Shown here piece by piece: positions 1 to 64,000 of a stretch of DNA of 64,000 nucleotides. The position numbers and the translations under genes are program-made. The stretch is taken from assembly GCF_002077945.1 (NCBI RefSeq), contig NZ_LVYD01000102.1, positions 124,001 to 188,000 of the forward strand. Reading direction: 5' to 3'. How positions within the stretch are numbered: position 1 is the stretch's first letter; every line of letters begins with the position of its first letter. Source of the DNA: Niastella vici (GTDB lineage: Bacteria; Bacteroidota; Bacteroidia; Chitinophagales; Chitinophagaceae). The notes under the pieces were generated by a model that had not been told where the DNA came from, did not search any database, and was given only the letters and a program-made list of their open reading frames with translations.

Positions 1-630
1 TATATACGTAATACCGGCAATTCAACAGAAGGTCCTGGCCCTAACATTTTCAACGGTAGCAATGCCTGGGTAGATGGTAATGGCTGGTTGCATTTGAAGA
101 TCACAAAGAACACCAGTACCAACAAATGGAATTGCGCTGAAATATACAGTGCCCAAAACTTTGGTTATGGTTCTTATCAGTGGCAGGTAGAAGGTGCAAT
201 TGGCTCCCTCGACAAAAACATTGTGCTAGGATTATTTAATTATTCAGGCAACGACGGTTTTGATGAAATGGATATAGAATTTGCCCGCTGGGGAAACAGC
301 AGCTGGCCTAACCTGAATTATACCGTATGGCCAGCAACCTCAGGCAAAAGTGAATGGAATTACACCAAAAACTTTACGCTCACTGGCGGCACTTACACTA
401 CACATCGCTTTACCCGTAACAGCAGCTCGGTAGTGTTTAAAAGTTTGAACGGATTTTATAACGACGACACCAATTTGTTCGCCAGCGCTACCTGCTCGTC
501 ACCAGCCTGGAGCATCAGCACATTAAGCATGCCGGTACACATGAACCTTTGGTTGTTTGATGGCCTGGCGCCTTCTGATAGCAAAGAAGTAGAAATTATT
601 ATTCACAGCTTTAAGTATACTGCCGGGTAA
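1..630 (+). CDS. Glycoside hydrolase family 16 (lichenase/laminarinase-like), 5' end cut by window
   Basis: The reading frame is open from base 1, so the gene begins upstream; about 209 residues are visible, ending with TAA at 628-630. The sequence EMDIEF, about 80 residues into the visible part, is the GH16 catalytic signature E-x-D-x-E, with the first Glu as nucleophile and the last as acid/base. Trp-rich stretches such as SSWPNLNYTVW and the C-terminal pattern ending in SFKYTAG fit the beta-jelly-roll of the family. GH16 enzymes hydrolyse beta-1,3/1,4-glucans, galactans or related polymers; substrate cannot be set from this fragment. It is followed by a strong terminator. No secretion signal or sorting domain is visible because the N-terminus is missing and the protein stops right after the catalytic fold. 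Confidence 0.88.
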   Translation, partial: YIRNTGNSTEGPGPNIFNGSNAWVDGNGWLHLKITKNTSTNKWNCAEIYSAQNFGYGSYQWQVEGAIGSLDKNIVLGLFNYSGNDGFDEMDIEFARWGNSSWPNLNYTVWPATSGKSEWNYTKNFTLTGGTYTTHRFTRNSSSVVFKSLNGFYNDDTNLFASATCSSPAWSISTLSMPVHMNLWLFDGLAPSDSKEVEIIIHSFKYTAG

Positions 631-680
631 ACCAACGATATTACCAGGGGCAACTGCTCAGGGATGTTAGAATTTTAATA

Positions 681-721
681 TTGCACCATTAGCAAACAGG
701 CTGATGGTGCAATTTTTTTTT
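681..721 (+). terminator. Rho-independent terminator after the GH16 gene
   Basis: Perfect arms TTGCACCAT and ATGGTGCAA, extended by TAGC/GCTG, enclose a short A-rich loop and are followed by nine T residues. The position 50 bp after the GH16 stop fits transcription termination. Confidence 0.85.
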
Positions 722-848
722 CAGAGTTATTCCTCCTGTTTCTTTCCCTTCCCCTTCCCCATCGTATTAATTCTTTAAGAACCCTTGAAATTTCATCTAT
801 TTGAATAGTTCAATAATAAGAATACAACCCTCCCATTTTAAAAAAGCA

Positions 849-873
849 CCCTTTCATAATGAAAGGGTTTTTT
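849..873. terminator. Short palindromic hairpin with T-tract
   Basis: CCCTTTCAT and ATGAAAGGG form a nearly continuous palindrome, preceded by an A-run and followed by six Ts, so it could terminate in either direction. No second gene end lies next to it. The rest of the 631-1053 gap is AT-rich and I see no gene in it. Confidence 0.5.
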
Positions 874-1053
874 ATTGAGCATTGGCCGGTAAATATGCAA
901 ATTATTTATTCAAATTGTTTTATTTCAGTTAGTTATACCTCATTCGATTTCCCGGAAAGAAAGGGCCCTGTATTTGATCTTTCTAATAGATTTAAATTTT
1001 AGTTGGGGCTGCGTGGTCACAAGGGTGAAACGCAGCATTTACACTCACTTCGT

Positions 1054-1164
1054 ATGAAACAGCCCCTGAAATATATTCTATACGTTTTGGTAATAATTCT
1101 TTTAGTGACCATCCTTTCTTACATCTTGTATAAGGCTGGTGTTTATCAAATCAGATCAACATAA
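1054..1164 (+). CDS. Predicted single-span membrane micropeptide (36 aa)
   Basis: A short ORF begins MKQPLKYILYVLVIILLV and carries one hydrophobic segment (about residues 5-27) followed by a polar tail ending QIRST. It lies 21 bp before the XRE regulator gene on the same strand. I recognise no family. Support comes from the clean transmembrane pattern and from two further micropeptides of the same design just downstream (1442-1570 and 1585-1704). It could be a small membrane effector, or a chance hydrophobic ORF. Confidence 0.4.
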   Translation: MKQPLKYILYVLVIILLVTILSYILYKAGVYQIRST

Positions 1165-1185
1165 AAATATAACAGTCTTTCTGTA

Positions 1186-1473
1186 ATGAAAAGCACCAGG
1201 GATAAAAAAGTAAAGGAAGAATTGGACCACCAGATTGACCTGCTGACAAAGAAATTCCTGTATGAAGTATACAAACAGATCCGGATAAAAAAAATGAGGC
1301 GGGCTGAGCTTGCCGCATTATTACAGGTTAGTCCGGGTTATTTGTCGCAACTGTTCCATAACAAAAAGCCATTGACATTTACCATGTTGGTGAGGTTTCA
1401 ACAGGCTTTACATATTGAATTTGAAATAAAAACCAGGTCGCATGACGAACAAAAAACAAAGAATGAAAATTAG
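1186..1473 (+). CDS. XRE-family helix-turn-helix regulator (95 aa)
   Basis: Residues about 33-75 contain a Cro/C1-type HTH: MRRAELAALLQVSPGYLSQL forms helices 2-3, followed by LTFTMLVRFQQAL. The N-terminal 30 residues are charged and probably helical. The protein is only slightly longer than the domain, with no ligand or peptidase domain, as in small repressors of plasmid, phage or toxin-antitoxin modules. Its 3' end overlaps the next micropeptide gene by 32 bp, which suggests co-transcription. DNA-binding function is secure by family; the target is unknown, with the surrounding micropeptide cluster the obvious candidate. Confidence 0.8.
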   Translation: MKSTRDKKVKEELDHQIDLLTKKFLYEVYKQIRIKKMRRAELAALLQVSPGYLSQLFHNKKPLTFTMLVRFQQALHIEFEIKTRSHDEQKTKNEN

Positions 1474-1570
1474 TTTAAAGGGGCTGGGCAAAAAGCTGGG
1501 GTTACATATTATACTCCCCATCTTTTATGTTCTTGCCCTGCTGGCTGTATTTATTCTAAATAAAAATTAA
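1442..1570 (+). CDS. Predicted single-span membrane micropeptide (42 aa), overlaps XRE gene
   Basis: The ORF starts at an ATG inside the end of the XRE gene in another frame. It encodes a basic N-terminus (MTNKKQRMKISLKGLGKK) followed by one hydrophobic helix (IILPIFYVLALLAVFIL) and the end NKN. The positive-inside pattern predicts the N-terminus in the cytoplasm. The overlap suggests translational coupling. No family recognised. Confidence 0.45.
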   Translation: MTNKKQRMKISLKGLGKKLGLHIILPIFYVLALLAVFILNKN

Positions 1571-1584
1571 AACGCTCAATTTGT

Positions 1585-1704
1585 ATGGATCCAGGTCCCG
1601 GGAAAAGAGATGAGATCATTAAACGAAACGCCTTTTTAGTAGCCATACTAACAGGCATTATTGCTTTAAGTATTTTGGCGCTGGTTTTAATTCATAATCT
1701 GTAA
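1585..1704 (+). CDS. Predicted single-span membrane micropeptide (39 aa)
   Basis: Begins MDPGPGKRDEIIKRNAF and continues into one hydrophobic segment (LVAILTGIIALSILALVLI) ending HNL. It starts 14 bp after the previous micropeptide and ends 39 bp before the next gene. The charged N-terminus and single helix match the design of its two neighbours, though the sequences are not obviously homologous. No family recognised. Confidence 0.42.
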   Translation: MDPGPGKRDEIIKRNAFLVAILTGIIALSILALVLIHNL

Positions 1705-1743
1705 ATTGATGCCAAAATGAACCCTGCCCTAATTAGAACCTGA

Positions 1744-2301
1744 ATGAGTTACCATACCCTGTTTTTGTTACTTTTTATAGCTGTCTGGATCATCCGTGCC
1801 AATATTGGTAAAAATGTAAATAAAAAGGTAAAGCTGGCGCTTACTGTTTTAGCAATATTCTTTTTGATAATCCCCTTTTTACCAAGGCTGTTCTTTGGAA
1901 AGTGGAATGCTATTTCACTATTGAATGATAAAGAAATTTCTCAAATACGCCTGGGGCCTTCGCTGCCAAATTGGAAAGTAAATTTAGTGGGCAGCGACCT
2001 GGTTATTTCAGATAAACAACAAATTGACACCATTACTCAGTTATTAAGAAAGGTGGACGTTTACTTCCCCAGCCACCCCATAAGGGTTTGGGAAACAAAA
2101 ATGTTCCTTATTACAACAACCAGGGATACAGTTGAAATGAAAATTAATAATACGAATAATAACGGTACCTCCATTGAAACCCCTTCGAACGAATGGAGAC
2201 TGGATACGCTCGGATGCTATCTGGAAAAATTGACCAAATATCAGCAGCCGGTTTACAGCGATACCGTAAAACCTGAACCTGTGAATGTTGGATCACAATA
2301 A
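1744..2301 (+). CDS. Hypothetical membrane-anchored protein (185 aa)
   Basis: Two hydrophobic segments (about residues 4-18 and 31-50) precede a soluble domain of about 130 residues that is rich in beta-type alternation (for example LVGSDLVISDKQQIDTITQ and MFLITTTRDTVEMKIN). The topology predicts the C-terminal domain outside or inside depending on which helices span; the FFLIIPFLPRLFF segment is the more certain one. It ends the micropeptide/XRE cluster, 39 bp after the last micropeptide, and is probably in the same transcript. I do not recognise the family. Confidence 0.65.
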   Translation: MSYHTLFLLLFIAVWIIRANIGKNVNKKVKLALTVLAIFFLIIPFLPRLFFGKWNAISLLNDKEISQIRLGPSLPNWKVNLVGSDLVISDKQQIDTITQLLRKVDVYFPSHPIRVWETKMFLITTTRDTVEMKINNTNNNGTSIETPSNEWRLDTLGCYLEKLTKYQQPVYSDTVKPEPVNVGSQ

Positions 2302-2335
2302 CCTCCGGGCGTACTGTTTAACAAAAGGCTCTCTC

Positions 2336-3076
2336 CTACTTCATCTTCACCTTCCCCATCGCATATTGCATACCGCCCCATAAATGCTGCAGGTACAGCG
2401 GATCGGCCCAGGATTCATCGGTATGTCCTAATTCAGTATAGAAAGCGCGGCCGCCTTCAAAGTTATGGTACCAGCTCATGGGATGGTTGGCGCCATTGGT
2501 GCCGCCGCTGTAAGAAGTTTCGTCAATACTGATGAGCACATGCAGGTCTGGTTGAATATCCTTGAAATTGTACCATTCATCGGTGCGCTTCCAGGGACGG
2601 GGTAAATGCTTGGTCGCTATGTTCGTGCTGTCGTTGATCACCAGTACGGCTTCCTGTATTTTAGGATGCTTTACAAAATAAGCACCTACCAGTTTGCCAT
2701 ACCAGGGCCATCCATATTCAGTATCGGTAGCGGCATGTACACCTACAAATCCACCGCCGGCCTGTATGTATTGCTGAAAAGCTTTTTGCTGCTCCTCGTT
2801 CAATACATCGCCGGTAGTGCTTAAAAATACCACGGCAGCGTATTTTTTCAGGCTGCTGTAAACGAACTTCGTTGAATCGGTGGTGGTATCCACATCAAAA
2901 TGATATTTCACCCCCAGGTCCTGAATGGCTTTTATGCCTGCATCGATCGACTTGTGATGATAGCCGGCCGTTTTCGAAAATACCAGTACTTTATCTTTTG
3001 CCAGGGAAACTATTGTGAAGGATGTTACTAATAAAGCGGTAAATACAATTTTCAGGGCGAAGCTCGTTTTCTTCAT
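2336..3076 (-). CDS. Secreted ThuA-domain protein (trehalose-utilisation/type-1 GATase-like)
   Basis: An N-terminal signal peptide (about residues 1-26, ending SLAKD) precedes a single ThuA domain of about 215 residues. Diagnostic parts are KVLVFSKTAGYHHKSI at the start, GGGFVGVHAATDTEYGWPWY in the middle, WKRTDEWYNF, and a late GGRAFYTELGHTDESW. ThuA domains have a class-I glutamine-amidotransferase-like fold. In Bacteroidota they occur as periplasmic or lipoprotein proteins near sugar catabolism, often with DUF1080 proteins. The catalytic role is not established. It is a single gene with its own 3' region overlapping no neighbour. Confidence 0.88.
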   Translation of the reverse strand: MKKTSFALKIVFTALLVTSFTIVSLAKDKVLVFSKTAGYHHKSIDAGIKAIQDLGVKYHFDVDTTTDSTKFVYSSLKKYAAVVFLSTTGDVLNEEQQKAFQQYIQAGGGFVGVHAATDTEYGWPWYGKLVGAYFVKHPKIQEAVLVINDSTNIATKHLPRPWKRTDEWYNFKDIQPDLHVLISIDETSYSGGTNGANHPMSWYHNFEGGRAFYTELGHTDESWADPLYLQHLWGGMQYAMGKVKMK

Positions 3077-3178
3077 GTTATTATTTTTTACATACTTGTC
3101 CGGTGCCGAAAGATAGCGAATTCTTTATTAAGCAAAAAAGTCGGAAACGTGCGAAAAAAGGTTGCATCTGCTGCCAGG

Positions 3179-3224
3179 AAAAAAGGGTGGGCCGTCCCGA
3201 TAACTTTCGGCACGACCCACCCTT
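3179..3224 (-). terminator. Terminator hairpin after the DUF1338 gene
   Basis: AAGGGTGGG and CCCACCCTT arms (3183-3222), extended by CGT/ACG across one mismatch, enclose a 16-base loop. An A-run on the left is a T-tract on the minus strand. The hairpin follows the stop at 3249 as a minus-strand terminator. The same stem sequence recurs at 53253-53284. Confidence 0.75.
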
Positions 3225-3248
3225 AAGAAGGAGACCCACCTTATTCTA

Positions 3249-4145
3249 TCAATCCCGCTGCGTTTGCGAGCTGTAGGTACTTTCAAATATTTTATCGGCA
3301 TTGCCTGCTTCAAACCCTTCCCGTCGGTGTATGCGTTGCACCTGGTCTGTCGACAAATGCGCAAATTGCGGCAACACCCGTCTTTCGGCAAATTCAATAT
3401 ACGAGCCTGAAATGGCATGCTCGTCGCCACCCGCAAACCGGGCCCCGATCATTTCGGCTACGGTAGAGCTTTGTAACAACCCGCCATCCGGACTGGTCTT
3501 TATTTTTCCGCCCGCATTATTCAGCTTAAAGCCGTTGCGCTCAAGAAACTCATTGAACTGCGCAATGGTGTTGTAGCCTTCTTTCAAATTATGCACGCTG
3601 ATGGTAAAATGGTTCAGGTAATACCGGTTATAGATCACCCAGGCGGCGTATTCGCTTTGCGCGCTCAGCGTTTGAAAATCGTCCCAGGTGGGCAGTCGCC
3701 ATAAGCCGCTGTGCAGGAACTGGTCTACCGCCATTGCATCATCAAGGTCAAGCTGTTCAACCGGGTCGGCAGTCACTTCATTGGTATAACTGGTGATGAG
3801 CTGCTGCATTTCGGGCGACAGGTCCTTTATCCGCAGCTCGCTGATGAAGATACGCGGGTAATGGGGCGCCGGTGGTGCATACCAGTAGGCATCCAGCTTT
3901 TTTTCGGGGAAATGATAATAATCCTTTTTCTGGTAACCATAATGTAAAAAGATCTTTTCCAACGATTGTATGCCAAGGTGCGGTACACCCATTGTGCGGA
4001 ACGCAATATGGTCATTTTCAATATCACTGGCCTGCTGTATGATATTTTCCTTTATCATGGCGTTGATAATGCCCAGTACATCGGGCACGCGGTCGCGATA
4101 GCGAGACATTAAGCCTGATAATACGTTATCCAGTATGATTGACAT
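3249..4145 (-). CDS. DUF1338 family, 2-oxoadipate dioxygenase/decarboxylase-like (HglS/YdcJ)
   Basis: The 298-residue protein matches the DUF1338 (VOC-like, Fe(II)) fold. DHIAFRT near residue 45 and NHFTISVH near 185 carry the two expected metal-binding His. SYIEFAERR near 260 supplies the Glu. LGIQSLEKIF and YPRIFISEL are typical of the family. Characterised members (HglS of Pseudomonas putida and plant homologues) convert 2-oxoadipate to 2-hydroxyglutarate in lysine catabolism. The next gene upstream on the same strand (4260-5318) is a saccharopine-dehydrogenase homologue, which supports a lysine-degradation role. The 114-bp gap between them holds a palindromic repeat. Family call is strong; substrate is inferred from the family and the neighbour. 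Confidence 0.85.
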   Translation of the reverse strand: MSIILDNVLSGLMSRYRDRVPDVLGIINAMIKENIIQQASDIENDHIAFRTMGVPHLGIQSLEKIFLHYGYQKKDYYHFPEKKLDAYWYAPPAPHYPRIFISELRIKDLSPEMQQLITSYTNEVTADPVEQLDLDDAMAVDQFLHSGLWRLPTWDDFQTLSAQSEYAAWVIYNRYYLNHFTISVHNLKEGYNTIAQFNEFLERNGFKLNNAGGKIKTSPDGGLLQSSTVAEMIGARFAGGDEHAISGSYIEFAERRVLPQFAHLSTDQVQRIHRREGFEAGNADKIFESTYSSQTQRD

Positions 4146-4183
4146 AGTATTAGTTTCTTTTGTAGTTTAAAGGCTGATGACAT

Positions 4184-4245
4184 GTTCCAGGTTTCAGGAC
4201 GGCGCGGCCCATTCCCGGGCGAGCCTGCAACCTGAAACTTGCAAC
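4184..4245. repeat. Intergenic palindrome, family C (GTTCCAGGTTTCAGG type)
   Basis: The left arm GTTCCAGGTTTCAGG pairs imperfectly with CCTGCAACCTGAAACTTGCAAC across a GC-rich centre (GGCGCGGCCC...CCCGGGC). It lies between two co-directional minus-strand genes. It shares words with the perfect stem at 41631-41668. Confidence 0.65.
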
Positions 4246-4259
4246 TGTATTTTTATTGC

Positions 4260-5318
4260 CTAATGGTTCTTCCCGTACAAACTTCCATTCTTTGTTTTCA
4301 GGAATTTCTCAAACGGTATTTCTTCCTGCTTAATAAATCCTTTTTGGGGTAACTCTTTATTGGCTACCATTTCTACCACAGCTGCTACCGAGGCGGCGGT
4401 TGTCCAGCTAATAGCGCGCCATTCTTTGCCATTGATCGTAATTGGATGATAAGCCTGGTAGAATTCTTCCCTTGCCAGCTCCTGCCCTTTCCAGCCTTCC
4501 ACTACGGCATATACATACACTACATCTTCCCGTACCGGCGGTTTGGCTTCCGTTAGAATTTGTTCAGTTAAGGCCCGTTTATCTTTCAGGATCAGCTCAT
4601 ATAATAAAAACCGCATGAGGCGGGCGTGCCCGGGGTAACGGATGGTCTTGTAGTTCAGTGTATCTACTTTTCCTTCCAGGGTTTCGCACAAAGTGCCCAG
4701 TCCGCCACTGGTGCTGAACGCTTCAAACTCCTGTCCTTCAATATTGATCTGTTCAATGCCATCGAGCGAGGGAACCATTTTGCGGATGCCGTTGTGTATT
4801 ACTTCGGCATCGTTGATGTATTCATTGATAACGCCGGCGGGCGACCAGGTAAAGGAATAGGCCATTAAACCATTGGGGAATCGTGGCAGGGCCCCTACCC
4901 GTAGTTCCACATCGCGCAATTTGGTAAACCGGTGGCAAAGGTCGGCGCCAACAATTCCTATAAACCCGGGCGCCAGTCCGCACTGCGGCGCCATTACGCC
5001 TTTCGATGTTTCGGCCATCTTTCGTATAGCGCTGGTAGTGGGTACGTCTTCTGTAAGATCGAAATAATGAATACCGGTTTTAAAGGCTGCTTCTGCCACC
5101 GGCAGGTTCAGGTTGTATGGTAAACACGAAACCACGGCATCCTGCTTCGACAGGGTGTTTTCCAGAAATTTTGCATCGTTTATATCTCCGGTAACTATGT
5201 TGAAAGGAAGACCGGCAGGTGCTTTTTGATCAACACCGGTAACAGTAAAGATATCATTCAGCAACGTGGCTACCAGTGAACCCACCTTGCCCAGTCCGAT
5301 AACGGCAATATTTTTCAT
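4260..5318 (-). CDS. Saccharopine dehydrogenase-like (LYS9/LKR-SDH-type) oxidoreductase
   Basis: The N-terminal Rossmann motif is NIAVIGLGKVGSLVATLL, followed by VTGDINDAKFL and DAVVSCLPYNLNLPVAEAAF as in saccharopine dehydrogenase NADP-binding domains. The C-terminal half contains APQCGLAPGFIGIVG and FSTSGGLGTLCETLEGK, typical of the saccharopine-dehydrogenase C-terminal domain. Length (352 residues) is near that of stand-alone bacterial forms. Reaction by family: saccharopine to aminoadipate semialdehyde plus glutamate, or a related carboxy-linked amine. Downstream on the same strand is a DUF1338 dioxygenase-like gene, giving two steps of a possible lysine to 2-hydroxyglutarate route. An inverted repeat lies 37 bp upstream of the start. 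Confidence 0.87.
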   Translation of the reverse strand: MKNIAVIGLGKVGSLVATLLNDIFTVTGVDQKAPAGLPFNIVTGDINDAKFLENTLSKQDAVVSCLPYNLNLPVAEAAFKTGIHYFDLTEDVPTTSAIRKMAETSKGVMAPQCGLAPGFIGIVGADLCHRFTKLRDVELRVGALPRFPNGLMAYSFTWSPAGVINEYINDAEVIHNGIRKMVPSLDGIEQINIEGQEFEAFSTSGGLGTLCETLEGKVDTLNYKTIRYPGHARLMRFLLYELILKDKRALTEQILTEAKPPVREDVVYVYAVVEGWKGQELAREEFYQAYHPITINGKEWRAISWTTAASVAAVVEMVANKELPQKGFIKQEEIPFEKFLKTKNGSLYGKNH

Positions 5319-5354
5319 AACTTATTTTAGTTAATAGAATGAGTAATAATATAG

Positions 5355-5399
5355 TTAATTGACGGGTTGGCAATAGTGCCCAGGACGCCTGTCAATTAA
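5355..5399. promoter_or_regulatory. Inverted repeat upstream of saccharopine dehydrogenase gene
   Basis: TTAATTGACGGG (5355-5366) is repeated in inverted form as CCTGTCAATTAA (5388-5399) with one mismatch and a 21-base spacer. It starts 37 bp upstream of the minus-strand start at 5318 and could be a split operator or an RNA stem. The rest of the 5319-5683 gap contains a short inverted repeat ACAAAC/GTTTGT at 5550-5565 and no convincing gene. Confidence 0.4.
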
Positions 5400-5683
5400 A
5401 GATATAGCAACAAAATCAGGATTGAATATGTGTGTAAGACATGAATACTATGGAACGTTCGCGCATGCACTTCGCAGAAATGCCAGGTATGAGTAGAATA
5501 TTTTTACGCTTTCATTCACGGTGCGAATGTATTCAAAGCTGGTTAAATAACAAACATGTGTTTGTAAAAAACATGCAAAGAGGGTTTTGCACAACCGGGA
5601 TGTGCCTGCAGCTTCCCGGCAAAAAACGGCAAGGCTAAAATCCGGTTCTCCGGAATATTCGTAACTTATAGTAAATTTTAAAT

Positions 5684-6754
5684 ATGTCTACCGGAGGCCT
5701 GCTATTTATCCCCGATATCAGTGGCTTCACTCAGTTTGTTGAAAAGACCGAGATCGAACACAGCCAGTTCATTATTAAAAACCTGCTGGAGGCATTGATC
5801 AATTGTAACCAGCTCGGTCTGCAGGTGTCGGAAATTGAGGGCGATGCCATTTTGTTTTACAAATTTGGCAACCCGCCCGGCAGTAAGGCCATTTATGAGC
5901 AGGTTGAAAAAATGTTCTGCGAATTCCATCACCTGTTGCGCAGTATCTCTGTAAAACGGCTTTGCCAGTGCGGGGCCTGTAAAGAGTCGGAGAAATTAAG
6001 CCTGAAGGTGATTACCCACCAGGGCGAATTCACTACTTACAATATTAAGGAGTTCAGTAAACTCATTGGAAAAGATGTGATAAGGGCGCACCAGTTATTA
6101 AAGAACGATATCCCCGAACATGAATACTGGCTGGTTACCGATAACCTGTATAATCAGCATTTTAAGCCTGATGAGTTGCCCGGCTGGATGAAATGGGTGC
6201 CGGGCCGGAAAGAAATAGAGAATGATGCCATCAACTTTCAATATGTATACCTGTCGCCGCTGTTAGAAAAAGTGCCGGTAGAATCGCGTTTCCCTTCTGC
6301 GCTTCAACAGGGCAAAATTGAACTGGTGCGTGTTTATAAAGAAGTGCCGGTTGATTTTATGCAGTTATTCTACCTCACTGTGAACCTCGATCTGCGCCCG
6401 CTTTGGGTAGAAGGCGTAAAGGCTATCGATAAAATGAACAATCCCGAAAACCTGGTAGGCGTGGCGCATCGTTGCATTCTTGCAAACCGCAGCGAGGTGC
6501 TTATTACCAGTCATGTTCGGGCTACTGATACCTGTATTGAATATGAGGAAACCTCCAAGGATGGCCAGCGCACCATGCATTACGAGTACAACACTACCGG
6601 TACGGGCAAAGCAATGGCTTCTTTTGTCATTTATATTAAAAAGAACGCATTGAAGTTATTCCTGTTCGATCTGTTTATGCGAAAGCGCATCACCCGCCTG
6701 CTCGAAAACTCACTGAATAACATGGTTGCGCTAAGTAAACGGCAACAGAACTGA
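5684..6754 (+). CDS. DUF2652: nucleotide-cyclase-like domain fused to SRPBCC-like domain
   Basis: The N-terminus reads LLFIPDISGFTQFVEKTE and continues to EIEGDAILFYKFG. These are the two metal-binding motifs of class III adenylate/guanylate cyclases (D11 in DISGFT, D54 in GDA). The substrate-selecting Lys/Glu-type residues of true cyclases are not evident, and the region after residue 90 contains a CQCGAC cysteine cluster. The C-terminal part (about 195-350) resembles an SRPBCC/START-like lipid- or ligand-binding fold (PVDFMQLFYLTVNLDLRPLW ... MHYEYNTTGTGKAMASFVIY). The protein ends 1 bp before the convergent amidohydrolase stop. Activity as a cyclase is unproven; a ligand-controlled degenerate cyclase is equally likely. 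Confidence 0.8.
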   Translation: MSTGGLLFIPDISGFTQFVEKTEIEHSQFIIKNLLEALINCNQLGLQVSEIEGDAILFYKFGNPPGSKAIYEQVEKMFCEFHHLLRSISVKRLCQCGACKESEKLSLKVITHQGEFTTYNIKEFSKLIGKDVIRAHQLLKNDIPEHEYWLVTDNLYNQHFKPDELPGWMKWVPGRKEIENDAINFQYVYLSPLLEKVPVESRFPSALQQGKIELVRVYKEVPVDFMQLFYLTVNLDLRPLWVEGVKAIDKMNNPENLVGVAHRCILANRSEVLITSHVRATDTCIEYEETSKDGQRTMHYEYNTTGTGKAMASFVIYIKKNALKLFLFDLFMRKRITRLLENSLNNMVALSKRQQN

Positions 6755-6755
6755 G

Positions 6756-8432
6756 CTACAGATCGGCATACATTTTCTTCAATCCTTTCTTTATATAATC
6801 GGGCAGGTTCATTTGCGCGGCTACTTTTTTAAAGAAGCTACGGTCGCCCGCTACCGTAAGGGCATCGAGTTGAATAGGCGCCAGCACGTCGGGTGTTATA
6901 TTCATGGGCGCTAACTTTTTAAAGGGCAGGCCATGTTTGGCCATGGGATCAAAATTGGGCCGTACCGCCTCGCCCTCCTCTTCATTGTGATCAAGCACCA
7001 ACACCCATTCCGGTTCTTCATGCGCCTGTAAAGGCGGTTTAAGCGGAACCAGGAAACGGTTGCCCTCCTTGTCCATCATACCACGCAGGGGCAGGGAGCG
7101 GGTGGCCAGCTTTCTGATATTGAGCAGTCCGTCCTTTACTTTTTGCGTGGCGGCCGACAGGGTCAATGCGCCTACCACGGGGTCTTGCGAAACCTGTTGC
7201 AGGTTGAACAATTTTGATTGTGCGCCAATGGTTTTGGCTTCGGCGCCGTTGCCGCCAAATTTCCGCATCAGCGTGGCATCGCCATATCGCGGCGTTCCAT
7301 TGATCACTACCAGTGAGATACTTTTTTCGGATGCCTGTAAAAGCGTGGTATAAGGATCGTTCCCCTTTCCCTTTACCACCAGCAGATCGGCGCGTTTGCC
7401 TTTTTCCAACGTACCCAATTCCTTATCCCATTTTATGATGCGGGCGGCATTTACAGTGGCCATGGCAATAAGCTCATAATCGCTGAACAGCCTGCCATTG
7501 GCTTCGCTGTAGAGTTTGGCCACTTTCAGCTCGCCCAGTAAATTCTTACTGCCGCTGGGCGACCAGTCGCTTCCCAATGCTATGGTGATGCCGCTTGCTT
7601 TGGCGCTTTTTATATCGGCCGTTTGCCCGTATAACAACAGGTTGCTGAAGGGCGACCACACCATCGACGCGCCTTTTTGTTTCATGATGGCAAAGTCGGC
7701 CGCTTGCAGCGCCACGCAATGAATACCGGTGAGTGAAGGCCCAATGGCCCATTCGTTAAGCCCCAGTCTCAGGTGTTCAAAATGCTTGCGGGCCGAAGCA
7801 TTTGTTCCTTCGCTTAAGTGCAACAGTAAGCAGGTGCTTTTTTGCAGTTGTTTCGAAAATCTGGCGGCATCGCGGGCGGTGATGTCGGGAATATGCGCAT
7901 CTACGTTAGGTAGGTTGGCATCGGCACTCTCTTCTACATTACGCACAATGCCGCGGTAATATTTTTTTATACCTGCATTGCTGAACAACATGATCCCCTG
8001 TGATGTGGTGACGCCGCCGGCCAGGCATTTGCATTCCACATACCGTACAATGGCTTCCACATACCCTTTTGTTTTTCCCAGCAGGTTCATGGGATAACTG
8101 ATGGCCTTTTTGTAGGGGTCTATGCCACTCCATTGTGCGCGGTTCTCGTACCGTTTAGGTACATTCCACATGGGCAGGCAATTATAACTTAAATGGTTGT
8201 GCAATTCTATAAAGCCGGGGAAAATGGCGCCTTTTGTTTTGTAAACAGGGTAATTGGCCAGGTTGGCTGGAACCGGTTTGCCATCGGGGATGATGGCTTC
8301 AATACGGGCCGCGTTTATGAAGATAGTGCCTTTGACAATTTCATTGGGCGCGGTCATGGTAACAATGGTGCCGTGCAATCCATAGCGGGGGCTATCCAGT
8401 GGGTCAATGGCTGGTTTCTTTGCTTTGGCCAT
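6756..8432 (-). CDS. Amidohydrolase-superfamily metal-dependent deaminase/hydrolase
   Basis: The 558-residue protein has the TIM-barrel amidohydrolase motifs: GFIELHNHLSYN near residue 75 (first metal pair, H-x-H), LLLHLSEGTN near 205, a metal His in TGIHCVAL near 235, and the catalytic Asp in ALGSDWSPSGSKN near 290. LEKGKRADLLVVKG near 345 is the composite beta-sandwich return of chlorohydrolase/cytosine-deaminase-like members. The C-terminal 150 residues are an extension not usual for small members. There is no signal peptide. Its start lies 1 bp after the stop of the upstream glycosylase-family gene, so the two are co-transcribed. Substrate unknown. Confidence 0.82.
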   Translation of the reverse strand: MAKAKKPAIDPLDSPRYGLHGTIVTMTAPNEIVKGTIFINAARIEAIIPDGKPVPANLANYPVYKTKGAIFPGFIELHNHLSYNCLPMWNVPKRYENRAQWSGIDPYKKAISYPMNLLGKTKGYVEAIVRYVECKCLAGGVTTSQGIMLFSNAGIKKYYRGIVRNVEESADANLPNVDAHIPDITARDAARFSKQLQKSTCLLLHLSEGTNASARKHFEHLRLGLNEWAIGPSLTGIHCVALQAADFAIMKQKGASMVWSPFSNLLLYGQTADIKSAKASGITIALGSDWSPSGSKNLLGELKVAKLYSEANGRLFSDYELIAMATVNAARIIKWDKELGTLEKGKRADLLVVKGKGNDPYTTLLQASEKSISLVVINGTPRYGDATLMRKFGGNGAEAKTIGAQSKLFNLQQVSQDPVVGALTLSAATQKVKDGLLNIRKLATRSLPLRGMMDKEGNRFLVPLKPPLQAHEEPEWVLVLDHNEEEGEAVRPNFDPMAKHGLPFKKLAPMNITPDVLAPIQLDALTVAGDRSFFKKVAAQMNLPDYIKKGLKKMYADL

Positions 8433-8433
8433 A

Positions 8434-9219
8434 TCAGTTGAATTTGGGGGCTTTCCATAAAAGGGTGTGTCCGTCGTCGGGCGATGGCCGGCTCACACTG
8501 TTCATACCCCGCTTTTTTCTGAAGAAGGCATCGTTACCGAACCAGTCGGGTATACCAAAGGGCAGGTCCAGGGCCGGAATGGCCGCATAATCCTGTTCGG
8601 CGAATTTGTCGCCATACAGGGGCTTGTTGGTGGCAGCGCCCTCATCGGGCGTAATGATCCCGCGCAGGGCGGTTACCACCCGGTTCCAATCGGTGAGCAT
8701 TTTTTTTTCACCGGCAGCCCCGCCCGAATGATAACTGGGATGATAGGTCTCAAACACCGGAATATTGCCTTTGGTATCCCATAGCTGCACCGTTTTCTTT
8801 GCCACATCGCCAAAGGCCACTATCGCCTGCAACGAAGGCTTTTTTAGCATGTTGAAGAGCTTGTTGCGCCAGGTGGTCAAATCGGGGCGGCTCAGGAGTT
8901 TTATGCCGTCGCCCAGGTGGCTGGGGTGCAAAGCAAAGGCCCACCCGTTCACGCAGGTATACGATTGGGTTAACCCGATCTTTTGCAGAAAGCCCTGCAC
9001 CCTTTGCCCGGCATTGCCTACCAGGGTGCGGCCTGCAATGCGTTCGGTTGGGCCGGGGTCTGAAGCCACCAGAATTATTTTGGCGCTGCCATCGAGACGG
9101 CCCCGGTAAAACACCGGACCCCAGTCGTACCAGAAATTGTTTTTAATGTCGGTGTGATCGGGCAGGGCGGCAAAGTGTTTTACAAATGCTGCACCGGGCC
9201 CTTTGTCGAACTGGATCAT
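8434..9219 (-). CDS. Uracil-DNA glycosylase family protein
   Basis: The motif ASDPGPTERIAGRTLVGNAG (about residues 52-71) is the family-4/5-like water-activating and uracil-binding loop in altered form. FETYHPSYHSGG (about 157-168) supplies the C-terminal His-Pro-Ser minor-groove loop, and AIVAFGDVAKK is the central strand. I chose the ATG at 9219 (MIQFDKGPG) because the longer frame up to 9327 adds 36 residues that look non-coding. No 4Fe-4S cysteine set is visible, so it is not a classical family-4 enzyme. It is coupled to the downstream amidohydrolase (1 bp gap). A repair role is likely but substrate specificity is not deducible. Confidence 0.75.
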   Translation of the reverse strand: MIQFDKGPGAAFVKHFAALPDHTDIKNNFWYDWGPVFYRGRLDGSAKIILVASDPGPTERIAGRTLVGNAGQRVQGFLQKIGLTQSYTCVNGWAFALHPSHLGDGIKLLSRPDLTTWRNKLFNMLKKPSLQAIVAFGDVAKKTVQLWDTKGNIPVFETYHPSYHSGGAAGEKKMLTDWNRVVTALRGIITPDEGAATNKPLYGDKFAEQDYAAIPALDLPFGIPDWFGNDAFFRKKRGMNSVSRPSPDDGHTLLWKAPKFN

Positions 9220-9461
9220 AATACATGGTTTTATGGTCAATGATGAATGCTTGCCCGCTGTAGTTTTAGCGTAAGCGGGGTCAATGCTTCGCCTGGTAAA
9301 GCCCAGTGAAAGCAGGTCCATTGGCAATTGATAACCGGGGTGCAGATTATGATCAGTTCATCAACAGAGATGGTTAGTTGGGTGGGAATACCGGCTATTA
9401 AAGCTACTAACTCCGGCGTTTTATGCCAACCGTAGTTTTACTGATTTTAATTAGTTTTTGA

Positions 9462-10199
9462 TCAAAAGGTATAACGGTCAACCTCCCGCAGGGCTCTTTC
9501 GAAGTCTTCGTTCTTCCACCAGCCCACTTCCTTGTATTTTTTACTCAGTATGGCGGCCAGTTCTTTTTTCGTGTGTGGCTTGCTTTTCTTTACAACAGGC
9601 GGAGCTATCTTCGTGTCATCGGCCAGCTCAACCTTTGTGGCAAACCAGGTAGTGAACTCCCGGGGAATGGCCAGCCCGAGAATCATTCCGGGTAAGCCGC
9701 TAAAGAATTCCGGTCCGCCCTGTGGCACTATCTCGGGGCAATAGAACGCTACCACATAAACGCTGTCGTGAATAACGCCGATGGCTTTGCGGCAATCGAA
9801 ACCGGCTATCTTCCTGATCTCGTTTTCTATCTTCCACTTTATTGGCCGAACACTATCGGCCAGTAAATAGGGTTCGTTTATGAAGTATTGTTGTGAAATG
9901 GTTTGCCTGTTCTCAAGATCGGTATATAAACTGTTATCAGCAGCGAAATACGTGGTTGTTCCCCTGCGGCCCAGCGTATACAATAACTGGTTCCCGGCAA
10001 ACACCAGGTCGCGGTAATAAATATCGAATTCGGGCTTACTGGCTATCCAGCTATTGCTGGCCCGCTCGGCATCGGTGTATATTCTTTTATTATTCTTTTT
10101 TATTTCATATTCTATTTTACCCCGGGTAATAAAATCCTGGGCACTTGTTTGTTGCGAGAGAAACAGCGAGGAGCATATAATAAACAACAACAGTTTCAT
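9462..10199 (-). CDS. GLPGLI family secreted protein (245 aa)
   Basis: A signal peptide (residues 1-20, ending TSAQ) is followed by a protein of the Bacteroidota GLPGLI family; the naming motif appears as SGLPGMILGLAIP near residue 167. GKIEYEIKKNN at the start and DCRKAIG in the middle also fit. GLPGLI proteins are periplasmic or outer-membrane associated, of unknown function, and are regularly encoded next to TonB-dependent-receptor-like barrels. Here the start is 7 bp after the stop of such a barrel gene (10207-12984), so they form one operon. Confidence 0.88.
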   Translation of the reverse strand: MKLLLFIICSSLFLSQQTSAQDFITRGKIEYEIKKNNKRIYTDAERASNSWIASKPEFDIYYRDLVFAGNQLLYTLGRRGTTTYFAADNSLYTDLENRQTISQQYFINEPYLLADSVRPIKWKIENEIRKIAGFDCRKAIGVIHDSVYVVAFYCPEIVPQGGPEFFSGLPGMILGLAIPREFTTWFATKVELADDTKIAPPVVKKSKPHTKKELAAILSKKYKEVGWWKNEDFERALREVDRYTF

Positions 10200-10206
10200 A
10201 CAGCGT

Positions 10207-12984
10207 TTATTTTAAACTTTTTGAAAAGTTCCAGGTTGCCGACAAAAGCCAGTACCTTTTTATAACAAAGCGGTTCGATTCGGATACATTGCTACCCGTT
10301 ACATACCGGTTGTAGCCATTATTATTATTCAGGATGTCATTCACTGAAAACCTGATTACTGCCTGGTTATTCTTCAGGAATTTCTTCTGCACAAAAGCAT
10401 TCCATTGTATGGTGTTTATACTGGAATTAAAAGATGCGTTCTTTGGCTGAAAATTAAAGAGGCAATCACTCGTAAGCTCCAGATGCCAGGGTATGTAAAA
10501 GGTCGCATTCACCGCGTGTGAATGGTTAAAGTAACTGGTGTTAGGGCGATTGGGAATATCGCTCCAGCCCCAGTTCTTATTTACAGTTCCTCTATAACCG
10601 GTGCTCATCACTTTTGTCCATTCATGGTTAATGCTATAAGTGGCGCTCACGTTCAGGCTGATACTCTTTAATTTATTATCGTTTTGAATGGCATAATTGC
10701 CGCCCTTATTGGTTGATAAGTTTATCGAATGCTTCAGGTGCAATTTTTTATTTTGCCAACTGTAGTACAGGTAACTATTTATATTGGGAATACTATTGAG
10801 ATTGATATACTGGCTCACACTCCTGTTCTGGGCATCGGTATAGGTTTTGGAGGCTACATCGTTGCTGGTATACCTGATGTTAACACCTGTATTGAACCCG
10901 GAGCCTTTTGCCGTATTCCATGAATAATACGACAAATAGGCGCTGTGCCTGAATCCCTGTTGCAGATCGGGATTACCTATTTGTACATACAGCTTGTTGC
11001 TGCTTTTTCGTAACGGTTGCAACTGATCAACAGAGGGCTGTGTGGTTTCTCCGCGATAACTGAATGTAAGGCCGGTACCTTGTTTAGGGCGCCAGTTTAA
11101 ATTTGCCTGTGGCGAAAAGTTGTTAAAGCGGCGGGTGTTTTGCTCGTGCAGGTCGTTATTCATTTGTTTGAACCCGGTAAAAAAGGCATTTCCACCTATA
11201 GAAGCCCCAAACTTTTTTTCATTGTATACAAGGGTAGCGCCCGAGATATGCGTGGTGCTGCTAAAAGTATAGTCATTGCTGAGGGTATCAATGCGTTCAG
11301 TGAACTTGTCGTTTACATTGTTGAGGGTATTGAATACGTTTCCTGACACATTGTTTTTCCAACCATATTCAAAACCCAGGCTCCATCTGCTGCTGAGTTT
11401 CTCCAGGTAATTTATTCTGGCGGCATACGATTCAAAAGAGTTGATGCTTTTCTGTAGCTGGTTCAGCGTATCGGCATTTTTGAATGTGCCCGAAGCCGGA
11501 TCATAATAATTATTGGCCGAATAGTTATAGGCATCGCCTGTTCTGTTGTTGTAATCCTGCTGTACCATCAGCGAGAGGGTCCTTCCTTCTTTTCTGAACT
11601 TGCGTTGCACACTGATGTTGGTGCCAAACTTTCTACTGTCGTAATCGTTTTCGTTCCTTTGTTCGGAACTGTTTACCTGGAATCCTTTTTCATTGATTGA
11701 ACCGGAAATACTTGTGCTTTGCTCACTGGAGGTACCGAAACTTCCATTGGCCGATATTTTAACGGTGGTGAAAGAATCAGCTTTTATGGTAAAACTGCCA
11801 CTGGCCCTTTGTGAGAAGCTGTATGTTTTTTCCTGTCTGTCGCTTTTGCTGGTGAATGAAGTGCCATCGGGCAGTACATTCAAATTGGTTGAGTTTTGCC
11901 AGCCGGTTGCATTGATCTGTTTAACGCGGTAATTGCTCATCAATTTCAGCTTATCGAAATTCCATTTTTCAGAGTAATGCGCGCCGCCCGATTGTATGGA
12001 TGGCAAACCGTTACCGCGATAATTCTCGGGTTCATAGTCCCGGTTCGAATAAAAAACAGTACCGCCAATGCCATCGTCAATAAGCTCATAATCTTCGGTG
12101 GTATATTTGCCTAAGTCATTATAGGAAAGGGTTTGCTTGCCGGTCTTAGAGGATAGGCCAAATACCGATATTTTACGGGTGCCATCGAACAGAGCGCCCA
12201 TGGCTTCATGGTTGTAGTATTCTTTGCCATCGCTGGCTGCACTTAGCTTGCCGAAATAGCCGTTCTTCCGGTTCTTCTTTAATTTCAGGTTAATGGTCTT
12301 GGTGCGGGTGCCATCGTCGATCCCCGTAAACTTGGCGCGTTCACTTTTATCATCATAGACCTGCACTTTGTCTACTGCATCGGCGGCCAGGTACTTGGCG
12401 GCAATTGCGGGGTCATCTGAGAAAAACTCATCGCCATCGACCAGGATCTTTTTTACTTCCTGCCCCTGGGCGTAGATCTTCCCGTCTTTCTCCACCTGTA
12501 AACCCGGCATGCGTTTGAACAGTTCTTCCACATTATCGCCTGGTTGTACGGCAAAACTATCTGCGGTATATTCCAGGGTATCGCCCCGCATTCGAATGGG
12601 TAATCCGGCCTGTACAATTACCTCCTGTAACAATTGGGCCCGGGTTGTCATTGGAATGGCTTTCAGGTCGAGGTTTGAAGTATCAGTAATGGTTACATCC
12701 TGCAGATAATCGGCCATTCTGGGATAAGAGACCAGCAATGTATACCTTCCTTGTGGAATGTTTGTTATTTTAAAAAAGCCGGCTTCGTTGGTGCGAACAG
12801 ATTGATACAGGGTTGAATCCCTGAGATCAATGAGTGCTACAATGGAGTAATGAAGCTTTTTCTTTTCTGCAGTATCAAGAATAATTCCTTTAATGGAATT
12901 TTTTTGCGCGAATACGGGCAGGCAAAAGAGATAGCATAATGCTATCAGCAGCATTGTTCTGGTTGGCCATACTTGTCTTGTCAT
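10207..12984 (-). CDS. Outer-membrane beta-barrel protein with CarboxypepD_reg-like N-domain
   Basis: A signal peptide (about 1-26, ending VFAQ) leads into a carboxypeptidase-regulatory-like domain (SIKGIILDTAEKKKLHYSIV ... about 30-115). A plug-like segment follows (YTADSFAVQPGDNVEELFKR and GQEVKKILVDGDEFFSDDPA, about 140-195). The remaining ~700 residues alternate in barrel fashion and end in the aromatic-rich LLSATWNFSKSLK. This is the TonB-receptor-like outer_membrane_beta_barrel_3 type rather than a SusC protein, because no SusD partner is present and the SusC plug signature is absent. Its partner is the GLPGLI gene 7 bp downstream. Substrate unknown. Confidence 0.87.
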   Translation of the reverse strand: MTRQVWPTRTMLLIALCYLFCLPVFAQKNSIKGIILDTAEKKKLHYSIVALIDLRDSTLYQSVRTNEAGFFKITNIPQGRYTLLVSYPRMADYLQDVTITDTSNLDLKAIPMTTRAQLLQEVIVQAGLPIRMRGDTLEYTADSFAVQPGDNVEELFKRMPGLQVEKDGKIYAQGQEVKKILVDGDEFFSDDPAIAAKYLAADAVDKVQVYDDKSERAKFTGIDDGTRTKTINLKLKKNRKNGYFGKLSAASDGKEYYNHEAMGALFDGTRKISVFGLSSKTGKQTLSYNDLGKYTTEDYELIDDGIGGTVFYSNRDYEPENYRGNGLPSIQSGGAHYSEKWNFDKLKLMSNYRVKQINATGWQNSTNLNVLPDGTSFTSKSDRQEKTYSFSQRASGSFTIKADSFTTVKISANGSFGTSSEQSTSISGSINEKGFQVNSSEQRNENDYDSRKFGTNISVQRKFRKEGRTLSLMVQQDYNNRTGDAYNYSANNYYDPASGTFKNADTLNQLQKSINSFESYAARINYLEKLSSRWSLGFEYGWKNNVSGNVFNTLNNVNDKFTERIDTLSNDYTFSSTTHISGATLVYNEKKFGASIGGNAFFTGFKQMNNDLHEQNTRRFNNFSPQANLNWRPKQGTGLTFSYRGETTQPSVDQLQPLRKSSNKLYVQIGNPDLQQGFRHSAYLSYYSWNTAKGSGFNTGVNIRYTSNDVASKTYTDAQNRSVSQYINLNSIPNINSYLYYSWQNKKLHLKHSINLSTNKGGNYAIQNDNKLKSISLNVSATYSINHEWTKVMSTGYRGTVNKNWGWSDIPNRPNTSYFNHSHAVNATFYIPWHLELTSDCLFNFQPKNASFNSSINTIQWNAFVQKKFLKNNQAVIRFSVNDILNNNNGYNRYVTGSNVSESNRFVIKRYWLLSATWNFSKSLK

Positions 12985-13014
12985 GGGTTGTCTTTGGGCT
13001 GTTCCAAAAATATG

Positions 13015-13045
13015 GTTCCGCCTGATGTTTTACAACCGCTACGCC
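13015..13045 (-). promoter_or_regulatory. Bacteroidota-type promoter for the barrel/GLPGLI operon
   Basis: On the minus strand, TTG (13045-13043), a 20-base spacer and TATTTTTG (13022-13015) match the TTG-N19/20-TAnnTTTG consensus of the primary sigma factor in Bacteroidota. Predicted transcription start is about 25 bp before the ATG at 12984. Confidence 0.6.
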
Positions 13046-13194
13046 TGCCTGTTATCAATAATAGATTTTTCTTAACTTATCAGAAAAATCGCGCATGCAA
13101 GATATAAAATGTTTTCCTTACAATATTGGTAGAGTAATAAAGTTTAGTTAAAGCCTAACGGAAAAGAGTATTGCTTAACAGTTAAGCATGGCTT

Positions 13195-14868
13195 TTAATC
13201 ATCATATCCCTTGCTCTCAAATGAACTAAATACGGCGCTATTGGTAGTAGGTGCGCCGTTCGACGTTGCATACATGGCATACATACAGCCTGTAAATCCG
13301 CCGGCTGTACGGGTGCTCAGGAAGGTGGCATCGAGCCCTTCTTTAAATAAGCGCCACTGGTTGCTGTTCTTTTCTGCATAATAAAATGAATAGGCATTGC
13401 CGTTGGTTTGTATTCTCAATTGCAATGGCAACTGGCTGTTCGTTTGTATTTTTTGTGAAGCCAGCAATAGTGGTTCTCCGCCGCCAGATCCCGGGCCTTT
13501 GTACAACTGGATCACCGGTTGGTTATTTTGTACCGACTGGCACAGGTAGTAATAATACTGTTCGTTCTGGAATATCAGCAAACCGGCTTTCTCCTGTTCA
13601 CTGGCAGGGGTAAACGAGAGGCTGATGGCCGCAAAGCCCCGCTGGTGCGATTGCCTGAAACCGATAAAGGCCGGATTGGTTTTATCTGCGCAAGTGGCGG
13701 GTTTTAATTGCATGGTGAGCGAACCGGTTACACTGTTGATATGGTACCAGGGTTCGCGCACGGTGCGCAGGAATTGATAGCGATTGTTTAATGTGGCGGT
13801 TTTGAAATCGTCTTTAAAATGAAAATCGCTGTTGTAAGGCAGGGGCCCTTTAACATTAAATCCAGCTATGCTTACTTTGTTGGGCACTGTTTCGTTGCCG
13901 TGTAGGATCACTGGCCAGCCATCTTTCCATTCAACCGGGGCCATAAAGGTTTCGCGGCCCGTGTTGTAATAATCACCCGAATACGGGCGGCAACCCAGGA
14001 ATACAGCATACCAGTTGCCATCGCTGGCATTCACCAGGTCGGCATGGCCGGTAGAGGTAACAGCGTGTTTCCGGTTCACATCTAACTGCCGTTGCGTAAG
14101 TATGGGATTGCCTTTATACGATTCATACGGGCCTTCTACTTTTTTACTTCTGAATATAACGGCCGAATGATTGAAACCGGTTCCGCCCTCGGCACAGAGC
14201 AAATAATAGTATTCTTTGGTTCTGAAAATATGCGGCCCTTCTATCCAGACTGGTTTCTGGCTAATATCGGTTCCGCCATTGACCAGTACCTTTTCTTCGC
14301 CTTTTGTTTGCAGGGTGTTCAGGTCAACCTCGTATAGCCTGATGGTGCGGTGTCCTTCGTACTGGGGTTTGTTATCGGGCGCCACGCTGTTGTACACGAT
14401 GTATGCTTTTCCATTGTCATCAAAGAACATGGAAGGGTCAATGCCGTTCACGGCCGTTAAATAAACCGGGTTGCTCCAGGGGCCTTTGGGATTCCGGGTT
14501 GTTATAATGAAGTTGCCGCCTTTATCAACATTGGTGCAGGTAATGTAATAAGTGCCTTTGTAAACCCTGATGGAGGGAGCAAACAATCCGCGCGACACCC
14601 CTGCCCCATCCAGGTCGAGCTGTTCGGGCCGGTCCATCGCAAACCCTAATTGTTCCCAGTTCACCAGGTCCTTGCTGTGAAATACCGGCAGTCCGGGATA
14701 ATAGGCAAAAGTGGAGTTAACGAGGTAATAATCGGTGCCGTTGCGGCAAATGGAAGGATCGGGATAGAAGCCGGCCAGCACCGGGTTACTGATCTTTGCC
14801 GTCTGTGACAGGGCGCATTGACAAAAGATCAGCAGGCAGGTAATCGTTTGATAGAATTGTTTCTTCAT
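13195..14868 (-). CDS. Secreted glycoside hydrolase family 43 (beta-xylosidase/arabinofuranosidase-like)
   Basis: A signal peptide (about 1-21) precedes a five-bladed GH43 domain. The catalytic base is Asp37 in FYPDPSI, the pKa-modulating Asp144 lies in NGIDPSMF, and the general acid is Glu210 in VWIEGPHIF. Residues from about 350 (YNSDFHFKDDFKT onward) form a C-terminal beta-sandwich accessory domain typical of the longer GH43 forms acting on arabinoxylan-type side chains. It is transcribed away from the SusC/SusD pair at 16107-20621, from which it is separated by one lipoprotein gene, so it may serve the same uptake locus. Exact substrate is not deducible. Confidence 0.9.
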   Translation of the reverse strand: MKKQFYQTITCLLIFCQCALSQTAKISNPVLAGFYPDPSICRNGTDYYLVNSTFAYYPGLPVFHSKDLVNWEQLGFAMDRPEQLDLDGAGVSRGLFAPSIRVYKGTYYITCTNVDKGGNFIITTRNPKGPWSNPVYLTAVNGIDPSMFFDDNGKAYIVYNSVAPDNKPQYEGHRTIRLYEVDLNTLQTKGEEKVLVNGGTDISQKPVWIEGPHIFRTKEYYYLLCAEGGTGFNHSAVIFRSKKVEGPYESYKGNPILTQRQLDVNRKHAVTSTGHADLVNASDGNWYAVFLGCRPYSGDYYNTGRETFMAPVEWKDGWPVILHGNETVPNKVSIAGFNVKGPLPYNSDFHFKDDFKTATLNNRYQFLRTVREPWYHINSVTGSLTMQLKPATCADKTNPAFIGFRQSHQRGFAAISLSFTPASEQEKAGLLIFQNEQYYYYLCQSVQNNQPVIQLYKGPGSGGGEPLLLASQKIQTNSQLPLQLRIQTNGNAYSFYYAEKNSNQWRLFKEGLDATFLSTRTAGGFTGCMYAMYATSNGAPTTNSAVFSSFESKGYDD

Positions 14869-14888
14869 TTGGCGGAATCCTTAGGTAC

Positions 14889-14896
14889 CAAAAATA
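14889..14896 (-). promoter_or_regulatory. Possible -7 element for the GH43 gene
   Basis: TATTTTTG on the minus strand lies 20 bp upstream of the GH43 ATG at 14868 and matches TAnnTTTG. No TTG is found at the right upstream distance, where a palindromic repeat begins instead. Confidence 0.35.
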
Positions 14897-14900
14897 CAAA

Positions 14901-15038
14901 AGAAGCAGGAAGTAAGTAGTAATTGTTGATTTTGAGATTTTTAGATTTGGGGATTTGTCAGGAATTGAATTTCCCGATAAATCTCAGGATCTCTACATCC
15001 CGCAATCTCAAAATTCCTACTATTACTTCCTGCTCCTT
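14901..15038. repeat. Intergenic palindrome, family A (GAAGYAGGAAGTAAG type)
   Basis: The left side, AGAAGCAGGAAGTAAGTAGT then GATTTTGAGATT, is mirrored on the right by AATCTCAAAATTCC and TATTACTTCCTGCTCCTT. The interior contains further GATTT-type words. It occupies most of the gap before the lipoprotein gene. Related copies are at 20658, 22050, 36855 and 42214. The rest of the 14869-15228 gap holds only the 14-bp tandem repeat near its end. Confidence 0.75.
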
Positions 15039-15198
15039 AACACTTACCTCTAAAACCTAAGAAACTACGATCTAATTTGTTTTCAACTGAAGGCCTTTCA
15101 GGAATTCAGTATATGCTTATTCATGTAAAGATTACAATTCTTTTTTTCTATGACACTATGTAAATGAGCCTTCGCCAAAGCGGGCGTTGTTCTTATGT

Positions 15199-15240
15199 CT
15201 TTATCTGTAAGACTTTATCTGTAAGACTTTATCTGTAAGA
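15199..15240. repeat. Three perfect tandem copies of a 14-bp unit
   Basis: CTTTATCTGTAAGA occurs three times head to tail (15199-15212, 15213-15226, 15227-15240). The minus-strand lipoprotein gene stops inside the last copy, since each unit reads TCT-TAC-AGA-TAA in its frame. Confidence 0.9.
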
Positions 15241-15708
15241 GAGCTCATCATCTCTTCTTTTCTTTAATTGCCTGAAGCAGGCGCCTTCCGCATCGTGGTT
15301 CTCTGCGAGCATGGGTGTAAGCCGGTTCCAGGTAGTGATAATTTTATTACTGTCTCTGCGTAAACTAAATAGCACATCACCTGGTTTGAAAGCTTCAGAC
15401 CCATCGAGGTACTGGTTGTACACGACATCAACTCCTGAAGAGTCGCCTGATAATGTAGTCAGCAATTTAACATAGGTTGTTAAACCGGTTATTTCAAGCG
15501 TGCCCCAGCAGGTATCGTGTTGTTGGGTAACAGATAATTCCCACTCCATGATCTTGTTAATACCGGTGGCTGTGGGTACCGGGTCTTCGTGATAGGAATA
15601 ATCGCCTACCCAGTCAGCGCAATGAAAAAGTGTATTGCTCTTTGAACAGGAATACAGGATAAATATGATCAATAATACAGGTACAGCAATGAGTAGCATT
15701 CTTTTCAT
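15229..15708 (-). CDS. Hypothetical lipoprotein (159 aa)
   Basis: The N-terminus MKRMLLIAVPVLLIIFILYSC is a lipoprotein signal with the lipid-attached Cys at residue 21. The mature part begins SKSNTLFHCADWVGDYSYHE and contains about 130 residues with beta-rich character (WELSVTQQ, GTLEITGL, DVLFSLRRD). It resembles small Bacteroidota lipoproteins of unknown function and I assign no role. The stop codon lies in a tandem 14-bp repeat. It is transcribed divergently from the SusC gene, sharing the 398-bp region that holds the LacI-type palindrome. Confidence 0.7.
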   Translation of the reverse strand: MKRMLLIAVPVLLIIFILYSCSKSNTLFHCADWVGDYSYHEDPVPTATGINKIMEWELSVTQQHDTCWGTLEITGLTTYVKLLTTLSGDSSGVDVVYNQYLDGSEAFKPGDVLFSLRRDSNKIITTWNRLTPMLAENHDAEGACFRQLKKRRDDELSYR

Positions 15709-16013
15709 AGAGTTGATGCTTGTTTTATTAAGGCCTCGCTATAAGACTACGGCTGTATCAGAGGTTATTGATAAGGGGTAAATAATTTTCCGTTGATTAC
15801 GGGCGGGGTTATTACAAATGCTGATTAATTGTAATAGAAGCATTGTGTTGTAAATGCGCAGCAATTTCAATATTTATCTGTTACCAACTAATGATTTTTC
15901 GTTGTTGTGGAAAAATTAAGGGACCAACAGCCTGATAGTTTCGATTTTCAGCAGCTTTCTCATGACAACAAGATCGATTATGTAGATCATAATGCGCATT
16001 CCTGTATATCATA

Positions 16014-16029
16014 ACGGAAACGTTTCCGT
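16014..16029. promoter_or_regulatory. LacI-family-type operator palindrome
   Basis: ACGGAAACGTTTCCGT is a perfect 16-bp palindrome with central CG, the form of LacI/GalR-family operators (GGAAACGTTTCC core). It lies 77 bp upstream of the SusC start at 16107, within the 398-bp divergent region 15709-16106. No other gene or clear promoter is seen in that region. No LacI-family gene is in the window. Confidence 0.6.
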
Positions 16030-16106
16030 AAATAAAGGGAAGTTCTTATATGAAATTCACTTAAAATTACTGTCTTGCTTATACATCTATAACGAAATTA
16101 ATTGCC

Positions 16107-19100
16107 ATGCCTAAAGCCAAACTAACGATTGCCACGTTGGTAATGTGCTGGTGTACTGTTGCCTTTGCGCAAAACAAGCAGTTCACCGGAAGGGTTACCA
16201 ACCCGCAACAAGCCCCGCTGGCCGGGGTCTCCGTTCAAATTAAGAATAGTAAGACCACTACCGCTACTGCCTCTGATGGCAGCTTTACCATTTCAGCACC
16301 CGGTGATAAAGTAGTGCTGGTAATTTCTTCTGTTGGTTTTGAAAAGAAGGAAATACCAGCTACCGCCGGCGTTCCTGTAGAGATCCAGTTGAAAGAAGAA
16401 GCACAAGGCCTTTCAGATGTAGTTGTCGTTGGGTATGGCACCCAACGCAAAACTGAGTTAACAGGTTCCGTTTCATCGATCCGCAATGAAAAACTGCGCG
16501 AAATGCCGGTGGTAAGTGTTGAACAGGCCGTGAGTGGCCGCCTCGCCGGCGTGCAGGTTCAACAAACAAGCGGACAACCGGGCGCCGGTATCAGTGTTCG
16601 CGTGCGGGGTGTTTCTTCCATTGCCGGTGGTAACGAACCGTTGTATGTAATTGACGGATTACCGCAATTCAATGATGATGTGCGCGGCTCCAATGGCCTG
16701 GCTACCATCAATCCTTCTGATATTGAATCAATAGAAGTATTGAAAGATGCCTCTGCAACCGCCATATATGGATCGCGCGGCGCCAATGGTGTGGTAATGG
16801 TTACCACGCGCTCGGGCCGGGCGGGCGCGCCACGGATCATTTTTGAAAGCTCTGCCGGGATGCAAAAGCTGCGCAAAAAGCTGGAGCTGATGAATGCCGA
16901 TGAATATGTGGATTTTTCAAAACGGTACTATACCAATTCGGGACAGGCATTTCCGGCCGACCTTGCCGCTTACACCCCCGGCGTAAATACCGACTGGCAG
17001 GATGAAGTGTTTCGCACTGCTTTTCTCAGCAATAACAACCTGAGCGTTTCAGGTGGCAATGATAAAACCCGGTATTATATCTCTACCGGTTTTACCAGCC
17101 AGGAAGGCATTGTACGCAACAGTGGTTATAAACGCGGCTCGCTGCGGTTGAATGTCGATAGCAAAGTGAGCGATCATTTCAGCATTCAATCGCGCATGAC
17201 CGTTAGCCGCGCCAAACAAAACGGCTTCTCCCCTTCTGTTGGTGACAATACCCGCAATTTTGGTAAATCGGGTATTGGTTCTGTAATGCGTGCCATAAGT
17301 ACCGTGCCGGTGAAGAACCCCGACGGAACCTATTCAGATGTAACGCCCTTCAGCTTTAACGGTATCGATGCCGAGAACCCGGTAGCGATGGCCGATGAAG
17401 TGCTTGACCAGAACACCACTACACGCATACAGGGCGGCGTTGACTTCAAGACGGTGATCATAAAAGGGCTTACCAATACCACGCGGTTGTCGGCCGATTT
17501 TTATCATATCCGCCGTGATCTGTATTTTCCGCGTATTCTGCCCCGCCTGGGTAATAACATTGGTTCGGCAGAGCTGGGCAATTATGATAAAACATCCCTG
17601 CTGGCTGAAGACTTCCTGGAATACAAATACAACCTTACGCCCAACTCTTACATAGAAGCGATCGGTGGGGTATCGTATCAGAAAGAACGGCTCAATACCA
17701 TCGACCTGGCTGCTTCGGGTTTTGGCACCGATCAATTGAAGAATTATAATTTCAACTCGGCCAATTCAATAAGCAAACCAAATACTAACGTTACCGAGAA
17801 TACGATCCTGAGCGCTTTTGCCCGGGTAAGGCTCAACTTAAAAGAGAAATACATGTTTGCGGCCAGCATCCGGCGCGATGGCGCTTCGGTATTTGCCGAA
17901 AACAACAAATACGGGGTGTTCCCTTCTGTGTCTGCTGCCTGGCGTGTGTCGGAAGAAGCATTCCTGCAGGACGTGAAATGGCTATCGAGCCTGAAGCTGC
18001 GCGCCAGCTGGGGACAGGCGGGTAACCCTGCCATTAAACCCTATCAATCATTATTGCTGGGGCAAACCGTGAATACAGGCCAGGGGGCTGGAACCGGTTT
18101 GTCGGTAGGGCTGGCGCCTACTTTTCCCAATCCCAATCTGAAATGGGAAACCACCACGCAAACCGATCTCGGTTTTGACGCCGCTGTGCTGAACGACAAA
18201 TTGCGCGTTACGTTCGACTATTACGTAAAGAAAACAACCGACCTGCTGGCGCTGGTACAATTACCGCCCAGCGCAGGCGTGGGCGCGGGTATTGGTTCAG
18301 GCCCCGGACAGATCATTGATAACGTAGGCGAAGTGGAGAACAAAGGCTGGGAATTAACGCTGGGTACAAATATCCTGAACAACACCGACTGGACGATCGC
18401 CATCGACGTGAACCTGTCGCAGAATAAGAACAAGGTGCTCAGGACAAAAGATGGGAAAGACATTCCTACCATTGCCGGTGGAAACGATGCTTCCGGTTCC
18501 AACAGTATTATTCGCCCCGGCCAACCGCTTTCGGCCTTTTACGGCCCCAAATACCTTGGCATGGATAAAGATGGGGTTCCTTTGTATGAAAACCTGAATG
18601 GCGACAAAGACGCCACGGGCCGCGACCTCATCAATGCGCTCGACAACCAGATCATCGGCAGTCCCTACCCCGATCTGTATTATGGCATTAACCCAACCAT
18701 CCGGTATAAACGATTTACGCTGTCATCGGTTTGGGCAGGTGTAAGCGGTTCAAAGATCAATAATGCTGCTTTGTTCGATCTCACGGTTCCTTCCCCGGTG
18801 GGACAGTATAACAAGCTGAAAGCTGTAAATGATTTTTATCCTACACCGAGCCTTACTGCCAGCAATTATCATTTCCGCAGCGACCGGTATATGGAGAATG
18901 GTTCCTTCTTCCGGTTACGGAACATCCGGTTTGATTATAACATCGATCTGAAAAGTAAGGTCATCAGGAACCTGAATGTGTATGTGAGTGCGCAGAATCT
19001 GCTCACTATTACTGATTATTCGGGCTACGATCCTGAAGTGAACACCTTCAATGGCAATGACCGCCGGCAGGGAGTTGACCTGGGTGCATATCCCTCTGCT

Positions 19101-19136
19101 AAAACTTACAATTTTGGTTTTGGTATAACTTTTTAG
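16107..19136 (+). CDS. SusC/RagA-family TonB-linked outer-membrane receptor
   Basis: The 1009-residue protein has a signal peptide (about 1-21, ending VAFAQ) and a CarboxypepD_reg-like domain (FTGRVTNPQQAPLAGVSVQI, about 25-105). The SusC signature VVVVGYGTQRK follows at about 105. The plug contains PLYVIDGLPQ and ATAIYGSRGANGVVMVTT (about 175-230), and a long barrel ends NFGFGITF. No STN domain is present, so it is not built for FecR/sigma signalling. It imports oligosaccharides or other large nutrients with the SusD lipoprotein encoded 18 bp downstream. The upstream LacI-type palindrome suggests local repression. The nearby GH43 gene hints at a plant-cell-wall sugar, but this is inference. 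Confidence 0.95.
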   Translation: MPKAKLTIATLVMCWCTVAFAQNKQFTGRVTNPQQAPLAGVSVQIKNSKTTTATASDGSFTISAPGDKVVLVISSVGFEKKEIPATAGVPVEIQLKEEAQGLSDVVVVGYGTQRKTELTGSVSSIRNEKLREMPVVSVEQAVSGRLAGVQVQQTSGQPGAGISVRVRGVSSIAGGNEPLYVIDGLPQFNDDVRGSNGLATINPSDIESIEVLKDASATAIYGSRGANGVVMVTTRSGRAGAPRIIFESSAGMQKLRKKLELMNADEYVDFSKRYYTNSGQAFPADLAAYTPGVNTDWQDEVFRTAFLSNNNLSVSGGNDKTRYYISTGFTSQEGIVRNSGYKRGSLRLNVDSKVSDHFSIQSRMTVSRAKQNGFSPSVGDNTRNFGKSGIGSVMRAISTVPVKNPDGTYSDVTPFSFNGIDAENPVAMADEVLDQNTTTRIQGGVDFKTVIIKGLTNTTRLSADFYHIRRDLYFPRILPRLGNNIGSAELGNYDKTSLLAEDFLEYKYNLTPNSYIEAIGGVSYQKERLNTIDLAASGFGTDQLKNYNFNSANSISKPNTNVTENTILSAFARVRLNLKEKYMFAASIRRDGASVFAENNKYGVFPSVSAAWRVSEEAFLQDVKWLSSLKLRASWGQAGNPAIKPYQSLLLGQTVNTGQGAGTGLSVGLAPTFPNPNLKWETTTQTDLGFDAAVLNDKLRVTFDYYVKKTTDLLALVQLPPSAGVGAGIGSGPGQIIDNVGEVENKGWELTLGTNILNNTDWTIAIDVNLSQNKNKVLRTKDGKDIPTIAGGNDASGSNSIIRPGQPLSAFYGPKYLGMDKDGVPLYENLNGDKDATGRDLINALDNQIIGSPYPDLYYGINPTIRYKRFTLSSVWAGVSGSKINNAALFDLTVPSPVGQYNKLKAVNDFYPTPSLTASNYHFRSDRYMENGSFFRLRNIRFDYNIDLKSKVIRNLNVYVSAQNLLTITDYSGYDPEVNTFNGNDRRQGVDLGAYPSAKTYNFGFGITF

Positions 19137-19154
19137 AATATAAATGCTTAATAT

Positions 19155-20621
19155 ATGAAACTTAAAGTTTTTTATATACTACTGGCCGTTTCCATAATGA
19201 CCAGTTGTAAAAAATTACTGGATGAAGAGCCAAAGGCAACCGCCACGCTGGGCGACCTTGATCCTACTACACTCGATCAAACTGTTATTGGGGTGTATGA
19301 ACCCCTCACCCGCAGCCGGGGACGTTTATGGGAATCAACTGTTGGATTGGGGCTTGAACTCATGAGCGAATATGCCGACGGCGGATCGAGCCAGTTGAAC
19401 TGGAGCAATTACAACGCGCTGATGAACCTGCCCAACAACTTTGCGCAAAGCTGGACGACCCTGTATGAAGCCATTGGCCGGGCTAATTCGCTCATCAGCA
19501 ATTTGAATAAGAATACCACGCTCAGCGATGCCGTAAAGAACAAAGCATATGGTGAAGCGTATTTTGTGCGCGGCTATTGCTATTATTTTGCTGTACGCGT
19601 ATGGGGTAAAGTGCCATTGCGGTTACACCCTATCGTAAATGCCAGTGATGTGGGGCTTGCCCTTTCTCCAGTGAACGTCGTTTATGATTCAGTAATTAAG
19701 GATATAAAGCTGGCCGATTCACTGCTGCCGAATACGACTACAGCACCCGGCCGGGCAACAAAAGGCGCCGCCAAAACCGCGCTGGCTGATATTTACCTTA
19801 CGCTGGGCCAGTACCAGAACGCCCGCGACAAAGCCAAAGAAGTGATAGATAACAAGGCTACTTATGGCTACGACCTGGAACCATCGCTTGCTACCGTTTA
19901 TTCACCCACGTTAGCGACCAATAAGGAAGATGTATTCTCGTTAAAGTTCTCACAGATCGTTGATAAGGGTGCGTTCATGGCTTCTTATTGGGCCGATTCA
20001 AAAGCGAAGGCAGCGGGTTATTCGGTGAGCGGTAATAAATTCGGTGGAATTATTTCCCTGGCGCCCCTGATCAAGGGTTGGGACGATAATGACCTGCGTA
20101 AGAAATTCAGCCTGTACGACAAATATGTGATCAATGGCGTTACCACTGCAGCCGAAGTGGAGAAGGATATTTATGACCTGCGCATGGGTAAATACAAAGA
20201 TCCCGATGCACCTATTGATACCGGTAATGGAAATGACTTTTATTTATTCCGTTTTGCCGATGTGTTGTTGATCTTTGCCGAAGCGGAGAATAAATTGAAT
20301 GGGCCTACAACCGCTGCGTATAATGCCATTAACCAGATCCGCCGCCGTGGCTATGGTCAGCCTGTGAATACGGCCTCTGCGTACGACCTTACGGCAGGGC
20401 TAAGCCAAAGCGCTTTTGATGATTCGGTGTTCAGGGAAAGAGGCTATGAATTTATTGGTGAATCGAAGCGGTGGTTCGATATGGTGCGTACGAATCGCGT
20501 TGCACAAATGATCAATGGAGTTAATTCTGTGATCAAATTTCCGACCCGCAAACCTGTGCCTACGAAATTTGTGTTTGCGTTGCCGGATGTGGAGTTGCAG
20601 AATAATCCCTTGGCTAATTAA
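19155..20621 (+). CDS. SusD/RagB-family surface nutrient-binding lipoprotein
   Basis: A lipoprotein signal (MKLKVFYILLAVSIMTSC, Cys18) is followed by KKLLDEEPKATATLGDL, typical of SusD N-termini. The helical TPR-like core includes LYEAIGRANSLISNL and NKAYGEAYFVRGYCYYFAV, and the C-terminal signature is FRFADVLLIFAEAENKL, followed by AINQIRRRGYG and RERGYEFIGESKRWFDMVR. At 488 residues it is of normal size. It caps the SusC barrel encoded directly upstream. A palindromic repeat lies 37 bp after the stop and may bound the transcript. Confidence 0.95.
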   Translation: MKLKVFYILLAVSIMTSCKKLLDEEPKATATLGDLDPTTLDQTVIGVYEPLTRSRGRLWESTVGLGLELMSEYADGGSSQLNWSNYNALMNLPNNFAQSWTTLYEAIGRANSLISNLNKNTTLSDAVKNKAYGEAYFVRGYCYYFAVRVWGKVPLRLHPIVNASDVGLALSPVNVVYDSVIKDIKLADSLLPNTTTAPGRATKGAAKTALADIYLTLGQYQNARDKAKEVIDNKATYGYDLEPSLATVYSPTLATNKEDVFSLKFSQIVDKGAFMASYWADSKAKAAGYSVSGNKFGGIISLAPLIKGWDDNDLRKKFSLYDKYVINGVTTAAEVEKDIYDLRMGKYKDPDAPIDTGNGNDFYLFRFADVLLIFAEAENKLNGPTTAAYNAINQIRRRGYGQPVNTASAYDLTAGLSQSAFDDSVFRERGYEFIGESKRWFDMVRTNRVAQMINGVNSVIKFPTRKPVPTKFVFALPDVELQNNPLAN

Positions 20622-20657
20622 GTAGCTGATGAGTAAGTATGTAAAATCGTGAGTTTA

Positions 20658-20818
20658 GGAGACAGAAGTAAGAAGTAGGAAGTACGAAATTTAGAGATTT
20701 CGGGATTTAGAGATTTCGGGATTTAGAGATTTTGAGATTTATCGGAAAAATCAATTCAGTACAAATCCCAAAATCTCTAAATCTCAAAATCAGCAATTAC
20801 CTCCTACTTCTGTCTCCT
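20658..20818. repeat. Intergenic palindrome, family A, with internal 16-bp tandem repeats
   Basis: GGAGACAGAAGTAAGAAGTA on the left is mirrored by CCTCCTACTTCTGTCTCC on the right. Inside, ATTTAGAGATTTCGGG occurs twice perfectly (20689-20704, 20705-20720) and once in variant form (20721-20736), mirrored by CAAAATCTCTAAATCTCAAA. It lies between convergent gene ends (SusD and the pirin-like gene). Confidence 0.8.
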
Positions 20819-20821
20819 ATT

Positions 20822-21517
20822 TCACAAAGGCATCTCGATGACAAGAATAATCGCATCATTCGACAATGCTTCCCACTCCACTTCCTCCGCTTCCCACAAG
20901 GCCAATCCATCCCGGGCATGCAACAGGCGGTATTGCACTTCAAATGCGCCTTCAATAACATACACGAACAGCCCGTTGTTGTGATCACTCAATTTATAGG
21001 TACTTTCTTCGCGGCCGGCATATTTGCCAATGCCGAATTTGTAAGATGTATTATCAATAGGAATTGGTACCAGCTGATCTTTGAAGTTTACGATATCAAA
21101 AGGAATTACCTGCGGAACGCTATCCGGTTCTACTCCCGGCTTATAAAACCAAATTTGCAAAAAGTTCACCAGCTCATTATCGTAGAGATTGCCTATATTA
21201 AAAGTCGTGTCTTTAGGTACATCGTATACCTGGCATTCATCGGCTTCAATGATCGTTGTATTGCCGTTGTTGTCGTCGTAGGTAATGGTACCAACGATGG
21301 GCACCAGTAATATCTCCGAATCTGCTTCTACGGTCATGGAAATGCTTTTACCACCTGCCAGCGTATCATCGTTCAATACATATAAAGGGCCAAAAGGCGA
21401 TTTATGGTCATGCTGATAACGGCCGAAGTTGAAGGTATTATAACTTCTGAACCATTCCATTTCATTATGGCCACGTTCATCAGCCAGGAAGATCTTTCCC
21501 TTGTTCTGTTGTACCAT
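20822..21517 (-). CDS. Pirin-like cupin protein lacking the usual metal ligands
   Basis: The 231-residue protein follows the pirin/YhhW layout: WFRSYNTFNFGRYQHDHKSP, FGPLYVLNDDTLAGGKSIS near residue 40-60, then a cupin core (ILLVPIVGTITYDDNNGN). In classical pirins this point reads F-G-x-H-P-H and, later, H-x-D, giving the His/Glu iron site. Here the equivalent segment is SMTVEADSEI, without histidines, so metal binding and quercetinase activity are doubtful. Its start overlaps the end of the upstream gene (21480-22025) by 38 bp, so the two are co-translated. Role unknown; a non-catalytic pirin is the best description. Confidence 0.75.
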   Translation of the reverse strand: MVQQNKGKIFLADERGHNEMEWFRSYNTFNFGRYQHDHKSPFGPLYVLNDDTLAGGKSISMTVEADSEILLVPIVGTITYDDNNGNTTIIEADECQVYDVPKDTTFNIGNLYDNELVNFLQIWFYKPGVEPDSVPQVIPFDIVNFKDQLVPIPIDNTSYKFGIGKYAGREESTYKLSDHNNGLFVYVIEGAFEVQYRLLHARDGLALWEAEEVEWEALSNDAIILVIEMPL

Positions 21518-22025
21518 AGGGCGCTGGGATTTTTAGTGAATAAATGCTCACAAAAGGCGGCAGGGTGAACAATTCGGTCAATAGCTCTCCATTCTCTGTA
21601 TTACCGGGAACCGACAATAACAACATGTTATTGATGGTGTCGTGCCATACCAGGGGATCGGTAAAGAAATTAACAGCCACCTGGTGTTTCGATTTATCCT
21701 TAACATCGGAGTTGATGATCTCGAAACGGAAATTTTTAAAGGGCAGAAATAACCGGCCCAGGTTATTCACCAGGTCGGGTACCCTGCCCTGGAGTTGCTT
21801 CAAATACCCAATGACGGCGGCGCTTACCAGAAAATGTAATTTTTCGGCCGCCGGCACATAGGTTATGATGTCGCTGAACGAAAAGTATTTTTTATCCTGG
21901 TTGTACAACTGCACCTGCATCAGGAATTCTTTGTACGTATCTTCAAACACCAGTTTATCCCAGGGTTTCACCGAGTGCACATCTATCACCTTTCTGTAAC
22001 ACAATCTGATCATTCCTTTTTGCAT
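21480..22025 (-). CDS. Hypothetical protein (181 aa), coupled to pirin-like gene
   Basis: A soluble protein without signal peptide, beginning MQKGMIRLCYRKVIDVHSVK. It has mixed alpha/beta character (YKEFLMQVQLYNQDKKYFSF, HQVAVNFFTDPLVWHDTINN) and a proline/aromatic-rich C-terminus (TLPPFVSIYSLKIPAP). It overlaps the pirin-like gene by 38 bp and is the first gene of that operon. I do not recognise the family. The tight coupling suggests a physical or functional partner of the pirin-like protein. Confidence 0.65.
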   Translation of the reverse strand: MQKGMIRLCYRKVIDVHSVKPWDKLVFEDTYKEFLMQVQLYNQDKKYFSFSDIITYVPAAEKLHFLVSAAVIGYLKQLQGRVPDLVNNLGRLFLPFKNFRFEIINSDVKDKSKHQVAVNFFTDPLVWHDTINNMLLLSVPGNTENGELLTELFTLPPFVSIYSLKIPAPYGTTEQGKDLPG

Positions 22026-22049
22026 AATCCTTGGTTTGGTTTAGGGGTA

Positions 22050-22212
22050 AGGTTAAAGGTAGAAAGTAGAAGGTTTGGGAACAGGTTTATTAACTTGTAA
22101 TCTTTGGTTTTTCAATCAGTATTTTGTTAATAATTTTTCCGGAACGCTTTGCTATCATTCCGAGGTATACACAATTAAGAAGCTGTTACCTTAAACCTTC
22201 TACCTTCAACCC
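22050..22212. repeat. Long-range inverted repeat related to family A (AAGGTAGAAGGTTT words)
   Basis: GGTTAAAGGTAGAAAGTAGA followed by AGGTTT on the left is mirrored by TTACCTTAAACC and TTCTACCTTCAACCC on the right, about 110 bases apart. The arms end next to the two flanking minus-strand genes (start at 22025, stop at 22219). Confidence 0.55.
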
Positions 22213-22218
22213 GCCCTG

Positions 22219-22977
22219 TTACGCACTCACATTAATAGTATGTGCAAGCGTATAGCCACCTGAAAGGTTTCCGGTACAGGTGGCTGTTTCAAGCCCTGAT
22301 GAGTCATCAGTGAACACGGTGTCTGATGAATTGTACGTGTAACCGGTCATCCCTTTGGTATAACCATATGATGAACCAGTGGTATTTACAAGATATACGG
22401 CACTGCTGCTGCCTTCGGGGAAAGCGATCTGCGTAACCAATAACGAAGTGCCTGACGAATTATACACGTGTACATGAATATGGGTGGCGCGGCTTGTATA
22501 CCAGCCCGGGAAAATAGAGGTAAACGTTACCAGTCCGTTTGAGTCGGTGGTTTGGCGGCCCCGTAAAAAGTGAACCGAAGTATAATCTACGGTTTGCATG
22601 CTGGTGCCACCGTATTCTGAATAATAACCATCTTTATCACAATGCCAGATGTCGACTATTGCGCCGGCGAGGGCAGCACAGCTGGCATTTTTATTCTTGA
22701 TATAGATCTTGATGGTAAATGCCACGCCGGTTCTGTCGCCTACAATATTTGATTTTACTAAAGAACTGGGCGTAATAGTAGGAAATGGCCCTGCTGTTTC
22801 TGTTGGTGTGGTAGAACAGGTGGTGGAGCTGGTTCCACCTGTAGAGTCTGTACCTGAAGTTGTAGTGGTGGTATCTGTACTACCGTCTGTATTTTTTTTA
22901 CAGGCATTGGCTAAAGGAGCAATAGCGGCAAGACCGAGGGCGGCTAATCCATTCTTCAAAAAAAGTTTTCTTTCCAT
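22219..22977 (-). CDS. Intradiol ring-cleavage dioxygenase-like lipoprotein
   Basis: The N-terminus carries a signal with lipobox PLANAC (Cys26) and a Thr/Ser/Gly-rich linker (about 28-55). The catalytic region follows the protocatechuate 3,4-dioxygenase beta pattern: TPTETAGPFP near 57, GAIVDIWHCDKDGYYSEYGG near 107, and IFPGWYTSRATHIHVHV near 155. The last two supply the two Tyr and two His Fe(III) ligands. Known intradiol enzymes are mostly cytoplasmic; surface lipoprotein forms occur in Bacteroidota and other groups, with substrates usually unknown. It is a single gene on the minus strand. Aromatic ring cleavage outside the inner membrane is inferred, not shown. Confidence 0.85.
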   Translation of the reverse strand: MERKLFLKNGLAALGLAAIAPLANACKKNTDGSTDTTTTTSGTDSTGGTSSTTCSTTPTETAGPFPTITPSSLVKSNIVGDRTGVAFTIKIYIKNKNASCAALAGAIVDIWHCDKDGYYSEYGGTSMQTVDYTSVHFLRGRQTTDSNGLVTFTSIFPGWYTSRATHIHVHVYNSSGTSLLVTQIAFPEGSSSAVYLVNTTGSSYGYTKGMTGYTYNSSDTVFTDDSSGLETATCTGNLSGGYTLAHTINVSA

Positions 22978-23211
22978 AATAAACGATTTTGTTATGCTGC
23001 GTTGATTAATTGACTGTCTGACCGTATTCTGACGTAAAGTTTAATCGATATTCGCGCCGGAATGGCCGTTCCTCGGTGAAAAAGGAAATTGTGTCGGTGA
23101 ATATGAGGTGCTGATCAGGATTGTGTGGGGATAAAAAGGCACTGAACGTTATTGCAATTGGGGGTATCTACTTAGCAGTGGGGAGCCGCCAACCCCTATC
23201 TTTGCAGCACC

Positions 23212-24066
23212 ATGTCGCTGTTTATTGCATCACTGAACTCGGGAAGCAACGGAAACTGTTATTATGTTGGAAATGAGCAGGAAGCCATCCTGGTTGATGC
23301 CGGCATCTCGTGCCGGGAAACCGAACGGCGCATGCTCCGGCTCGGGCTGTCGATGCAAACGGTAAAAGCCATTTTTGTTTCCCACGAACATACTGACCAT
23401 ATCAGCGGTATTCCGGTTCTGGCCAAAAAATACCGGTTACCCGTGTACATCACCGATTCAACCCTGTACCACGGCGGTTTAACCTTACAAAAAGAGCAGG
23501 TGTTCGGGTTTAAAGCTTATGAACCGGTTCAAATCGGCAACCTCGCCATTCAGGCTTTCCCCAAAAAACATGATGCTGCCGAGCCACACAGTTTTATCGT
23601 GAACGGCAATAATGTGAACATCGGCATCTTCACCGATATTGGCGCTGCCTGTGATCATTTGCTGCTGCATTTCAAACATTGCCATGCTGCTTTCCTGGAA
23701 GCCAATTATGATGAGGAGATGCTGGAAAAAGGCAGCTATCCACGGCACTTGAAGAACCGTATTCGCGGCGGGCAGGGGCATCTCAGTAATAAACAAGCGC
23801 TGGAAGTATTTACCCGGAACAAACCGGCGTACATGAGCCACCTGTTCCTCAGCCACCTGTCGCGGGATAATAACTCGCCTCAACTGGTACAACAACTATT
23901 CAACGAACATGCAGGCGATACCCAGATCATAATAGCCTCGCGCTTTGAAGAAACCGCTGTTTACCAGGTGAAGCCAGCAAGTGATGCCGCCTCCATTCCC
24001 CTCCCGCAAAAAGCGGATGCGCCGGTAAATTTTAAACCGGTATACACACAACTGCGTTTATGGTAA
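23212..24066 (+). CDS. MBL-fold hydrolase, YycJ/WalJ type
   Basis: The start MSLFIASLNSGSNGNCYYVG is the hallmark of YycJ/WalJ-type metallo-beta-lactamase-fold proteins. The zinc motif is SHEHTDHISG near residue 62, then FPKKHDAAEPHSF and NIGIFTDIGAA. LEANYDEEML and GHLSNKQALE follow further on. Firmicute WalJ members act in cell-wall/DNA-replication linked processes and are predicted 5'-exonucleases; the Bacteroidota role is not known. A TATCTTTG box at 23197-23204 lies only 7 bp before the ATG, so a near-leaderless transcript is possible but lacks an upstream TTG. Confidence 0.88.
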   Translation: MSLFIASLNSGSNGNCYYVGNEQEAILVDAGISCRETERRMLRLGLSMQTVKAIFVSHEHTDHISGIPVLAKKYRLPVYITDSTLYHGGLTLQKEQVFGFKAYEPVQIGNLAIQAFPKKHDAAEPHSFIVNGNNVNIGIFTDIGAACDHLLLHFKHCHAAFLEANYDEEMLEKGSYPRHLKNRIRGGQGHLSNKQALEVFTRNKPAYMSHLFLSHLSRDNNSPQLVQQLFNEHAGDTQIIIASRFEETAVYQVKPASDAASIPLPQKADAPVNFKPVYTQLRLW

Positions 24067-24218
24067 CCGGGTAGTTTACTTTATCACCTGTTTGCGGTAT
24101 TGGAAATTTGAAAAAGGGTATAGTAGCTGAATAAGATATACTTACAAACTGAGAATTGTTGATTGTCGGCATTGAATTGCTTACACTTGATAAAATTATA
24201 TATACCACTAAAAGAGTA

Positions 24219-24248
24219 TTGTGCAGGAATAGCGTGTTGGTATTTTTG
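24219..24248 (+). promoter_or_regulatory. Bacteroidota-type promoter with long leader
   Basis: TTG (24219-24221), 19 bases, then TATTTTTG (24241-24248) matches the consensus exactly. Transcription would start near 24255, about 200 bases before the next ORF at 24456. Confidence 0.6.
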
Positions 24249-24455
24249 CAACATCCAATCTATAGTTAACGACAGATGATCCTCCAAAATTCATCTCCTG
24301 GAAGACCCTCCCTAAAAACCCCTTGCTGCAAACGTTCGGCAGGCTTTGCACAAATAGATCCGTAAGTAGCTGGAATTTCCTGGTAGCATTATACTGGCCC
24401 GGGCCTGTTGGCCGCCAGCATTGTATTGTATTTATTCAATTTAAATGTAACACCC
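24249..24455 (+). other. About 200-base leader with possible stems, no gene seen
   Basis: Between the promoter and the small secreted protein gene there are short inverted pairs TGCAAA/TTTGCA (around 24330-24355) and CTGGCCCGGGCC...GGCCGCCAG (around 24397-24420). No known riboswitch is recognised. The preceding part of the gap (24067-24218) contains no gene either. Confidence 0.4.
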
Positions 24456-24665
24456 ATGAAAGGATCATTTACACAATTGATTCTACTGCTATTTTTATGC
24501 CCTTACATTACCCGGTCACAAAGTATTACACCCAATGTTTTAAATGTGACCGGTGGTTCTGCAGTCAACATAGCAACACCAACACAACCATTGCCGAGTG
24601 AGAAACCGGTTGCAACGCCATCGCCCGTTAAACCAGCAGCGGCGGTGTTGCCGAAGCAGGAATAA
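24456..24665 (+). CDS. Short secreted protein (69 aa) with SITPNVLNVTGGS start
   Basis: A signal peptide (MKGSFTQLILLLFLCPYI, cleavage near TRSQ) is followed by SITPNVLNVTGGSAVNI. This is the same kind of segment that opens many type IX secretion-system cargo proteins of Bacteroidota (Q-x-I-x-P-x-V-x-N-x-x-G-G). Instead of a long adhesin it then has only a Pro/Ala/Val-rich tail ending LPKQE. It may be a remnant of such a gene or a real short secreted protein. A strong terminator follows 40 bp downstream and a good promoter precedes it, which favours an expressed unit. Confidence 0.6.
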   Translation: MKGSFTQLILLLFLCPYITRSQSITPNVLNVTGGSAVNIATPTQPLPSEKPVATPSPVKPAAAVLPKQE

Positions 24666-24704
24666 ATAAAGAATTAAAGAGCTTAGGTTTAGGGGGAAAA
24701 GTGA

Positions 24705-24740
24705 AGAGTCCCGGCGAGAAAGCCGGGGCTCTGTTTTTTT
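24705..24740 (+). terminator. Rho-independent terminator
   Basis: AGAGTCCCGGC pairs with GCCGGGGCTCT (one G-U) around the loop GAGAAA and is followed by seven Ts. It ends the short secreted-protein transcript. Confidence 0.88.
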
Positions 24741-24898
24741 ATAACAGAATTTTTGTGCTGAATTAAGTTAAGAGGGGCTTTTTTGTTTTTATATTGTACC
24801 GAAACAGGTTAATTGTTAATGGATTTATAAAACAAAATTCGATGACCGCGCTCCATTTTCATTTCTCTGACAATCCTTAGTTTTGCGGCAGTAATTCC

Positions 24899-25276
24899 AT
24901 GAAAAAGTTCCTGATTACCATATTAGCCCTCGTTTATTTGACCAGCACGTTTGGTGCAACGTTGCGGCTGGATTGTTGTCTGCAGAACCTGGTTCATGTT
25001 GGTTTGGGAACGTTGGGTCAGGAGCACCAGTGGCTTAATGAGGCTAAAGACAACTGCAAAGATGAGCACAACCAGGTGAAGCTGGTTCATGAACAAAAAC
25101 ACTCCGACAGCAAAATCCGGATTTCCAAATACGTTCCACCTTCGCTCAATACGGCTTATCCTGATTATTCATTTCACTCAACAGCTACTTTAACTGCTGC
25201 CAACCAGGTTAACAACGCGCTGTCAAAACAGGCGCTCATTCCCCTTTTCATTCTCAATTGCGTTCACCGGATTTAG
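24899..25276 (+). CDS. HYC_CC_PP-like small secreted protein, divergent
   Basis: The start MKKFLITILALVYLTSTFGA is a signal peptide close to those of the Bacteroidota HYC_CC_PP family. Later NCKDEHNQVKLVHEQKHSD, VPPSL and the end LNCVHRI line up with the family pattern C-C-K-D-E-H, P-P and N-C-V-x-R-I. The naming HYC motif is replaced by DCC (LRLDCCLQ). Family members usually lie next to heavy-metal (copper) transport receptors; none is present here. Metal binding through the Cys/His residues is plausible but inferred. Family assignment is from memory of the pattern. Confidence 0.6.
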   Translation: MKKFLITILALVYLTSTFGATLRLDCCLQNLVHVGLGTLGQEHQWLNEAKDNCKDEHNQVKLVHEQKHSDSKIRISKYVPPSLNTAYPDYSFHSTATLTAANQVNNALSKQALIPLFILNCVHRI

Positions 25277-25394
25277 CCGGTCCTTCTCTCTTGTATTTTC
25301 ACATTAGGCAATTATTGCCTTACTATTTACGTATGCGATAACCATTGTGCCTGTCCTCGCATTTTCAATTGGAATAACATTAAATTATAGGATC

Positions 25395-25970
25395 ATGAGA
25401 AGGATCATTATAGCATTATCATTTGTTGTTGTAGCCGTAGCAGCTGTGAATGCCCAGAGTGGCGTGTACCGTACGTTGGAAGATTTTGAGAACAACAGGC
25501 TCAGCTATGCCACGAATGATGGAATGAACGAAAATAAAATACGATTCAATGAGTTTTTAAGCAAGCCCTATATTGTTGTAAAGCAAAATGGCGAAAAGAT
25601 CCATGTATTCAAGGATGAGATCTATGCTTATAAGAACAAAGGTAATATCGTTCGTACGTGGAACTTCACGCAGTACTGTTTTTTGGAGAAAGGACCCATC
25701 TGGATCTATTATAAAGATGTGTATGCCTCACAACCCAAGGGTATGCAGCGGGTTCGGAAATATTTCTATTCTACTTATGGCAAAGGCGAGATACTGCCAT
25801 TGACATTACATAACCTGAAGAAATCATTTCCGGTTAATGACCTGTTACATATTTATCTCGATGCGCAGTTCCGTAATGATGCCGACCTGGCACGTTATGA
25901 CAATTATGCCAATAAGTTTAAAGTGAATCATCTTTTGGAGAAGGCCGGTATGGGGTTGTCTAAAAGATAA
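25395..25970 (+). CDS. Hypothetical secreted protein (191 aa)
   Basis: The ATG at 25395 gives MRRIIIALSFVVVAVAAVNA, a clean signal peptide; the longer frame from 25347 adds 16 unlikely residues. The mature protein starts QSGVYRTLEDFENNRLSYAT and has KPYIVVKQNGEKIHVFKDEI, which looks like a small beta domain, and a charged C-terminal part. It resembles uncharacterised periplasmic proteins of Bacteroidota with an YRTLEDF start. No function assigned. A terminator lies about 30 bp downstream. Confidence 0.7.
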   Translation: MRRIIIALSFVVVAVAAVNAQSGVYRTLEDFENNRLSYATNDGMNENKIRFNEFLSKPYIVVKQNGEKIHVFKDEIYAYKNKGNIVRTWNFTQYCFLEKGPIWIYYKDVYASQPKGMQRVRKYFYSTYGKGEILPLTLHNLKKSFPVNDLLHIYLDAQFRNDADLARYDNYANKFKVNHLLEKAGMGLSKR

Positions 25971-25997
25971 CGATCGTGTTTTTAGGGGCTACCATAA

Positions 25998-26027
25998 AGC
26001 CTTCCCATTAAGCCGGGAGGGCTTTTT
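25998..26027 (+). terminator. Terminator hairpin
   Basis: AGCCTTCCC pairs with GGGAGGGCT (one G-U) around ATTAAGCC and is followed by a T-run. It fits the end of the 25395-25970 gene. Confidence 0.8.
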
Positions 26028-26136
26028 CGTTGGAGGAAGATTTGTCTTCAGTTGGTTTATTTTAATGCAGCAAGATGCTGTGTTGGAATTCTTGCACTTT
26101 GCATTATTATCTAACAGTAAGAATTGATCGAAATAC

Positions 26137-26168
26137 TTTGTTATCTATTGATGTTTTTATTATATTTG
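26137..26168 (+). promoter_or_regulatory. Promoter for the first DUF6934-like module
   Basis: TTTG (26137-26140), 20 bases, then TATATTTG (26161-26168) matches the Bacteroidota consensus. It gives a leader of about 145 bases before the ATG at 26320. Confidence 0.55.
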
Positions 26169-26249
26169 TTTACCCATACGCACTGATACAACATTCTACA
26201 CACAACCCGAGGTTTTTTTCCAAGTGTAAATAGATGTGATAACATTTGA

Positions 26250-26273
26250 TCAATAGTAAGGCTTTACTATTGA
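26250..26273. promoter_or_regulatory. 10-bp palindrome in leader of the first DUF6934-like module
   Basis: TCAATAGTAA and TTACTATTGA flank GGCT, 46 bp upstream of the ATG and inside the predicted transcript. It may be a protein-binding operator or an RNA hairpin. Nothing else is seen in the 25971-26319 gap apart from the terminator and promoter listed. Confidence 0.5.
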
Positions 26274-26319
26274 CGCTTCTATTTTACGCATTTGGTTTAA
26301 TTCTTTAAAACTGTGTAGA

Positions 26320-26766
26320 ATGAAATATGAAATGTACTCGGATTACAATTTTACAGAGGATTATAGTGTGTTTAATTTCATGAGTATCGGCAAAAATGGA
26401 GCTATTCCTAAAAGAATTACTTTTACGGCCACTGAGCTTGAGAATGTCTTTAACCTGGCTTTTGGAGATGTTGATGAAAATGGTGAGTTAGATGATTGCA
26501 ATATTAGTGACAATGGCGATAGAAATAAAATTTTAGCAACAGTATTTACTGTAGTAGATATCTACACTAAAAAATATCCCAAACGATGGATACTTTTTAG
26601 TGGAAGCACCAGAGAAAGAACCCGATTATACAGGATGGCTGTTGGGTTAAATCTGGAAGAACTATCTCTAATTTTTGAGATTTATGCATTTGTTGAACAG
26701 GAGCTTATTTTGTTTGCTAAAAACATGGAAATCAATTCGTTTGTAATTAAAAGAAAAAACCCTTAA
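26320..26766 (+). CDS. DUF6934-like protein, copy 1 (148 aa)
   Basis: A soluble protein with aromatic and acidic N-terminus (YSVFNFMSIGKNGAIPKRIT), then NLAFGDVDENGELDD, SDNGDRNKILATVFTVVD, SGSTRERTRLYRMAV and EELSLIFEIYAFVEQE. The same pattern is found in the protein at 52597-53043. This matches, from memory, the Bacteroidota family DUF6934, which has no known function. It lies 10 bp before a 53-aa ORF (26777-26938), and the second copy has a 53-aa ORF in the same place. The region is visibly AT-richer than its surroundings, as expected for acquired accessory modules. A toxin-antitoxin-like role is only a guess from the two-gene format. Confidence 0.75.
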   Translation: MKYEMYSDYNFTEDYSVFNFMSIGKNGAIPKRITFTATELENVFNLAFGDVDENGELDDCNISDNGDRNKILATVFTVVDIYTKKYPKRWILFSGSTRERTRLYRMAVGLNLEELSLIFEIYAFVEQELILFAKNMEINSFVIKRKNP

Positions 26767-26776
26767 CTTTATAGAT

Positions 26777-26938
26777 ATGAAAAAGGTATATAAAGTCAAA
26801 AGCGACTTATTTAATAAAGTATGTACCCTTACACATGACCCGGAGCTTGATAAGTTACAGGGTAAAATATGGGCGCCTAAAAAACTTGAAGAGGCAAACA
26901 AATTACTTCGAAATCTTAAAACGCCTTTGCCAAAGTAA
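26777..26938 (+). CDS. 53-aa partner protein of DUF6934-like copy 1
   Basis: A short basic protein starting MKKVYKVKSDLFNKV, with HDPELDKLQGKIWAPKKLEE followed by ANKLLRNLKTPLPK. It is 10 bp after the DUF6934-like gene. The ORF at 53067-53228 has exactly the same length and shares D-P-x-L, P-x-K-L-x-x-A-N-x-x-L, so the pair is conserved as a unit. Function unknown. Confidence 0.7.
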   Translation: MKKVYKVKSDLFNKVCTLTHDPELDKLQGKIWAPKKLEEANKLLRNLKTPLPK

Positions 26939-27450
26939 GTTTGTACAATATAATTTACCTATATCATTTAAGCCACTTATACAAAAGTGGCTTTTTTAAT
27001 TTTTGCTGATCGTATTTCTTCACTTGTTTTATTTCTGTTGGTTTGAGCTGCTGATTGCCCGCTTGCACCTAACTACCAGTTATCGATTTATGCAAGCTCC
27101 GGATAATGTTTAAATATTAATGCCTTTTCCTAGAAAAAGTAAACGGAAGATGGGAAATCAAAAAATCGATGCGGATTTGGGTGTCTTAGCCTATCTATAA
27201 GCTGCCGTCAATATCTTTTATTATCAGATTTTGCAGACACTTTTTGCAAAATTCGAATTGGTTGAAAATCAAATAAATATAATTTGCGGACGGTGTCCGC
27301 AAAAAGTCGGGATAGGCAAGGTAAAAGTCTTTACATAGGTATAAATGTCCTTCCCTGATAGAGCTTAAGGCTACATTCTTAAGCGTGCCGGAAATCTCTT
27401 TAAATAACTGTTGTCATCCGAAATGATCCGGAACACTTTTGCAAAACAAA
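26939..27450. other. AT-rich stretch with nested inverted repeats, no gene seen
   Basis: No credible ORF is present. GCCTATC (27189-27195) and GATAGGC (27311-27317) enclose a perfect inverted repeat TTTGCGGAC-GGT-GTCCGCAAA (27283-27303). Together they could fold into one structured element of about 130 bases, or mark the remains of a mobile element. Confidence 0.45.
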
Positions 27451-27484
27451 AACGGCCGAAGAAACCTTCATTTCTTCGGCCGTT
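27451..27484 (-). terminator. Terminator after the secreted DinB-like gene
   Basis: AACGGCCGAAGAAA and TTTCTTCGGCCGTT form a perfect 14-bp stem around CCTTCA. The A-rich left flank is a T-tract on the minus strand. It terminates the gene ending at 27558. Confidence 0.8.
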
Positions 27485-27557
27485 ATAACATTTCAACTTA
27501 TAAACATACCAACGTTTCTCCCGCTCGCCAGAAGGGGTCAACCCCTTTCTTCTTTCT

Positions 27558-28166
27558 TCATTTCGGATAATTCGGGTCTGCCTTTACTTCCATGATCTGT
27601 TGCGTATGCCGGTTACTGTGGGCGGCAATGAACAAGATCATCTGGTAGCTGTCTATTGTTCCAAAGGGAAAGGCAACTGTGTGGTTGCGCAGATCCGATT
27701 CTGTGGATTTTACATATTCTATCAGTTTTTCCCGGTCCTTTGTAAATGACGCCAGTGCCTCTTCCGTATTTTTCAGGGGAATGTTTTCCGGCTTCAGCTT
27801 CTCCATAGTCTTTACTTTGGTGCTTCGGTCTTCGATCCGCTGTATCAACTGTTCATCGGTGAGCTTGATCTCACTGCGCTTGTCGGGCGTGGCGGCGCCT
27901 TTCATTACACTGTCCATCATTTGCCATAACATTTCTTCACTCTTGGCAATATGCTTTACGCATTCTTCAATACTCCACCTGTCGGGGCCGGGTTTGAATT
28001 TCAACTGGGCCTCTGTTAGCCCTTTTACCTGATCCTTTACGCCTTGCTCTGTATCCTTTAACAGCTTGAGGGCATCTTTCCTTTCTTTTTTTGAAATAGG
28101 ATCAACAACAAGAAATGAAAGCATCAGTATAGCTGATGCCATAAAAATCAGTTTTTTCATTTGCAA
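27558..28166 (-). CDS. Secreted DinB-superfamily protein
   Basis: A hydrophobic N-terminus (MQMKKLIFMASAILMLSFLV) acts as signal peptide or anchor; the ATG two codons later (28160) is an equally good start. The domain contains LLKDTEQGVKDQVKGLTEAQ, DRWSIEECVKHIAKSEEML (first metal His) and FIAAHSNRHTQQI (the other two His), so the DinB/YfiT metal triad is present. Such proteins are four-helix-bundle hydrolases or thiol transferases; exported versions are common in Bacteroidota and uncharacterised. The window contains a second, cytoplasmic DinB homologue at 59348-59842. Confidence 0.85.
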   Translation of the reverse strand: MQMKKLIFMASAILMLSFLVVDPISKKERKDALKLLKDTEQGVKDQVKGLTEAQLKFKPGPDRWSIEECVKHIAKSEEMLWQMMDSVMKGAATPDKRSEIKLTDEQLIQRIEDRSTKVKTMEKLKPENIPLKNTEEALASFTKDREKLIEYVKSTESDLRNHTVAFPFGTIDSYQMILFIAAHSNRHTQQIMEVKADPNYPK

Positions 28167-28426
28167 TCGCTTTTTGGGTGAACAATACCGGGTACTGTTT
28201 TTATAGAGCGGGACTTATGAGGTGGTTGCTAAATTAAGATATTTTTTAATAAGTGTAGTGTGACGGGGATCACGAAACCCTCCGTAGGGCCTTATCCTAA
28301 ATTAACAATCTTCTATCGGCTATTAGCTAATCGTAATAAACGAAAATCAATAATTGTCAATAAATATAGCAGCAGCCATCAGGCACACAATTTCCAGTAT
28401 ACACATTTTTCCATGTGCTAATTATT

Positions 28427-28434
28427 TATATTTG
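28427..28434 (+). promoter_or_regulatory. Possible -7 element for the ECF sigma gene
   Basis: TATATTTG lies 15 bp before the ATG at 28450 and fits TAnnTTTG, but no TTG is present at the usual distance upstream. I see nothing else in the 28167-28449 gap. Confidence 0.35.
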
Positions 28435-28449
28435 TATACACCCAGCCAT

Positions 28450-29025
28450 ATGAACTACAAAGTATTTGACGATGCGATACTTTTAAAACTGCTTAAAGCC
28501 GGTGATGGCGCCGCTTTGGAAGAGATCTATGCCCGCTATAGTGAAATGGTCTTCCTCGCTGCCCTAAAGAAAGTGCGATCAAAAGCTATTGCAGAAGAAC
28601 TGGTGCAGAACCTCTTCATCAGCTTATGGGTAAAACGGGAAACCGCCCAGATACAAAATTTGCCTTCTTACCTGCAATCAGCCATTCGCTACCAGGTTAT
28701 CGATTATATACGCTCACAACTTATTCGGGAGAAGTATTACCAGAGTGCCAAAGAACAGATGGTGGTACAGGAGAATCCATCCGAATCAAGGTTATTGTTG
28801 CATGAGCTGTCTATTGCCATTGATAACACCATTAAAAAGCTGCCGCAGAAAACGCAGGAGATCTTTCGCCTGAGCCGGTATGAAAAACGTTCTACCAAAG
28901 AGATCGCCCAGCATATGAACCTGTCTGAAAAAGCCGTGGAATACCATGTTACCCAATCGCTTAAATTTATGCGGCTGCATCTTAAAGACTTCATCATTGT
29001 AGAACTTCTTCTGCACACCCTTTGA
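28450..29025 (+). CDS. ECF RNA polymerase sigma factor (FecI/Bacteroidota sigma-70 family)
   Basis: Start chosen at the ATG 28450 (MNYKVFDDAILLKLL), since the longer frame adds a non-conserved 32 residues. Region 2 is GDGAALEEIYARYSEMVFLA ... EELVQNLFISLWVKRE ... LPSYLQSAIRYQVIDYIRS (about 15-95). Region 4 is LPQKTQEIFRLSRYEKRSTK followed by EIAQHMNLSEKAVEYHVTQS (about 130-175). It is the usual first gene of a sigma/anti-sigma/SusC system; the FecR-type anti-sigma factor lies at 30063, after an intervening lipoprotein gene. It is expected to activate the downstream uptake locus when FecR senses substrate-bound SusC. Confidence 0.93.
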   Translation: MNYKVFDDAILLKLLKAGDGAALEEIYARYSEMVFLAALKKVRSKAIAEELVQNLFISLWVKRETAQIQNLPSYLQSAIRYQVIDYIRSQLIREKYYQSAKEQMVVQENPSESRLLLHELSIAIDNTIKKLPQKTQEIFRLSRYEKRSTKEIAQHMNLSEKAVEYHVTQSLKFMRLHLKDFIIVELLLHTL

Positions 29026-29055
29026 GTGCTTTCATCACCTCATAAACCCCCAGCT

Positions 29056-29928
29056 ATGAAAGTCAAACTATCATTAACCGCAGCCTGGTTAATAATAATA
29101 CCTGCCATATGCATGACCAGTTGTTCCAGTAACAACGCAGGTATCCCCTATCCAGACCCCGCGCCGGATTCAATACCCAGGGTTTTTCTGCCCGGCATTG
29201 TTTCAAAGGATGGGCTCGATTTTAACGCTTCTTTTTCTGCAGACGGGAAAACCTTTTATTTCTCGCGCTCCTGCAATCGGAAATATGTTATTTATGAAAC
29301 TGTTTATAAAGATAATAAATGGCAGCCGGAGACTGTCAGCTCCCTGTTCGATTCCTCGTATTCCAATACCGATCCTTTTGTAGCGCCCGATAACGCCCTC
29401 TATTTTATCTCGAACCGGCCAAAAGACAAAAGCGACACTACCGGCGATTATGATATTTACCGGATGGCAAAACAGGGGAACGCTTATAGTGCACCCGAAT
29501 ACCTGGCTGGCGTAAACAGCGACAGTACCGAATATTACGTATCTGTTGCCCGTTCGGGTAATATCTACTTTGCTTCTTACCACGATGGCAATCTGGACCT
29601 GTTCATGAGCAAAAAGACCGCAACCGGTTATGAAGAACCGGCTAACCTCGGTGGGTTGATCAATTCGGTTTTTGATGAACATGACCCCATGATAGCGCCG
29701 GATGAATCTTTCCTGGTGTTTACCTCAACCCGGAGCGACGGTTTTGGCGAAGCCGACCTGTATATTACGCATAAAACGAACAGCCAGTGGGGAAATCCCA
29801 CGAACCTGGGCGTTGGCATCAATACGAAAACCTACGAATACTGTCCCTACCTAACGCCCGATGGCAAATACTTCTTTTATAGTAGTGAAAATGAGGTAAA
29901 ATGGGTCAGCAGCAATGTTTTAAAGTAA
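29056..29928 (+). CDS. PD40/TolB-like beta-propeller lipoprotein
   Basis: The ATG at 29056 gives a lipoprotein signal (MKVKLSLTAAWLIIIPAICM then TSC). The body has repeated PD40 blades: FNASFSADGKTFYFSRS, NTDPFVAPDNALYFISNRPK, EHDPMIAPDESFLVFTSTR and EYCPYLTPDGKYFFYSSE. This fits a WD40-like propeller of about 270 residues. The gene sits 30 bp after the sigma factor and 134 bp before FecR, an unusual insertion in a normally adjacent pair. It could be a surface sensor or binding component of the same locus; function is inferred from position only. Confidence 0.85.
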   Translation: MKVKLSLTAAWLIIIPAICMTSCSSNNAGIPYPDPAPDSIPRVFLPGIVSKDGLDFNASFSADGKTFYFSRSCNRKYVIYETVYKDNKWQPETVSSLFDSSYSNTDPFVAPDNALYFISNRPKDKSDTTGDYDIYRMAKQGNAYSAPEYLAGVNSDSTEYYVSVARSGNIYFASYHDGNLDLFMSKKTATGYEEPANLGGLINSVFDEHDPMIAPDESFLVFTSTRSDGFGEADLYITHKTNSQWGNPTNLGVGINTKTYEYCPYLTPDGKYFFYSSENEVKWVSSNVLK

Positions 29929-30062
29929 TTAGAAGGTGCTGGTTCTTCTTTTCTAATTTCTCCTTCCTCATTTTTTAATTTTTTCATTTCCCTTTTAGGG
30001 TACTCCCTTTCACAACCGACTTATAAATAACTCTGTTCATTGCAGAGACAAACAAAACCTAC

Positions 30063-31130
30063 ATGAATCGAAAGGCCTTTTATCATTTGCTGAAACGGTA
30101 TGTAGAGAACGATTGTACTGAGGAAGAAAGAAAACTGGTTGAACAATGGTATGAATTATTGGGCGATGAGGAAGGCGTTGACCCTACCCTGCCACCCGGG
30201 GAAATAAAGGAAACCCTTAGCCGGCTGTGGCCCAAAATTCAACGGCATACGCTGTCGGCTGAAAACAGGGAGCCCGTATCGCCGCCACCAAAAAAGATCA
30301 TCCCGGTATGGTTACGCTGGGCAAGTGCCGCAGTGGTTACCGGTATCATTATAACGGTAGCCCTGCTGTACCGGGTGTCTGATAAAAAAAGCGACAATGT
30401 ATATCACCATGGGTCATTGGCCGGTTTGCACCAGGTAAAAAATGATAAAGGTGTCAATGACACAGTTCATTTGCCCGATGGCTCCCTGGTGATTCTTGAA
30501 CCTGCAGCTATTGTTCATTATGGCGACAATTTCAGTGGCCCTAAACGTGAGGTATATTTAGAAGGGAATGCATTTTTTAAAGTGACCCGTAACCCCCACG
30601 CCCCCTTCTATGTATACAGTAAAAATATTGTGACACAGGTGCTGGGCACCAGTTTTTTTGTAAAGACCAATGCGCTTACGAAGAACGTGGAGGTATCAGT
30701 ACAAACAGGAAAAGTGGCGGTTTATGAAGCCGGCCGTGAAACAGTTCAGGAGCGGCATAATGAAGAATCGAGCGGGGTGATATTGAAACCAAACCAGAAA
30801 GTGATCTACAATGCAAATGACCATCATTTCAGGACCACCCTGGTTGAAATTCCGCTGCCGGTGATTGCCGGCAAGAACGCCGAAGAAAGAATTACGGAAT
30901 TGAATTTTATTTTTGATGAAGCGCCTATGACACAGGTGCTGGCCTACCTTGAGCAGGCATACCATATTGAAATGGTGATTGAAAATGAAAGCCTTTCGAA
31001 ATGCCTTTTTTCAGGTGATATCAAGGGGAAGAACCTGTACGACCAGTTGGAGATCATTTGCGAATCGATACAGGCCACCTATGAGATCCGCGGTACGCGT
31101 ATTCTCATCAAAGGCTCCGGTTGCGAATAA
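30063..31130 (+). CDS. FecR-family anti-sigma factor/transmembrane sensor
   Basis: The 355-residue protein has a cytoplasmic N-domain (about 1-80; FYHLLKRYVENDCTEEERKL, with a WPKI segment), one transmembrane helix (WASAAVVTGIIITVALLY, about 93-110) and the periplasmic FecR domain (VNDTVHLPDGSLVILEPAA, VYLEGNAFFKVTRNPHAPF, TQVLGTSFFVKT). The C-terminal DUF4974/secretin-like domain is LNFIFDEAPMTQVLAYLEQ to the end. It binds and controls the ECF sigma factor encoded at 28450 and receives the signal from the STN domain of the SusC at 31373. Confidence 0.93.
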   Translation: MNRKAFYHLLKRYVENDCTEEERKLVEQWYELLGDEEGVDPTLPPGEIKETLSRLWPKIQRHTLSAENREPVSPPPKKIIPVWLRWASAAVVTGIIITVALLYRVSDKKSDNVYHHGSLAGLHQVKNDKGVNDTVHLPDGSLVILEPAAIVHYGDNFSGPKREVYLEGNAFFKVTRNPHAPFYVYSKNIVTQVLGTSFFVKTNALTKNVEVSVQTGKVAVYEAGRETVQERHNEESSGVILKPNQKVIYNANDHHFRTTLVEIPLPVIAGKNAEERITELNFIFDEAPMTQVLAYLEQAYHIEMVIENESLSKCLFSGDIKGKNLYDQLEIICESIQATYEIRGTRILIKGSGCE

Positions 31131-31372
31131 ATTAATGCACGAGAACATCCTATAATTATAAAACACCCAAAACGATTGGCGCATGAGAATTAAACTATTC
31201 ATCACTTAGTCCCGCATCCGGGAACAAATTACCCGACATATTATTTTATTGAATGATCCTACGGATCAAATGAATTTCCGGTGAGATCGGGGAAACAGCA
31301 GCTCATTCTTTTTTCAGTTTGCCGTTTCGCGTTTCACGACATGGATTCCCTATTGACCACAACAATCTATTT

Positions 31373-34300
31373 ATGAAACAAAAACGATTGGTTGCAACGA
31401 CCGCTATTGCCATTCGGATAGGATTTTTGCAAACAGCATTGCTCGTCCTTTTCTTTAACACCTACGCCTATTATAATAGTGCTGATGCGCAGGGCATCCT
31501 CGAGAAAACAGTCTCGGTATCCGTTGAAAAAGGACAATTAAAAGATGTGTTCAACCTGTTAAAAAATCAAACGGGCGCGCGCTTTGTCTACAGCTCAAAG
31601 ACCATTGAAGCAGGCCGCAAAGTATCTATTAAGGCCATGCAAAAAAAGCTGAGCGAAGTGCTGGAAGAACTGCTTTCGCCTTTTGGTATCACCTTTAAAT
31701 TAGTAAAGGACCGCATTATTTTATATAAAGTATCACCGACCACCCTGGCCGATCCGCCAGGCATCAATGAATTATCGGTAAATATTGACGGCGGCATTTT
31801 ACAGGAAGTAAAAGGGCAGGTCACTGATGACAAAGGCAATGCCCTGCCGGGTGTAAGCGTAATTGTGAAAGGAACAAATACTGGCACCAATACCGATATA
31901 AATGGAAATTTTACTGTCAATGTGCCGGAAGGTAAAAGCATTCTGGTCGTTTCTTCTGTGGGGTTTACCACCCAGGAAATAAATATTGCCGGAAAAACCT
32001 CCGTCACCATCGCGATGGTTGCCGGTAATACCGGTCAATTGGGTGAGATAGTTGTGGTTGGTTATGGCACCCAAAAGAAAGTTACAGTAACAGGAGCTGT
32101 TGCCCAGGTAAAGGGAACTGATCTGGCCAAATCGCCTTCTGTGAATTTATCAAACGCATTGGCAGGCCGGTTACCGGGTGTTACCGCAATTCAATCGACC
32201 GGGGAGCCGGGTTATGATGGTTCTACCATCCGCATCCGTGGTTCCAATACGCCCAACAACAGTGGCGCATTGATCGTTATTGACGGGGTGCCCGACCGCG
32301 CTGGAGGGCTCGAGCGTCTGAACCCGGCCGATATCGAAAGCATGTCGGTATTGAAAGATGCAGCCGCTGCCATTTATGGTTCGCGCGCTGCAAATGGCGT
32401 TATTCTTATTACCACCAAACGCGGCAAAACCGGCAAGCCGCAATTGTCGTATGATTTCAACCAGGGTTGGGCGCAACCTACGCGTATACCCAAAATGAGC
32501 GATGCCGTGGAGTACGCCAATATCATCAATGAGTTGGCCATCTTCGATCTGCCTGCCAATCAATGGGCAGCTGCTTCGGCTGCGTTCAAACAAAATGGAA
32601 CGTATACCCGTACCGATAACGGCAGGCCGGTACCTGCCCCCTACTCGCCTTCAGACATCACCAAATTCCAGGATGGTTCCGATCCCTGGGGCCATCCGAA
32701 TACCGACTGGTTCGCTACCACCTTGAAAAGATGGTCGCCCCAGTCGAGCCATAACGTGCAATTATCGGGCGGTTCCGAAAATGTAAAATACCTCGCCTCG
32801 ATGGGTTATAAAAACCAGGATGGTTATTATAAGAATTCGGCCACAGGGTACAAGCAATATGATATGCGCCTGAACCTCGACGCCAAAGTGAACAAATATA
32901 TAAGCACAAACATCGGGTTAACGGCGCGGGAAGAATACCGTTTCTTCCCTACTGTAGGTGCACAGCCTATATTCCGCATGCTGATGCGGGGTAAGCCTAC
33001 CGAGCAGGAAGTGTGGCCCAATGGATTGCCGGGGCCCGATATCGAGAACGGCCAAAATCCCATTGTGATCACCACCAACCAAACGGGTTACGATAAAGAC
33101 CGGCGCGATTATTTTCAAACCAATGGCCGCATCGATCTGCAGGTGCCGTATGTAGATGGTTTGAAGATCTCGGGTTTCGCTTCAGTTGATAAATATTTCC
33201 GCCGTGGTAAACGCTGGGAAACACCCTGGTATCTTTACTTCTGGGATAAAGCAAGCTATGAAGCCGATGGCGTTACGCCCAAACTTACCAAATCGGTTCG
33301 TTCTACCTTCACCGATCCCCGCCTGACCGAATCGCAGGAAAACCAGCTGAACATCAACCTGTCGGGTTTTATCAATTATGATAAAACATTCGGTCCGCAT
33401 ACAGTTAACCTGCTGGCGGCCGTAACCCGCGAAACGATCAATAACGAGAGTTTCAATGCCTTCCGCCGCAATTATATTTCTTCGGCCATCGACCAGATGT
33501 TTGCAGGCGGCGATCCGCAGAAAGACAATAATGGCAGCGCTTACAACCGGGCGCGCTTAAGCTATTTCGGCCGCGTGAACTACAACTATAAAGAAAAATA
33601 CATGGCGGAATTCCTATGGCGGTACGACGGTTCTTACATCTTCCCCGAAAACGATCGCTTCGGGTTCTTTCCCGGTATTTTGCTGGGCTGGCGTTTGTCT
33701 GAAGAGAAATTCTTCAAGAATGTAAGCTTCATCGACAACCTGAAATTGCGCGCTTCGTGGGGACAAATGGGGAACGATAATATCATCTTCAATAATGAAT
33801 TACAGGAATACCGGTACTTGTCGACCTATGGTTTTAACACCTACATCGTTGGCGGTAATGTCGTAAAAACGCTTACCGAAACCGGCGTGCCCAACCCGGG
33901 TTATACCTGGGAAAGGGCCAACAACTCCAACATTGGCCTTGAAGGCGCTGCACTGAACAACCGGCTCACGTTTGAGTTCGATGTATTCAATAATATCCGC
34001 ACCAAGATCCTGATGCAGAACTCGGCGGTAGTGCCTGCTACGGCCGGTTTTAACCTGCCCCCTGAAAACCTTGGCAAGGTGAAGAATAAAGGGTTTGAAT
34101 TTACCGTTGGGTACAACGATAATTTTGGCAAGCTGCGGTTCGGCATTAGTGTGAATGGTGGCTATGCCAAGAATGAAGTGATCAACCTGCCAGAATCACC
34201 CGGACTGAAACCATATCAATTATCAAAAGGCCATACATTCGGCACCAATGGCGCCGCCTTCCTGGTGTATGAATACGACGGCGTATTCAAAGATCAGGAC

Positions 34301-34909
34301 GATATCAACAAGAATACGATCGACTACAGCGCGGCCACCGGCAAACTGTTACCCGGCGATATGAAGATAAAAGATGTTGACGGCAATGGAAAGATAGATG
34401 CCGATGACCGCATTCGCCTCGATAAGAACCGCGATCCCCTGTTCACCGGTGGTGTGAATCTTAACCTGGCGTACGGGAATTTTGATTGTTCTATCCTGTT
34501 CCAGGGCGCCATGGGTGGTTTGCTCTTTATTGGCACCGAATCGGGCACCATTGGTAACTTTCTGCAATACTCCTACGATCATCGCTGGACGGTGGAAAAC
34601 CCCAGCAGCACCGATCCGCGGCTGGCAAACCGGGGCAATACTTATTATGCCGGCGGCGCCTTTGGCACCAATACCTATTGGTTGCGCAAAAGCAATTATC
34701 TGCGGTTGAAGAATATTGAGTTTGGTTATAATCTGCCTTCAAAGATCGGCCAGAAGGCGGGTATCAGTAATCTGCGCTTATATGCAAATGGCATCAACCT
34801 GATCACGTTCGATAAAATGAAGATCTGGGACCCTGAATCAACCAGCGGCAGCGGCCAGTACTACCCGCAATCAAGAATTTTGAATGTGGGCGCGAGATTA
34901 ACATTCTAA
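31373..34909 (+). CDS. SusC/RagA-family receptor with STN signalling domain
   Basis: Start at ATG 31373 (MKQKRLVATTAIAIRIGF); the frame continues upstream only from a TTG. After the signal peptide (to ADAQ) comes an STN domain (KTVSVSVEKGQLKDVFNLL ... GRKVSIKAMQKKLSEVLEEL ... FKLVKDRIILYKVS). A carboxypeptidase-like domain follows (EVKGQVTDDKGNALPGVSVI), then VVVGYGTQKKVTVTGAV and the plug (ALIVIDGVPDRAGGLERLNP, AAAIYGSRAANGVILITT). The barrel ends ILNVGARLTF. Length about 1178 residues. STN-bearing SusC proteins signal substrate arrival to FecR, matching the FecR/sigma genes upstream. The SusD partner starts 19 bp downstream. Confidence 0.95.
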   Translation: MKQKRLVATTAIAIRIGFLQTALLVLFFNTYAYYNSADAQGILEKTVSVSVEKGQLKDVFNLLKNQTGARFVYSSKTIEAGRKVSIKAMQKKLSEVLEELLSPFGITFKLVKDRIILYKVSPTTLADPPGINELSVNIDGGILQEVKGQVTDDKGNALPGVSVIVKGTNTGTNTDINGNFTVNVPEGKSILVVSSVGFTTQEINIAGKTSVTIAMVAGNTGQLGEIVVVGYGTQKKVTVTGAVAQVKGTDLAKSPSVNLSNALAGRLPGVTAIQSTGEPGYDGSTIRIRGSNTPNNSGALIVIDGVPDRAGGLERLNPADIESMSVLKDAAAAIYGSRAANGVILITTKRGKTGKPQLSYDFNQGWAQPTRIPKMSDAVEYANIINELAIFDLPANQWAAASAAFKQNGTYTRTDNGRPVPAPYSPSDITKFQDGSDPWGHPNTDWFATTLKRWSPQSSHNVQLSGGSENVKYLASMGYKNQDGYYKNSATGYKQYDMRLNLDAKVNKYISTNIGLTAREEYRFFPTVGAQPIFRMLMRGKPTEQEVWPNGLPGPDIENGQNPIVITTNQTGYDKDRRDYFQTNGRIDLQVPYVDGLKISGFASVDKYFRRGKRWETPWYLYFWDKASYEADGVTPKLTKSVRSTFTDPRLTESQENQLNINLSGFINYDKTFGPHTVNLLAAVTRETINNESFNAFRRNYISSAIDQMFAGGDPQKDNNGSAYNRARLSYFGRVNYNYKEKYMAEFLWRYDGSYIFPENDRFGFFPGILLGWRLSEEKFFKNVSFIDNLKLRASWGQMGNDNIIFNNELQEYRYLSTYGFNTYIVGGNVVKTLTETGVPNPGYTWERANNSNIGLEGAALNNRLTFEFDVFNNIRTKILMQNSAVVPATAGFNLPPENLGKVKNKGFEFTVGYNDNFGKLRFGISVNGGYAKNEVINLPESPGLKPYQLSKGHTFGTNGAAFLVYEYDGVFKDQDDINKNTIDYSAATGKLLPGDMKIKDVDGNGKIDADDRIRLDKNRDPLFTGGVNLNLAYGNFDCSILFQGAMGGLLFIGTESGTIGNFLQYSYDHRWTVENPSSTDPRLANRGNTYYAGGAFGTNTYWLRKSNYLRLKNIEFGYNLPSKIGQKAGISNLRLYANGINLITFDKMKIWDPESTSGSGQYYPQSRILNVGARLTF

Positions 34910-34928
34910 AAAATTAAAATAATTATAG

Positions 34929-36809
34929 ATGAAAAAGATCCTGTTTTGTGTGCTCATTATTGCCATCGCGATTGGTTGCAAACGCGATTTTCTCAATACA
35001 AAACCGCTGGATAAAGTTTCATCGGCCGATACCTGGAAAGACGGTGCCCTGGCAGAATCCTTTGTCACCGGCATTTATGCGGGTCTTGGTCAGGGCGGAT
35101 TTGATGAACAAATGCTGGCATCCCTGTCAGATGAAGCGGTATTTACCCATCCCAGCCGCGGTATCAATATCATTAATGAAGGTACCGTCAACCCATCCAA
35201 CCTCGGCTGGGTGAACGTGAACTACCGCTGGGGAAAGGATGGAAGCAATAACGATATGTATGCCAAGATCAGGCAGGCCAACCTGGCGTTGGAGAATTTG
35301 CGCACTGCCAGCTTCACCGATAAAACACTTAATGACCGGTTACAGGGTGAAGCGCATTTTATGCGCGCCTTCTTTTATCACCAGTTGGTACGATACTACG
35401 GTGGCGTACCCATCATTGACCGGTCGTATGGACTGGGTGAAGATTACAGCGTTACACGCAATACCTGGGAAGAATGCGTGAATTTCATCTTAAATGATTG
35501 CGATAGCGCCATCCTGCTGCTGAAAGGCAAGACTATGGCCGCAGGAAGGGCAAGCGACCTGGCGGCGATGGCGTTGAAATCGCGTATGCTGCTGTATGCC
35601 GCCAGCGATCTGCACGATATTCCAACCGCTAAAACAAAATCGAGCCTGATCAGCGGTTTCGCCAAACCGGAGTTACTGGGATATACCAGTGGTGATCGTA
35701 CCGCCAGGTGGACGGCCGCCAAAAACGCCGCCAAAGCCCTGATGGATGCGGCTGCTACCAAAGGATATAAACTGAACCTCAACGCACCTGTATCTGCCGC
35801 TGAGGGCAAAAAGAATTATGTCTCCCTGGCCATGGGCGGAGGCAGTAAAAGCGGTGATGTAGATAAAGTAGCCGAAAGCGAAATACTCTTTGGCCGTTAT
35901 TGGACCACCAGCAAGGATGAATATGCCGGTATGTATGTTGGTTTAGCCAACGGGCCCAATGGTTATCACAACTGGGCCGGTAATACGCCGGTGCAGGAGC
36001 TGGTAGATGATTACGAAATGATGGACGGCACCAAATTCAGCTGGAACGATCCGGTGCAAAAAGCGCAACCTTACGCCAATCGCGATCCCCGGTTCTACGC
36101 CTCCATTTTATATGATGGGGCCGACTGGAAACCACGGGACAAGATCAGTGGCAATGTTGACCCGGCCAACCAGATACAAACCGGTAAATACGACCAGGGC
36201 GGTGGCGTGTTCCTGGCCGGACTGGATACCCGTAACAGTTCTATTGAGAACTGGAATGGTAGCTGGACCGGTTATTACATGCGCAAGTTCATTGACCCCG
36301 ACCCGAACATCGTTGATAATACGACAAGGCAAACCATTCCCTGGCCTTTCTTCCGCTATACCGAAGTGGTGATGAATTATATTGAAGCCTGCATCGAGCT
36401 GGGCGATGACACTGAAGCGAAAAACTGGTTAAATAAGATCCGTTACAGGGCGGGCATGCTGCCTGTCACCGAAACAGGCGCAGCTTTGAAAGACCGGTAC
36501 AGAAATGAAAGAAGAATAGAACTGGCTTATGAAGACCAGCGTTATCACGATTGCCGCCGCTGGATGATAGCGCCCGCCGCCCTCGGCCGCAAGCTGGTGT
36601 ATATTGATGTGGTGGCTACGCTGAAACCCGGCGCTACCTATTCCGCGCCTTACAAACACGACGAAACTAAATATAATTATGTTTATACGCCAATAGAAGT
36701 AAATTCGCAGGAGAACCGGAAATGGGACGATAAAATGTATTTCAGGCCAATTCCACTGGACGAAATGAATACCAATCTGAAACTTATTCAGAATCCAGGT
36801 TACAATTGA
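34929..36809 (+). CDS. SusD/RagB-family surface lipoprotein (626 aa)
   Basis: The signal MKKILFCVLIIAIAIGC gives a lipid-anchored Cys17, followed by KRDFLNTKPLDKVSSADTWK, a standard SusD start. The helical core includes QANLALENLRTASF and GEAHFMRAFFYHQLVRYYGG; the C-terminal region has FRYTEVVMNYIEACIELGD and RNERRIELAYEDQRYHDCRR. At 626 residues it is longer than the SusD at 19155, with an insert between about 240 and 430 (GGGSKSGDVDKVAESEILFG region). It pairs with the STN-SusC immediately upstream. Confidence 0.95.
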   Translation: MKKILFCVLIIAIAIGCKRDFLNTKPLDKVSSADTWKDGALAESFVTGIYAGLGQGGFDEQMLASLSDEAVFTHPSRGINIINEGTVNPSNLGWVNVNYRWGKDGSNNDMYAKIRQANLALENLRTASFTDKTLNDRLQGEAHFMRAFFYHQLVRYYGGVPIIDRSYGLGEDYSVTRNTWEECVNFILNDCDSAILLLKGKTMAAGRASDLAAMALKSRMLLYAASDLHDIPTAKTKSSLISGFAKPELLGYTSGDRTARWTAAKNAAKALMDAAATKGYKLNLNAPVSAAEGKKNYVSLAMGGGSKSGDVDKVAESEILFGRYWTTSKDEYAGMYVGLANGPNGYHNWAGNTPVQELVDDYEMMDGTKFSWNDPVQKAQPYANRDPRFYASILYDGADWKPRDKISGNVDPANQIQTGKYDQGGGVFLAGLDTRNSSIENWNGSWTGYYMRKFIDPDPNIVDNTTRQTIPWPFFRYTEVVMNYIEACIELGDDTEAKNWLNKIRYRAGMLPVTETGAALKDRYRNERRIELAYEDQRYHDCRRWMIAPAALGRKLVYIDVVATLKPGATYSAPYKHDETKYNYVYTPIEVNSQENRKWDDKMYFRPIPLDEMNTNLKLIQNPGYN

Positions 36810-36854
36810 TGAAGCGTTGGTACTTATAAGAAGATCTTCTGGTCATAGTTATAT

Positions 36855-36919
36855 GAAGTAGGAAGTAAGAAGTAAGAGGTAAGAAAAACCTGTATTTCTT
36901 ACTTCCTACTTCTTACTTC
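36855..36919. repeat. Intergenic palindrome, family A (cleanest copy)
   Basis: GAAGTAGGAAGTAAGAAGTA with AGAGGTAAGAAA is mirrored by TTTCTTACTTCC and TACTTCTTACTTC around a short AACCTGTA centre. It separates the SusD gene from the next co-directional gene, which starts 23 bp after it. A separate 12-bp palindrome AGAAGATCTTCT lies just before it at 36829-36840. Confidence 0.85.
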
Positions 36920-36942
36920 AATAAAACTCAACGATTGCATAT

Positions 36943-39900
36943 ATGATTGTTTTTGCACAGAAGCGTCTTTTATTTTGGTTAGGCATCTTTTGTATCTTTT
37001 TCTCCTGTAACAGCAACGATAAACCCAAACAAGCGGCAGCCCCGCCCCTTTTCACTTTACTTTCGGCCGACAGTACTCATGTAACTTTCAACAATACCTT
37101 AACGGAAGGCTTAAACACCAATGTGTTGATGTATGAGTATTTCTATAATGGCGGTGGTGTGGCTACCGGCGATGTAAACGGAGATGGGCTGGCCGATATT
37201 TACTTTACCGCCAACATGGGCGATAACCAGCTTTACCTGAACAAGGGCGCGATGCATTTTGAAGATATCACTGCCACTGCCGGCGTTGGCGGGCGGCCCG
37301 GCCCCTGGAAAACCGGCGTTACCATGGCCGATGTAAATGGCGATGGCCTCCTGGATATTTATATTTGTTATTCAGGTAAACTGCGTGGCGAAAAAAGGAT
37401 CAACCAGTTGTTCATCAATAGCGGCAATGACGCAAAAGGCTATCCGCATTTCAGTGAACAGGCGCAGCAATACGGACTGGCAGATTCAAGTTACACCACC
37501 CAGGCTTATTTCTTTGATATGGACCGCGACAGCGACCTCGACCTGTTGCTGCTCAACCACAACCCCAAGGCGCTGGCAGTGCTCGATGAAGCCAGTACGG
37601 CAGCTATTTTACAACAGGACGACCCGGCTATCGGCATCAGGTTGTTCCGGAACGACAATAATCATTTTACTGATATTACCCGAAAGGCCGGTATCAGCAG
37701 TTCTTCATTAACGTATGGGTTAGGCGCCGGTATTGCCGATATCAATGGCGATTGCTGGCCCGATGTGTACATCAGTAATGATTATGCAGTGCCCGATTAT
37801 CTGTACATCAATAACCACAACGGTACGTTTACCGATCAGCTGCAGAAATGCCTTGGGCACAACAGCCAGTTCTCGATGGGAAACGACATTGCCGACATCA
37901 ACAACGATGCATTGCCCGATATCTATACGCTCGATATGCTGCCCGAAGACAATCGCCGGCAGAAATTATTGTTTGCACCGGATAATTATGAAAAGTTCGA
38001 TTTGAACATTCGCTCTGGTTTTTATTACCAGTACATGCGCAATATGTTGCAGTTAAATATTGGAAGCCCTTCACCGGCCGCCAATCCATTATTTACCGAG
38101 ATCGGACAGCTGGCAGGCGTTTCCAATACCGACTGGAGCTGGGCCCCCCTGTTGGCCGATTATGACAACGATGGCTGGAAGGACCTGATGGTGACCAATG
38201 GTTACCTGCGCGATTTTACGAATCTTGATTTCATCAAATACATGAACGATTACCTGCAAAGCAAGGGCCGTTTACAACGCGAGCAGGTGCTTGACCTCGT
38301 TCATCAAATGCCTTCTTCCCAGGTGATCAATTACCTGTTCAGCAATAATAAGAACGGCACATTTAGCAATGTTTCGGCCCAATGGGGGTTCGATAAACCC
38401 TCCAACAGCAATGGCGCCGCTTATGCCGATCTTGACAACGACGGTGATCTTGACCTGGTGATCAACAACATTAACCAACCGGCTTTTATTTATCGCAACG
38501 AAAACCGCCAGCGAACCGGTTCACACTATCTGCAGGTAAAATTGCAGGGATTGCCCGGCAATACACAGGGCCTTGGTGCGAAAGTGATCTGCTACAGCAA
38601 GGGCATGCAACAATTGCTGGAACAAATGCCTACCCGGGGATATTTATCTACCGTATCAGCTACGCTTCATTTCGGACTGGGCACACAAACAACTATTGAT
38701 TCCCTGCGGGTGATCTGGTTAAGCGGTAAACAACAGGTGATACATCCTGTAGCAATTGACCAGGTGCTGGTGGTTGATGAAAAAGCGGCAACCGGCCAAT
38801 ATAAAGCGGAAGCGGCGCCTCCTGCCCTGTTTGCAGAAATACCTGCACCGGTAAATTATAAAGCACCGGTAAACGCTATAAACGACTTTAAACGACAACC
38901 CCTTTTGGTAAGCCCGTTGTCATTTAGCGGGCCCTGCCTGGTAAAAGGCGATGTGAACGGAGATAAACTGGACGATATTTATGCCGGGGGCGGCAGCGGA
39001 CAACCGGCTCAACTATACCTGCAACAAAAAGACGGCCGGTTCATCCCAAAACCACAACCCGCATTTGAGGGTGATGCAAAATGTGAAGACGCTGATGCCG
39101 CGATCGTTGATGTAAACGGTGATGGCTATCCTGATATTTATGTGGCCAGTGGTGGGTATCATAATTATACACCGGATGATCCCCTGTTACAGGACCGGTT
39201 ATACCTCAATGATGGCAAAGGGAATTTCACCAAAAGCAACAATGCCCTGCCGTTCATGAAGGTGAGTAAAAGCTGTGTACGGGTGAATGATATCAATAGC
39301 GATGGGCACCCCGATCTGTTTGTAGGGGGCCGGGTAATACCGGGCCGCTATCCCGAAACACCCGAGAGCTTCCTGCTTATCAATGATGGTAAAGGTCATT
39401 TTACCAATCAGATCGCGGCGATAGCGCCTTCACTGCAAAAAGCGGGAATGGTCACCGATGCCGTTTGGATCGATATGAACAACGATTCAAAAAAAGACCT
39501 GGTGGTAGCAGGCGAATGGATGCCGGTGATGGTGTGCATCAACGTCAATAACAAATTACAGGATAAAACAACCGATTATTTCAATACGCCTTATCGTGGC
39601 TGGTGGAACAAAATAACCACCGGTGATTTTAATAAAGATGGTCACCCTGACCTGGTTGTGGGTAATTTGGGATTGAATGCCCAATGCCGGGCCAGTGATA
39701 AGGAGCCGGCCGACCTGTATTACAAAGATTTTGACGACAATGGCGCCATTGATCCGGTGTTCTGTTTTTACATTCAGGGAAAATCGTATCCCTATTGCAC
39801 CCGCGATGAATTGCTCGATCAGATCAGTATGATGCGCACCCGCTTTACCGATTATAAAAGCTATGCCGATGCTACCATCAACAATGTTTTTACAGAAGAG

Positions 39901-40308
39901 GAAATGAAAGGCGCCGGGCATTTGCAGGCTAACTATCTGCAAACGGCGTATTTCGAAAGTACCGCTTCAGGCAAGTTCCTGCCAAAAAGGCTTCCCATTC
40001 AGGCTCAATATGCACCAGTGTATACGATTACCCCGCTTGATTATAACCATGATGGGCATGAAGACCTGTTGCTATGTGGTAATGTAAACCATGCCCGGTT
40101 GCGGCCGGGTAAGTATGATGCCAACTATGGCATATTGTTGCAGAATGATGGCAGGGGCGGGTTTACTTATATTGATCAGCAGCGATCAGGATTTTATCTC
40201 AAAGGAGATGTGCGCTGTGTGCTTGCGATAAATGATTGGTTGTTGTTTGGCATTAACCAGCAACCGGCAAAAGCTTTTACGTTATCAAAAAAGAATACCA
40301 CCCGATGA
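36943..40308 (+). CDS. VCBS/FG-GAP repeat lipoprotein with ASPIC/UnbV domain (1121 aa)
   Basis: The lipoprotein signal is AQKRLLFWLGIFCIFFSC (Cys22). Two beta-propeller halves contain Ca-binding D-x-N-x-D-G-x-x-D loops, for example GDVNGDGLADIYF, ADVNGDGLLDIYI, ADLDNDGDLDLVI, GDVNGDKLDDIYA and TGDFNKDGHPDLVVGN. Between them is an ASPIC/UnbV domain (GLGAKVICYSKGMQQLLEQM ... RGYLSTVSATLHFGLG, about 545-610). Such CRTAC1-like proteins occur beside SusC/SusD pairs in Bacteroidota and probably bind the substrate at the surface. It overlaps the haloperoxidase-like gene by four bases (ATGA), so the two are translationally coupled. Confidence 0.92.
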   Translation: MIVFAQKRLLFWLGIFCIFFSCNSNDKPKQAAAPPLFTLLSADSTHVTFNNTLTEGLNTNVLMYEYFYNGGGVATGDVNGDGLADIYFTANMGDNQLYLNKGAMHFEDITATAGVGGRPGPWKTGVTMADVNGDGLLDIYICYSGKLRGEKRINQLFINSGNDAKGYPHFSEQAQQYGLADSSYTTQAYFFDMDRDSDLDLLLLNHNPKALAVLDEASTAAILQQDDPAIGIRLFRNDNNHFTDITRKAGISSSSLTYGLGAGIADINGDCWPDVYISNDYAVPDYLYINNHNGTFTDQLQKCLGHNSQFSMGNDIADINNDALPDIYTLDMLPEDNRRQKLLFAPDNYEKFDLNIRSGFYYQYMRNMLQLNIGSPSPAANPLFTEIGQLAGVSNTDWSWAPLLADYDNDGWKDLMVTNGYLRDFTNLDFIKYMNDYLQSKGRLQREQVLDLVHQMPSSQVINYLFSNNKNGTFSNVSAQWGFDKPSNSNGAAYADLDNDGDLDLVINNINQPAFIYRNENRQRTGSHYLQVKLQGLPGNTQGLGAKVICYSKGMQQLLEQMPTRGYLSTVSATLHFGLGTQTTIDSLRVIWLSGKQQVIHPVAIDQVLVVDEKAATGQYKAEAAPPALFAEIPAPVNYKAPVNAINDFKRQPLLVSPLSFSGPCLVKGDVNGDKLDDIYAGGGSGQPAQLYLQQKDGRFIPKPQPAFEGDAKCEDADAAIVDVNGDGYPDIYVASGGYHNYTPDDPLLQDRLYLNDGKGNFTKSNNALPFMKVSKSCVRVNDINSDGHPDLFVGGRVIPGRYPETPESFLLINDGKGHFTNQIAAIAPSLQKAGMVTDAVWIDMNNDSKKDLVVAGEWMPVMVCINVNNKLQDKTTDYFNTPYRGWWNKITTGDFNKDGHPDLVVGNLGLNAQCRASDKEPADLYYKDFDDNGAIDPVFCFYIQGKSYPYCTRDELLDQISMMRTRFTDYKSYADATINNVFTEEEMKGAGHLQANYLQTAYFESTASGKFLPKRLPIQAQYAPVYTITPLDYNHDGHEDLLLCGNVNHARLRPGKYDANYGILLQNDGRGGFTYIDQQRSGFYLKGDVRCVLAINDWLLFGINQQPAKAFTLSKKNTTR

Positions 40309-41624
40309 AACGGACCATATACAATACCATTTACCTTATTTCAATCCTCATGATCGAATTGACCGGTTGTACATCACGCACGAACAAAGAACCTGTATTA
40401 ACGGCTGCCGTCATTGGCCAGGTTACAACAGAAATGACGGAAGTGATGATACACGATATTACCAATCCGCCATTGGCCGCCCGCTTTTTCTCCTATGCCT
40501 GCCTGGCCGGTTATGAAATAGTGGCGCAAAACGATAGTTCTTTCAAAACCATGCATGGCGTGCTCAAAGAATATCCTGATCTTAAAAAGTCAGATACCAT
40601 TCAGGGCTACGATGTACCATTGAGTGCGGTGCTGGCCATGCTGGAAACGGCGCAGAAAATGCAGCCAACCGGAAAACAGCTGGCCGTTTATGAACAGCAT
40701 TTGCTCGACAGCTGTCGCCGCCTGGGTTATGAGGAAGACCGTATTTATAATTCCTTGCGCTATGCAAAAGCCATCAGTAAAAAAATACTGGTTTGGGCAA
40801 AGGCCGACGGCTATAATAAGATCAGCAATTTTCCCCGCTATACACCGCTTGATAAAGAAGGCTGCTGGTATCCCACCCCACCGGGTTTTTTGCCTGCGGT
40901 AGAACCTTATTTCAATACAGTGCGTACGATGGCGCTTGATTCCTGTTCGCAGTTCATGGCGCCGCCACCCACCCCTTTTTCAAGTGGCAAAAAAACTGCC
41001 TTTTACAAACTGCTGTTACAAAATTATAATGATGGCAAACCGGTATCGGAAGATCAGCGGGTGATCGCTGCATTTTGGGATTGCAATCCGTTTGCCATTC
41101 AGGATGATGGGCATTTAATAATGAGCAAAAAGAAGATCTCGCCGGGTGCACACTGGTTAGGCATTACCGGTATCGCCTGTGAAAAGGCCGGTAAGCGGTT
41201 TGAAGAAACCATGCAGATCTATACCTGGGTTTCGGTTGGCCTGATGGATGCATTTATTTGTTGCTGGGATGAAAAATACCGCAGCAACCGCATTCGTCCG
41301 GAGACCGCTATTCGTAAATACATCGACCCCAAATGGACGCCGGTGCTGCAAACGCCGCCATTTCCCGAATACCTGAGCGGGCATTCGGTCATCTCGGCCT
41401 GCTCGGCCACCATTCTCTCCCATTTCTTTGGAAATAATTTTGCGTATACCGATAGTGTGGAGGTGGCGTATGGTTTACCACCGCGTTCTTTTACTTCCTT
41501 TAACCAGGCTGCCCAGGAAGCAGCCGTGAGCCGTTTTTACGGCGGCATTCATTTTATGGATGCGATCGAGAATGGGTTACTGGTTGGAAATAAAGTGGGT
41601 GGTTGGGTAGTTGGTAAAATGTAA
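40305..41624 (+). CDS. Vanadium-dependent haloperoxidase/PAP2-like lipoprotein
   Basis: The start codon overlaps the upstream stop. The N-terminus (LISILMIELTGCTSRTN) has a lipobox with Cys22. The vanadate/phosphate-binding motifs of the PAP2 superfamily are all present: RSNRIRPETAI (about 326-336), EYLSGHSVISA (His360) and SRFYGGIHFMDAI (Arg410, His416). These residues are shared by vanadium haloperoxidases and acid phosphatases, and halide oxidation is unproven. Genes of this type follow VCBS/ASPIC genes in several Bacteroidota loci, implying a role in modifying the imported substrate. Confidence 0.9.
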   Translation: MKRTIYNTIYLISILMIELTGCTSRTNKEPVLTAAVIGQVTTEMTEVMIHDITNPPLAARFFSYACLAGYEIVAQNDSSFKTMHGVLKEYPDLKKSDTIQGYDVPLSAVLAMLETAQKMQPTGKQLAVYEQHLLDSCRRLGYEEDRIYNSLRYAKAISKKILVWAKADGYNKISNFPRYTPLDKEGCWYPTPPGFLPAVEPYFNTVRTMALDSCSQFMAPPPTPFSSGKKTAFYKLLLQNYNDGKPVSEDQRVIAAFWDCNPFAIQDDGHLIMSKKKISPGAHWLGITGIACEKAGKRFEETMQIYTWVSVGLMDAFICCWDEKYRSNRIRPETAIRKYIDPKWTPVLQTPPFPEYLSGHSVISACSATILSHFFGNNFAYTDSVEVAYGLPPRSFTSFNQAAQEAAVSRFYGGIHFMDAIENGLLVGNKVGGWVVGKM

Positions 41625-41630
41625 AAAATT

Positions 41631-41668
41631 GTTCCAGGTTGCAAATTTGGAAGTCCGCAACCTGGAAC
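41631..41668. repeat. Intergenic palindrome, family C (perfect 12-bp stem)
   Basis: GTTCCAGGTTGC (41631-41642) and GCAACCTGGAAC (41657-41668) are perfectly complementary around AAATTTGGAAGTCC. It lies 6 bp after one stop and 9 bp before the convergent stop, so it may form the 3' end of both transcripts, although it has no T-tract. Confidence 0.85.
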
Positions 41669-41677
41669 CTGTTAGTG

Positions 41678-42136
41678 TTATTGATCAACACTAACCTTTA
41701 TAACCACCTTTTTCACAAAAGAAGCTTTATCGATCATAATATTCGGCATATGCAGATCATGCGGGAAGAAAACCGCAAACATGCCCTCACGTAATATAGA
41801 GTAGAACGAAGGCTTTTCTCCCCACAGCATAAAATCTTTTTCTTCATCATACGCTTTGGAAGGCGTTTGTTGTTGAAGAAAATCATGACCAATGCGTTCT
41901 GCGCCGGTTACTATATATTGAATGTCGATATATTTTTTATGCGACTCCATTTGCTCATTGTCGGGGTTAACCGTGTCGTACTCGTTCACAATAGCAAACA
42001 GGTTGGTGCCATCCAGTTCATACTTTCCCTTTTCTACTTTTGAAAAATCAGTGTTGGCCAGGTATTCAAAGGCTTTTTTAAACCGGGCGCCCTGGTTATA
42101 ATACATGTGTGCATTTGACAGCAGATCAATGAGCAT
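41678..42136 (-). CDS. YhcH/YjgK/YiaL (DUF386) family protein
   Basis: The 152-residue cupin-like protein shows the family markers: KGKYELDGTNLFAIVNEYDT, ESHKKYIDIQYIVTGAERIG (conserved His and D-I-Q) and FAVFFPHDLHMPNI near the end. YhcH relatives act on sialic-acid or sugar anomers, and EbgC belongs to the same family. It is a single cytoplasmic gene convergent with the haloperoxidase-like gene. A sugar-anomer or sugar-acid isomerisation role is likely by family; substrate unknown. Confidence 0.9.
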   Translation of the reverse strand: MLIDLLSNAHMYYNQGARFKKAFEYLANTDFSKVEKGKYELDGTNLFAIVNEYDTVNPDNEQMESHKKYIDIQYIVTGAERIGHDFLQQQTPSKAYDEEKDFMLWGEKPSFYSILREGMFAVFFPHDLHMPNIMIDKASFVKKVVIKVSVDQ

Positions 42137-42213
42137 GGGGTATAATTAAATGATTAATTGAGGTAGCAAGATACGGAAAGATATGTTAGGCGCATGAGCG
42201 GTTATAGGAAAAC

Positions 42214-42272
42214 GAAGTAGGATGTAAGAAGTAGGAAAATACAAAATTCAAGATCTTCTTACCTCCTACTTC
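42214..42272. repeat. Intergenic palindrome, family A
   Basis: GAAGTAGGATGTAAGAAG pairs with CTTCTTACCTCCTACTTC with one mismatch; the loop includes GTAGGAAAATACAAAATTCA. It lies between a gene start (42136, minus) and the porin stop (42317, minus). Confidence 0.8.
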
Positions 42273-42316
42273 ATAAACTTATATCTACAAAGGTCCTACT
42301 AGCAATCCCAACTTCT

Positions 42317-43696
42317 TTAAAAGAATATTTGATACTGCAGCACTACGCTGTTCTTACGCGCACCTTGCTCAATACCACTGGTAACCACTTCGTACGTTGG
42401 CCGGTTCTGCCAGTCGAGCGTGAATTTTGATCTATGTCCGTTCAGCAGGCAATTGATTCCGGCATTGTATACGTTCATTTTATTACCCTGTAACGCGTCG
42501 AATTTGGCGCTGGTGAACGTGGCATAAGGCATCAGGCGGCTTTTGCCTTTTCCGGGCAACAGGTAACCAACCTGGGTATAAATAACCTGGCCGGTACCAA
42601 ACATCGGGTAAGCATTGCCATAAGTAGGTCCCTGACCCGTTATATAATCGAAAGGAAAAAGGGTTCTGCCATTGGCAGGATTCATAGAGCCGTTGTAGCG
42701 CAGGTAATTGGTGCCATAATCGGTATTGAAAAATCCGGCATAGGCCGAGATCGCATCCTGTTTGCCGCCCAGTGGCATGTCGAGAAAACTTTCCACCGCA
42801 AACAATTTCATGTCCTGGTAAACGGTGTCGTTATTGCTCCATCTCCACATAGCATCTTTTTGAAATATACCGCCTACCGCAATATTGAAGATCTTCTTCT
42901 TGCCCAGGTAGGTGCCGGTCATATAAGGCGTGGTGTGATTTTCATGCTCGAAGAACTGGTATATAATATAAGCCTGCGGTTGCAGGGTATGGCCATAATT
43001 CGAGAAGGTGGAATAGGTTTGCGCTTGCGTAGTTGTTGAAACATTGCCTGATGAAGAAATAGGAAAAGGATCGCTCAGGATGAACCGGTAGTCGAACTTT
43101 CCAACCTGACCTCTTGCATAAATACTGAGTTTGCGGCTGAACTCATCGGTTTGATCAACGGTACTTTGGGCAAACACCGGTACGTCCATGGTCATAATGG
43201 TGCTAACACTGGGTTGCGAGAACCGCGATAAGCCGTTGGCTATAGTGAGCCCGCCACCTACTTTCAACTGATTGCCTTTCGACACTTTGTATTCGCCGAG
43301 GGCATCATGAAAAAAAGCATGCAGTTTCCGGTTCGAGCCTGTATTGTACTGGCTGTTGAAATTGTTCATCCCGAACTGGAAATAGATAAAAACTTTATCG
43401 GTCAGCTGGCCAAAAGCCTGAAACCTCGTTCTGCGCAACCCGATATCGAATGAGTTGTCTTTCAGTTTGTTTTCAACCGTGGTGCCGGGGTTATTTTCAT
43501 TGAAGCGAACCCAGGTCTGGTTCATTACGGTAAATTGAAAATAATGGCTGCCATCGGCATTGAGGTTAAATTGTAAGGCTTCTTTTTCGGCGGTTGTCGA
43601 TGTGGGTGGTACGCCGTTGCTGTCGGCCCGTTTTTCTTCCTGGCTGTAGGAATACAATGATAATAAAAGGCAGGATACAATGCTGGTTGTTCTCAT
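42317..43696 (-). CDS. Outer-membrane porin (OprO/OprP-like barrel)
   Basis: A signal peptide (ending YSYSQ, about residue 18) is followed by a soluble start and a barrel of about 420 residues. Typical segments are SHYFQFTVMNQTWVRFNENN, FDIGLRRTRFQAFGQLTDKV, FIYFQFGMNNFNSQYN and the aromatic C-terminus VVLQYQIFF, which is the usual barrel-closing strand. The R-R-T-R-F pattern is common in phosphate-selective-porin-like proteins of Bacteroidota. Solute unknown. It stands alone, with the A-type palindrome downstream. Confidence 0.82.
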   Translation of the reverse strand: MRTTSIVSCLLLSLYSYSQEEKRADSNGVPPTSTTAEKEALQFNLNADGSHYFQFTVMNQTWVRFNENNPGTTVENKLKDNSFDIGLRRTRFQAFGQLTDKVFIYFQFGMNNFNSQYNTGSNRKLHAFFHDALGEYKVSKGNQLKVGGGLTIANGLSRFSQPSVSTIMTMDVPVFAQSTVDQTDEFSRKLSIYARGQVGKFDYRFILSDPFPISSSGNVSTTTQAQTYSTFSNYGHTLQPQAYIIYQFFEHENHTTPYMTGTYLGKKKIFNIAVGGIFQKDAMWRWSNNDTVYQDMKLFAVESFLDMPLGGKQDAISAYAGFFNTDYGTNYLRYNGSMNPANGRTLFPFDYITGQGPTYGNAYPMFGTGQVIYTQVGYLLPGKGKSRLMPYATFTSAKFDALQGNKMNVYNAGINCLLNGHRSKFTLDWQNRPTYEVVTSGIEQGARKNSVVLQYQIFF

Positions 43697-43940
43697 GGTA
43701 GTAACTTTTGGGTTTTGATTTCGGTGGGCGAATATAACAACCAGGAGATTAAAATGGGATTAGAACGGTGTAAACAGTAACAGTAAACGCCATAATTAAC
43801 ATTATGGATAGCGCAGAAAAACGCAGGAAAGAAGTGTATGAGGGGGCAAACAATCGAGCCGCCCAATAAGGACCTGGGCGTGGTCATTTAGCGCAGCAAA
43901 CGAAAGAGGACCGCCAAATGTAAATAATATTTTTTACAGT

Positions 43941-44474
43941 TCATAATTTGTTGATCTCCCCTATTACTTCCATTTCCCGGTCGAATACGCGGATGTTTTT
44001 GAAGCTTATTTTGTCTTCCATATGTATTATATAGGTAACCGGCTTCAGCGATTGTTCAATTTCTTCTACAAGAACAATAGTATAATCGTAATACACTGAT
44101 CTTACCATAGCCCGTACATCACGTGCCAGTTTTGTTTCATCATACTGGCGAATGGTATTCAGCCATTTCCCTTTCTTATTAAAAGTAACCAGGTGCAGCA
44201 CCTCACCGGCTGTAAACCGGGCCCGGTACCCATCTGGCACTTCATACCACGTTTCATTATCTACTTGTTGATAGCTGTTTTTAAAATTCCTGACTGCTTT
44301 GATAGGAATATTGCGGAACACCGCCATATTGTTGACCGGTGGAGCTATACGCTCCCTTTCGAGAGCAGCTACATCTTTGAGGTCCTGTTTTTTTACAGCA
44401 GGTTGTGCCAGGGCAGAAATACTGGTGAGCATTAATACGCTGCCCGTAACCAGTGATACAATCAGGTTTTTCAT
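43941..44474 (-). CDS. Periplasmic PepSY-like (BLIP-like) small protein
   Basis: A signal peptide (about 1-23, ending ALAQP) precedes a single domain of about 120 residues: KAVRNFKNSYQQVDNETWYE, VPDGYRARFTAGEVLHLVTF, NKKGKWLNTIRQYDETKL. This resembles PepSY-like putative beta-lactamase-inhibitor-type domains found in pairs or singly in Bacteroidota. The C-terminal YIIHMEDKISFKNIRVFDRE is a two-strand hairpin. Function unknown; assignment is by pattern and moderate. Confidence 0.6.
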   Translation of the reverse strand: MKNLIVSLVTGSVLMLTSISALAQPAVKKQDLKDVAALERERIAPPVNNMAVFRNIPIKAVRNFKNSYQQVDNETWYEVPDGYRARFTAGEVLHLVTFNKKGKWLNTIRQYDETKLARDVRAMVRSVYYDYTIVLVEEIEQSLKPVTYIIHMEDKISFKNIRVFDREMEVIGEINKL

Positions 44475-44660
44475 ATTGATATTAAATATTTTACAGCCGC
44501 CTTTTATAGCAGGGCAATCGACATATGGAGCAATAAAATATCTGAAACGATGTAGTTAAACAGGAATGATGCAGTGGTTAATAGCAGCGAAAAAATTAGT
44601 ACTCAAATATAAAAAAATAATTTATTTGACGAGATTAAAATTAATCGTTCCGTCAACAAT

Positions 44661-44686
44661 TAAAAAGCCCCCGATGCACCGGGGGC
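44661..44686 (-). terminator. Terminator after the GH3 gene
   Basis: GCCCCCG and CGGGGGC (44667-44673, 44680-44686) form a GC stem around ATGCAC; the preceding AAAAA is a T-tract on the minus strand. It lies 35 bp beyond the GH3 stop at 44721. Confidence 0.85.
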
Positions 44687-44720
44687 CTTGCTTTGATTAA
44701 ATCGCAACTTAGGTTAACAG

Positions 44721-47108
44721 CTAGTTGCCGACCTTCAGGTCAACCTTTTGTACATCGGCAGAACTGCGGCCTACAAGGCATTCAAATACGCCATCTTCAA
44801 CCGTGTATTGCATATCGGCATTCCAGAAAGCCAGCTTGCTGGCATCAATGGTAAAGGAAACTGTTTTTGTTTGCCCGGGTTCAAGGGTAATGCGCGTAAA
44901 GTCTTTCAACTCTTTCACCGGTCTTGTTACACTGCTTACTTTTTGATGTATATATAATTGAACAATTTCATCGCCTTTCATAGTGCCGGTATTGGTAACA
45001 TCAACCTCAACGGTACCGTATACTTTATTGCCTGCCGGTTCTACAGAAGACAGGCTACCCTTTTTGGCGGTTGACGCATTCGCCATCAATACCCGTGGTT
45101 TTGAATAGGTGAAGGTGGTATAGCTTAACCCATGACCAAAGGGGAACAAAGGCGTTTTATCTTCCACCACATAATCGAAAAAGTGGGCGCTTGGTTTGTG
45201 ATTATAATAAACAGGCACCTGCCCCGTCGATCTGGGATAGGTAATAGTCAACTTACCCGATGGGTTGGCATCGCCAAACAAAATATTGGCAAATGCATTA
45301 CCGGCTTCTTCGCCCATAAACCAGCCATCGACGATTGCCGGAACATTTTGTACAACCCAGGGAATAGCGAGCGGGCGACCATGCATTAAATATACCACAA
45401 CCGGTTTGCCGGTAGCCACAATGGCTTTCACCAGGTCTTCCTGCTGGCTTTGCAATCGCAGATCGGCCATATCGCCAAAGTGATTAGGCCCCCAGGCCTC
45501 GCGCGATAATTGCTCGTTCTCTCCTATTGCCAGCACAACCACATCGGCCTGCTGTGCCGTTTTAACCGCCTCATCGATCAGCTGGGCATTTTCAGCGGCG
45601 GTGGGGAATATAATGGTGTCGATATACTGGTAGTTGTTCTGACTAATGGAATCGCCATTGGCGGTTATCCGGCAACCTTTTGCGTACAGTACTTCTGCCC
45701 CCTGGGCTTTATTCCTTAATGCTTCTAATAACGAGATATTTTTATCGGGCAGGCCTGAGTAATCGCCGAGGAGGTTGGCAGCTGCCATAGGGCCCACCAC
45801 TGCGATCTTTTTATACTGATCTTTTTTAAAGGGTAACAGGCGGCTGGTGGCATTTCCGAATGGCGCATTCTTCAACAGCACCATCGACTCTTCGGCTATT
45901 TTCAGCGCCAGCTGATGGCCTTCGGTATTGGCCGCATTTTGTTTGGCCTTTTCGAGATCGATGGGTTGTTGCTGATCGAACAAACCGAGTTTGAATTTCA
46001 ACTCTAAAATTCTGGCAACGGCGCTGTCGAGCGATTTGGTGCTGATCCTGTTCTCTTTTACCAACGCACCAAGATGGCGGTAATTAATGCCATAAGGCAG
46101 GTCGGTTGTTACACCGGCATTGAAAGCCTTGAGCGCAGCCGCTTTTTGATCGGTGGCAATAAAGTGTTTATTCCACAACTGATCAATACCAAACCAGTCA
46201 CTCACCACTACCCCATTGTAGTTCCATTCTTTGCGCAGTACATCTTTCAACAACCATTTATTGGCGTGAGAAGGCATGCCGTCAATTTCATTATAGGATG
46301 CCATGATACCGGCAGGATTGGCATACTTCACACACAGGCGGAAGGGTTCCATATGCGCTTCGCGAATAACGCGTAAGGAATAGTTGGCCGGCGACTGGTT
46401 ACTGCCGCCTTCCGATTGCCCATGTCCTGAGAAATGTTTCAATGTTGCTCCTACATGATCAGGCGCAATGATGCCATTGTTACTGCCCTGAAAACCGCGA
46501 ACAATTGCGCTGCCCAGCATACCGCACAAATACGGGTCTTCACCCAGCGTTTCGCCGGTTCTGCCCCAGCGCGGATCGCGGCAAACGTCTACAACAGGCG
46601 CCAGCACCAGGCTGGTGCCGCGTACCCGGGCCTGCATGGCGGCGTGGGTATATATTTTTTCAAGCAGGTTCACATCCCAGGAGCAGGATAAACCAATGCC
46701 ATGCGGAAACACATCAACCTGGCGTTGAACCAGGCCGTGATGGGCCTCGTCAATAAAGATAATGGGAATGCCGAGGCGGGTCTTGTTTACCATATAGTCC
46801 TGGAGGCGGTTGCGGGCGGTAATGGTTTGCTCCATGGTTTCATCAAAGGCCGGGTTCATCATACCCATACCATTTTTGAAAAGGGAATCGAGCCTGCCAG
46901 TATTATTAAACAATTTATCGTCGAGTTTAGGGCGGCCGGCATGCATGGTTTGCAGCTGGGCCACTTTTTCTTCGAGCGTCATGCGGGAAAGCAGATCAGT
47001 TACCCGTTTGGCGATGGGTTGTTTGGCATCTTTGTAAACGGGTTGTTGCGCATAGGTATAGCTAATGCAACCAATAAGACAGGAAACGACAAGCGTAACA
47101 AATTTCAT
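44721..47108 (-). CDS. bglX: Glycoside hydrolase family 3 beta-glucosidase (BglX-like)
   Basis: The 795-residue protein has a signal peptide (to TYAQQ), a GH3 N-terminal barrel, a C-terminal alpha/beta-sandwich domain and an Fn3-like end (EVDVTNTGTMKGDEIVQLYI, PVKELKDFTRITLEPGQTKT). Catalytic and binding residues visible are KHFSGHG near 224, the nucleophile Asp304 in VVVSDWFGID, and an acid/base candidate Glu537 in NEQLSREAWG. LGEDPYLCG and FMGEEAGNAFA are family markers. It is exported to the periplasm or surface and releases glucose, or possibly xylose, from oligosaccharides. It is a single gene with its own terminator, probably serving beta-glucan use together with the GH16 at the window start. 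Confidence 0.92.
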   Translation of the reverse strand: MKFVTLVVSCLIGCISYTYAQQPVYKDAKQPIAKRVTDLLSRMTLEEKVAQLQTMHAGRPKLDDKLFNNTGRLDSLFKNGMGMMNPAFDETMEQTITARNRLQDYMVNKTRLGIPIIFIDEAHHGLVQRQVDVFPHGIGLSCSWDVNLLEKIYTHAAMQARVRGTSLVLAPVVDVCRDPRWGRTGETLGEDPYLCGMLGSAIVRGFQGSNNGIIAPDHVGATLKHFSGHGQSEGGSNQSPANYSLRVIREAHMEPFRLCVKYANPAGIMASYNEIDGMPSHANKWLLKDVLRKEWNYNGVVVSDWFGIDQLWNKHFIATDQKAAALKAFNAGVTTDLPYGINYRHLGALVKENRISTKSLDSAVARILELKFKLGLFDQQQPIDLEKAKQNAANTEGHQLALKIAEESMVLLKNAPFGNATSRLLPFKKDQYKKIAVVGPMAAANLLGDYSGLPDKNISLLEALRNKAQGAEVLYAKGCRITANGDSISQNNYQYIDTIIFPTAAENAQLIDEAVKTAQQADVVVLAIGENEQLSREAWGPNHFGDMADLRLQSQQEDLVKAIVATGKPVVVYLMHGRPLAIPWVVQNVPAIVDGWFMGEEAGNAFANILFGDANPSGKLTITYPRSTGQVPVYYNHKPSAHFFDYVVEDKTPLFPFGHGLSYTTFTYSKPRVLMANASTAKKGSLSSVEPAGNKVYGTVEVDVTNTGTMKGDEIVQLYIHQKVSSVTRPVKELKDFTRITLEPGQTKTVSFTIDASKLAFWNADMQYTVEDGVFECLVGRSSADVQKVDLKVGN

Positions 47109-47560
47109 TTTGAACAGTTGAGTTTTTGTTAAGACAAATCAATGCCGCCTCACGCTGAAGTTTTGATGAGTGCCGACACGCGGGGGTCCGAATGAAATTT
47201 GGTTGGGGATTGTTAGAAGGGGCTGAAGATAGGAAAAAAAATGAAATGGCCTGTAACTGAAAACGATATGATGAAAAGATATATACATCGTTATGGAGCG
47301 CCAATATTTTCAGTTTCATCGTTTTGTTCACTGACCGGTGGTCTGTTTTGGAGGCCAAAACCCTTGAATTTTCCATTTTCCGGGGGGATTCCTTTGCAAA
47401 TTTTTTAATGAACGGGTGCCAGACGGCGGTTTGTTCAACAGATCAAGCCAGAATTTGATGTTTTTTCATTTTTAACTCCACTATTAGAAAAAATACAGAT
47501 AAATCCCTTATAATCTGACTATATTTTAAGAATTTTGCAACTTGATTTAAATTATTAAAA
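47109..47560. other. Divergent intergenic region upstream of bglX and leuC
   Basis: This 452-bp region must contain promoters for both the GH3 gene (minus) and the leu operon (plus). I see no full TTG-N19-TAnnTTTG match, no leucine-rich leader peptide, no T-box and no known riboswitch. A near match GAATTTTG lies about 30 bp before leuC. Confidence 0.5.
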
Positions 47561-48964
47561 ATGAGCAAAACCCCCGCTGCATTATTCGACAAAGTATGGG
47601 ATTCGCATGTGGTCAGGCATATTGAAGATGGCCCCGATGTGTTGTTTATTGACCGGCATTTTATTCATGAGGTAACCAGCCCGGTAGCATTTCTGGGTTT
47701 GGAAAGCCGGGGACTGAAAGTGATGTTCCCCGAGAAAACCTTCGCTACAGCCGATCATAATACCCCTACCATTAACCAGCATTTACCCGTTCAGGACCCC
47801 CTGAGCGCCAACCAGCTGAAAGCCCTGGAAACAAACTCGGCTAAATATGGTATTTCACACTGGGGACTGGGCAATCCTAAAAATGGTATCGTGCACGTTG
47901 TGGGTCCCGAAAACGGTATTACCCTGCCAGGTATGACCATCGTTTGCGGTGATTCGCATACTTCTACCCATGGCGCTTTTGGCGCTATTGCATTTGGTAT
48001 TGGTACTTCCGAAGTGGAAATGGTACTTTCTTCCCAATGTATTATGCAGCCCCGCCCAAAGAAAATGCGTATTAAAGTGAACGGCAAACTGGGCAAAGGC
48101 ATCGTTCCCAAAGACGTAGTGCTGTACATCATTTCAAAACTTACCGCAGCCGGCGCCACCGGTTATTTTGTGGAATTTGCCGGTGATGTGTTCGAGAACA
48201 TGAGCATGGAAGGCCGCATGACCGTGTGTAACATGAGTATTGAAATGGGCGCCCGTGGTGGTATGATAGCCCCGGACGAAACTACCTTTAATTATATCAA
48301 AGGCCGCGAAAAAGCGCCTAAAGGCGAAGCCTGGGATAAAGCGCTGGCTTACTGGAAAACGCTGAAAACTGAAGAAGGCGCTTTCTTTGATAAAGAATAT
48401 GATTTTGCTGCTTCAGATATTGAACCCATGATCACTTACGGAACCAATCCGGGTTTGGGTATCGGTATTACCAAAAAGATCCCCACAGCAGCAGAAATAG
48501 GCGGCAGCAAGGCCAGCTACGAAAAATCGCTTGGCTACATGGATTTCCATGAGCAGGAAAGCATGTTGGGTAAAAAAGTTGATTATGTATTTATAGGTAG
48601 CTGTACCAACGGCCGTATCGAGGACTTCCGCGCATTTGCTTCTGTGATCAAAGGCCGTAAAAAAGCCGATCATGTAACTGCCTGGATCGTGCCCGGTTCG
48701 CACATCGTTGAACAACAGATCAGGGAAGAAGGCATTCTGGATATTCTGCTCGATGCAGGGTTCCAGTTGCGTCAGCCCGGTTGTTCAGCCTGTTTGGCGA
48801 TGAATGACGACAAGATCCCCGCCGGCAAGTATGCAGTGAGCACCAGCAACCGTAACTTCGAAGGCCGCCAGGGCCCCGGAGCAAGGACCATGCTGGCGAG
48901 CCCGCTGGTAGCAGCAGCCGCTGCCGTTACCGGGTTCGTAACTGATCCGAGAGAACTCATATAA
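47561..48964 (+). CDS. leuC: 3-isopropylmalate dehydratase large subunit
   Basis: The 467-residue aconitase-family protein starts with [16 protein letters not shown]. The iron-sulfur Cys residues are in [15 protein letters not shown] and [13 protein letters not shown], and the substrate loops are [20 protein letters not shown] and [20 protein letters not shown]. It forms the 4Fe-4S catalytic subunit that isomerises 2- to 3-isopropylmalate, and also citramalate to methylmalate in the isoleucine branch. It is the first gene of the leu operon; the small subunit is encoded 107 bp downstream after a palindromic repeat. Confidence 0.97.
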
Positions 48965-48965
48965 A

Positions 48966-49035
48966 GTTACCGGTTACCGGATACCAGTTACCCGTTTTCC
49001 CGGCAACCGGAACCCGGGACCAGGAAACTGATAAC
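48966..49035. repeat. Intra-operon palindrome, family B (GTTACCGG words), leuC-leuD junction
   Basis: GTTACCGGTTACCGGATACC and AGTTACCCGTTTTCCCGG on the left are imperfectly mirrored by CCGGCAACCGGAACCCGGGA and CCAGGAAACTGATAAC. It begins 2 bp after the leuC stop. Confidence 0.7.
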
Positions 49036-49071
49036 AGATACGAGAAAGAACAATCAATACACAAAACAAAC

Positions 49072-49665
49072 ATGGCGTACGACAAATTCACTATATTAAA
49101 AAGCACTGCGGTACCTATGCCTATTGAGAACGTAGATACCGACCAGATCATTCCGGCCCGTTTTTTAAAAGCTACCGAGCGTAAGGGATTTGGTGATAAC
49201 CTGTTCCGCGACTGGCGCTATGAAGGCGATGGCACACCTAAAAAAGATTTCGTTTTAAATAATCCTATCTATTCAGGTAAAATACTGGTTGGCGGAAAGA
49301 ACTTCGGCAGCGGTAGCAGCCGTGAACACGCTGCCTGGGCTATTTATGATTATGGCTTCCGTTGCGTGGTGAGCAGCTTCTTTGCCGATATCTTCAAGAA
49401 CAACTCCCTGAACATTGGCATATTACCGGTACAGGTAAGCGAATCGTTCCTCGATCAGATCTTTAAAGCTATTGAGGCTAACCCAAAGACCGAACTGGAA
49501 GTAAACCTGGCCGATCAAAAGATCAGCATCGTGGGCGGCGCTTCAGAATCGTTCGAGATCAATGGCTATAAAAAGCACAATATGATGAATGGCTTCGATG
49601 ATATCGATTTTCTGCAAAGCCTGAAAGGCGATATCCAGTCATTCGCAACAAAAAGCATTTATTAA
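49072..49665 (+). CDS. leuD: 3-isopropylmalate dehydratase small subunit
   Basis: The 197-residue swivelling subunit has the LeuD pattern: VPMPIENVDTDQIIPARFLK near residue 17, KNFGSGSSREHAAWAIYDYG near 80, and FADIFKNNSLNIGILPV near 105. It pairs with LeuC to form the isomerase. It lies in the leuC-leuD-synthase-leuB operon; palindromic repeats flank it on both sides. Confidence 0.97.
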   Translation: MAYDKFTILKSTAVPMPIENVDTDQIIPARFLKATERKGFGDNLFRDWRYEGDGTPKKDFVLNNPIYSGKILVGGKNFGSGSSREHAAWAIYDYGFRCVVSSFFADIFKNNSLNIGILPVQVSESFLDQIFKAIEANPKTELEVNLADQKISIVGGASESFEINGYKKHNMMNGFDDIDFLQSLKGDIQSFATKSIY

Positions 49666-49667
49666 TA

Positions 49668-49736
49668 AGTTCCAAAATACAGATCCCAAGTTCCAAATTC
49701 CAAATTGGTTCCAGGAACTTGGGATTTGGAATTTTT
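49668..49736. repeat. Intra-operon palindrome, family E (AAGTTCCAAATTCC words), leuD-synthase junction
   Basis: ATCCCAAGTTCC (49683-49694) and GGAACTTGGGAT (49714-49725) are perfect complements; TTCCAAA/TTTGGAA extends the stem outward with a bulge. The loop carries AAATTCCAAATTGGTTCCA. It ends 7 bp before the next start codon, which would lie at the foot of the hairpin. Confidence 0.85.
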
Positions 49737-49743
49737 ACATTTT

Positions 49744-51267
49744 ATGCCAGGTGACCAGCGATACCTAGAGATTATGGATACCACACTCCGCGATGGCGAA
49801 CAAACCAGCGGCGTGTCGTTCTCCCCCACCGAAAAACTGACGATAGCCCAACTGCTTTTGACGGAAGTTAAAGTTGACCGTATTGAAATTGCTTCAGCAC
49901 GGGTAAGTGAAGGGGAATTTGAAGCCGTAAAAGCCATCACCAAATGGGCAAAGGCCAATGGTTTTTTGAACCGGGTTGAAGTGCTCACTTTTGTTGATGG
50001 CGACGTATCTATTCAATGGATGCAACAGGCCGGCGCCAAAGTGATGAACCTGCTCACCAAAGGATCGCTCAACCACCTCACCCACCAGTTAAAGAAGAAA
50101 CCGGAACAGCATTTTGCCGAAATAGCCGATGTAATAAAGCTTGCCCGAAAAAAAGGAATTGAAGTAAATGTATATCTCGAAGACTGGAGCAATGGTATGC
50201 GCCATTCAAAGGAGTATGTGTTCCAGTACCTCGACTTTATTCAAAAACTGCCGGTAAAACGCATTATGTTACCCGATACACTTGGCATTCTTACGCCATC
50301 GGAAGTAACAGAATATATATCGGCTATTGTACAACGCTACCCCGATCTCCATTTCGATTTTCACGCACATAATGATTATGACCTGGGCACCGCCAATGTA
50401 CTGGAAGGTGTAAAGGCCGGCGCCAAAGGCATTCACCTTACTATAAACGGTATGGGCGAAAGAGCGGGTAACGCCCCCCTGGCCAGCGCCATTGCCGTGT
50501 TGAACGATTTTCTGCCCGAAGTAAAAACTTCGGTGGCGGAAGCCTCCCTGTACCGGGTAAGTAAACTGGTTGAAACGTTTTCAGGTTTCCGCATACCTGT
50601 TAACAAACCGGTGGTGGGCGAAAACGTGTTCACGCAAACGGCGGGCATTCATGCCGATGGCGATAAAAAGAACAAACTCTATTTCAGTGACCTGATGCCC
50701 GAGCGTTTTGGCCGCCAGCGTAAATATGCCCTGGGCAAAACCAGCGGCAAGGCGAATATTGAAAATAACCTGGCCCAGCTGGGTATCAGATTGAGTGAAC
50801 ATGATCTCAAAAGGGTGACCCAGCGTATCATTGAGCTGGGCGATAAAAAAGAAGTGGTTACCCAGGCCGATCTGCCGTACATCATCTCCGATGTGATCGA
50901 TAGCAAGAACATTGAAGAAAAAGTACTTATTGATAATTATGTATTGACCCATTCCAAGAACCTGCATCCTTCTGCAACGGTAAAAATTTCTATCGATGGC
51001 GAATTACATGAAGAGCATTCCCAGGGCGATGGACAATACGATGCCTTTATGAATGCGCTGAAAAAAGTATATAAGAAGCTGAAAAAGGAGCTGCCGCTTT
51101 TAACTGATTATGCGGTGCGTATTCCGCCCGGTGGTAAAACAGATGCCCTGTGCGAAACTGTTATCACCTGGAGCTTTAACGGGAAAGAATTCAAGACCCG
51201 GGGGCTCGACAGCGATCAAACGGTGGCGGCGATAAAAGCCACACAGAAAATGTTAAACCTCATTTAA
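49744..51267 (+). CDS. 2-isopropylmalate/(R)-citramalate synthase-family enzyme
   Basis: The ATG at 49744 begins MPGDQRYLEIMDTTLRDGEQ. The DRE-TIM metallolyase core has D-T-T-L-R-D-G-E-Q near residue 11, FDFHAHNDYDLGTANVLEGV near 203 and HLTINGMGERAGNAPLASAI near 230. A C-terminal LeuA-type regulatory dimer domain spans about 390-505 (KNLHPSATVKISIDGELHEE). T-S-G-V-S-F after the DGEQ motif and A-G-I-H-A-D-G later resemble the second Bacteroidota homologue, often annotated either 2-IPMS or citramalate synthase, rather than canonical LeuA. If citramalate synthase, the operon would also make 2-oxobutyrate for isoleucine. Canonical LeuA is not in the window. Confidence 0.85.
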   Translation: MPGDQRYLEIMDTTLRDGEQTSGVSFSPTEKLTIAQLLLTEVKVDRIEIASARVSEGEFEAVKAITKWAKANGFLNRVEVLTFVDGDVSIQWMQQAGAKVMNLLTKGSLNHLTHQLKKKPEQHFAEIADVIKLARKKGIEVNVYLEDWSNGMRHSKEYVFQYLDFIQKLPVKRIMLPDTLGILTPSEVTEYISAIVQRYPDLHFDFHAHNDYDLGTANVLEGVKAGAKGIHLTINGMGERAGNAPLASAIAVLNDFLPEVKTSVAEASLYRVSKLVETFSGFRIPVNKPVVGENVFTQTAGIHADGDKKNKLYFSDLMPERFGRQRKYALGKTSGKANIENNLAQLGIRLSEHDLKRVTQRIIELGDKKEVVTQADLPYIISDVIDSKNIEEKVLIDNYVLTHSKNLHPSATVKISIDGELHEEHSQGDGQYDAFMNALKKVYKKLKKELPLLTDYAVRIPPGGKTDALCETVITWSFNGKEFKTRGLDSDQTVAAIKATQKMLNLI

Positions 51268-51269
51268 TA

Positions 51270-51330
51270 GTTACCAGTTACCAGATTCCGGTTCCCGGGC
51301 CCTGGTAACTGGCAACCGGTAACCGGTAAC
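51270..51330. repeat. Intra-operon palindrome, family B, synthase-leuB junction
   Basis: GTTACCAGTTACCAGATTCC and GGTTCCCGGG are mirrored by CCCTGGTAACTGGCAACCGG and TAACCGGTAAC. It begins 2 bp after the synthase stop, exactly like the copy after leuC. Confidence 0.8.
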
Positions 51331-51383
51331 AGAATCAGAATTCACAAAAGATCATTTTTTAGTAAAATCAATCTTAAGCAAAC

Positions 51384-52457
51384 ATGGCAAGCAAGCACAT
51401 ACTCATCGTCCCCGGCGACGGCATTGGACAGGAAGTAACCGCAGTTGGTAAAAAAGTGTTAGATAAGATCGCTGCAAAATTCGGACACACCTTTTCATAC
51501 GACGAAGCGTTGATTGGTCATGTGGCCATTGAAGCAACCGGCAATCCCCTCCCCGACGAATCGCTGGAGAAAATGCGCAAATCAGACGCCGTTCTGTTTG
51601 GCGCCGTAGGTCATCCCAAATATGACAACGATCCTTCTGCGAAAGTACGTCCCGAACAAGGGCTGTTGAAAATGCGTAAAGAGCTGGGTCTGTATGCCAA
51701 CCTTCGCCCAATTAAATTATTTGATGAGTTATTGGGCGCTTCCAGCATTAAACCTGAAATATTGAAAGGCGCCGACATCCTGTTCTTCCGCGAGCTCACC
51801 GGTGATATTTATTTTGGTGAGAAAGGCAGAAAGAACAATGGCGACACCGCATACGACATAGCCGAATATAGCCGCTTTGAAGTAGAGCGTATTGCCCGCA
51901 AGGCATTTGAAGCCGCCCGCACAAGAAGAAAGAAATTATGCTCTGTAGATAAAGCCAATGTTATTGAAACAAGCCGCCTGTGGCGCGAAGTGATCCAAAA
52001 AGTAGCGAAAGAGTATCCTGATGTAGAAGTTGAACATCAGTTTGTAGATGCCACAGCGATGTTGCTCATTAAAGATCCCCGCCGTTTTGATGTGGTGGTA
52101 ACTGCCAACCTGTTTGGTGATATCCTTACCGACGAAGCATCACAGATCGCCGGTTCTATGGGTATGCTGGCCTCCGCTTCTATTGGCGATGGCACAGGCG
52201 TATACGAACCTATTCACGGTTCAGCGCATGATATTACCGGTAAGGGCGTAGCCAATCCGCTGGCCTCTATTTTATCAGCAGCATTGTTGCTTGATATCTC
52301 TTTCGGAATGAAAGCCGAATCAGAAGCCGTGATCAGTGCCGTTGACAAAGTATTGAAAGCAGGTTTCCGCACCCGCGATATCGCCGATGCACAAACTCCT
52401 GCACACAAAATACTGGGCACAGAGGCAATTGGTGAAGAGGTGTTGAAGTTTTTGTAA
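51384..52457 (+). CDS. leuB: 3-isopropylmalate dehydrogenase
   Basis: The 357-residue protein starts KHILIVPGDGIGQEVTAVGK and contains AVLFGAVGHPKYDNDP near 72. RPEQGLLKMRKELGLYANLR near 90 carries substrate-binding Arg. RELTGDIYFGEKGR, SVDKANVIETSRLWREV (Lys of the catalytic dyad) and TANLFGDILTDEASQIAGSM with the Mg-binding Asp follow. GVYEPIHGSAHDITGKGVAN binds NAD. It oxidises 3-isopropylmalate (and methylmalate if used for isoleucine). Last gene of the leu operon, followed by a strong terminator. Confidence 0.97.
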   Translation: MASKHILIVPGDGIGQEVTAVGKKVLDKIAAKFGHTFSYDEALIGHVAIEATGNPLPDESLEKMRKSDAVLFGAVGHPKYDNDPSAKVRPEQGLLKMRKELGLYANLRPIKLFDELLGASSIKPEILKGADILFFRELTGDIYFGEKGRKNNGDTAYDIAEYSRFEVERIARKAFEAARTRRKKLCSVDKANVIETSRLWREVIQKVAKEYPDVEVEHQFVDATAMLLIKDPRRFDVVVTANLFGDILTDEASQIAGSMGMLASASIGDGTGVYEPIHGSAHDITGKGVANPLASILSAALLLDISFGMKAESEAVISAVDKVLKAGFRTRDIADAQTPAHKILGTEAIGEEVLKFL

Positions 52458-52482
52458 AATACTATAGGTACATTTTTGTAGG

Positions 52483-52510
52483 GCGTCCCGATTTATCGGG
52501 ACGCTTTTTT
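52483..52510 (+). terminator. Terminator of the leu operon
   Basis: GCGTCCCG and CGGGACGC pair perfectly around ATTTAT and are followed by six Ts, 26 bp after the leuB stop. Confidence 0.92.
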
Positions 52511-52596
52511 GTTGCCATTAACTGGTAGCAATAGTTGATAACAATCAGTATTTTTATAATTGCCGTTAGTTTATTTTCATGCATAGATAAATTTGT

Positions 52597-53043
52597 ATGA
52601 AAACTGACAAATATCCATTGAGGTCAGAAGAAAGTTATACGGTTTTTGAGTTTATCAGTTGGGGGCCAAAAGGATTTGTTCACAAGCTTGTTCACTTTCA
52701 AAAAACAGATGCCCCGGGACTATATAACTTAGCTTTTGGAGACAAGAATCATGAAACAGGCGAATTGGATGATCTGGCCAAAACTAATAATGGCGACAGT
52801 GAAAAAGTTTTGGCGACTGTTGTTGCTGCCTTATATGCATTTTTTACCAAACATCCAGAGGCCCTTGTTTACGCAACTGGCAGTACCACCTCAAGAACAA
52901 GGCTTTATCGCAGGGGTATCACCAAATATTATGACGAAATGGTGATTGATTTTCAAGTGTTTGGGCAGGTTGGTAATGAATTTCATCTATTTGAAACAGG
53001 TAAAGATTATTCAGGATTTTTAGCTCAAAGAAAAAAAACTTAA
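52597..53043 (+). CDS. DUF6934-like protein, copy 2 (148 aa)
   Basis: Same length and layout as the protein at 26320-26766: YTVFEFISWGPKGFVHKLVH, NLAFGDKNHETGELDD, TNNGDSEKVLATVVAALYAF, TGSTTSRTRLYRRGI, then a C-terminal FQVFGQVGNEFHLFE. The two proteins are clearly homologous but well diverged, so they are not a recent tandem copy. It is followed 23 bp later by a 53-aa ORF. Family assignment (DUF6934) is from memory; function unknown. An imperfect inverted motif ACTGGTAG...CAATCAGT lies 50-75 bp upstream. Confidence 0.78.
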   Translation: MKTDKYPLRSEESYTVFEFISWGPKGFVHKLVHFQKTDAPGLYNLAFGDKNHETGELDDLAKTNNGDSEKVLATVVAALYAFFTKHPEALVYATGSTTSRTRLYRRGITKYYDEMVIDFQVFGQVGNEFHLFETGKDYSGFLAQRKKT

Positions 53044-53066
53044 ATTGCATTTATATATATGTATAT

Positions 53067-53228
53067 ATGAAAAACATACAGGAGTTCAATAATCGCAAAG
53101 TGCCTGTTATATGCATTGACCCTTCACTTGAAAAGTACCGGGATAAAACTCCTTTTCCCGAAAAATTGGCTAAGGCAAATGAAATGCTTAAGACAGCTAA
53201 ATTGCCAAACAAGAAAAAACGCAACTAA
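53067..53228 (+). CDS. 53-aa partner protein of DUF6934-like copy 2
   Basis: Starts MKNIQEFNNRKVPVICIDPS and continues LEKYRDKTPFPEKLAKANEM before a lysine-rich tail. It has the same length as the ORF at 26777-26938 and the shared pattern D-P-x-L ... P-x-K-L-x-x-A-N-x-x-L. It follows the DUF6934-like gene by 23 bp and is closed by a terminator hairpin. Conserved pairing supports it as a real gene. Function unknown. Confidence 0.72.
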   Translation: MKNIQEFNNRKVPVICIDPSLEKYRDKTPFPEKLAKANEMLKTAKLPNKKKRN

Positions 53229-53252
53229 AGTTATCATACAATATAAGTAATT

Positions 53253-53284
53253 AAAAGGGTGGGCATTCAGTGTCCCACCCTTTT
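53253..53284. terminator. Bidirectional terminator
   Basis: AAAAGGGTGGGC and GTCCCACCCTTTT form a stem with A- and T-tracts on the two sides, placed between convergent gene ends (53228 and 53291). The stem repeats the one at 3179-3224. Confidence 0.88.
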
Positions 53285-53290
53285 CGCGTT

Positions 53291-53668
53291 TTATAATGTA
53301 GCGCCTGCTTTCTTTCTGTCGATCATTTTTTCCATGAGGTCGGGCACTTTATCAAATACGGCGCTTAGTCCTTTATTTGATTTTGTAGAAATAAAGGAGA
53401 TCTGATCGCCACGGGTTACCAGAAAACCTATAGGTTCAACCCCCATTCCGCCACCGGCGCCTCCGCCAGTGCCTTCACCCTGGCCTTTACCATCCTGCCG
53501 GCCTGTCCCTTCTCCACCGCCATAGCCAACGCCCATTCCGAATTTAATAACCGGTACACAGGTAAATTCGCCTAACTGGAATGATTGCCCTATCACCGTT
53601 TCTGTCTTTGCTTCTGTTTTTAACAATTCGGTAAGCTGCTTTACCGTTTCATCGAGATTAAATGACAT
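53291..53668 (-). CDS. YtfJ/GerW-like protein
   Basis: Start taken at the ATG 53668 (MSFNLDETVKQLTELLKTEA), eight residues inside the longest frame. The pattern VIGQSFQLGEFTCVPVIKFG, a long Gly-rich segment with GYGGGEGTG and GGGAGGGMGVEPIGFLV, then VPDLMEKMIDR, is that of the GerW/YtfJ family. In Bacillus these act in spore germination, but homologues occur in non-sporulating bacteria with unknown roles. The gene follows the YtfI-like gene (53703-54197) with a 34-bp gap on the same strand. Confidence 0.85.
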   Translation of the reverse strand: MSFNLDETVKQLTELLKTEAKTETVIGQSFQLGEFTCVPVIKFGMGVGYGGGEGTGRQDGKGQGEGTGGGAGGGMGVEPIGFLVTRGDQISFISTKSNKGLSAVFDKVPDLMEKMIDRKKAGATL

Positions 53669-53702
53669 AACATGATATTTTACGGTTAACAAATAGAATC
53701 GC

Positions 53703-54197
53703 TTATCTGCGGAGATAAGCCATTAACATTTTCCAAACCTGGTTGTGGATGCGGATGAAAAAATAGTTTTCGTTGGTGAAGTTGATTCTCAGGTGACCAC
53801 ATAAGGCGGGATAAAATGTAAAAGGATACAGTTCGGCATTTTTTGCAAAATCCCCGGTATCAATCGAAAGCTGCCATTGCTGTACCGTACAACTGCGCAG
53901 TACCTGCCACCCTTTTTTTAGTTTTGGGAGCATGTTTTTCGGTTTGGCAGCTCTGGCTTTTTTTTCAGCTGGCTTTTTCTTTTTGCCTGTTTGCGCTGAC
54001 AGCCTGAATGTGTGCCTGTAAAATAGTATCTGTACATTCAACAACCACTCCTGTTGAAACCAGATCCTGCATTGGCCTACAGACACCCATCGCAAATTAG
54101 CTTCCGGTACTCTTGTATCGATCTCAATATATAAGGGCATGGTTAACAACCAAATGATAAACAAGCCTATAAGTAATATGATTATTATAAGTAGCAC
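53703..54197 (-). CDS. DUF2953/YtfI-like membrane-anchored protein (164 aa)
   Basis: An N-terminal membrane helix (MLLIIIILLIGLFIIWLLTM) is followed by a short beta region (PLYIEIDTRVPEANLRWVSV), a Lys/Ala-rich linker (about 92-110), and QQWQLSIDTGDFAKNAELYP near the end. The linker and the W-x-L-x-I-D-T-G-D segment resemble Bacillus YtfI (DUF2953), whose gene is also adjacent to ytfJ. Similarity is by layout and should be treated as moderate. First gene of a two-gene operon with the YtfJ-like gene. Confidence 0.6.
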   Translation of the reverse strand: MLLIIIILLIGLFIIWLLTMPLYIEIDTRVPEANLRWVSVGQCRIWFQQEWLLNVQILFYRHTFRLSAQTGKKKKPAEKKARAAKPKNMLPKLKKGWQVLRSCTVQQWQLSIDTGDFAKNAELYPFTFYPALCGHLRINFTNENYFFIRIHNQVWKMLMAYLRR

Positions 54198-54301
54198 TGC
54201 TTATAAAGTTCCACCTATAATCAGAAAAGAAAAATGAGCAGGATCAGGCGGTTGCATGATAGAAATGAGGTTTGCAAACACGAGAAATCCTGTAAGCGCT
54301 C

Positions 54302-54566
54302 CTAATACACCAACTGATTCGCATAACGCCTTAACTGCAGTTCAGCTACCTTGGCGGCAAAACTTGTATTGATGAGCAGGTAACCTGCATTCTCAAAACT
54401 CTGCTGCGCATTTTTAATATCAACAATGGTGGCCTGCCACGCCATAACTGTTATTAATATCTGCTATAATTTGAGGAGCAATTTGCCACCAGGCTGCACG
54501 GTTATCAGGTGCAGCTTTTGCAGTTACCAGAACCAGCAATAACAAGGATAATCCTGTCTTTTTCAT
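54302..54566 (-). pseudogene. Frameshifted remnant of a small secreted protein
   Basis: From the ATG at 54566 the frame reads MKKTGLSLLLLVLVTAKAAP, a signal peptide, then NRAAWWQIAPQIIADINNSY, and meets a stop at 54420. From about 54437 a second frame continues AWQATIVDIKNAQQSFENAG, LLINTSFAAKVAELQLRRYA and NQLVY to a stop at 54302. Both halves look coding and differ by a single-base frame, so this is probably one gene of about 88 residues broken by a frameshift, or two overlapping ORFs. Nothing else is seen in the 54198-54798 gap except the inverted repeat at 54638. Confidence 0.5.
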
Positions 54567-54637
54567 AGCCAACCTGTTTTAATGTTCTGCATTAACAGAC
54601 GTTAAAAGAACTGGCCATCTGGTTACAAATGCATTCA

Positions 54638-54662
54638 TTAACCATCAATTAAGATTGGTTAA
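54638..54662. promoter_or_regulatory. Inverted repeat upstream of glucarate operon
   Basis: TTAACCA and TGGTTAA, 11 bases apart, lie 137 bp before the first gene of the glucarate operon, and a third GGTTAAC follows at 54668. This could be an operator for a local regulator; no regulator gene is adjacent. A near-consensus TACCTTTA lies closer to the start. Confidence 0.4.
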
Positions 54663-54798
54663 TGAGGGGTTAACAAAATAAAAACAGGGCGGCACTCATA
54701 AGTATGCCAAATAAGGGCAGAATTGTGTTAGAAACAGATAATTACGTAAATTATATCTCTTTAATTTAGATCTACCTTTACCATAGGAATCAGGCCAT

Positions 54799-55584
54799 AT
54801 GAAGCATTTAAAAAAACAACTGCAACAGGGCGCCACCCTGCATGGCTGCTGGCTGAATTTAGGCAGCGCGGTAACCGCCGAGATCGTGGGCTTATCAGGA
54901 TTCGACTGGGTGCTGCTAGACCTTGAACATGGGGCGGGAACCGAAAAGGATGTGTATCACCAGTTGCAGGCGCTTGAACATACGCCGGCTGCTGCTATTG
55001 TTCGCATCGAGAGCGCTCAACGGCAACGCATCCATCGCATACTCGATATGGGTGCTGAAGGCATTATGTGCCCCCGCATTAGCAATACAGCTGAAGCTGC
55101 TGCGGTTGCCAGCGGTTTGCATTATCCGCCCGATGGTACGCGGGGTGTTGCCAAAATGGTGCGGGCCACTTCGTTCGGACAAAATTTTCAAAACTATTAT
55201 CAGCAGGCAAAAGAAAATATTGTAGGGATAGTGCAGATAGAGACCATTGAAGTGCTTGACCACCTCGACGAAATTGCCGCGCTCGATGGCATAGACGTGT
55301 TGTTTATTGGTCCGGCCGATTTAACCATGGCCCTCGGCATTTTTGGCCAGTTCGATCATCCATTATACCTCGATGCGGTAAAAGCCACGGTGAATGCAGC
55401 TAACAAGGCTGGCAAGGCAACCGGCATATTATTCTTTAATGCAGGTGAATATGCCCGCTACAGCAGCATGGGCATACGCATGATCGCCTGCGGCGCCGAC
55501 GCCACATTTGTGGCTGATGCGGCGCGCAACATGGCCAGTACATTACAAACATTGCGGAGCTCCGGAAAAACAGGCATGCCATGA
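54799..55584 (+). CDS. garL: HpcH/HpaI-family aldolase, probable 5-keto-4-deoxy-D-glucarate aldolase
   Basis: The class II aldolase pattern is complete: TLHGCWLNLGSAVTAEIVGL, FDWVLLDLEHGAGTEKDVYH (acidic/His loop), RILDMGAEGIMCPRISN, then VGIVQIETIEVLDHLDEIAA (metal-binding Glu) and DVLFIGPADLTMALG (metal-binding Asp). Family reaction: 5-keto-4-deoxyglucarate to pyruvate and tartronate semialdehyde. Assignment within the family (GarL versus other HpaI aldolases) rests on the operon with gudD, garR and a GntP permease. Its stop overlaps the permease start by four bases. Confidence 0.87.
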   Translation: MKHLKKQLQQGATLHGCWLNLGSAVTAEIVGLSGFDWVLLDLEHGAGTEKDVYHQLQALEHTPAAAIVRIESAQRQRIHRILDMGAEGIMCPRISNTAEAAAVASGLHYPPDGTRGVAKMVRATSFGQNFQNYYQQAKENIVGIVQIETIEVLDHLDEIAALDGIDVLFIGPADLTMALGIFGQFDHPLYLDAVKATVNAANKAGKATGILFFNAGEYARYSSMGIRMIACGADATFVADAARNMASTLQTLRSSGKTGMP

Positions 55585-57047
55585 CGTTATCCTTATTCTT
55601 AGCTGAACCGGTTGTTATATTATTTACCGGCATTGTTATAGTGGCCGGTGGTATCATCGCAATAAAACTGCATCCTTTTCTGGCGCTTTTATTAGGCGCG
55701 CTGGTGGTGGCTATTATGACGCCTGCATCGGCTGTTGAACAATATGCGCTCAGCAAAGGCGCCACGGCGGCTGCGGCCCTGCAACAGGCAAACCGCAGCG
55801 TTGGGGAAAGAGTCGCGCTGGAGTTTGGTAATACCTGTTCAAAAATAGGCATCATCATAGCCATGGCGGCCATCATCGGAAAATGCCTGCTCGAAAGTGG
55901 CGCCGCAGAACGCATAGTACGATCGGTATTACGGCTCACCGGTTTACAAAGAGCCCCGGTAGCTTTTATTATGAGTAGTTTTTTTGTGGGCATTCCCGTG
56001 TTCTTTGATGCAGTGATCTTACTCATGACACCATTGGCGAAAACCATAAGCCTGCGGCTGGGAAAGAATTATCTCCTGTTCATTTTGGCTATTGCCGGTG
56101 GCGCTGCTATGGCCAACTCACTGGTGCCACCAGCCCCTGGGCCCCTGTTCCTCGCTGGTGAAATGCATATTGCCATGGGCTCCATGATGATCGCCGGTAT
56201 ATTACTGGGACTATTCACCATTACAGCTGGTTATTATTATGCCGTATGGGTAAATAAAAAATGGCCGGTGGCATTAAGAGATTCACTCGATGCAAAGCTG
56301 GAAGATATCAGGACTGTTTCATTACAGGAAACCAAACAGCTTCCGCCCCTATGGCTGTCGATGCTGCCATTGCTGATACCATTGGTGTTTATATGCGCCG
56401 ATACAGCATTGCATTCCATACATGGCGGCCGTCCGGCGGAAATATCTTCGTCCCTGTTCTTACAAAAAATGGCGGCTGTAATAAAATTCCTGGGCGACAG
56501 GAATATTGCGCTGGTAATTGGGGCACTTGTTTCGCTAATAATACTGCGGGTACATAAAAAAGCAACCCGGGAAGGGCTAAGTTCATTTTTGCAGGGAGCG
56601 GTGATCAGCGCAGGTAGTATTATACTCATCATTGCTGCAGGCGGCGCTTTTGGCGGCATGTTGCAGCAAACAGGCATCAGTGAGCGCATTGCCGGGGTTA
56701 CAAAAGATTACCAGATGGCACTGATCCCAATGGCATTTTTTATCACTGCTATTGTAAGAACCGCACAGGGATCGGCAACGGTGGCATTGATCACCGCATC
56801 GGGTATACTGTCGGGATTAACGCATAATGCCCATCTTCCGTATCATCCCCTGTATATAGGGCTCGCTATAGGCTGCGGCTCAAAATTAATACCCTGGATG
56901 AATGATGCCGGGTTCTGGCTCATCTGTAAAATGAGCAACCTTACTGAAAAAGAAACCCTGAGAGCATTTGCGCCCATGCTGTTGGTAATGGGGCTTACGG
57001 GATTGATCATCATTATGATCGCAGCGAAACTGTTGCCACTGGTATAA
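55581..57047 (+). CDS. GntP-family gluconate/sugar-acid:H+ symporter
   Basis: The 488-residue membrane protein has about 12-14 hydrophobic segments and GntP features: LHPFLALLLGALVVAIMTP near 30, GNTCSKIGIIIAMAAIIGKC near 90, VGIPVFFDAVILLMTPLAKT near 135, and NSLVPPAPGPLFLAGEMHIA near 175. RTAQGSATVALITASGIL near 395 is the second half-repeat signature. It imports sugar acids; D-glucarate is the likely substrate from the operon. Translation is coupled to the aldolase gene through an ATGA overlap. Confidence 0.92.
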   Translation: MTLSLFLAEPVVILFTGIVIVAGGIIAIKLHPFLALLLGALVVAIMTPASAVEQYALSKGATAAAALQQANRSVGERVALEFGNTCSKIGIIIAMAAIIGKCLLESGAAERIVRSVLRLTGLQRAPVAFIMSSFFVGIPVFFDAVILLMTPLAKTISLRLGKNYLLFILAIAGGAAMANSLVPPAPGPLFLAGEMHIAMGSMMIAGILLGLFTITAGYYYAVWVNKKWPVALRDSLDAKLEDIRTVSLQETKQLPPLWLSMLPLLIPLVFICADTALHSIHGGRPAEISSSLFLQKMAAVIKFLGDRNIALVIGALVSLIILRVHKKATREGLSSFLQGAVISAGSIILIIAAGGAFGGMLQQTGISERIAGVTKDYQMALIPMAFFITAIVRTAQGSATVALITASGILSGLTHNAHLPYHPLYIGLAIGCGSKLIPWMNDAGFWLICKMSNLTEKETLRAFAPMLLVMGLTGLIIIMIAAKLLPLV

Positions 57048-57072
57048 GAATATAAAACCTGTACATAAATTA

Positions 57073-57954
57073 TTGATAATGGAAAAAGTAGGATTTATTG
57101 GGTTAGGCATCATGGGCAAGCCCATGGCATTGCATTTGGTAAAAGCAGGTTATCCTGTATATGTATTGCAAAAAAGTAAAGCAGCTGCAGAGCTGGTTGA
57201 GGCAGGCGCCAAAGCGCTGGCTACCGGTAAGGCCATAGCGCAGGCGTGTGATATCATCATTACCATGCTGCCCGATTCGCCTGAAGTGTTGGAAGTTGTT
57301 ACAGGCCCCGAAGGAATTGTGGAAGGCGTAAAGCCGGGCAGTTTGTTTATCGATATGAGCACCATTGCCCCGTCTGCTGCAAAGGAAATTTACCAGCTAT
57401 TACAGGCAAAGGATGTGGAGGCGCTGGATGCACCTGTATCGGGCGGACAGGTAGGCGCCACCGCTGCTTCTCTTTCCATTATGGTGGGTGGTAATGCGGC
57501 TGCATTTGAGCGGGCCCTGCTCCTGTTCAATGCAATGGGAAAAAATATTGTGCACATTGGTGAAGCAGGCGCCGGACAAATGACAAAAGCCTGCAACCAA
57601 ATGATCGTGGGTATGACCATACAGGCAGTGGCCGAAGCTTTTGCCCTGGCCAAAAAAGCGGGTGTTGATCTGGAGAAAATGCGGGAAGTGCTGCTGGGCG
57701 GTTTTGCGCAAAGCCGCATTCTAGATCTGCATGGAAAACGGATCATAGAAGAAAACTTTGCACCCGGCTTCAAAATAAAACTACACCGGAAAGACATGAA
57801 TATAGCCTTACAGGCCGGAAAGGAATTTTCGGTTCCGCTATACGGAACGGCACAGGTAAGCGCTCATATGGATGCCTTGATTGCCCAGGGAAAGGGAGAA
57901 TGGGACCATAGTGCTATTGCCTGGCTCATACAACAATTGTCGGGAACCCATTAG
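57073..57954 (+). CDS. garR: Tartronate semialdehyde (2-hydroxy-3-oxopropionate) reductase
   Basis: A beta-hydroxyacid dehydrogenase: GFIGLGIMGKPMALHLVKAG at the N-terminus (NAD(P) Rossmann fold), FIDMSTIAPSAAKEIYQLL near 95, DAPVSGGQVGATAASLSIMV near 118 (substrate site), and GQMTKACNQMIVGMTIQAVA near 165 with the catalytic Lys. It ends with QGKGEWDHSAIAWLIQQL, common in this family. It reduces tartronate semialdehyde from the GarL step to D-glycerate. It starts 25 bp after the permease. Confidence 0.9.
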   Translation: MIMEKVGFIGLGIMGKPMALHLVKAGYPVYVLQKSKAAAELVEAGAKALATGKAIAQACDIIITMLPDSPEVLEVVTGPEGIVEGVKPGSLFIDMSTIAPSAAKEIYQLLQAKDVEALDAPVSGGQVGATAASLSIMVGGNAAAFERALLLFNAMGKNIVHIGEAGAGQMTKACNQMIVGMTIQAVAEAFALAKKAGVDLEKMREVLLGGFAQSRILDLHGKRIIEENFAPGFKIKLHRKDMNIALQAGKEFSVPLYGTAQVSAHMDALIAQGKGEWDHSAIAWLIQQLSGTH

Positions 57955-57983
57955 CAATTCCTGTTACCAGTTACAGAAAGATA

Positions 57984-59318
57984 ATGAAACCAACCAATCA
58001 GTTTTTACCTCATATGAAAATCAAAAGTGCGCCACGGATCAGGGAAATGATCATAACACCCATCGCCATTACCGATCCACCTCTATTGAACGCTGCAGGT
58101 TTGCATGCACCTTATGCCTTACGTACTATTGTTGAACTGATCACTGATGATAACATCTCAGGTGTCAGTGAAATACCAGGCAATACAAGCATCAATGAAG
58201 CACTTGAGGAAGCCCGTCAGTTGATCATAGGAAGATCGCCCATACAGTTAAGCAGCATTGGCCGGGAACTGGAAAGTTATTTTGGTAAAGAAACCGCATC
58301 AGCGCGTGGAGAAACGCCCTGGGACCAGCGAAAGCTGGTGCATATTTTCAGCGCCATAGAAGTGGCCTGTTTGGATATCATTGGAAAAATTACCGGGCTG
58401 CCGGTAGTAGATCTGCTGGGTGGAAAAATGCGCGACCGTGTTCCTTTTGCTGCCTATCTTTTTTACAAATACGAAGGCGCCGGTGGCGAGTTGGGTTTTA
58501 ACATTGACAGGAACGCTACGGGATGGAACGCCGCCCGTCAGGCAAAAGCGATTGACCCGGAAGGTATTGTACACCAGGCAAAAGCCATGGGCAAGACATT
58601 CGGGTTCCGCTCTATAAAATTAAAAGGCGGTGTATTTGAGCCGGACCAGGAAACCGCAGCCGTTTTTGCGTTGCGTGAAGCCTTCGGCGAGCATATTCCA
58701 TTACGAATTGATCCGAATGCTTTATGGACGGTTGAAACTTCTATTCAGTACGGCCGTAAAATGGAAGGCATTATCGAATACCTCGAAGATCCTACGCGGG
58801 GGCAGAAAAATATGTCCATCGTGCGGCAGGCGCTAAAAACGCCATTGGCGACCAATATGTGTACTACCTCTTTCGATGATATACCAGGCAGTGTTGCCGT
58901 TGGTGCCGAAGATATTATTCTCAGCGATCATCATTTCTGGGGCGGGTTACGGGCCTCCATGGAATTATCAAAAATATGCAGCACGTTCGGCCGGCATCTT
59001 TCCATGCATTCAAACAGCCATCTGGGTATTTCGCTGGCGGCTATGGTTCACCTCGGTGCTGCCCTTCCCCATTTGCCCTACGACCTCGATACGCATTATC
59101 CCTGGCAGTCAGACGAGGTCATAAAAACGGGTCGCTTCAATTTTGAAGATGGCGCCATTGCGGTTCCTAATGAGCCTGGTTTAGGCGTAGAGCTCGACCG
59201 GCAGGCATTGGCCCGGCTGCATCAGAATTATCTACAATGCGGTTTAACCAAACGGGATGATGAAACGGAAATGCAAAAAGTAGTGCCGGGCTGGAAATTT
59301 GAGGCAGTACGCTGGTGA
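57984..59318 (+). CDS. gudD: Glucarate dehydratase (enolase superfamily)
   Basis: Two starts are possible (57984 and 58014); the conserved part begins at MKIKSAPRIREMIITPI. Enolase-superfamily residues are visible: LHAPYALRTIVELITDDNIS and GVSEIPGN at the start, FRSIKLKGGVFEPDQE (catalytic Lys, K-x-K), LRIDPNALWTVETSIQ (metal Asp and Asn), EYLEDPTRG, ILSDHHFWGGLRASMELSKI, and the general base His in LSMHSNSHLGISLAAMVHLG. It converts D-glucarate to 5-keto-4-deoxyglucarate, the substrate of the garL product. The position as last gene is unusual since it performs the first step. Confidence 0.92.
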   Translation: MKPTNQFLPHMKIKSAPRIREMIITPIAITDPPLLNAAGLHAPYALRTIVELITDDNISGVSEIPGNTSINEALEEARQLIIGRSPIQLSSIGRELESYFGKETASARGETPWDQRKLVHIFSAIEVACLDIIGKITGLPVVDLLGGKMRDRVPFAAYLFYKYEGAGGELGFNIDRNATGWNAARQAKAIDPEGIVHQAKAMGKTFGFRSIKLKGGVFEPDQETAAVFALREAFGEHIPLRIDPNALWTVETSIQYGRKMEGIIEYLEDPTRGQKNMSIVRQALKTPLATNMCTTSFDDIPGSVAVGAEDIILSDHHFWGGLRASMELSKICSTFGRHLSMHSNSHLGISLAAMVHLGAALPHLPYDLDTHYPWQSDEVIKTGRFNFEDGAIAVPNEPGLGVELDRQALARLHQNYLQCGLTKRDDETEMQKVVPGWKFEAVRW

Positions 59319-59322
59319 TACT

Positions 59323-59343
59323 AGTTACCGGCGTACCGGTACT
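59323..59343. repeat. Short palindrome with family-B words (AGTTACCGG/CCGGTACT)
   Basis: AGTTACCGG and CCGGTACTT-type arms lie between convergent stops (59318 and 59348). It is a minimal relative of the GTTACCGG elements of the leu operon. Confidence 0.45.
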
Positions 59344-59347
59344 TACT

Positions 59348-59842
59348 TTATGACAAATATTTCTTTTTGAGCATGTCGATGTGATGCACTTCATGGCCAA
59401 TTGTCGCTTTCAGGAACTCTTCAACGGTCAATTCATATTTCCAGGCAGTGCCGGTAAGCGCCAGTTGTTCTTTTGATAAGGAGTGTATGAAGCTGATGGA
59501 AGCATTCCTTACGTTCTCCAGATCGGTGATCAGCTGCGATACCGGCAGTTCGTCAAAACGGCTGTTATCAACAAAAGTGTTTTGATCGTAACCCGGTAAG
59601 GCGGTTTGATCTTTCCTGCTGAACCGGAGCGCCCGGTAGGTCATAATGCGTTCGTGATCAGTTATATGGCCAATGATCTGTTTTATACTCCATTTACCAG
59701 GGGCATAGCGCCACGCCGCTTTTTCTTCTGTAACAGACCTGAGCAGGTTTATATTTTCTTTTGAGGTGAATAACTGGTAATAATCTTTACCGCCTAACAA
59801 TTCAATGTAATATGGGAATCCGTCATTTATGGAGTACTGCAT
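59348..59842 (-). CDS. DinB-family protein (164 aa)
   Basis: A cytoplasmic four-helix-bundle protein: LRSVTEEKAAWRYAPGKWSI, KQIIGHITDHERIMTYRALR (first metal His region) and LKATIGHEVHHIDMLKKKYL (H-E-V-H-H, remaining ligands). Such DinB/YfiT-like enzymes are metal-dependent hydrolases or thiol transferases in stress or detoxification; the role here is unknown. Convergent with gudD, 29 bp apart. A GC-rich 17-base palindrome (CCCCGCCC/GGGCGGGG) lies about 70 bp upstream of its start, at 59904-59922. Confidence 0.85.
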   Translation of the reverse strand: MQYSINDGFPYYIELLGGKDYYQLFTSKENINLLRSVTEEKAAWRYAPGKWSIKQIIGHITDHERIMTYRALRFSRKDQTALPGYDQNTFVDNSRFDELPVSQLITDLENVRNASISFIHSLSKEQLALTGTAWKYELTVEEFLKATIGHEVHHIDMLKKKYLS

Positions 59843-59986
59843 CCTGATAATTTTATAGCAAGATACTGATTCACGCTGATATCACCACGTATACAACTGC
59901 CATGCCCCGCCCCGGGCGGGGTTGCGCATTGATATCATAGTGATCCGGGTTTAAATAATTTTATTTTTTCATTAACTGCCAATAAT

Positions 59987-60057
59987 TAATTTTGTAATGG
60001 AATTTAAACAATTATAACAACTAAGGCTGCCCGTTTCTACGGGTGGCCATTTTTTTG
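59987..60057 (+). ncRNA. Orphan promoter-like box followed by terminator; possible small RNA
   Basis: TAATTTTG (59987-59994) fits TAnnTTTG. About 30 bases after the predicted start near 60001, GGCTGCCCGT pairs with ACGGGTGGCC (G-U pairs allowed) around TTCT, followed by seven Ts (60051-60057). No plus-strand gene ends nearby. The box has no TTG at the expected distance, so the transcript is a proposal. The rest of the 59843-60097 gap shows only the GC palindrome noted above. Confidence 0.4.
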
Positions 60058-60097
60058 GTTGGACCGATCTGTGAAAAATAATCTAGTTTGCTAACGT

Positions 60098-63000
60098 TTA
60101 CGGTTGTGTTTTAATGACCGTACTGTTGCTGTAGGCCGCTTTTTCGGGATTGTACATACATTGTAGTGATGCGGGGCCAAAGGTGAAGGTTCCCTCCTGG
60201 GCTACTCTCAATTCATAACTGATGTCGGTTCTACCTGCAGGAATGTGCTCTGCAAAGAACTGCATACCCGCATCGCGTACCGATCTGTAATATTGGAAGT
60301 TATTACCAAATTCATATCCACTGTTCGCATCCACTGGTTCAAAAGCGCCGCTTGTTTTATCATCAATATATACATACGGTAGATAACCGGCGGTTTCAAT
60401 TTCAATTACTACTTTCAAATTATCCGACACTTTTAATACGGTGCTATCGCTAACCGGTTCCCATTTATTGGAAACATTGTTGAGCCGGAAAATATGCTTT
60501 ATTAATTGAACACCAATCAGCTGATTTACTGTTGAGGCAGCCATAAATTGCCAGGTAAGAATATTACCCTGTACCAGGGCATCATTGGTTTTACCAACTT
60601 TCAGTGATTGGGGAATGTTGTTGGTCTTTATAAACGAAACGGGCTGGCCGCTCAACAGGTCATCAGTGACAGTCACCAGCTGATTATTGATGGTACTGTT
60701 TATTGTGTTGGGCGCTCCAATTACCGTTTGCTGCGTTTTCTGCAAAAGGCTGATGGCTGCGGCAGCTGCTTTGGTGCTTTTCCATTCATGGCCACTTTTT
60801 GATGTAAGTATCCATTTAATTATTCCTTCACTGATATTGGCAGAACCGGTTGTTTTACCAAATGCTTCCGCAAGCAAAGCAAGGGCTTCTTCCCAGGAAA
60901 CAGTCATATAATCCGCATTGGCAAGAAATTTCCAGCGAATGCCCTTTACAGGGTCTTCTATAGCCTGCTGGCGGATGTGTTCCAACTGTTGAAGCGCTTT
61001 CTCGTATAATGTATTATTGCTATTGAACCATTTCATAGCAGTAATGATCAGCAGGGCCTGTTTGTACAGGCTGGCATTATCTATTTGCTCCCATTGCTGT
61101 TTAATATTATTTTCAATTTGCATATACTGAGTGGCTGTTACCGGATATTTGGCTCGCCAGTAACCTCTTGCATACAGCGTAAATAGATCATTCAGGTCGC
61201 CATCTGTATAATGAACAAGCTGACCAATAAAGGCATCCATTTTTTCTCCTTTGATAATTGCAGACCTATCTGCCTGTTCAGCCAGTTTTCCAAAACCGGC
61301 CAGCACATAGGCCGAAATGTACGAACTGCTTTTTCCGCCTTCAAACCAGCACAAGCCACCATCTTTGTTTTGTAATTTATAAAGTTTATTAAGATAGCTG
61401 TCAATGGCAGCTTTGGTTCGAACTGTATCGAGCAACTCGTACAATTGTTTTTGCTGCAGGGTTGTGCGGGAAGTTAACTGCAGCCAGGGCATTGCCTGTT
61501 CATTAAGCTGGTCAGGAAGTAATGCAGGCGCTCCGTATTTTTCTGTTGTTTGTTTTGCTGTTATATATACCTGCCGGGTCACCTTATCGGTTTGCATTAT
61601 ATTCAATGCAATGATATTTGCCAGCATTTTATTGAATGTTTGCTCGGCACAATCAAACGAATAGTTGGCCAGGAAAGGCAATGAGTTGATCAACGCTGCC
61701 TGGGGTTTTGGCTGTATTGATAAGCCCACTCCATACACATCATTTTTTGCAGGAAGGGAGATCAGCGTATCTCTATTATTGACGAAACTAAAAGGCACAA
61801 CGTGTTTCACCAGTATTTTATCTGTCAATATGGGAATGATATGTTCTTCGCCGTCAGCAAAATCACCGGCCAGGGCTTTTACTATTATTTTCACCGGGTT
61901 AAGCTGTCCTTTCGGAATAGTCAGTACAGTACCTGTAACCGTATTCGAATGGCCGCCCACCTCAAACCGGTTTTCGGGGGCTTTTACAACAATGGCAGTA
62001 ATATCTTCTCCTGTTACCGCATCTTCTACTTTGCAAATTGTTTTCCCGGTTTGTCGTAAACTATCCAGATTGCTGATACGGCTTTTCAGGATGAGGTGAT
62101 CGCCCTGGTAAAGCAGTTTGGGTATATTAGGGATCACCATGAACGGCAGTTGCGTATTGAGCTTACGTTCGGCATACGCGAATTGCGCTTTTTTCGTGTG
62201 GGCAAACAGTTTCCAGTTCCATTCAGTTAATGATTCCGGCACGGTGAACGTAAAGCGGTAATACCCGTCTTTACCGGCATGAACGGCCGGGTAAAAGAAG
62301 GCCAGCTCATTGAAATTGCTGCGGATTTTCACTATGGGCTCCTGTTTTATTTCAGGTAATTTAACCGGGCCTTTCGTACTTATAAGAATAACGCCTTTAG
62401 CGCCTCTTGCGCCATAAATAGCCGTAGCGTCTGCCCCTTTCAACATCATCATATCTGTGATCTCGGCAGTATTCAATTCATTTAGCTTACCTGTATACGG
62501 TACGCCATCGATCAGCACCAGTAAATCATTCCAGTCCCCGTTAATGCTGTTGGAGCCCCGGATGGTAATAACGTTGGCGGTAGCAGATAAAGGCTTTTTT
62601 GAGGTGCCATACCCTACCACTATCACATCATTCAGGCCTCTGTCTTCGATAGCTATGCCAGGCATCCTTCCTTCCAGTTTTGTGAAAACACGATCATAAT
62701 CCACATCTTCATCTTCCAGTTGCCCAAAGCGATCTGTTGGCTTTTGTAATGTGTTGCGCATCCACCAAACCGGATGTTTTATTGTTTGTTCCGGAATGTT
62801 GTACCGGTTAAGAAAGATTCTGCCTGTGGCTTCATAAATTAATCTTTCAGGCCATTCATTCCTCAGCACACCAGGCATTTCGGGCTGCGGAATTTCCCAT
62901 TTGTGTTTTTCCAGTTTATCTAATGAGGCATCATAGCAGGTTGACGCCATTTCCGCCGCCACATTATCATCTCTTGTTTTTACTGAAACAGAGAATGTCG

Positions 63001-64000
63001 TTTGCTGCCCTGGCGTTAGCTTGCTTCTGAATTGTTCAATTATAATGGCAGGTTGCGCTGATTGCTGATTGATCCATATTTTTTCACTATGCCTGCAAGC
63101 TTCGTTATTCCTGATAAAAAATGAAGTAATGATTGCATGATCGGTAACATCGTTGGGTATATGAAATGTAAATGCATGAACGCCCGCTTTTATAATCTGT
63201 TCCCGGTAAACAGGTACAATAACCTGTTTTTTGTGCTGAAGGGAAAAATATTTGATCTGCAATAACAGATAAGTGCTGTCGTAAGCACTTCCTGCATAAA
63301 CCTGAACATTGTCACCCGGATTGACCGAATTAAAAGGCAAATTAAAAAATGAATGTTTTGCTACGGGAAGATGCGTTGATGCTGTATCAAATATGGTAAA
63401 TGCTCCTTTAGTGTTTCCCCGCACTATATTGTTTTCATAACAGGTTGCCTGCACAGTGTATTCACCAGCTTTTAATGTTTCAAACGGAATGCGAAGCTTC
63501 TCACCGGCGCCCGTATTGATCGTTGTTTCATAAACCAGTTCCTTCTCCGGTTTAGTGTCAGCGCTGAATTCTATATCTGGAAACCATTGCGCCAATTGTT
63601 CCTTTGAATATTTCCATTGGTCTGCATAATTTGTTATTCCGGGGAACATATTTACACGGTTGTTCTTTTCCCTGTATATTTTCACCTGGATATTTCTTGC
63701 CAGCTCAATTTTATTTGGGTCTTTGGTTGTAATAAGAACCGGTTGCTGATCATGGATATAATAATTATGTTTCAATGGAAAGCTGATCACGACCGGCTGT
63801 GTTGAAACATGTAAGGCACCGTCGATTTCATGGCTTTCACCGGAAAGATCAGTGGCGGTTGCCGTTAGCTGATAATGAAAATCATATTTAACAGAGTCGG
63901 GCAGTTTTGCCTTTTGCAAAGCGGTATCGGTAACAACTATTTCCGCAATACCATTTTCTCCGGTTGTTACCGAGCTGTCAAACTGCATTTCTTCCAGTAT
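60098..64000 (-). CDS. Alpha-2-macroglobulin-like protein with embedded TonB-plug domain, 5' end cut
   Basis: The frame is open to the window edge, so the N-terminus is missing; 1300 residues are visible. Early parts contain MG-type beta-sandwich repeats (QPVVISFPLKHNYYIHDQQP, LVYETTINTGAGEKLRIPFE). At about 62640-62380 a SusC-type segment occurs: LNDVIVVGYGTSKKPLSATA, LLVLIDGVPYTGKLNELN and ATAIYGARGAKGVILIST. After it comes the A2M domain (NELAFFYPAVHAGKDGYYRF, FTVPESLTEWNWKLFAHT). A thioester-type motif SFDCAEQTFN (C-A-E-Q at 61651-61640) follows, then the helical toroid (YISAYVLAGFGKLAEQADRS) and a receptor-binding-like end. The A2M core suggests a periplasmic or surface protease trap; the plug insert is the oddity. 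Confidence 0.85.
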   Translation of the reverse strand: MLEEMQFDSSVTTGENGIAEIVVTDTALQKAKLPDSVKYDFHYQLTATATDLSGESHEIDGALHVSTQPVVISFPLKHNYYIHDQQPVLITTKDPNKIELARNIQVKIYREKNNRVNMFPGITNYADQWKYSKEQLAQWFPDIEFSADTKPEKELVYETTINTGAGEKLRIPFETLKAGEYTVQATCYENNIVRGNTKGAFTIFDTASTHLPVAKHSFFNLPFNSVNPGDNVQVYAGSAYDSTYLLLQIKYFSLQHKKQVIVPVYREQIIKAGVHAFTFHIPNDVTDHAIITSFFIRNNEACRHSEKIWINQQSAQPAIIIEQFRSKLTPGQQTTFSVSVKTRDDNVAAEMASTCYDASLDKLEKHKWEIPQPEMPGVLRNEWPERLIYEATGRIFLNRYNIPEQTIKHPVWWMRNTLQKPTDRFGQLEDEDVDYDRVFTKLEGRMPGIAIEDRGLNDVIVVGYGTSKKPLSATANVITIRGSNSINGDWNDLLVLIDGVPYTGKLNELNTAEITDMMMLKGADATAIYGARGAKGVILISTKGPVKLPEIKQEPIVKIRSNFNELAFFYPAVHAGKDGYYRFTFTVPESLTEWNWKLFAHTKKAQFAYAERKLNTQLPFMVIPNIPKLLYQGDHLILKSRISNLDSLRQTGKTICKVEDAVTGEDITAIVVKAPENRFEVGGHSNTVTGTVLTIPKGQLNPVKIIVKALAGDFADGEEHIIPILTDKILVKHVVPFSFVNNRDTLISLPAKNDVYGVGLSIQPKPQAALINSLPFLANYSFDCAEQTFNKMLANIIALNIMQTDKVTRQVYITAKQTTEKYGAPALLPDQLNEQAMPWLQLTSRTTLQQKQLYELLDTVRTKAAIDSYLNKLYKLQNKDGGLCWFEGGKSSSYISAYVLAGFGKLAEQADRSAIIKGEKMDAFIGQLVHYTDGDLNDLFTLYARGYWRAKYPVTATQYMQIENNIKQQWEQIDNASLYKQALLIITAMKWFNSNNTLYEKALQQLEHIRQQAIEDPVKGIRWKFLANADYMTVSWEEALALLAEAFGKTTGSANISEGIIKWILTSKSGHEWKSTKAAAAAISLLQKTQQTVIGAPNTINSTINNQLVTVTDDLLSGQPVSFIKTNNIPQSLKVGKTNDALVQGNILTWQFMAASTVNQLIGVQLIKHIFRLNNVSNKWEPVSDSTVLKVSDNLKVVIEIETAGYLPYVYIDDKTSGAFEPVDANSGYEFGNNFQYYRSVRDAGMQFFAEHIPAGRTDISYELRVAQEGTFTFGPASLQCMYNPEKAAYSNSTVIKTQP

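Follow-up and report, generated by a model that had tools for sequence, protein, structure and literature searches.

The short words from which a Niastella species builds its intergenic palindromes tend to follow the set of PF05635 genes that the species carries, which suggests a new kind of partnership between a gene and scattered repeats. PF05635 is the four-helix-bundle "23S rRNA IVP" family, a relative of Avd. The palindromes were analyzed in a 64,000-nt stretch of DNA (the window), part of a genome of about 10 Mb of the genus Niastella (Bacteroidota; labeled G000 here), and in congeners labeled G001 to G009.

Word palindromes in the window

The original prediction placed imperfect palindromes in at least eleven gaps between genes. 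When read and folded, ten of the eleven listed sites are clear inverted repeats in gaps, and the one at 59323-59343 is weak. The sites are as follows.

4181-4241, unstranded: word palindrome of GTTCCAG/GTTTCAG type, flanked by two minus-strand genes; inverted repeat score 13
14900-15038, unstranded: nested palindrome, read and folded, with GAAGTAR arms outside and GATTTNGR arms inside
20658-20817, unstranded: nested palindrome with GAAGTAR outer arms and GATTTNGR octamers as inner arms, convergent genes on either side; inner score 23
22051-22211, unstranded: word palindrome of AGGTTAA/AGGTAGA type, from the inverted-repeat scan
36855-36919, unstranded: GAAGTAR word palindrome about 45 nt downstream of a SusD-family gene (SusD by Pfam)
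41631-41668, unstranded: GTTCCAG/GTTGCAA word palindrome with convergent genes on either side
42214-42272, unstranded: GAAGTAR word palindrome, read, folded, and scanned
48966-49028, unstranded: GTTACCG word palindrome immediately 3' of a stop codon, in the presumed leuC-leuD gap
49667-49734, unstranded: GTTCCAA/ATTCCAA word palindrome; inverted repeat of 21 nt, 86%
51270-51330, unstranded: GTTACCA/GTTACCG word palindrome 2 nt past a stop codon; score 16
59323-59343, unstranded: weak GTTACCG-like palindrome of doubtful membership, a short inverted repeat with a score of only 8

All of these sites had been described as intergenic. The one at 49667-49734 is so only if the downstream gene begins at ATG 49744 and not at TTG 49705, the start given in the mechanical ORF list. 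The largest of the proposed families resolves into two words, the heptamer GAAGTAR and the octamer GATTTNGR, nested at 14901 and 20658, and the site at 22050, previously counted as a member, has a different word, AGGTTAA/AGGTAGA.

Words of 7 or 8 bp are repeated in tandem along both arms of the palindromes, and the symmetry and internal iteration first reported for them are both far above those of shuffled sequence. The window has 21 intergenic inverted repeats scoring at least 11, whereas its three Markov shuffles have 7, 4, and 1; a 400-kb piece of another contig of the same genome has 67, versus 18, 8, and 11 when shuffled. Across 1.104 Mb from nine Niastella genomes, 107 intergenic segments have period 7, versus 3 in a whole-sequence shuffle, and 45 have period 8, versus 0 when shuffled; only these periods and their multiples are prominent, with just 4, 1, and 3 segments for periods 6, 9, and 10. 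The pattern GAAGTAGGAAGTA has 111 matches in the genome, and its letters reversed have 1. Under strict criteria, 148 word palindromes were found in 2.304 Mb, at 29-162 per Mb depending on the genome; by extrapolation, a genome would hold several hundred, all word families pooled.

The expected scarcity of T-tracts was borne out, with a run of at least five T adjoining just 20 of the 148 word palindromes versus 29 of 123 other short-loop hairpins, and an identity as intrinsic terminators (a hairpin, then a T run) was rejected. A likeness to integron attC sites was set aside because the polarity looked opposite.

Such arrays might arise by mutation alone, with slippage lengthening heptamers and template switching folding arrays into palindromes, no trans factor being necessary. 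In line with this, G006 has perfect single-arm arrays (AGGCAGA), arms pair in their native unit order better than after their units are permuted (a test that partly favors the observed order, since arm ends were picked in that order), and an excess of heptamers is known in other genomes, as described in part in PMC4679880. However, one word occurs at many unrelated loci within a genome and is near-absent in a congener; because local mutation would not spread words between loci, we consider this explanation very unlikely.

Orthologous gaps in related genomes

Arms unique to their sites, or palindromes lost from sister genomes, would have spoken against a dispersed family. The comparison did not refute such a family. 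The palindromes are often kept and the words are not, with orthologous gaps in congeners frequently holding a palindrome of another word, or none. The site at 41631-41668 has a word palindrome in 8/8 relatives with varying words, and 4181-4241 has one in 3/8, the word being similar in G003 and different in the other two. At 20658-20817, the gap holds GAAGTAR in G008, GAATRTC-like words in G003, GAGTAGY-like words in G002, and a palindrome without words in G006. At 36855-36919, GAAGTAR is found in G006 and GATTTNGR in G001, G004, G005, and G008; at 42214-42272, GAAGTAR is found in G006 and G008, other words in G001, G003, and G004, and an empty gap in G005. The 48966-49028 site carries GTTTATG words in G001, G002, and G005 and GTTACAG words in G003, G004, and G008, and the palindrome is absent from the orthologous gap in G006 and G009. 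The 49667-49734 site carries GAAATGA/GAAATTA words in N. populi, N. soli, and N. yeongjuensis. The gaps orthologous to 22051-22211 are empty, at 11-33 nt, in G003, G006, and G008. The gap orthologous to 51270-51330 holds a PF05635 gene in G003 and G005 and a truncated one in G002, all flanked by AGGCAAC-type octamer arms.

The placement of the palindromes raises a further possibility, namely a post-transcriptional or nucleoid regulon: word hairpins past stop codons would be bound by an IVP protein that governs the 3' ends of mRNAs, with selection keeping the sites and no self-copying. In co-directional gaps, palindromes lie a median of 6 nt past the upstream stop (within 10 nt in 56 of 100), and divergent gaps are less often occupied (0.25 per kb vs. 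0.59-0.85). The same gaps also tend to be occupied across species: gaps occupied in the window have a mean occupancy in relatives of 0.53, and the other gaps one of 0.21 (27 gaps, p 0.01), in a survey that scored 17 of 174 mononucleotide-shuffled gaps as occupied, includes seven apparently false positives in the AT-rich gap 44721|47561, and, by ending the 49667-49734 gap at TTG 49705, scored it empty in the window. Nevertheless, words at a single site differ among species, and the arms carry no RNA-stem signature, since sense-strand G-U and A-C mismatches are about equal (139 vs. 127 in 100 co-directional elements). This wobble asymmetry was equally lacking in the co-directional ones of 84 elements (97 vs. 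88) and in the arms of 70 gene loci (80 vs. 88). The suggestion that the palindromes act as RNA stems was therefore dropped, and we regard the regulon as an unlikely account.

PF05635 genes within palindromes of the same words

The window's genome has two PF05635 genes, and their arms are GAAGTAR and GATTTNGR, the two words of the resolved family. We examined 70 of 73 PF05635 matches in the genus; three weak ones were left out, two of them second halves of included broken ORFs. Flanking inverted repeats scoring at least 15 surround 66/70 loci versus 2/121 control ORFs (69/70 vs. 20/121 at a score of at least 12), and the flanks are dominated by period 7 or 8 at 67/70 loci versus 33/121 controls. 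The partner proteins match PF05635/TIGR02436, and structures 2gsc and 2rld match one Niastella IVP protein. L242 scores under the PF05635 family cut-off, and an identity with Avd was rejected: when three IVP proteins were compared with the Avd model NF033474, a single one gave a match, of 18.5 bits against a cut-off of 80.

The genes fall into about 20 lineages in the genus, eight short or broken ORFs having been assigned by hand from homology and arms, and one lineage has several members within one genome. They remain at orthologous loci while their arm words drift. Mobile IVP genes, initially thought likely, were ruled out by the homologous flanks at orthologous loci of 85 of 87 same-lineage pairs. 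Because these pairs share loci, the correlation between arm and protein similarity (r 0.65, Mantel) is confounded and not usable as evidence for recognition.

Word abundance and resident genes

We counted matches to five words in nine genomes; the counts are pattern matches, several per array, and are inflated by long arrays. GATTTNGR has 187, 247, 153, 383, and 72 matches where its gene is resident versus 10, 15, 64, and 2 where it is absent. For GTTTRTD the counts are 307, 719, 272, 670, and 97 versus 12, 28, 60, and 19, a contrast that stays complete if the truncated G008 gene is counted as absent. GAAGTAG gives 111 and 74 versus 8, 21, 1, 11, 13, 55, and 62. GTTACCR gives 348, 107, 202, and 86 versus 249, 25, 35, 3, and 36, the exception being the window's own genome, whose assembly yielded no GTTACCR gene, intact or broken, despite the 249 matches; the reversed-pattern control for this word is not usable, since the reversed pattern is itself the word of a different family, ACCATTG. 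The outcome for GTTRACNN was forecast before counting and mostly held, with 475, 358, 126, 548, and 318 versus 3, 11, 19, and 118, where the last value belongs to G004, which was expected to be low yet lies near the 126 of G006 (reversed-pattern control up to 61 in G005 and 34 in G006).

Taken jointly, 91 of 94 genome pairs are concordant for the five words, a result reached by 1 of 60,000 label permutations that ignore phylogeny, in nine genomes that are all related. Two of the four contrasts between close genomes are small (GATTTNGR 72 vs. 64, GAAGTAG 74 vs. 62). When each of the 148 elements, from the same nine genomes, was assigned to a lineage through the arms of other genomes only, resident lineages were again enriched: 92/135 at similarity 0.2 (permuted mean 61.5, fraction reaching 0.00055), 83/117 at 0.3 (52.3, 0.00005), and 73/99 at 0.4 (44.7, 0.0001), all with kinship ignored. 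Palindromes were not significantly closer to own-genome arms than to orthologous arms (n 92, p 0.09). No gene partner was found for GTTNCAR words, which have 31-228 matches per near-complete genome, nor a resident one for GTTCCAA words in the window's genome. G007 (61% complete) was excluded ahead of testing; its matches to GAAGTAG, GATTTNGR, GTTACCR, GTTTRTD, and GTTRACNN number 14, 0, 9, 9, and 547, and it has a single PF05635 match, of another lineage.

Shared ancestry could produce such an association if gene and palindromes were both old, functionally unlinked, and lost together in a few clades. There are only nine usable genomes, and G003, G006, and G009, which lack the GATTTNGR and GTTTRTD genes, are mutual closest relatives by identity. 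However, presence patterns differ between lineages, and that of the GTTRACNN lineage, for which the forecast mostly held, is nearly opposite; we find this explanation quite unlikely.

A tyrosine transposase and other known systems

The palindromes had been likened to REP sequences, and they are indeed dispersed and intergenic, with empty gaps in some relatives, but the gene that matches the window's GAAGTAR and GATTTNGR words is not a RAYT. The proposed search for a RAYT-type transposase did give one strong Y1_Tnp match per genome in 10/10 genomes, at one orthologous locus aligning over its full length, with an AATGGTC/AATCGGC-type heptamer array near the gene in 9/10 loci; GAAGTAR and GATTTNGR match the two PF05635 genes instead. 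In a true REPIN-RAYT system, this Y1 tyrosine transposase would copy every palindrome and the PF05635 ORFs would be loop passengers. Yet the Y1_Tnp-adjacent arrays are of only that one word type, whereas about 20 PF05635 lineages sit in others. Present in all ten genomes, Y1_Tnp cannot account for words abundant in some and near-absent elsewhere; PF05635 residency largely does. We judge this reading improbable.

In REPIN-RAYT systems, REP doublets form hairpins and the partner is a tyrosine transposase; as in Niastella, the inverted doublets are numerous, scattered, and intergenic, the partner gene is single-copy, vertically inherited, and beside its own repeat, and repeats are commoner where the gene is present (described in part in PMC8049555 and PMC3116915). 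The Niastella system differs in its partner, a PF05635 four-helix bundle and not a Y1 transposase, in arms of iterated degenerate 7- or 8-mers, in its many gene lineages within one genus, and in having the gene inside the loop. The 23S rRNA IVS with an S23p/IVP ORF likewise places a PF05635-type ORF in a hairpin loop with complementary ends (in the relevant part of PMC4990558). In contrast, the Niastella loci lie outside rRNA genes (0 of 70 by an Rfam scan, which did place two tRNAs and an SRP RNA close by), have iterated-word arms, and share their words with many palindromes that contain no ORF.

Cyanobacterial STRRs are heptamer tandem repeats. TAACTGA repeats of Beggiatoaceae, cyanobacteria, and some Bacteroidetes resemble the present arrays in being short and largely intergenic with a 7-nt unit, but they are direct repeats of a single word with one inverted case (in the part of PMC4679880 that describes them), whereas Niastella has many words, each 7 or 8 nt long, arranged as inverted pairs and tied to genes. 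BrickBuilt of Porphyromonas gingivalis, a MITE with an internal minisatellite, likewise lies between genes in a member of Bacteroidota and combines tandem units with inverted ends, but has a 23-nt unit and 19 copies in one strain, with no PF05635 gene mentioned in the abstract of PMC4596501.

Proposed mechanism and distribution

We consider it probable that these elements form a REPIN-RAYT-like partnership of many families, in which the word-specific trans factor is an IVP protein, not a transposase, and the hairpin repeats are non-autonomous. A family comprises palindromes whose two inverted arms each contain about four to five copies of one 7- or 8-bp word, and many families appear to be tied to one single-copy PF05635 gene, which lies within the loop of a larger palindrome built from that word. 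An IVP relative has been solved as a pentamer ring, with kinship to Avd (described in part in PMC4990558 and PMC10053308). As a ring of five four-helix bundles, the protein may read the iterated word at about one word per subunit and act in trans on the palindromes that carry it, aiding their copying, presumably as DNA, into sites mainly directly 3' of stop codons, or their upkeep there. After loss of the gene, copies of its word would dwindle, and the sites would fill with palindromes of words backed by resident genes.

If so, a large class of intergenic hairpins gains an origin, and REPIN-RAYT gains a second, unrelated counterpart to its way of life; as a second independent system, it would make testable why bacteria keep repeat populations. 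Matched protein-word pairs would form a natural library for deriving a recognition code. Should each IVP protein read its own word in many hairpins, PF05635 would gain a function, which was not known as of 2016 according to the part of PMC4990558 that treats it. Titles and abstracts among the literature matches listed, mostly from outside subscription journals, held no description of a partnership between word hairpins and PF05635.

A wider reading is possible, although we hold it tentatively: word-specific recognition would be the job of PF05635/IVP across Bacteroidota, with rings serving selfish or domesticated hairpins in trans, each lineage with a 7- or 8-nt word of its own, one per subunit, and propagation proceeding without a dedicated transposase, perhaps by borrowing the replication fork or a Y1 nuclease; on this view, the rRNA IVS is a stray member. 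Among 118 Bacteroidota genomes sampled, 90 carry PF05635 matches, with up to 16 per genome, and 24 of 30 PF05635 loci from other Bacteroidota have arms scoring at least 15, a control-free count of PF05635 loci alone.

Intergenic palindromes and their words

The original prediction placed palindromes of iterated short words in at least eleven gaps; on reading and folding, ten of the eleven sites listed are clear, but the one at 59323 is weak. The host, G000, is a draft genome of 10.06 Mb (window C102:124001-188000), and nine further genomes of the same genus (G001-G009) were searched beside it, the nearest named relatives being Niastella populi, N. soli, and N. yeongjuensis by comparison of one protein. 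The assemblies are drafts from which repeats may be missing, genes were taken as longest ORFs, and the quantitative case covers one genus. Intergenic inverted repeats in the window exceed Markov shuffles about three- to twentyfold, and a 400-kb stretch elsewhere in G000 has a four- to eightfold excess in its gaps.

The internal tandem iteration described for these palindromes was borne out in the gaps within 1.104 Mb from nine genomes, where we found 107 segments at period 7 and 45 at period 8, plus their multiples, versus 3 and 0 after shuffling; the remaining periods between 3 and 13 yielded 0-9 segments each. Judged by eye, the array words join a constant core to a few less constrained positions, as in GAAGTA+N, GTTACC+R, GATTT+NGR, and GTTRAC+NN, among many others. 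Among the GAAGTAGGAAGTA matches listed, all twelve close plus-minus pairs have the plus copy on the left and the minus copy on the right, which puts the G-word on the left arm, although this polarity is not absolute, gene locus L216 being reversed.

Under stricter criteria, 148 gene-less palindromes (word hairpins without an ORF) were found in 2.304 Mb, at 29-162 per Mb depending on the genome. They sit at stop codons: across 100 co-directional gaps, the upstream stop is a median of 6 nt away and within 10 nt in 56 cases, whereas the downstream start is within 10 nt in 12. Occupied gaps number 0.25 per kb in divergent gaps versus 0.59-0.85 in the others. Arm units pair better in their actual order than when permuted in 52 of 61 testable gene loci and 47 of 60 testable gene-less elements, by a test tilted somewhat towards the actual order. 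The suggestion that these are RNA stems fared poorly: on the sense strand, G-U mismatches are roughly as frequent as A-C ones, both in co-directional gene-less elements (139 vs. 127) and in gene arms (80 vs. 88). As such, the mismatch pattern makes it more likely that the palindromes are maintained at the DNA level.

At window positions 3183-3224 and 53237-53300 lie palindromes of another class, which are non-periodic and have GGGTGGG/CCCACCC ends; in G005, G006, and G008, the gap orthologous to 3183 contains related GGGTGAG palindromes. Contig C58 of G000 also holds a very long palindrome at about 470419-470740, with arms of ~150 nt and the words TTTAACGCAAA and TTAAATCGAAACGCC.

Words at orthologous gaps

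Eight congeners share the gene order across much of the window, making orthologous gaps comparable. The 41631 gap holds a word palindrome in all nine genomes, with the words GTTACC, GTTNCA, and GAGTAG, and the 36855 gap has GAAGTAR in the window and G006 and GATTTNGR in G001, G004, G005, and G008. At 20658, four of five genomes carry word palindromes: GATTTNGR nested in GAAGTAR in the window, GAAGTAR in G008, and two different words in G003 and G002. Mean occupancy in relatives was 0.53 for 14 window-occupied gaps versus 0.21 for the remaining 13 (p 0.01), by a caller that falsely called 17 of 174 shuffled gaps, made apparently false calls at one gap in all seven genomes, and missed the palindrome at 49668 because its gap was clipped too short. 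In the G006 gap orthologous to window 19137-19154, eight AGGCAGA units form a perfect array with a single arm, which resembles the arms of the G006 PF05635 gene L196.

PF05635 genes between word arms

In three relatives, the 51270 gap (the leu gap) holds a gene between AGGCAAC-type arms, truncated in G002, and this gene pointed us to PF05635 (23S_rRNA_IVP; TIGR02436, four helix bundle protein). The family has 73 matches in the genus and zero in 14 control genomes. Flanking inverted repeats score at least 15 in 66 of the 70 PF05635 loci read and at least 12 in 69, versus 2 and 20 of 121 control ORFs of similar size; the sole locus below 12, L180, runs into a contig end, and its surviving side carries a word array. 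The dominant flank period is 7 or 8 in 67/70 loci versus 33/121 controls, and arms have a median of 4.6 units (about 4 in 24 of the 70 loci, about 5 in 23). Rfam found no rRNA at any of the 70 loci. G000 has only two PF05635 genes, with arms of GAAGTAR and GATTTNGR.

Beyond the genus, 90 of 118 sampled Bacteroidota genomes have a PF05635 match; arms score at least 15 in 24 of 30 loci read, and most loci show a period-7 or period-8 array. tRNA genes lie near loci L187 and L188, and a Bacteroidales small SRP RNA adjoins L242, a weak PF05635 match.

Our first reading of these genes as mobile elements was rejected, since 85 of 87 same-lineage pairs (at least 60% identity) have homologous flanks; a lineage thus keeps its locus, with losses. 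RAYT genes behave the same way in retaining their locus, according to an extract of PMC8049555. At some orthologous loci (L176 vs. L190, L197, and L201-L204; L230 and L231 vs. L222, L225, and L226) left flank matches left and right matches right, which means that it is the ORF that is inverted between the arms. Words drift within a lineage, the orthologous arms of L179 and L186 having almost no 6-mers in common. Protein identity and arm words correlate (r 0.65), but with lineages fixed at loci this proves nothing on recognition.

Resident genes and word counts

We counted matches, which are array positions rather than elements, to GAAGTAG, GATTTNGR, and GTTACCR from the originally described families, to GTTTRTD, picked after the gene arms were known, and to GTTRACNN, predicted before its search. 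In nine near-complete genomes, residency of a PF05635 gene whose arms carry the word separates the counts completely for four of the five words, the exception being GTTACCR, with 249 matches in G000 and no matching gene. For GTTRACNN the ranking held, with G004, lacking the gene, at 118 (a low count had been expected) and G006, with the gene, close by at 126. Jointly, 91 of 94 genome pairs are concordant, a level reached by 1 in 60,000 genome-label permutations that ignore kinship. The contrasts drawn between close genomes all run in the expected direction, two by a small margin: GATTTNGR, 72 in G005 vs. 64 in G008; GTTACCR, 86 in G008 vs. 35 in G005; GAAGTAG, 74 in G006 vs. 62 in G009 and 1 in G003.

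A further test with these genomes assigned each gene-less palindrome to a lineage by the arms of other genomes only. At the middle threshold, the lineage was at home for 83 of 117 versus 52.3 expected (fraction 0.00005, by a permutation ignoring kinship); on a smaller element set the fraction was 0.0016. The GTTNCAR family had no gene partner in the Niastella genomes searched.

A possible mechanism and the Y1_Tnp locus

In the TRAP ring, one word is read per subunit. Among solved structures, 2gsc is the nearest in sequence to one Niastella PF05635 protein, followed by 2rld. Four-helix bundles make up the toroidal homopentamer of the Xanthomonas S23p (extract of PMC4990558), and PF05635 is likened to Avd of diversity-generating retroelements in an extract of PMC10053308. 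With four to five words in an arm and five subunits in the ring, our guess is that each IVP ring subunit would read one word, as in TRAP.

A search for a RAYT-type transposase, proposed with the original prediction, found one orthologous Y1_Tnp (RAYT-like) locus in each of ten genomes (L282-L291). Being present in all ten, Y1_Tnp alone does not explain word-by-word differences; it could be a shared enzyme for which IVP proteins act as word-specific adaptors. A heptamer array, AATGGTC-like or AATCGGC-like by species, lies close to Y1_Tnp at all these loci except L285, and the PF05635 arms of L215 and L207 carry the same two words. Two weaker Y1_Tnp matches, L294 and L297, lie between inverted repeats ending GACCTGTMAGGT in an IS-like layout, and a palindrome similar to these repeats occupies the 20658 gap in G006.
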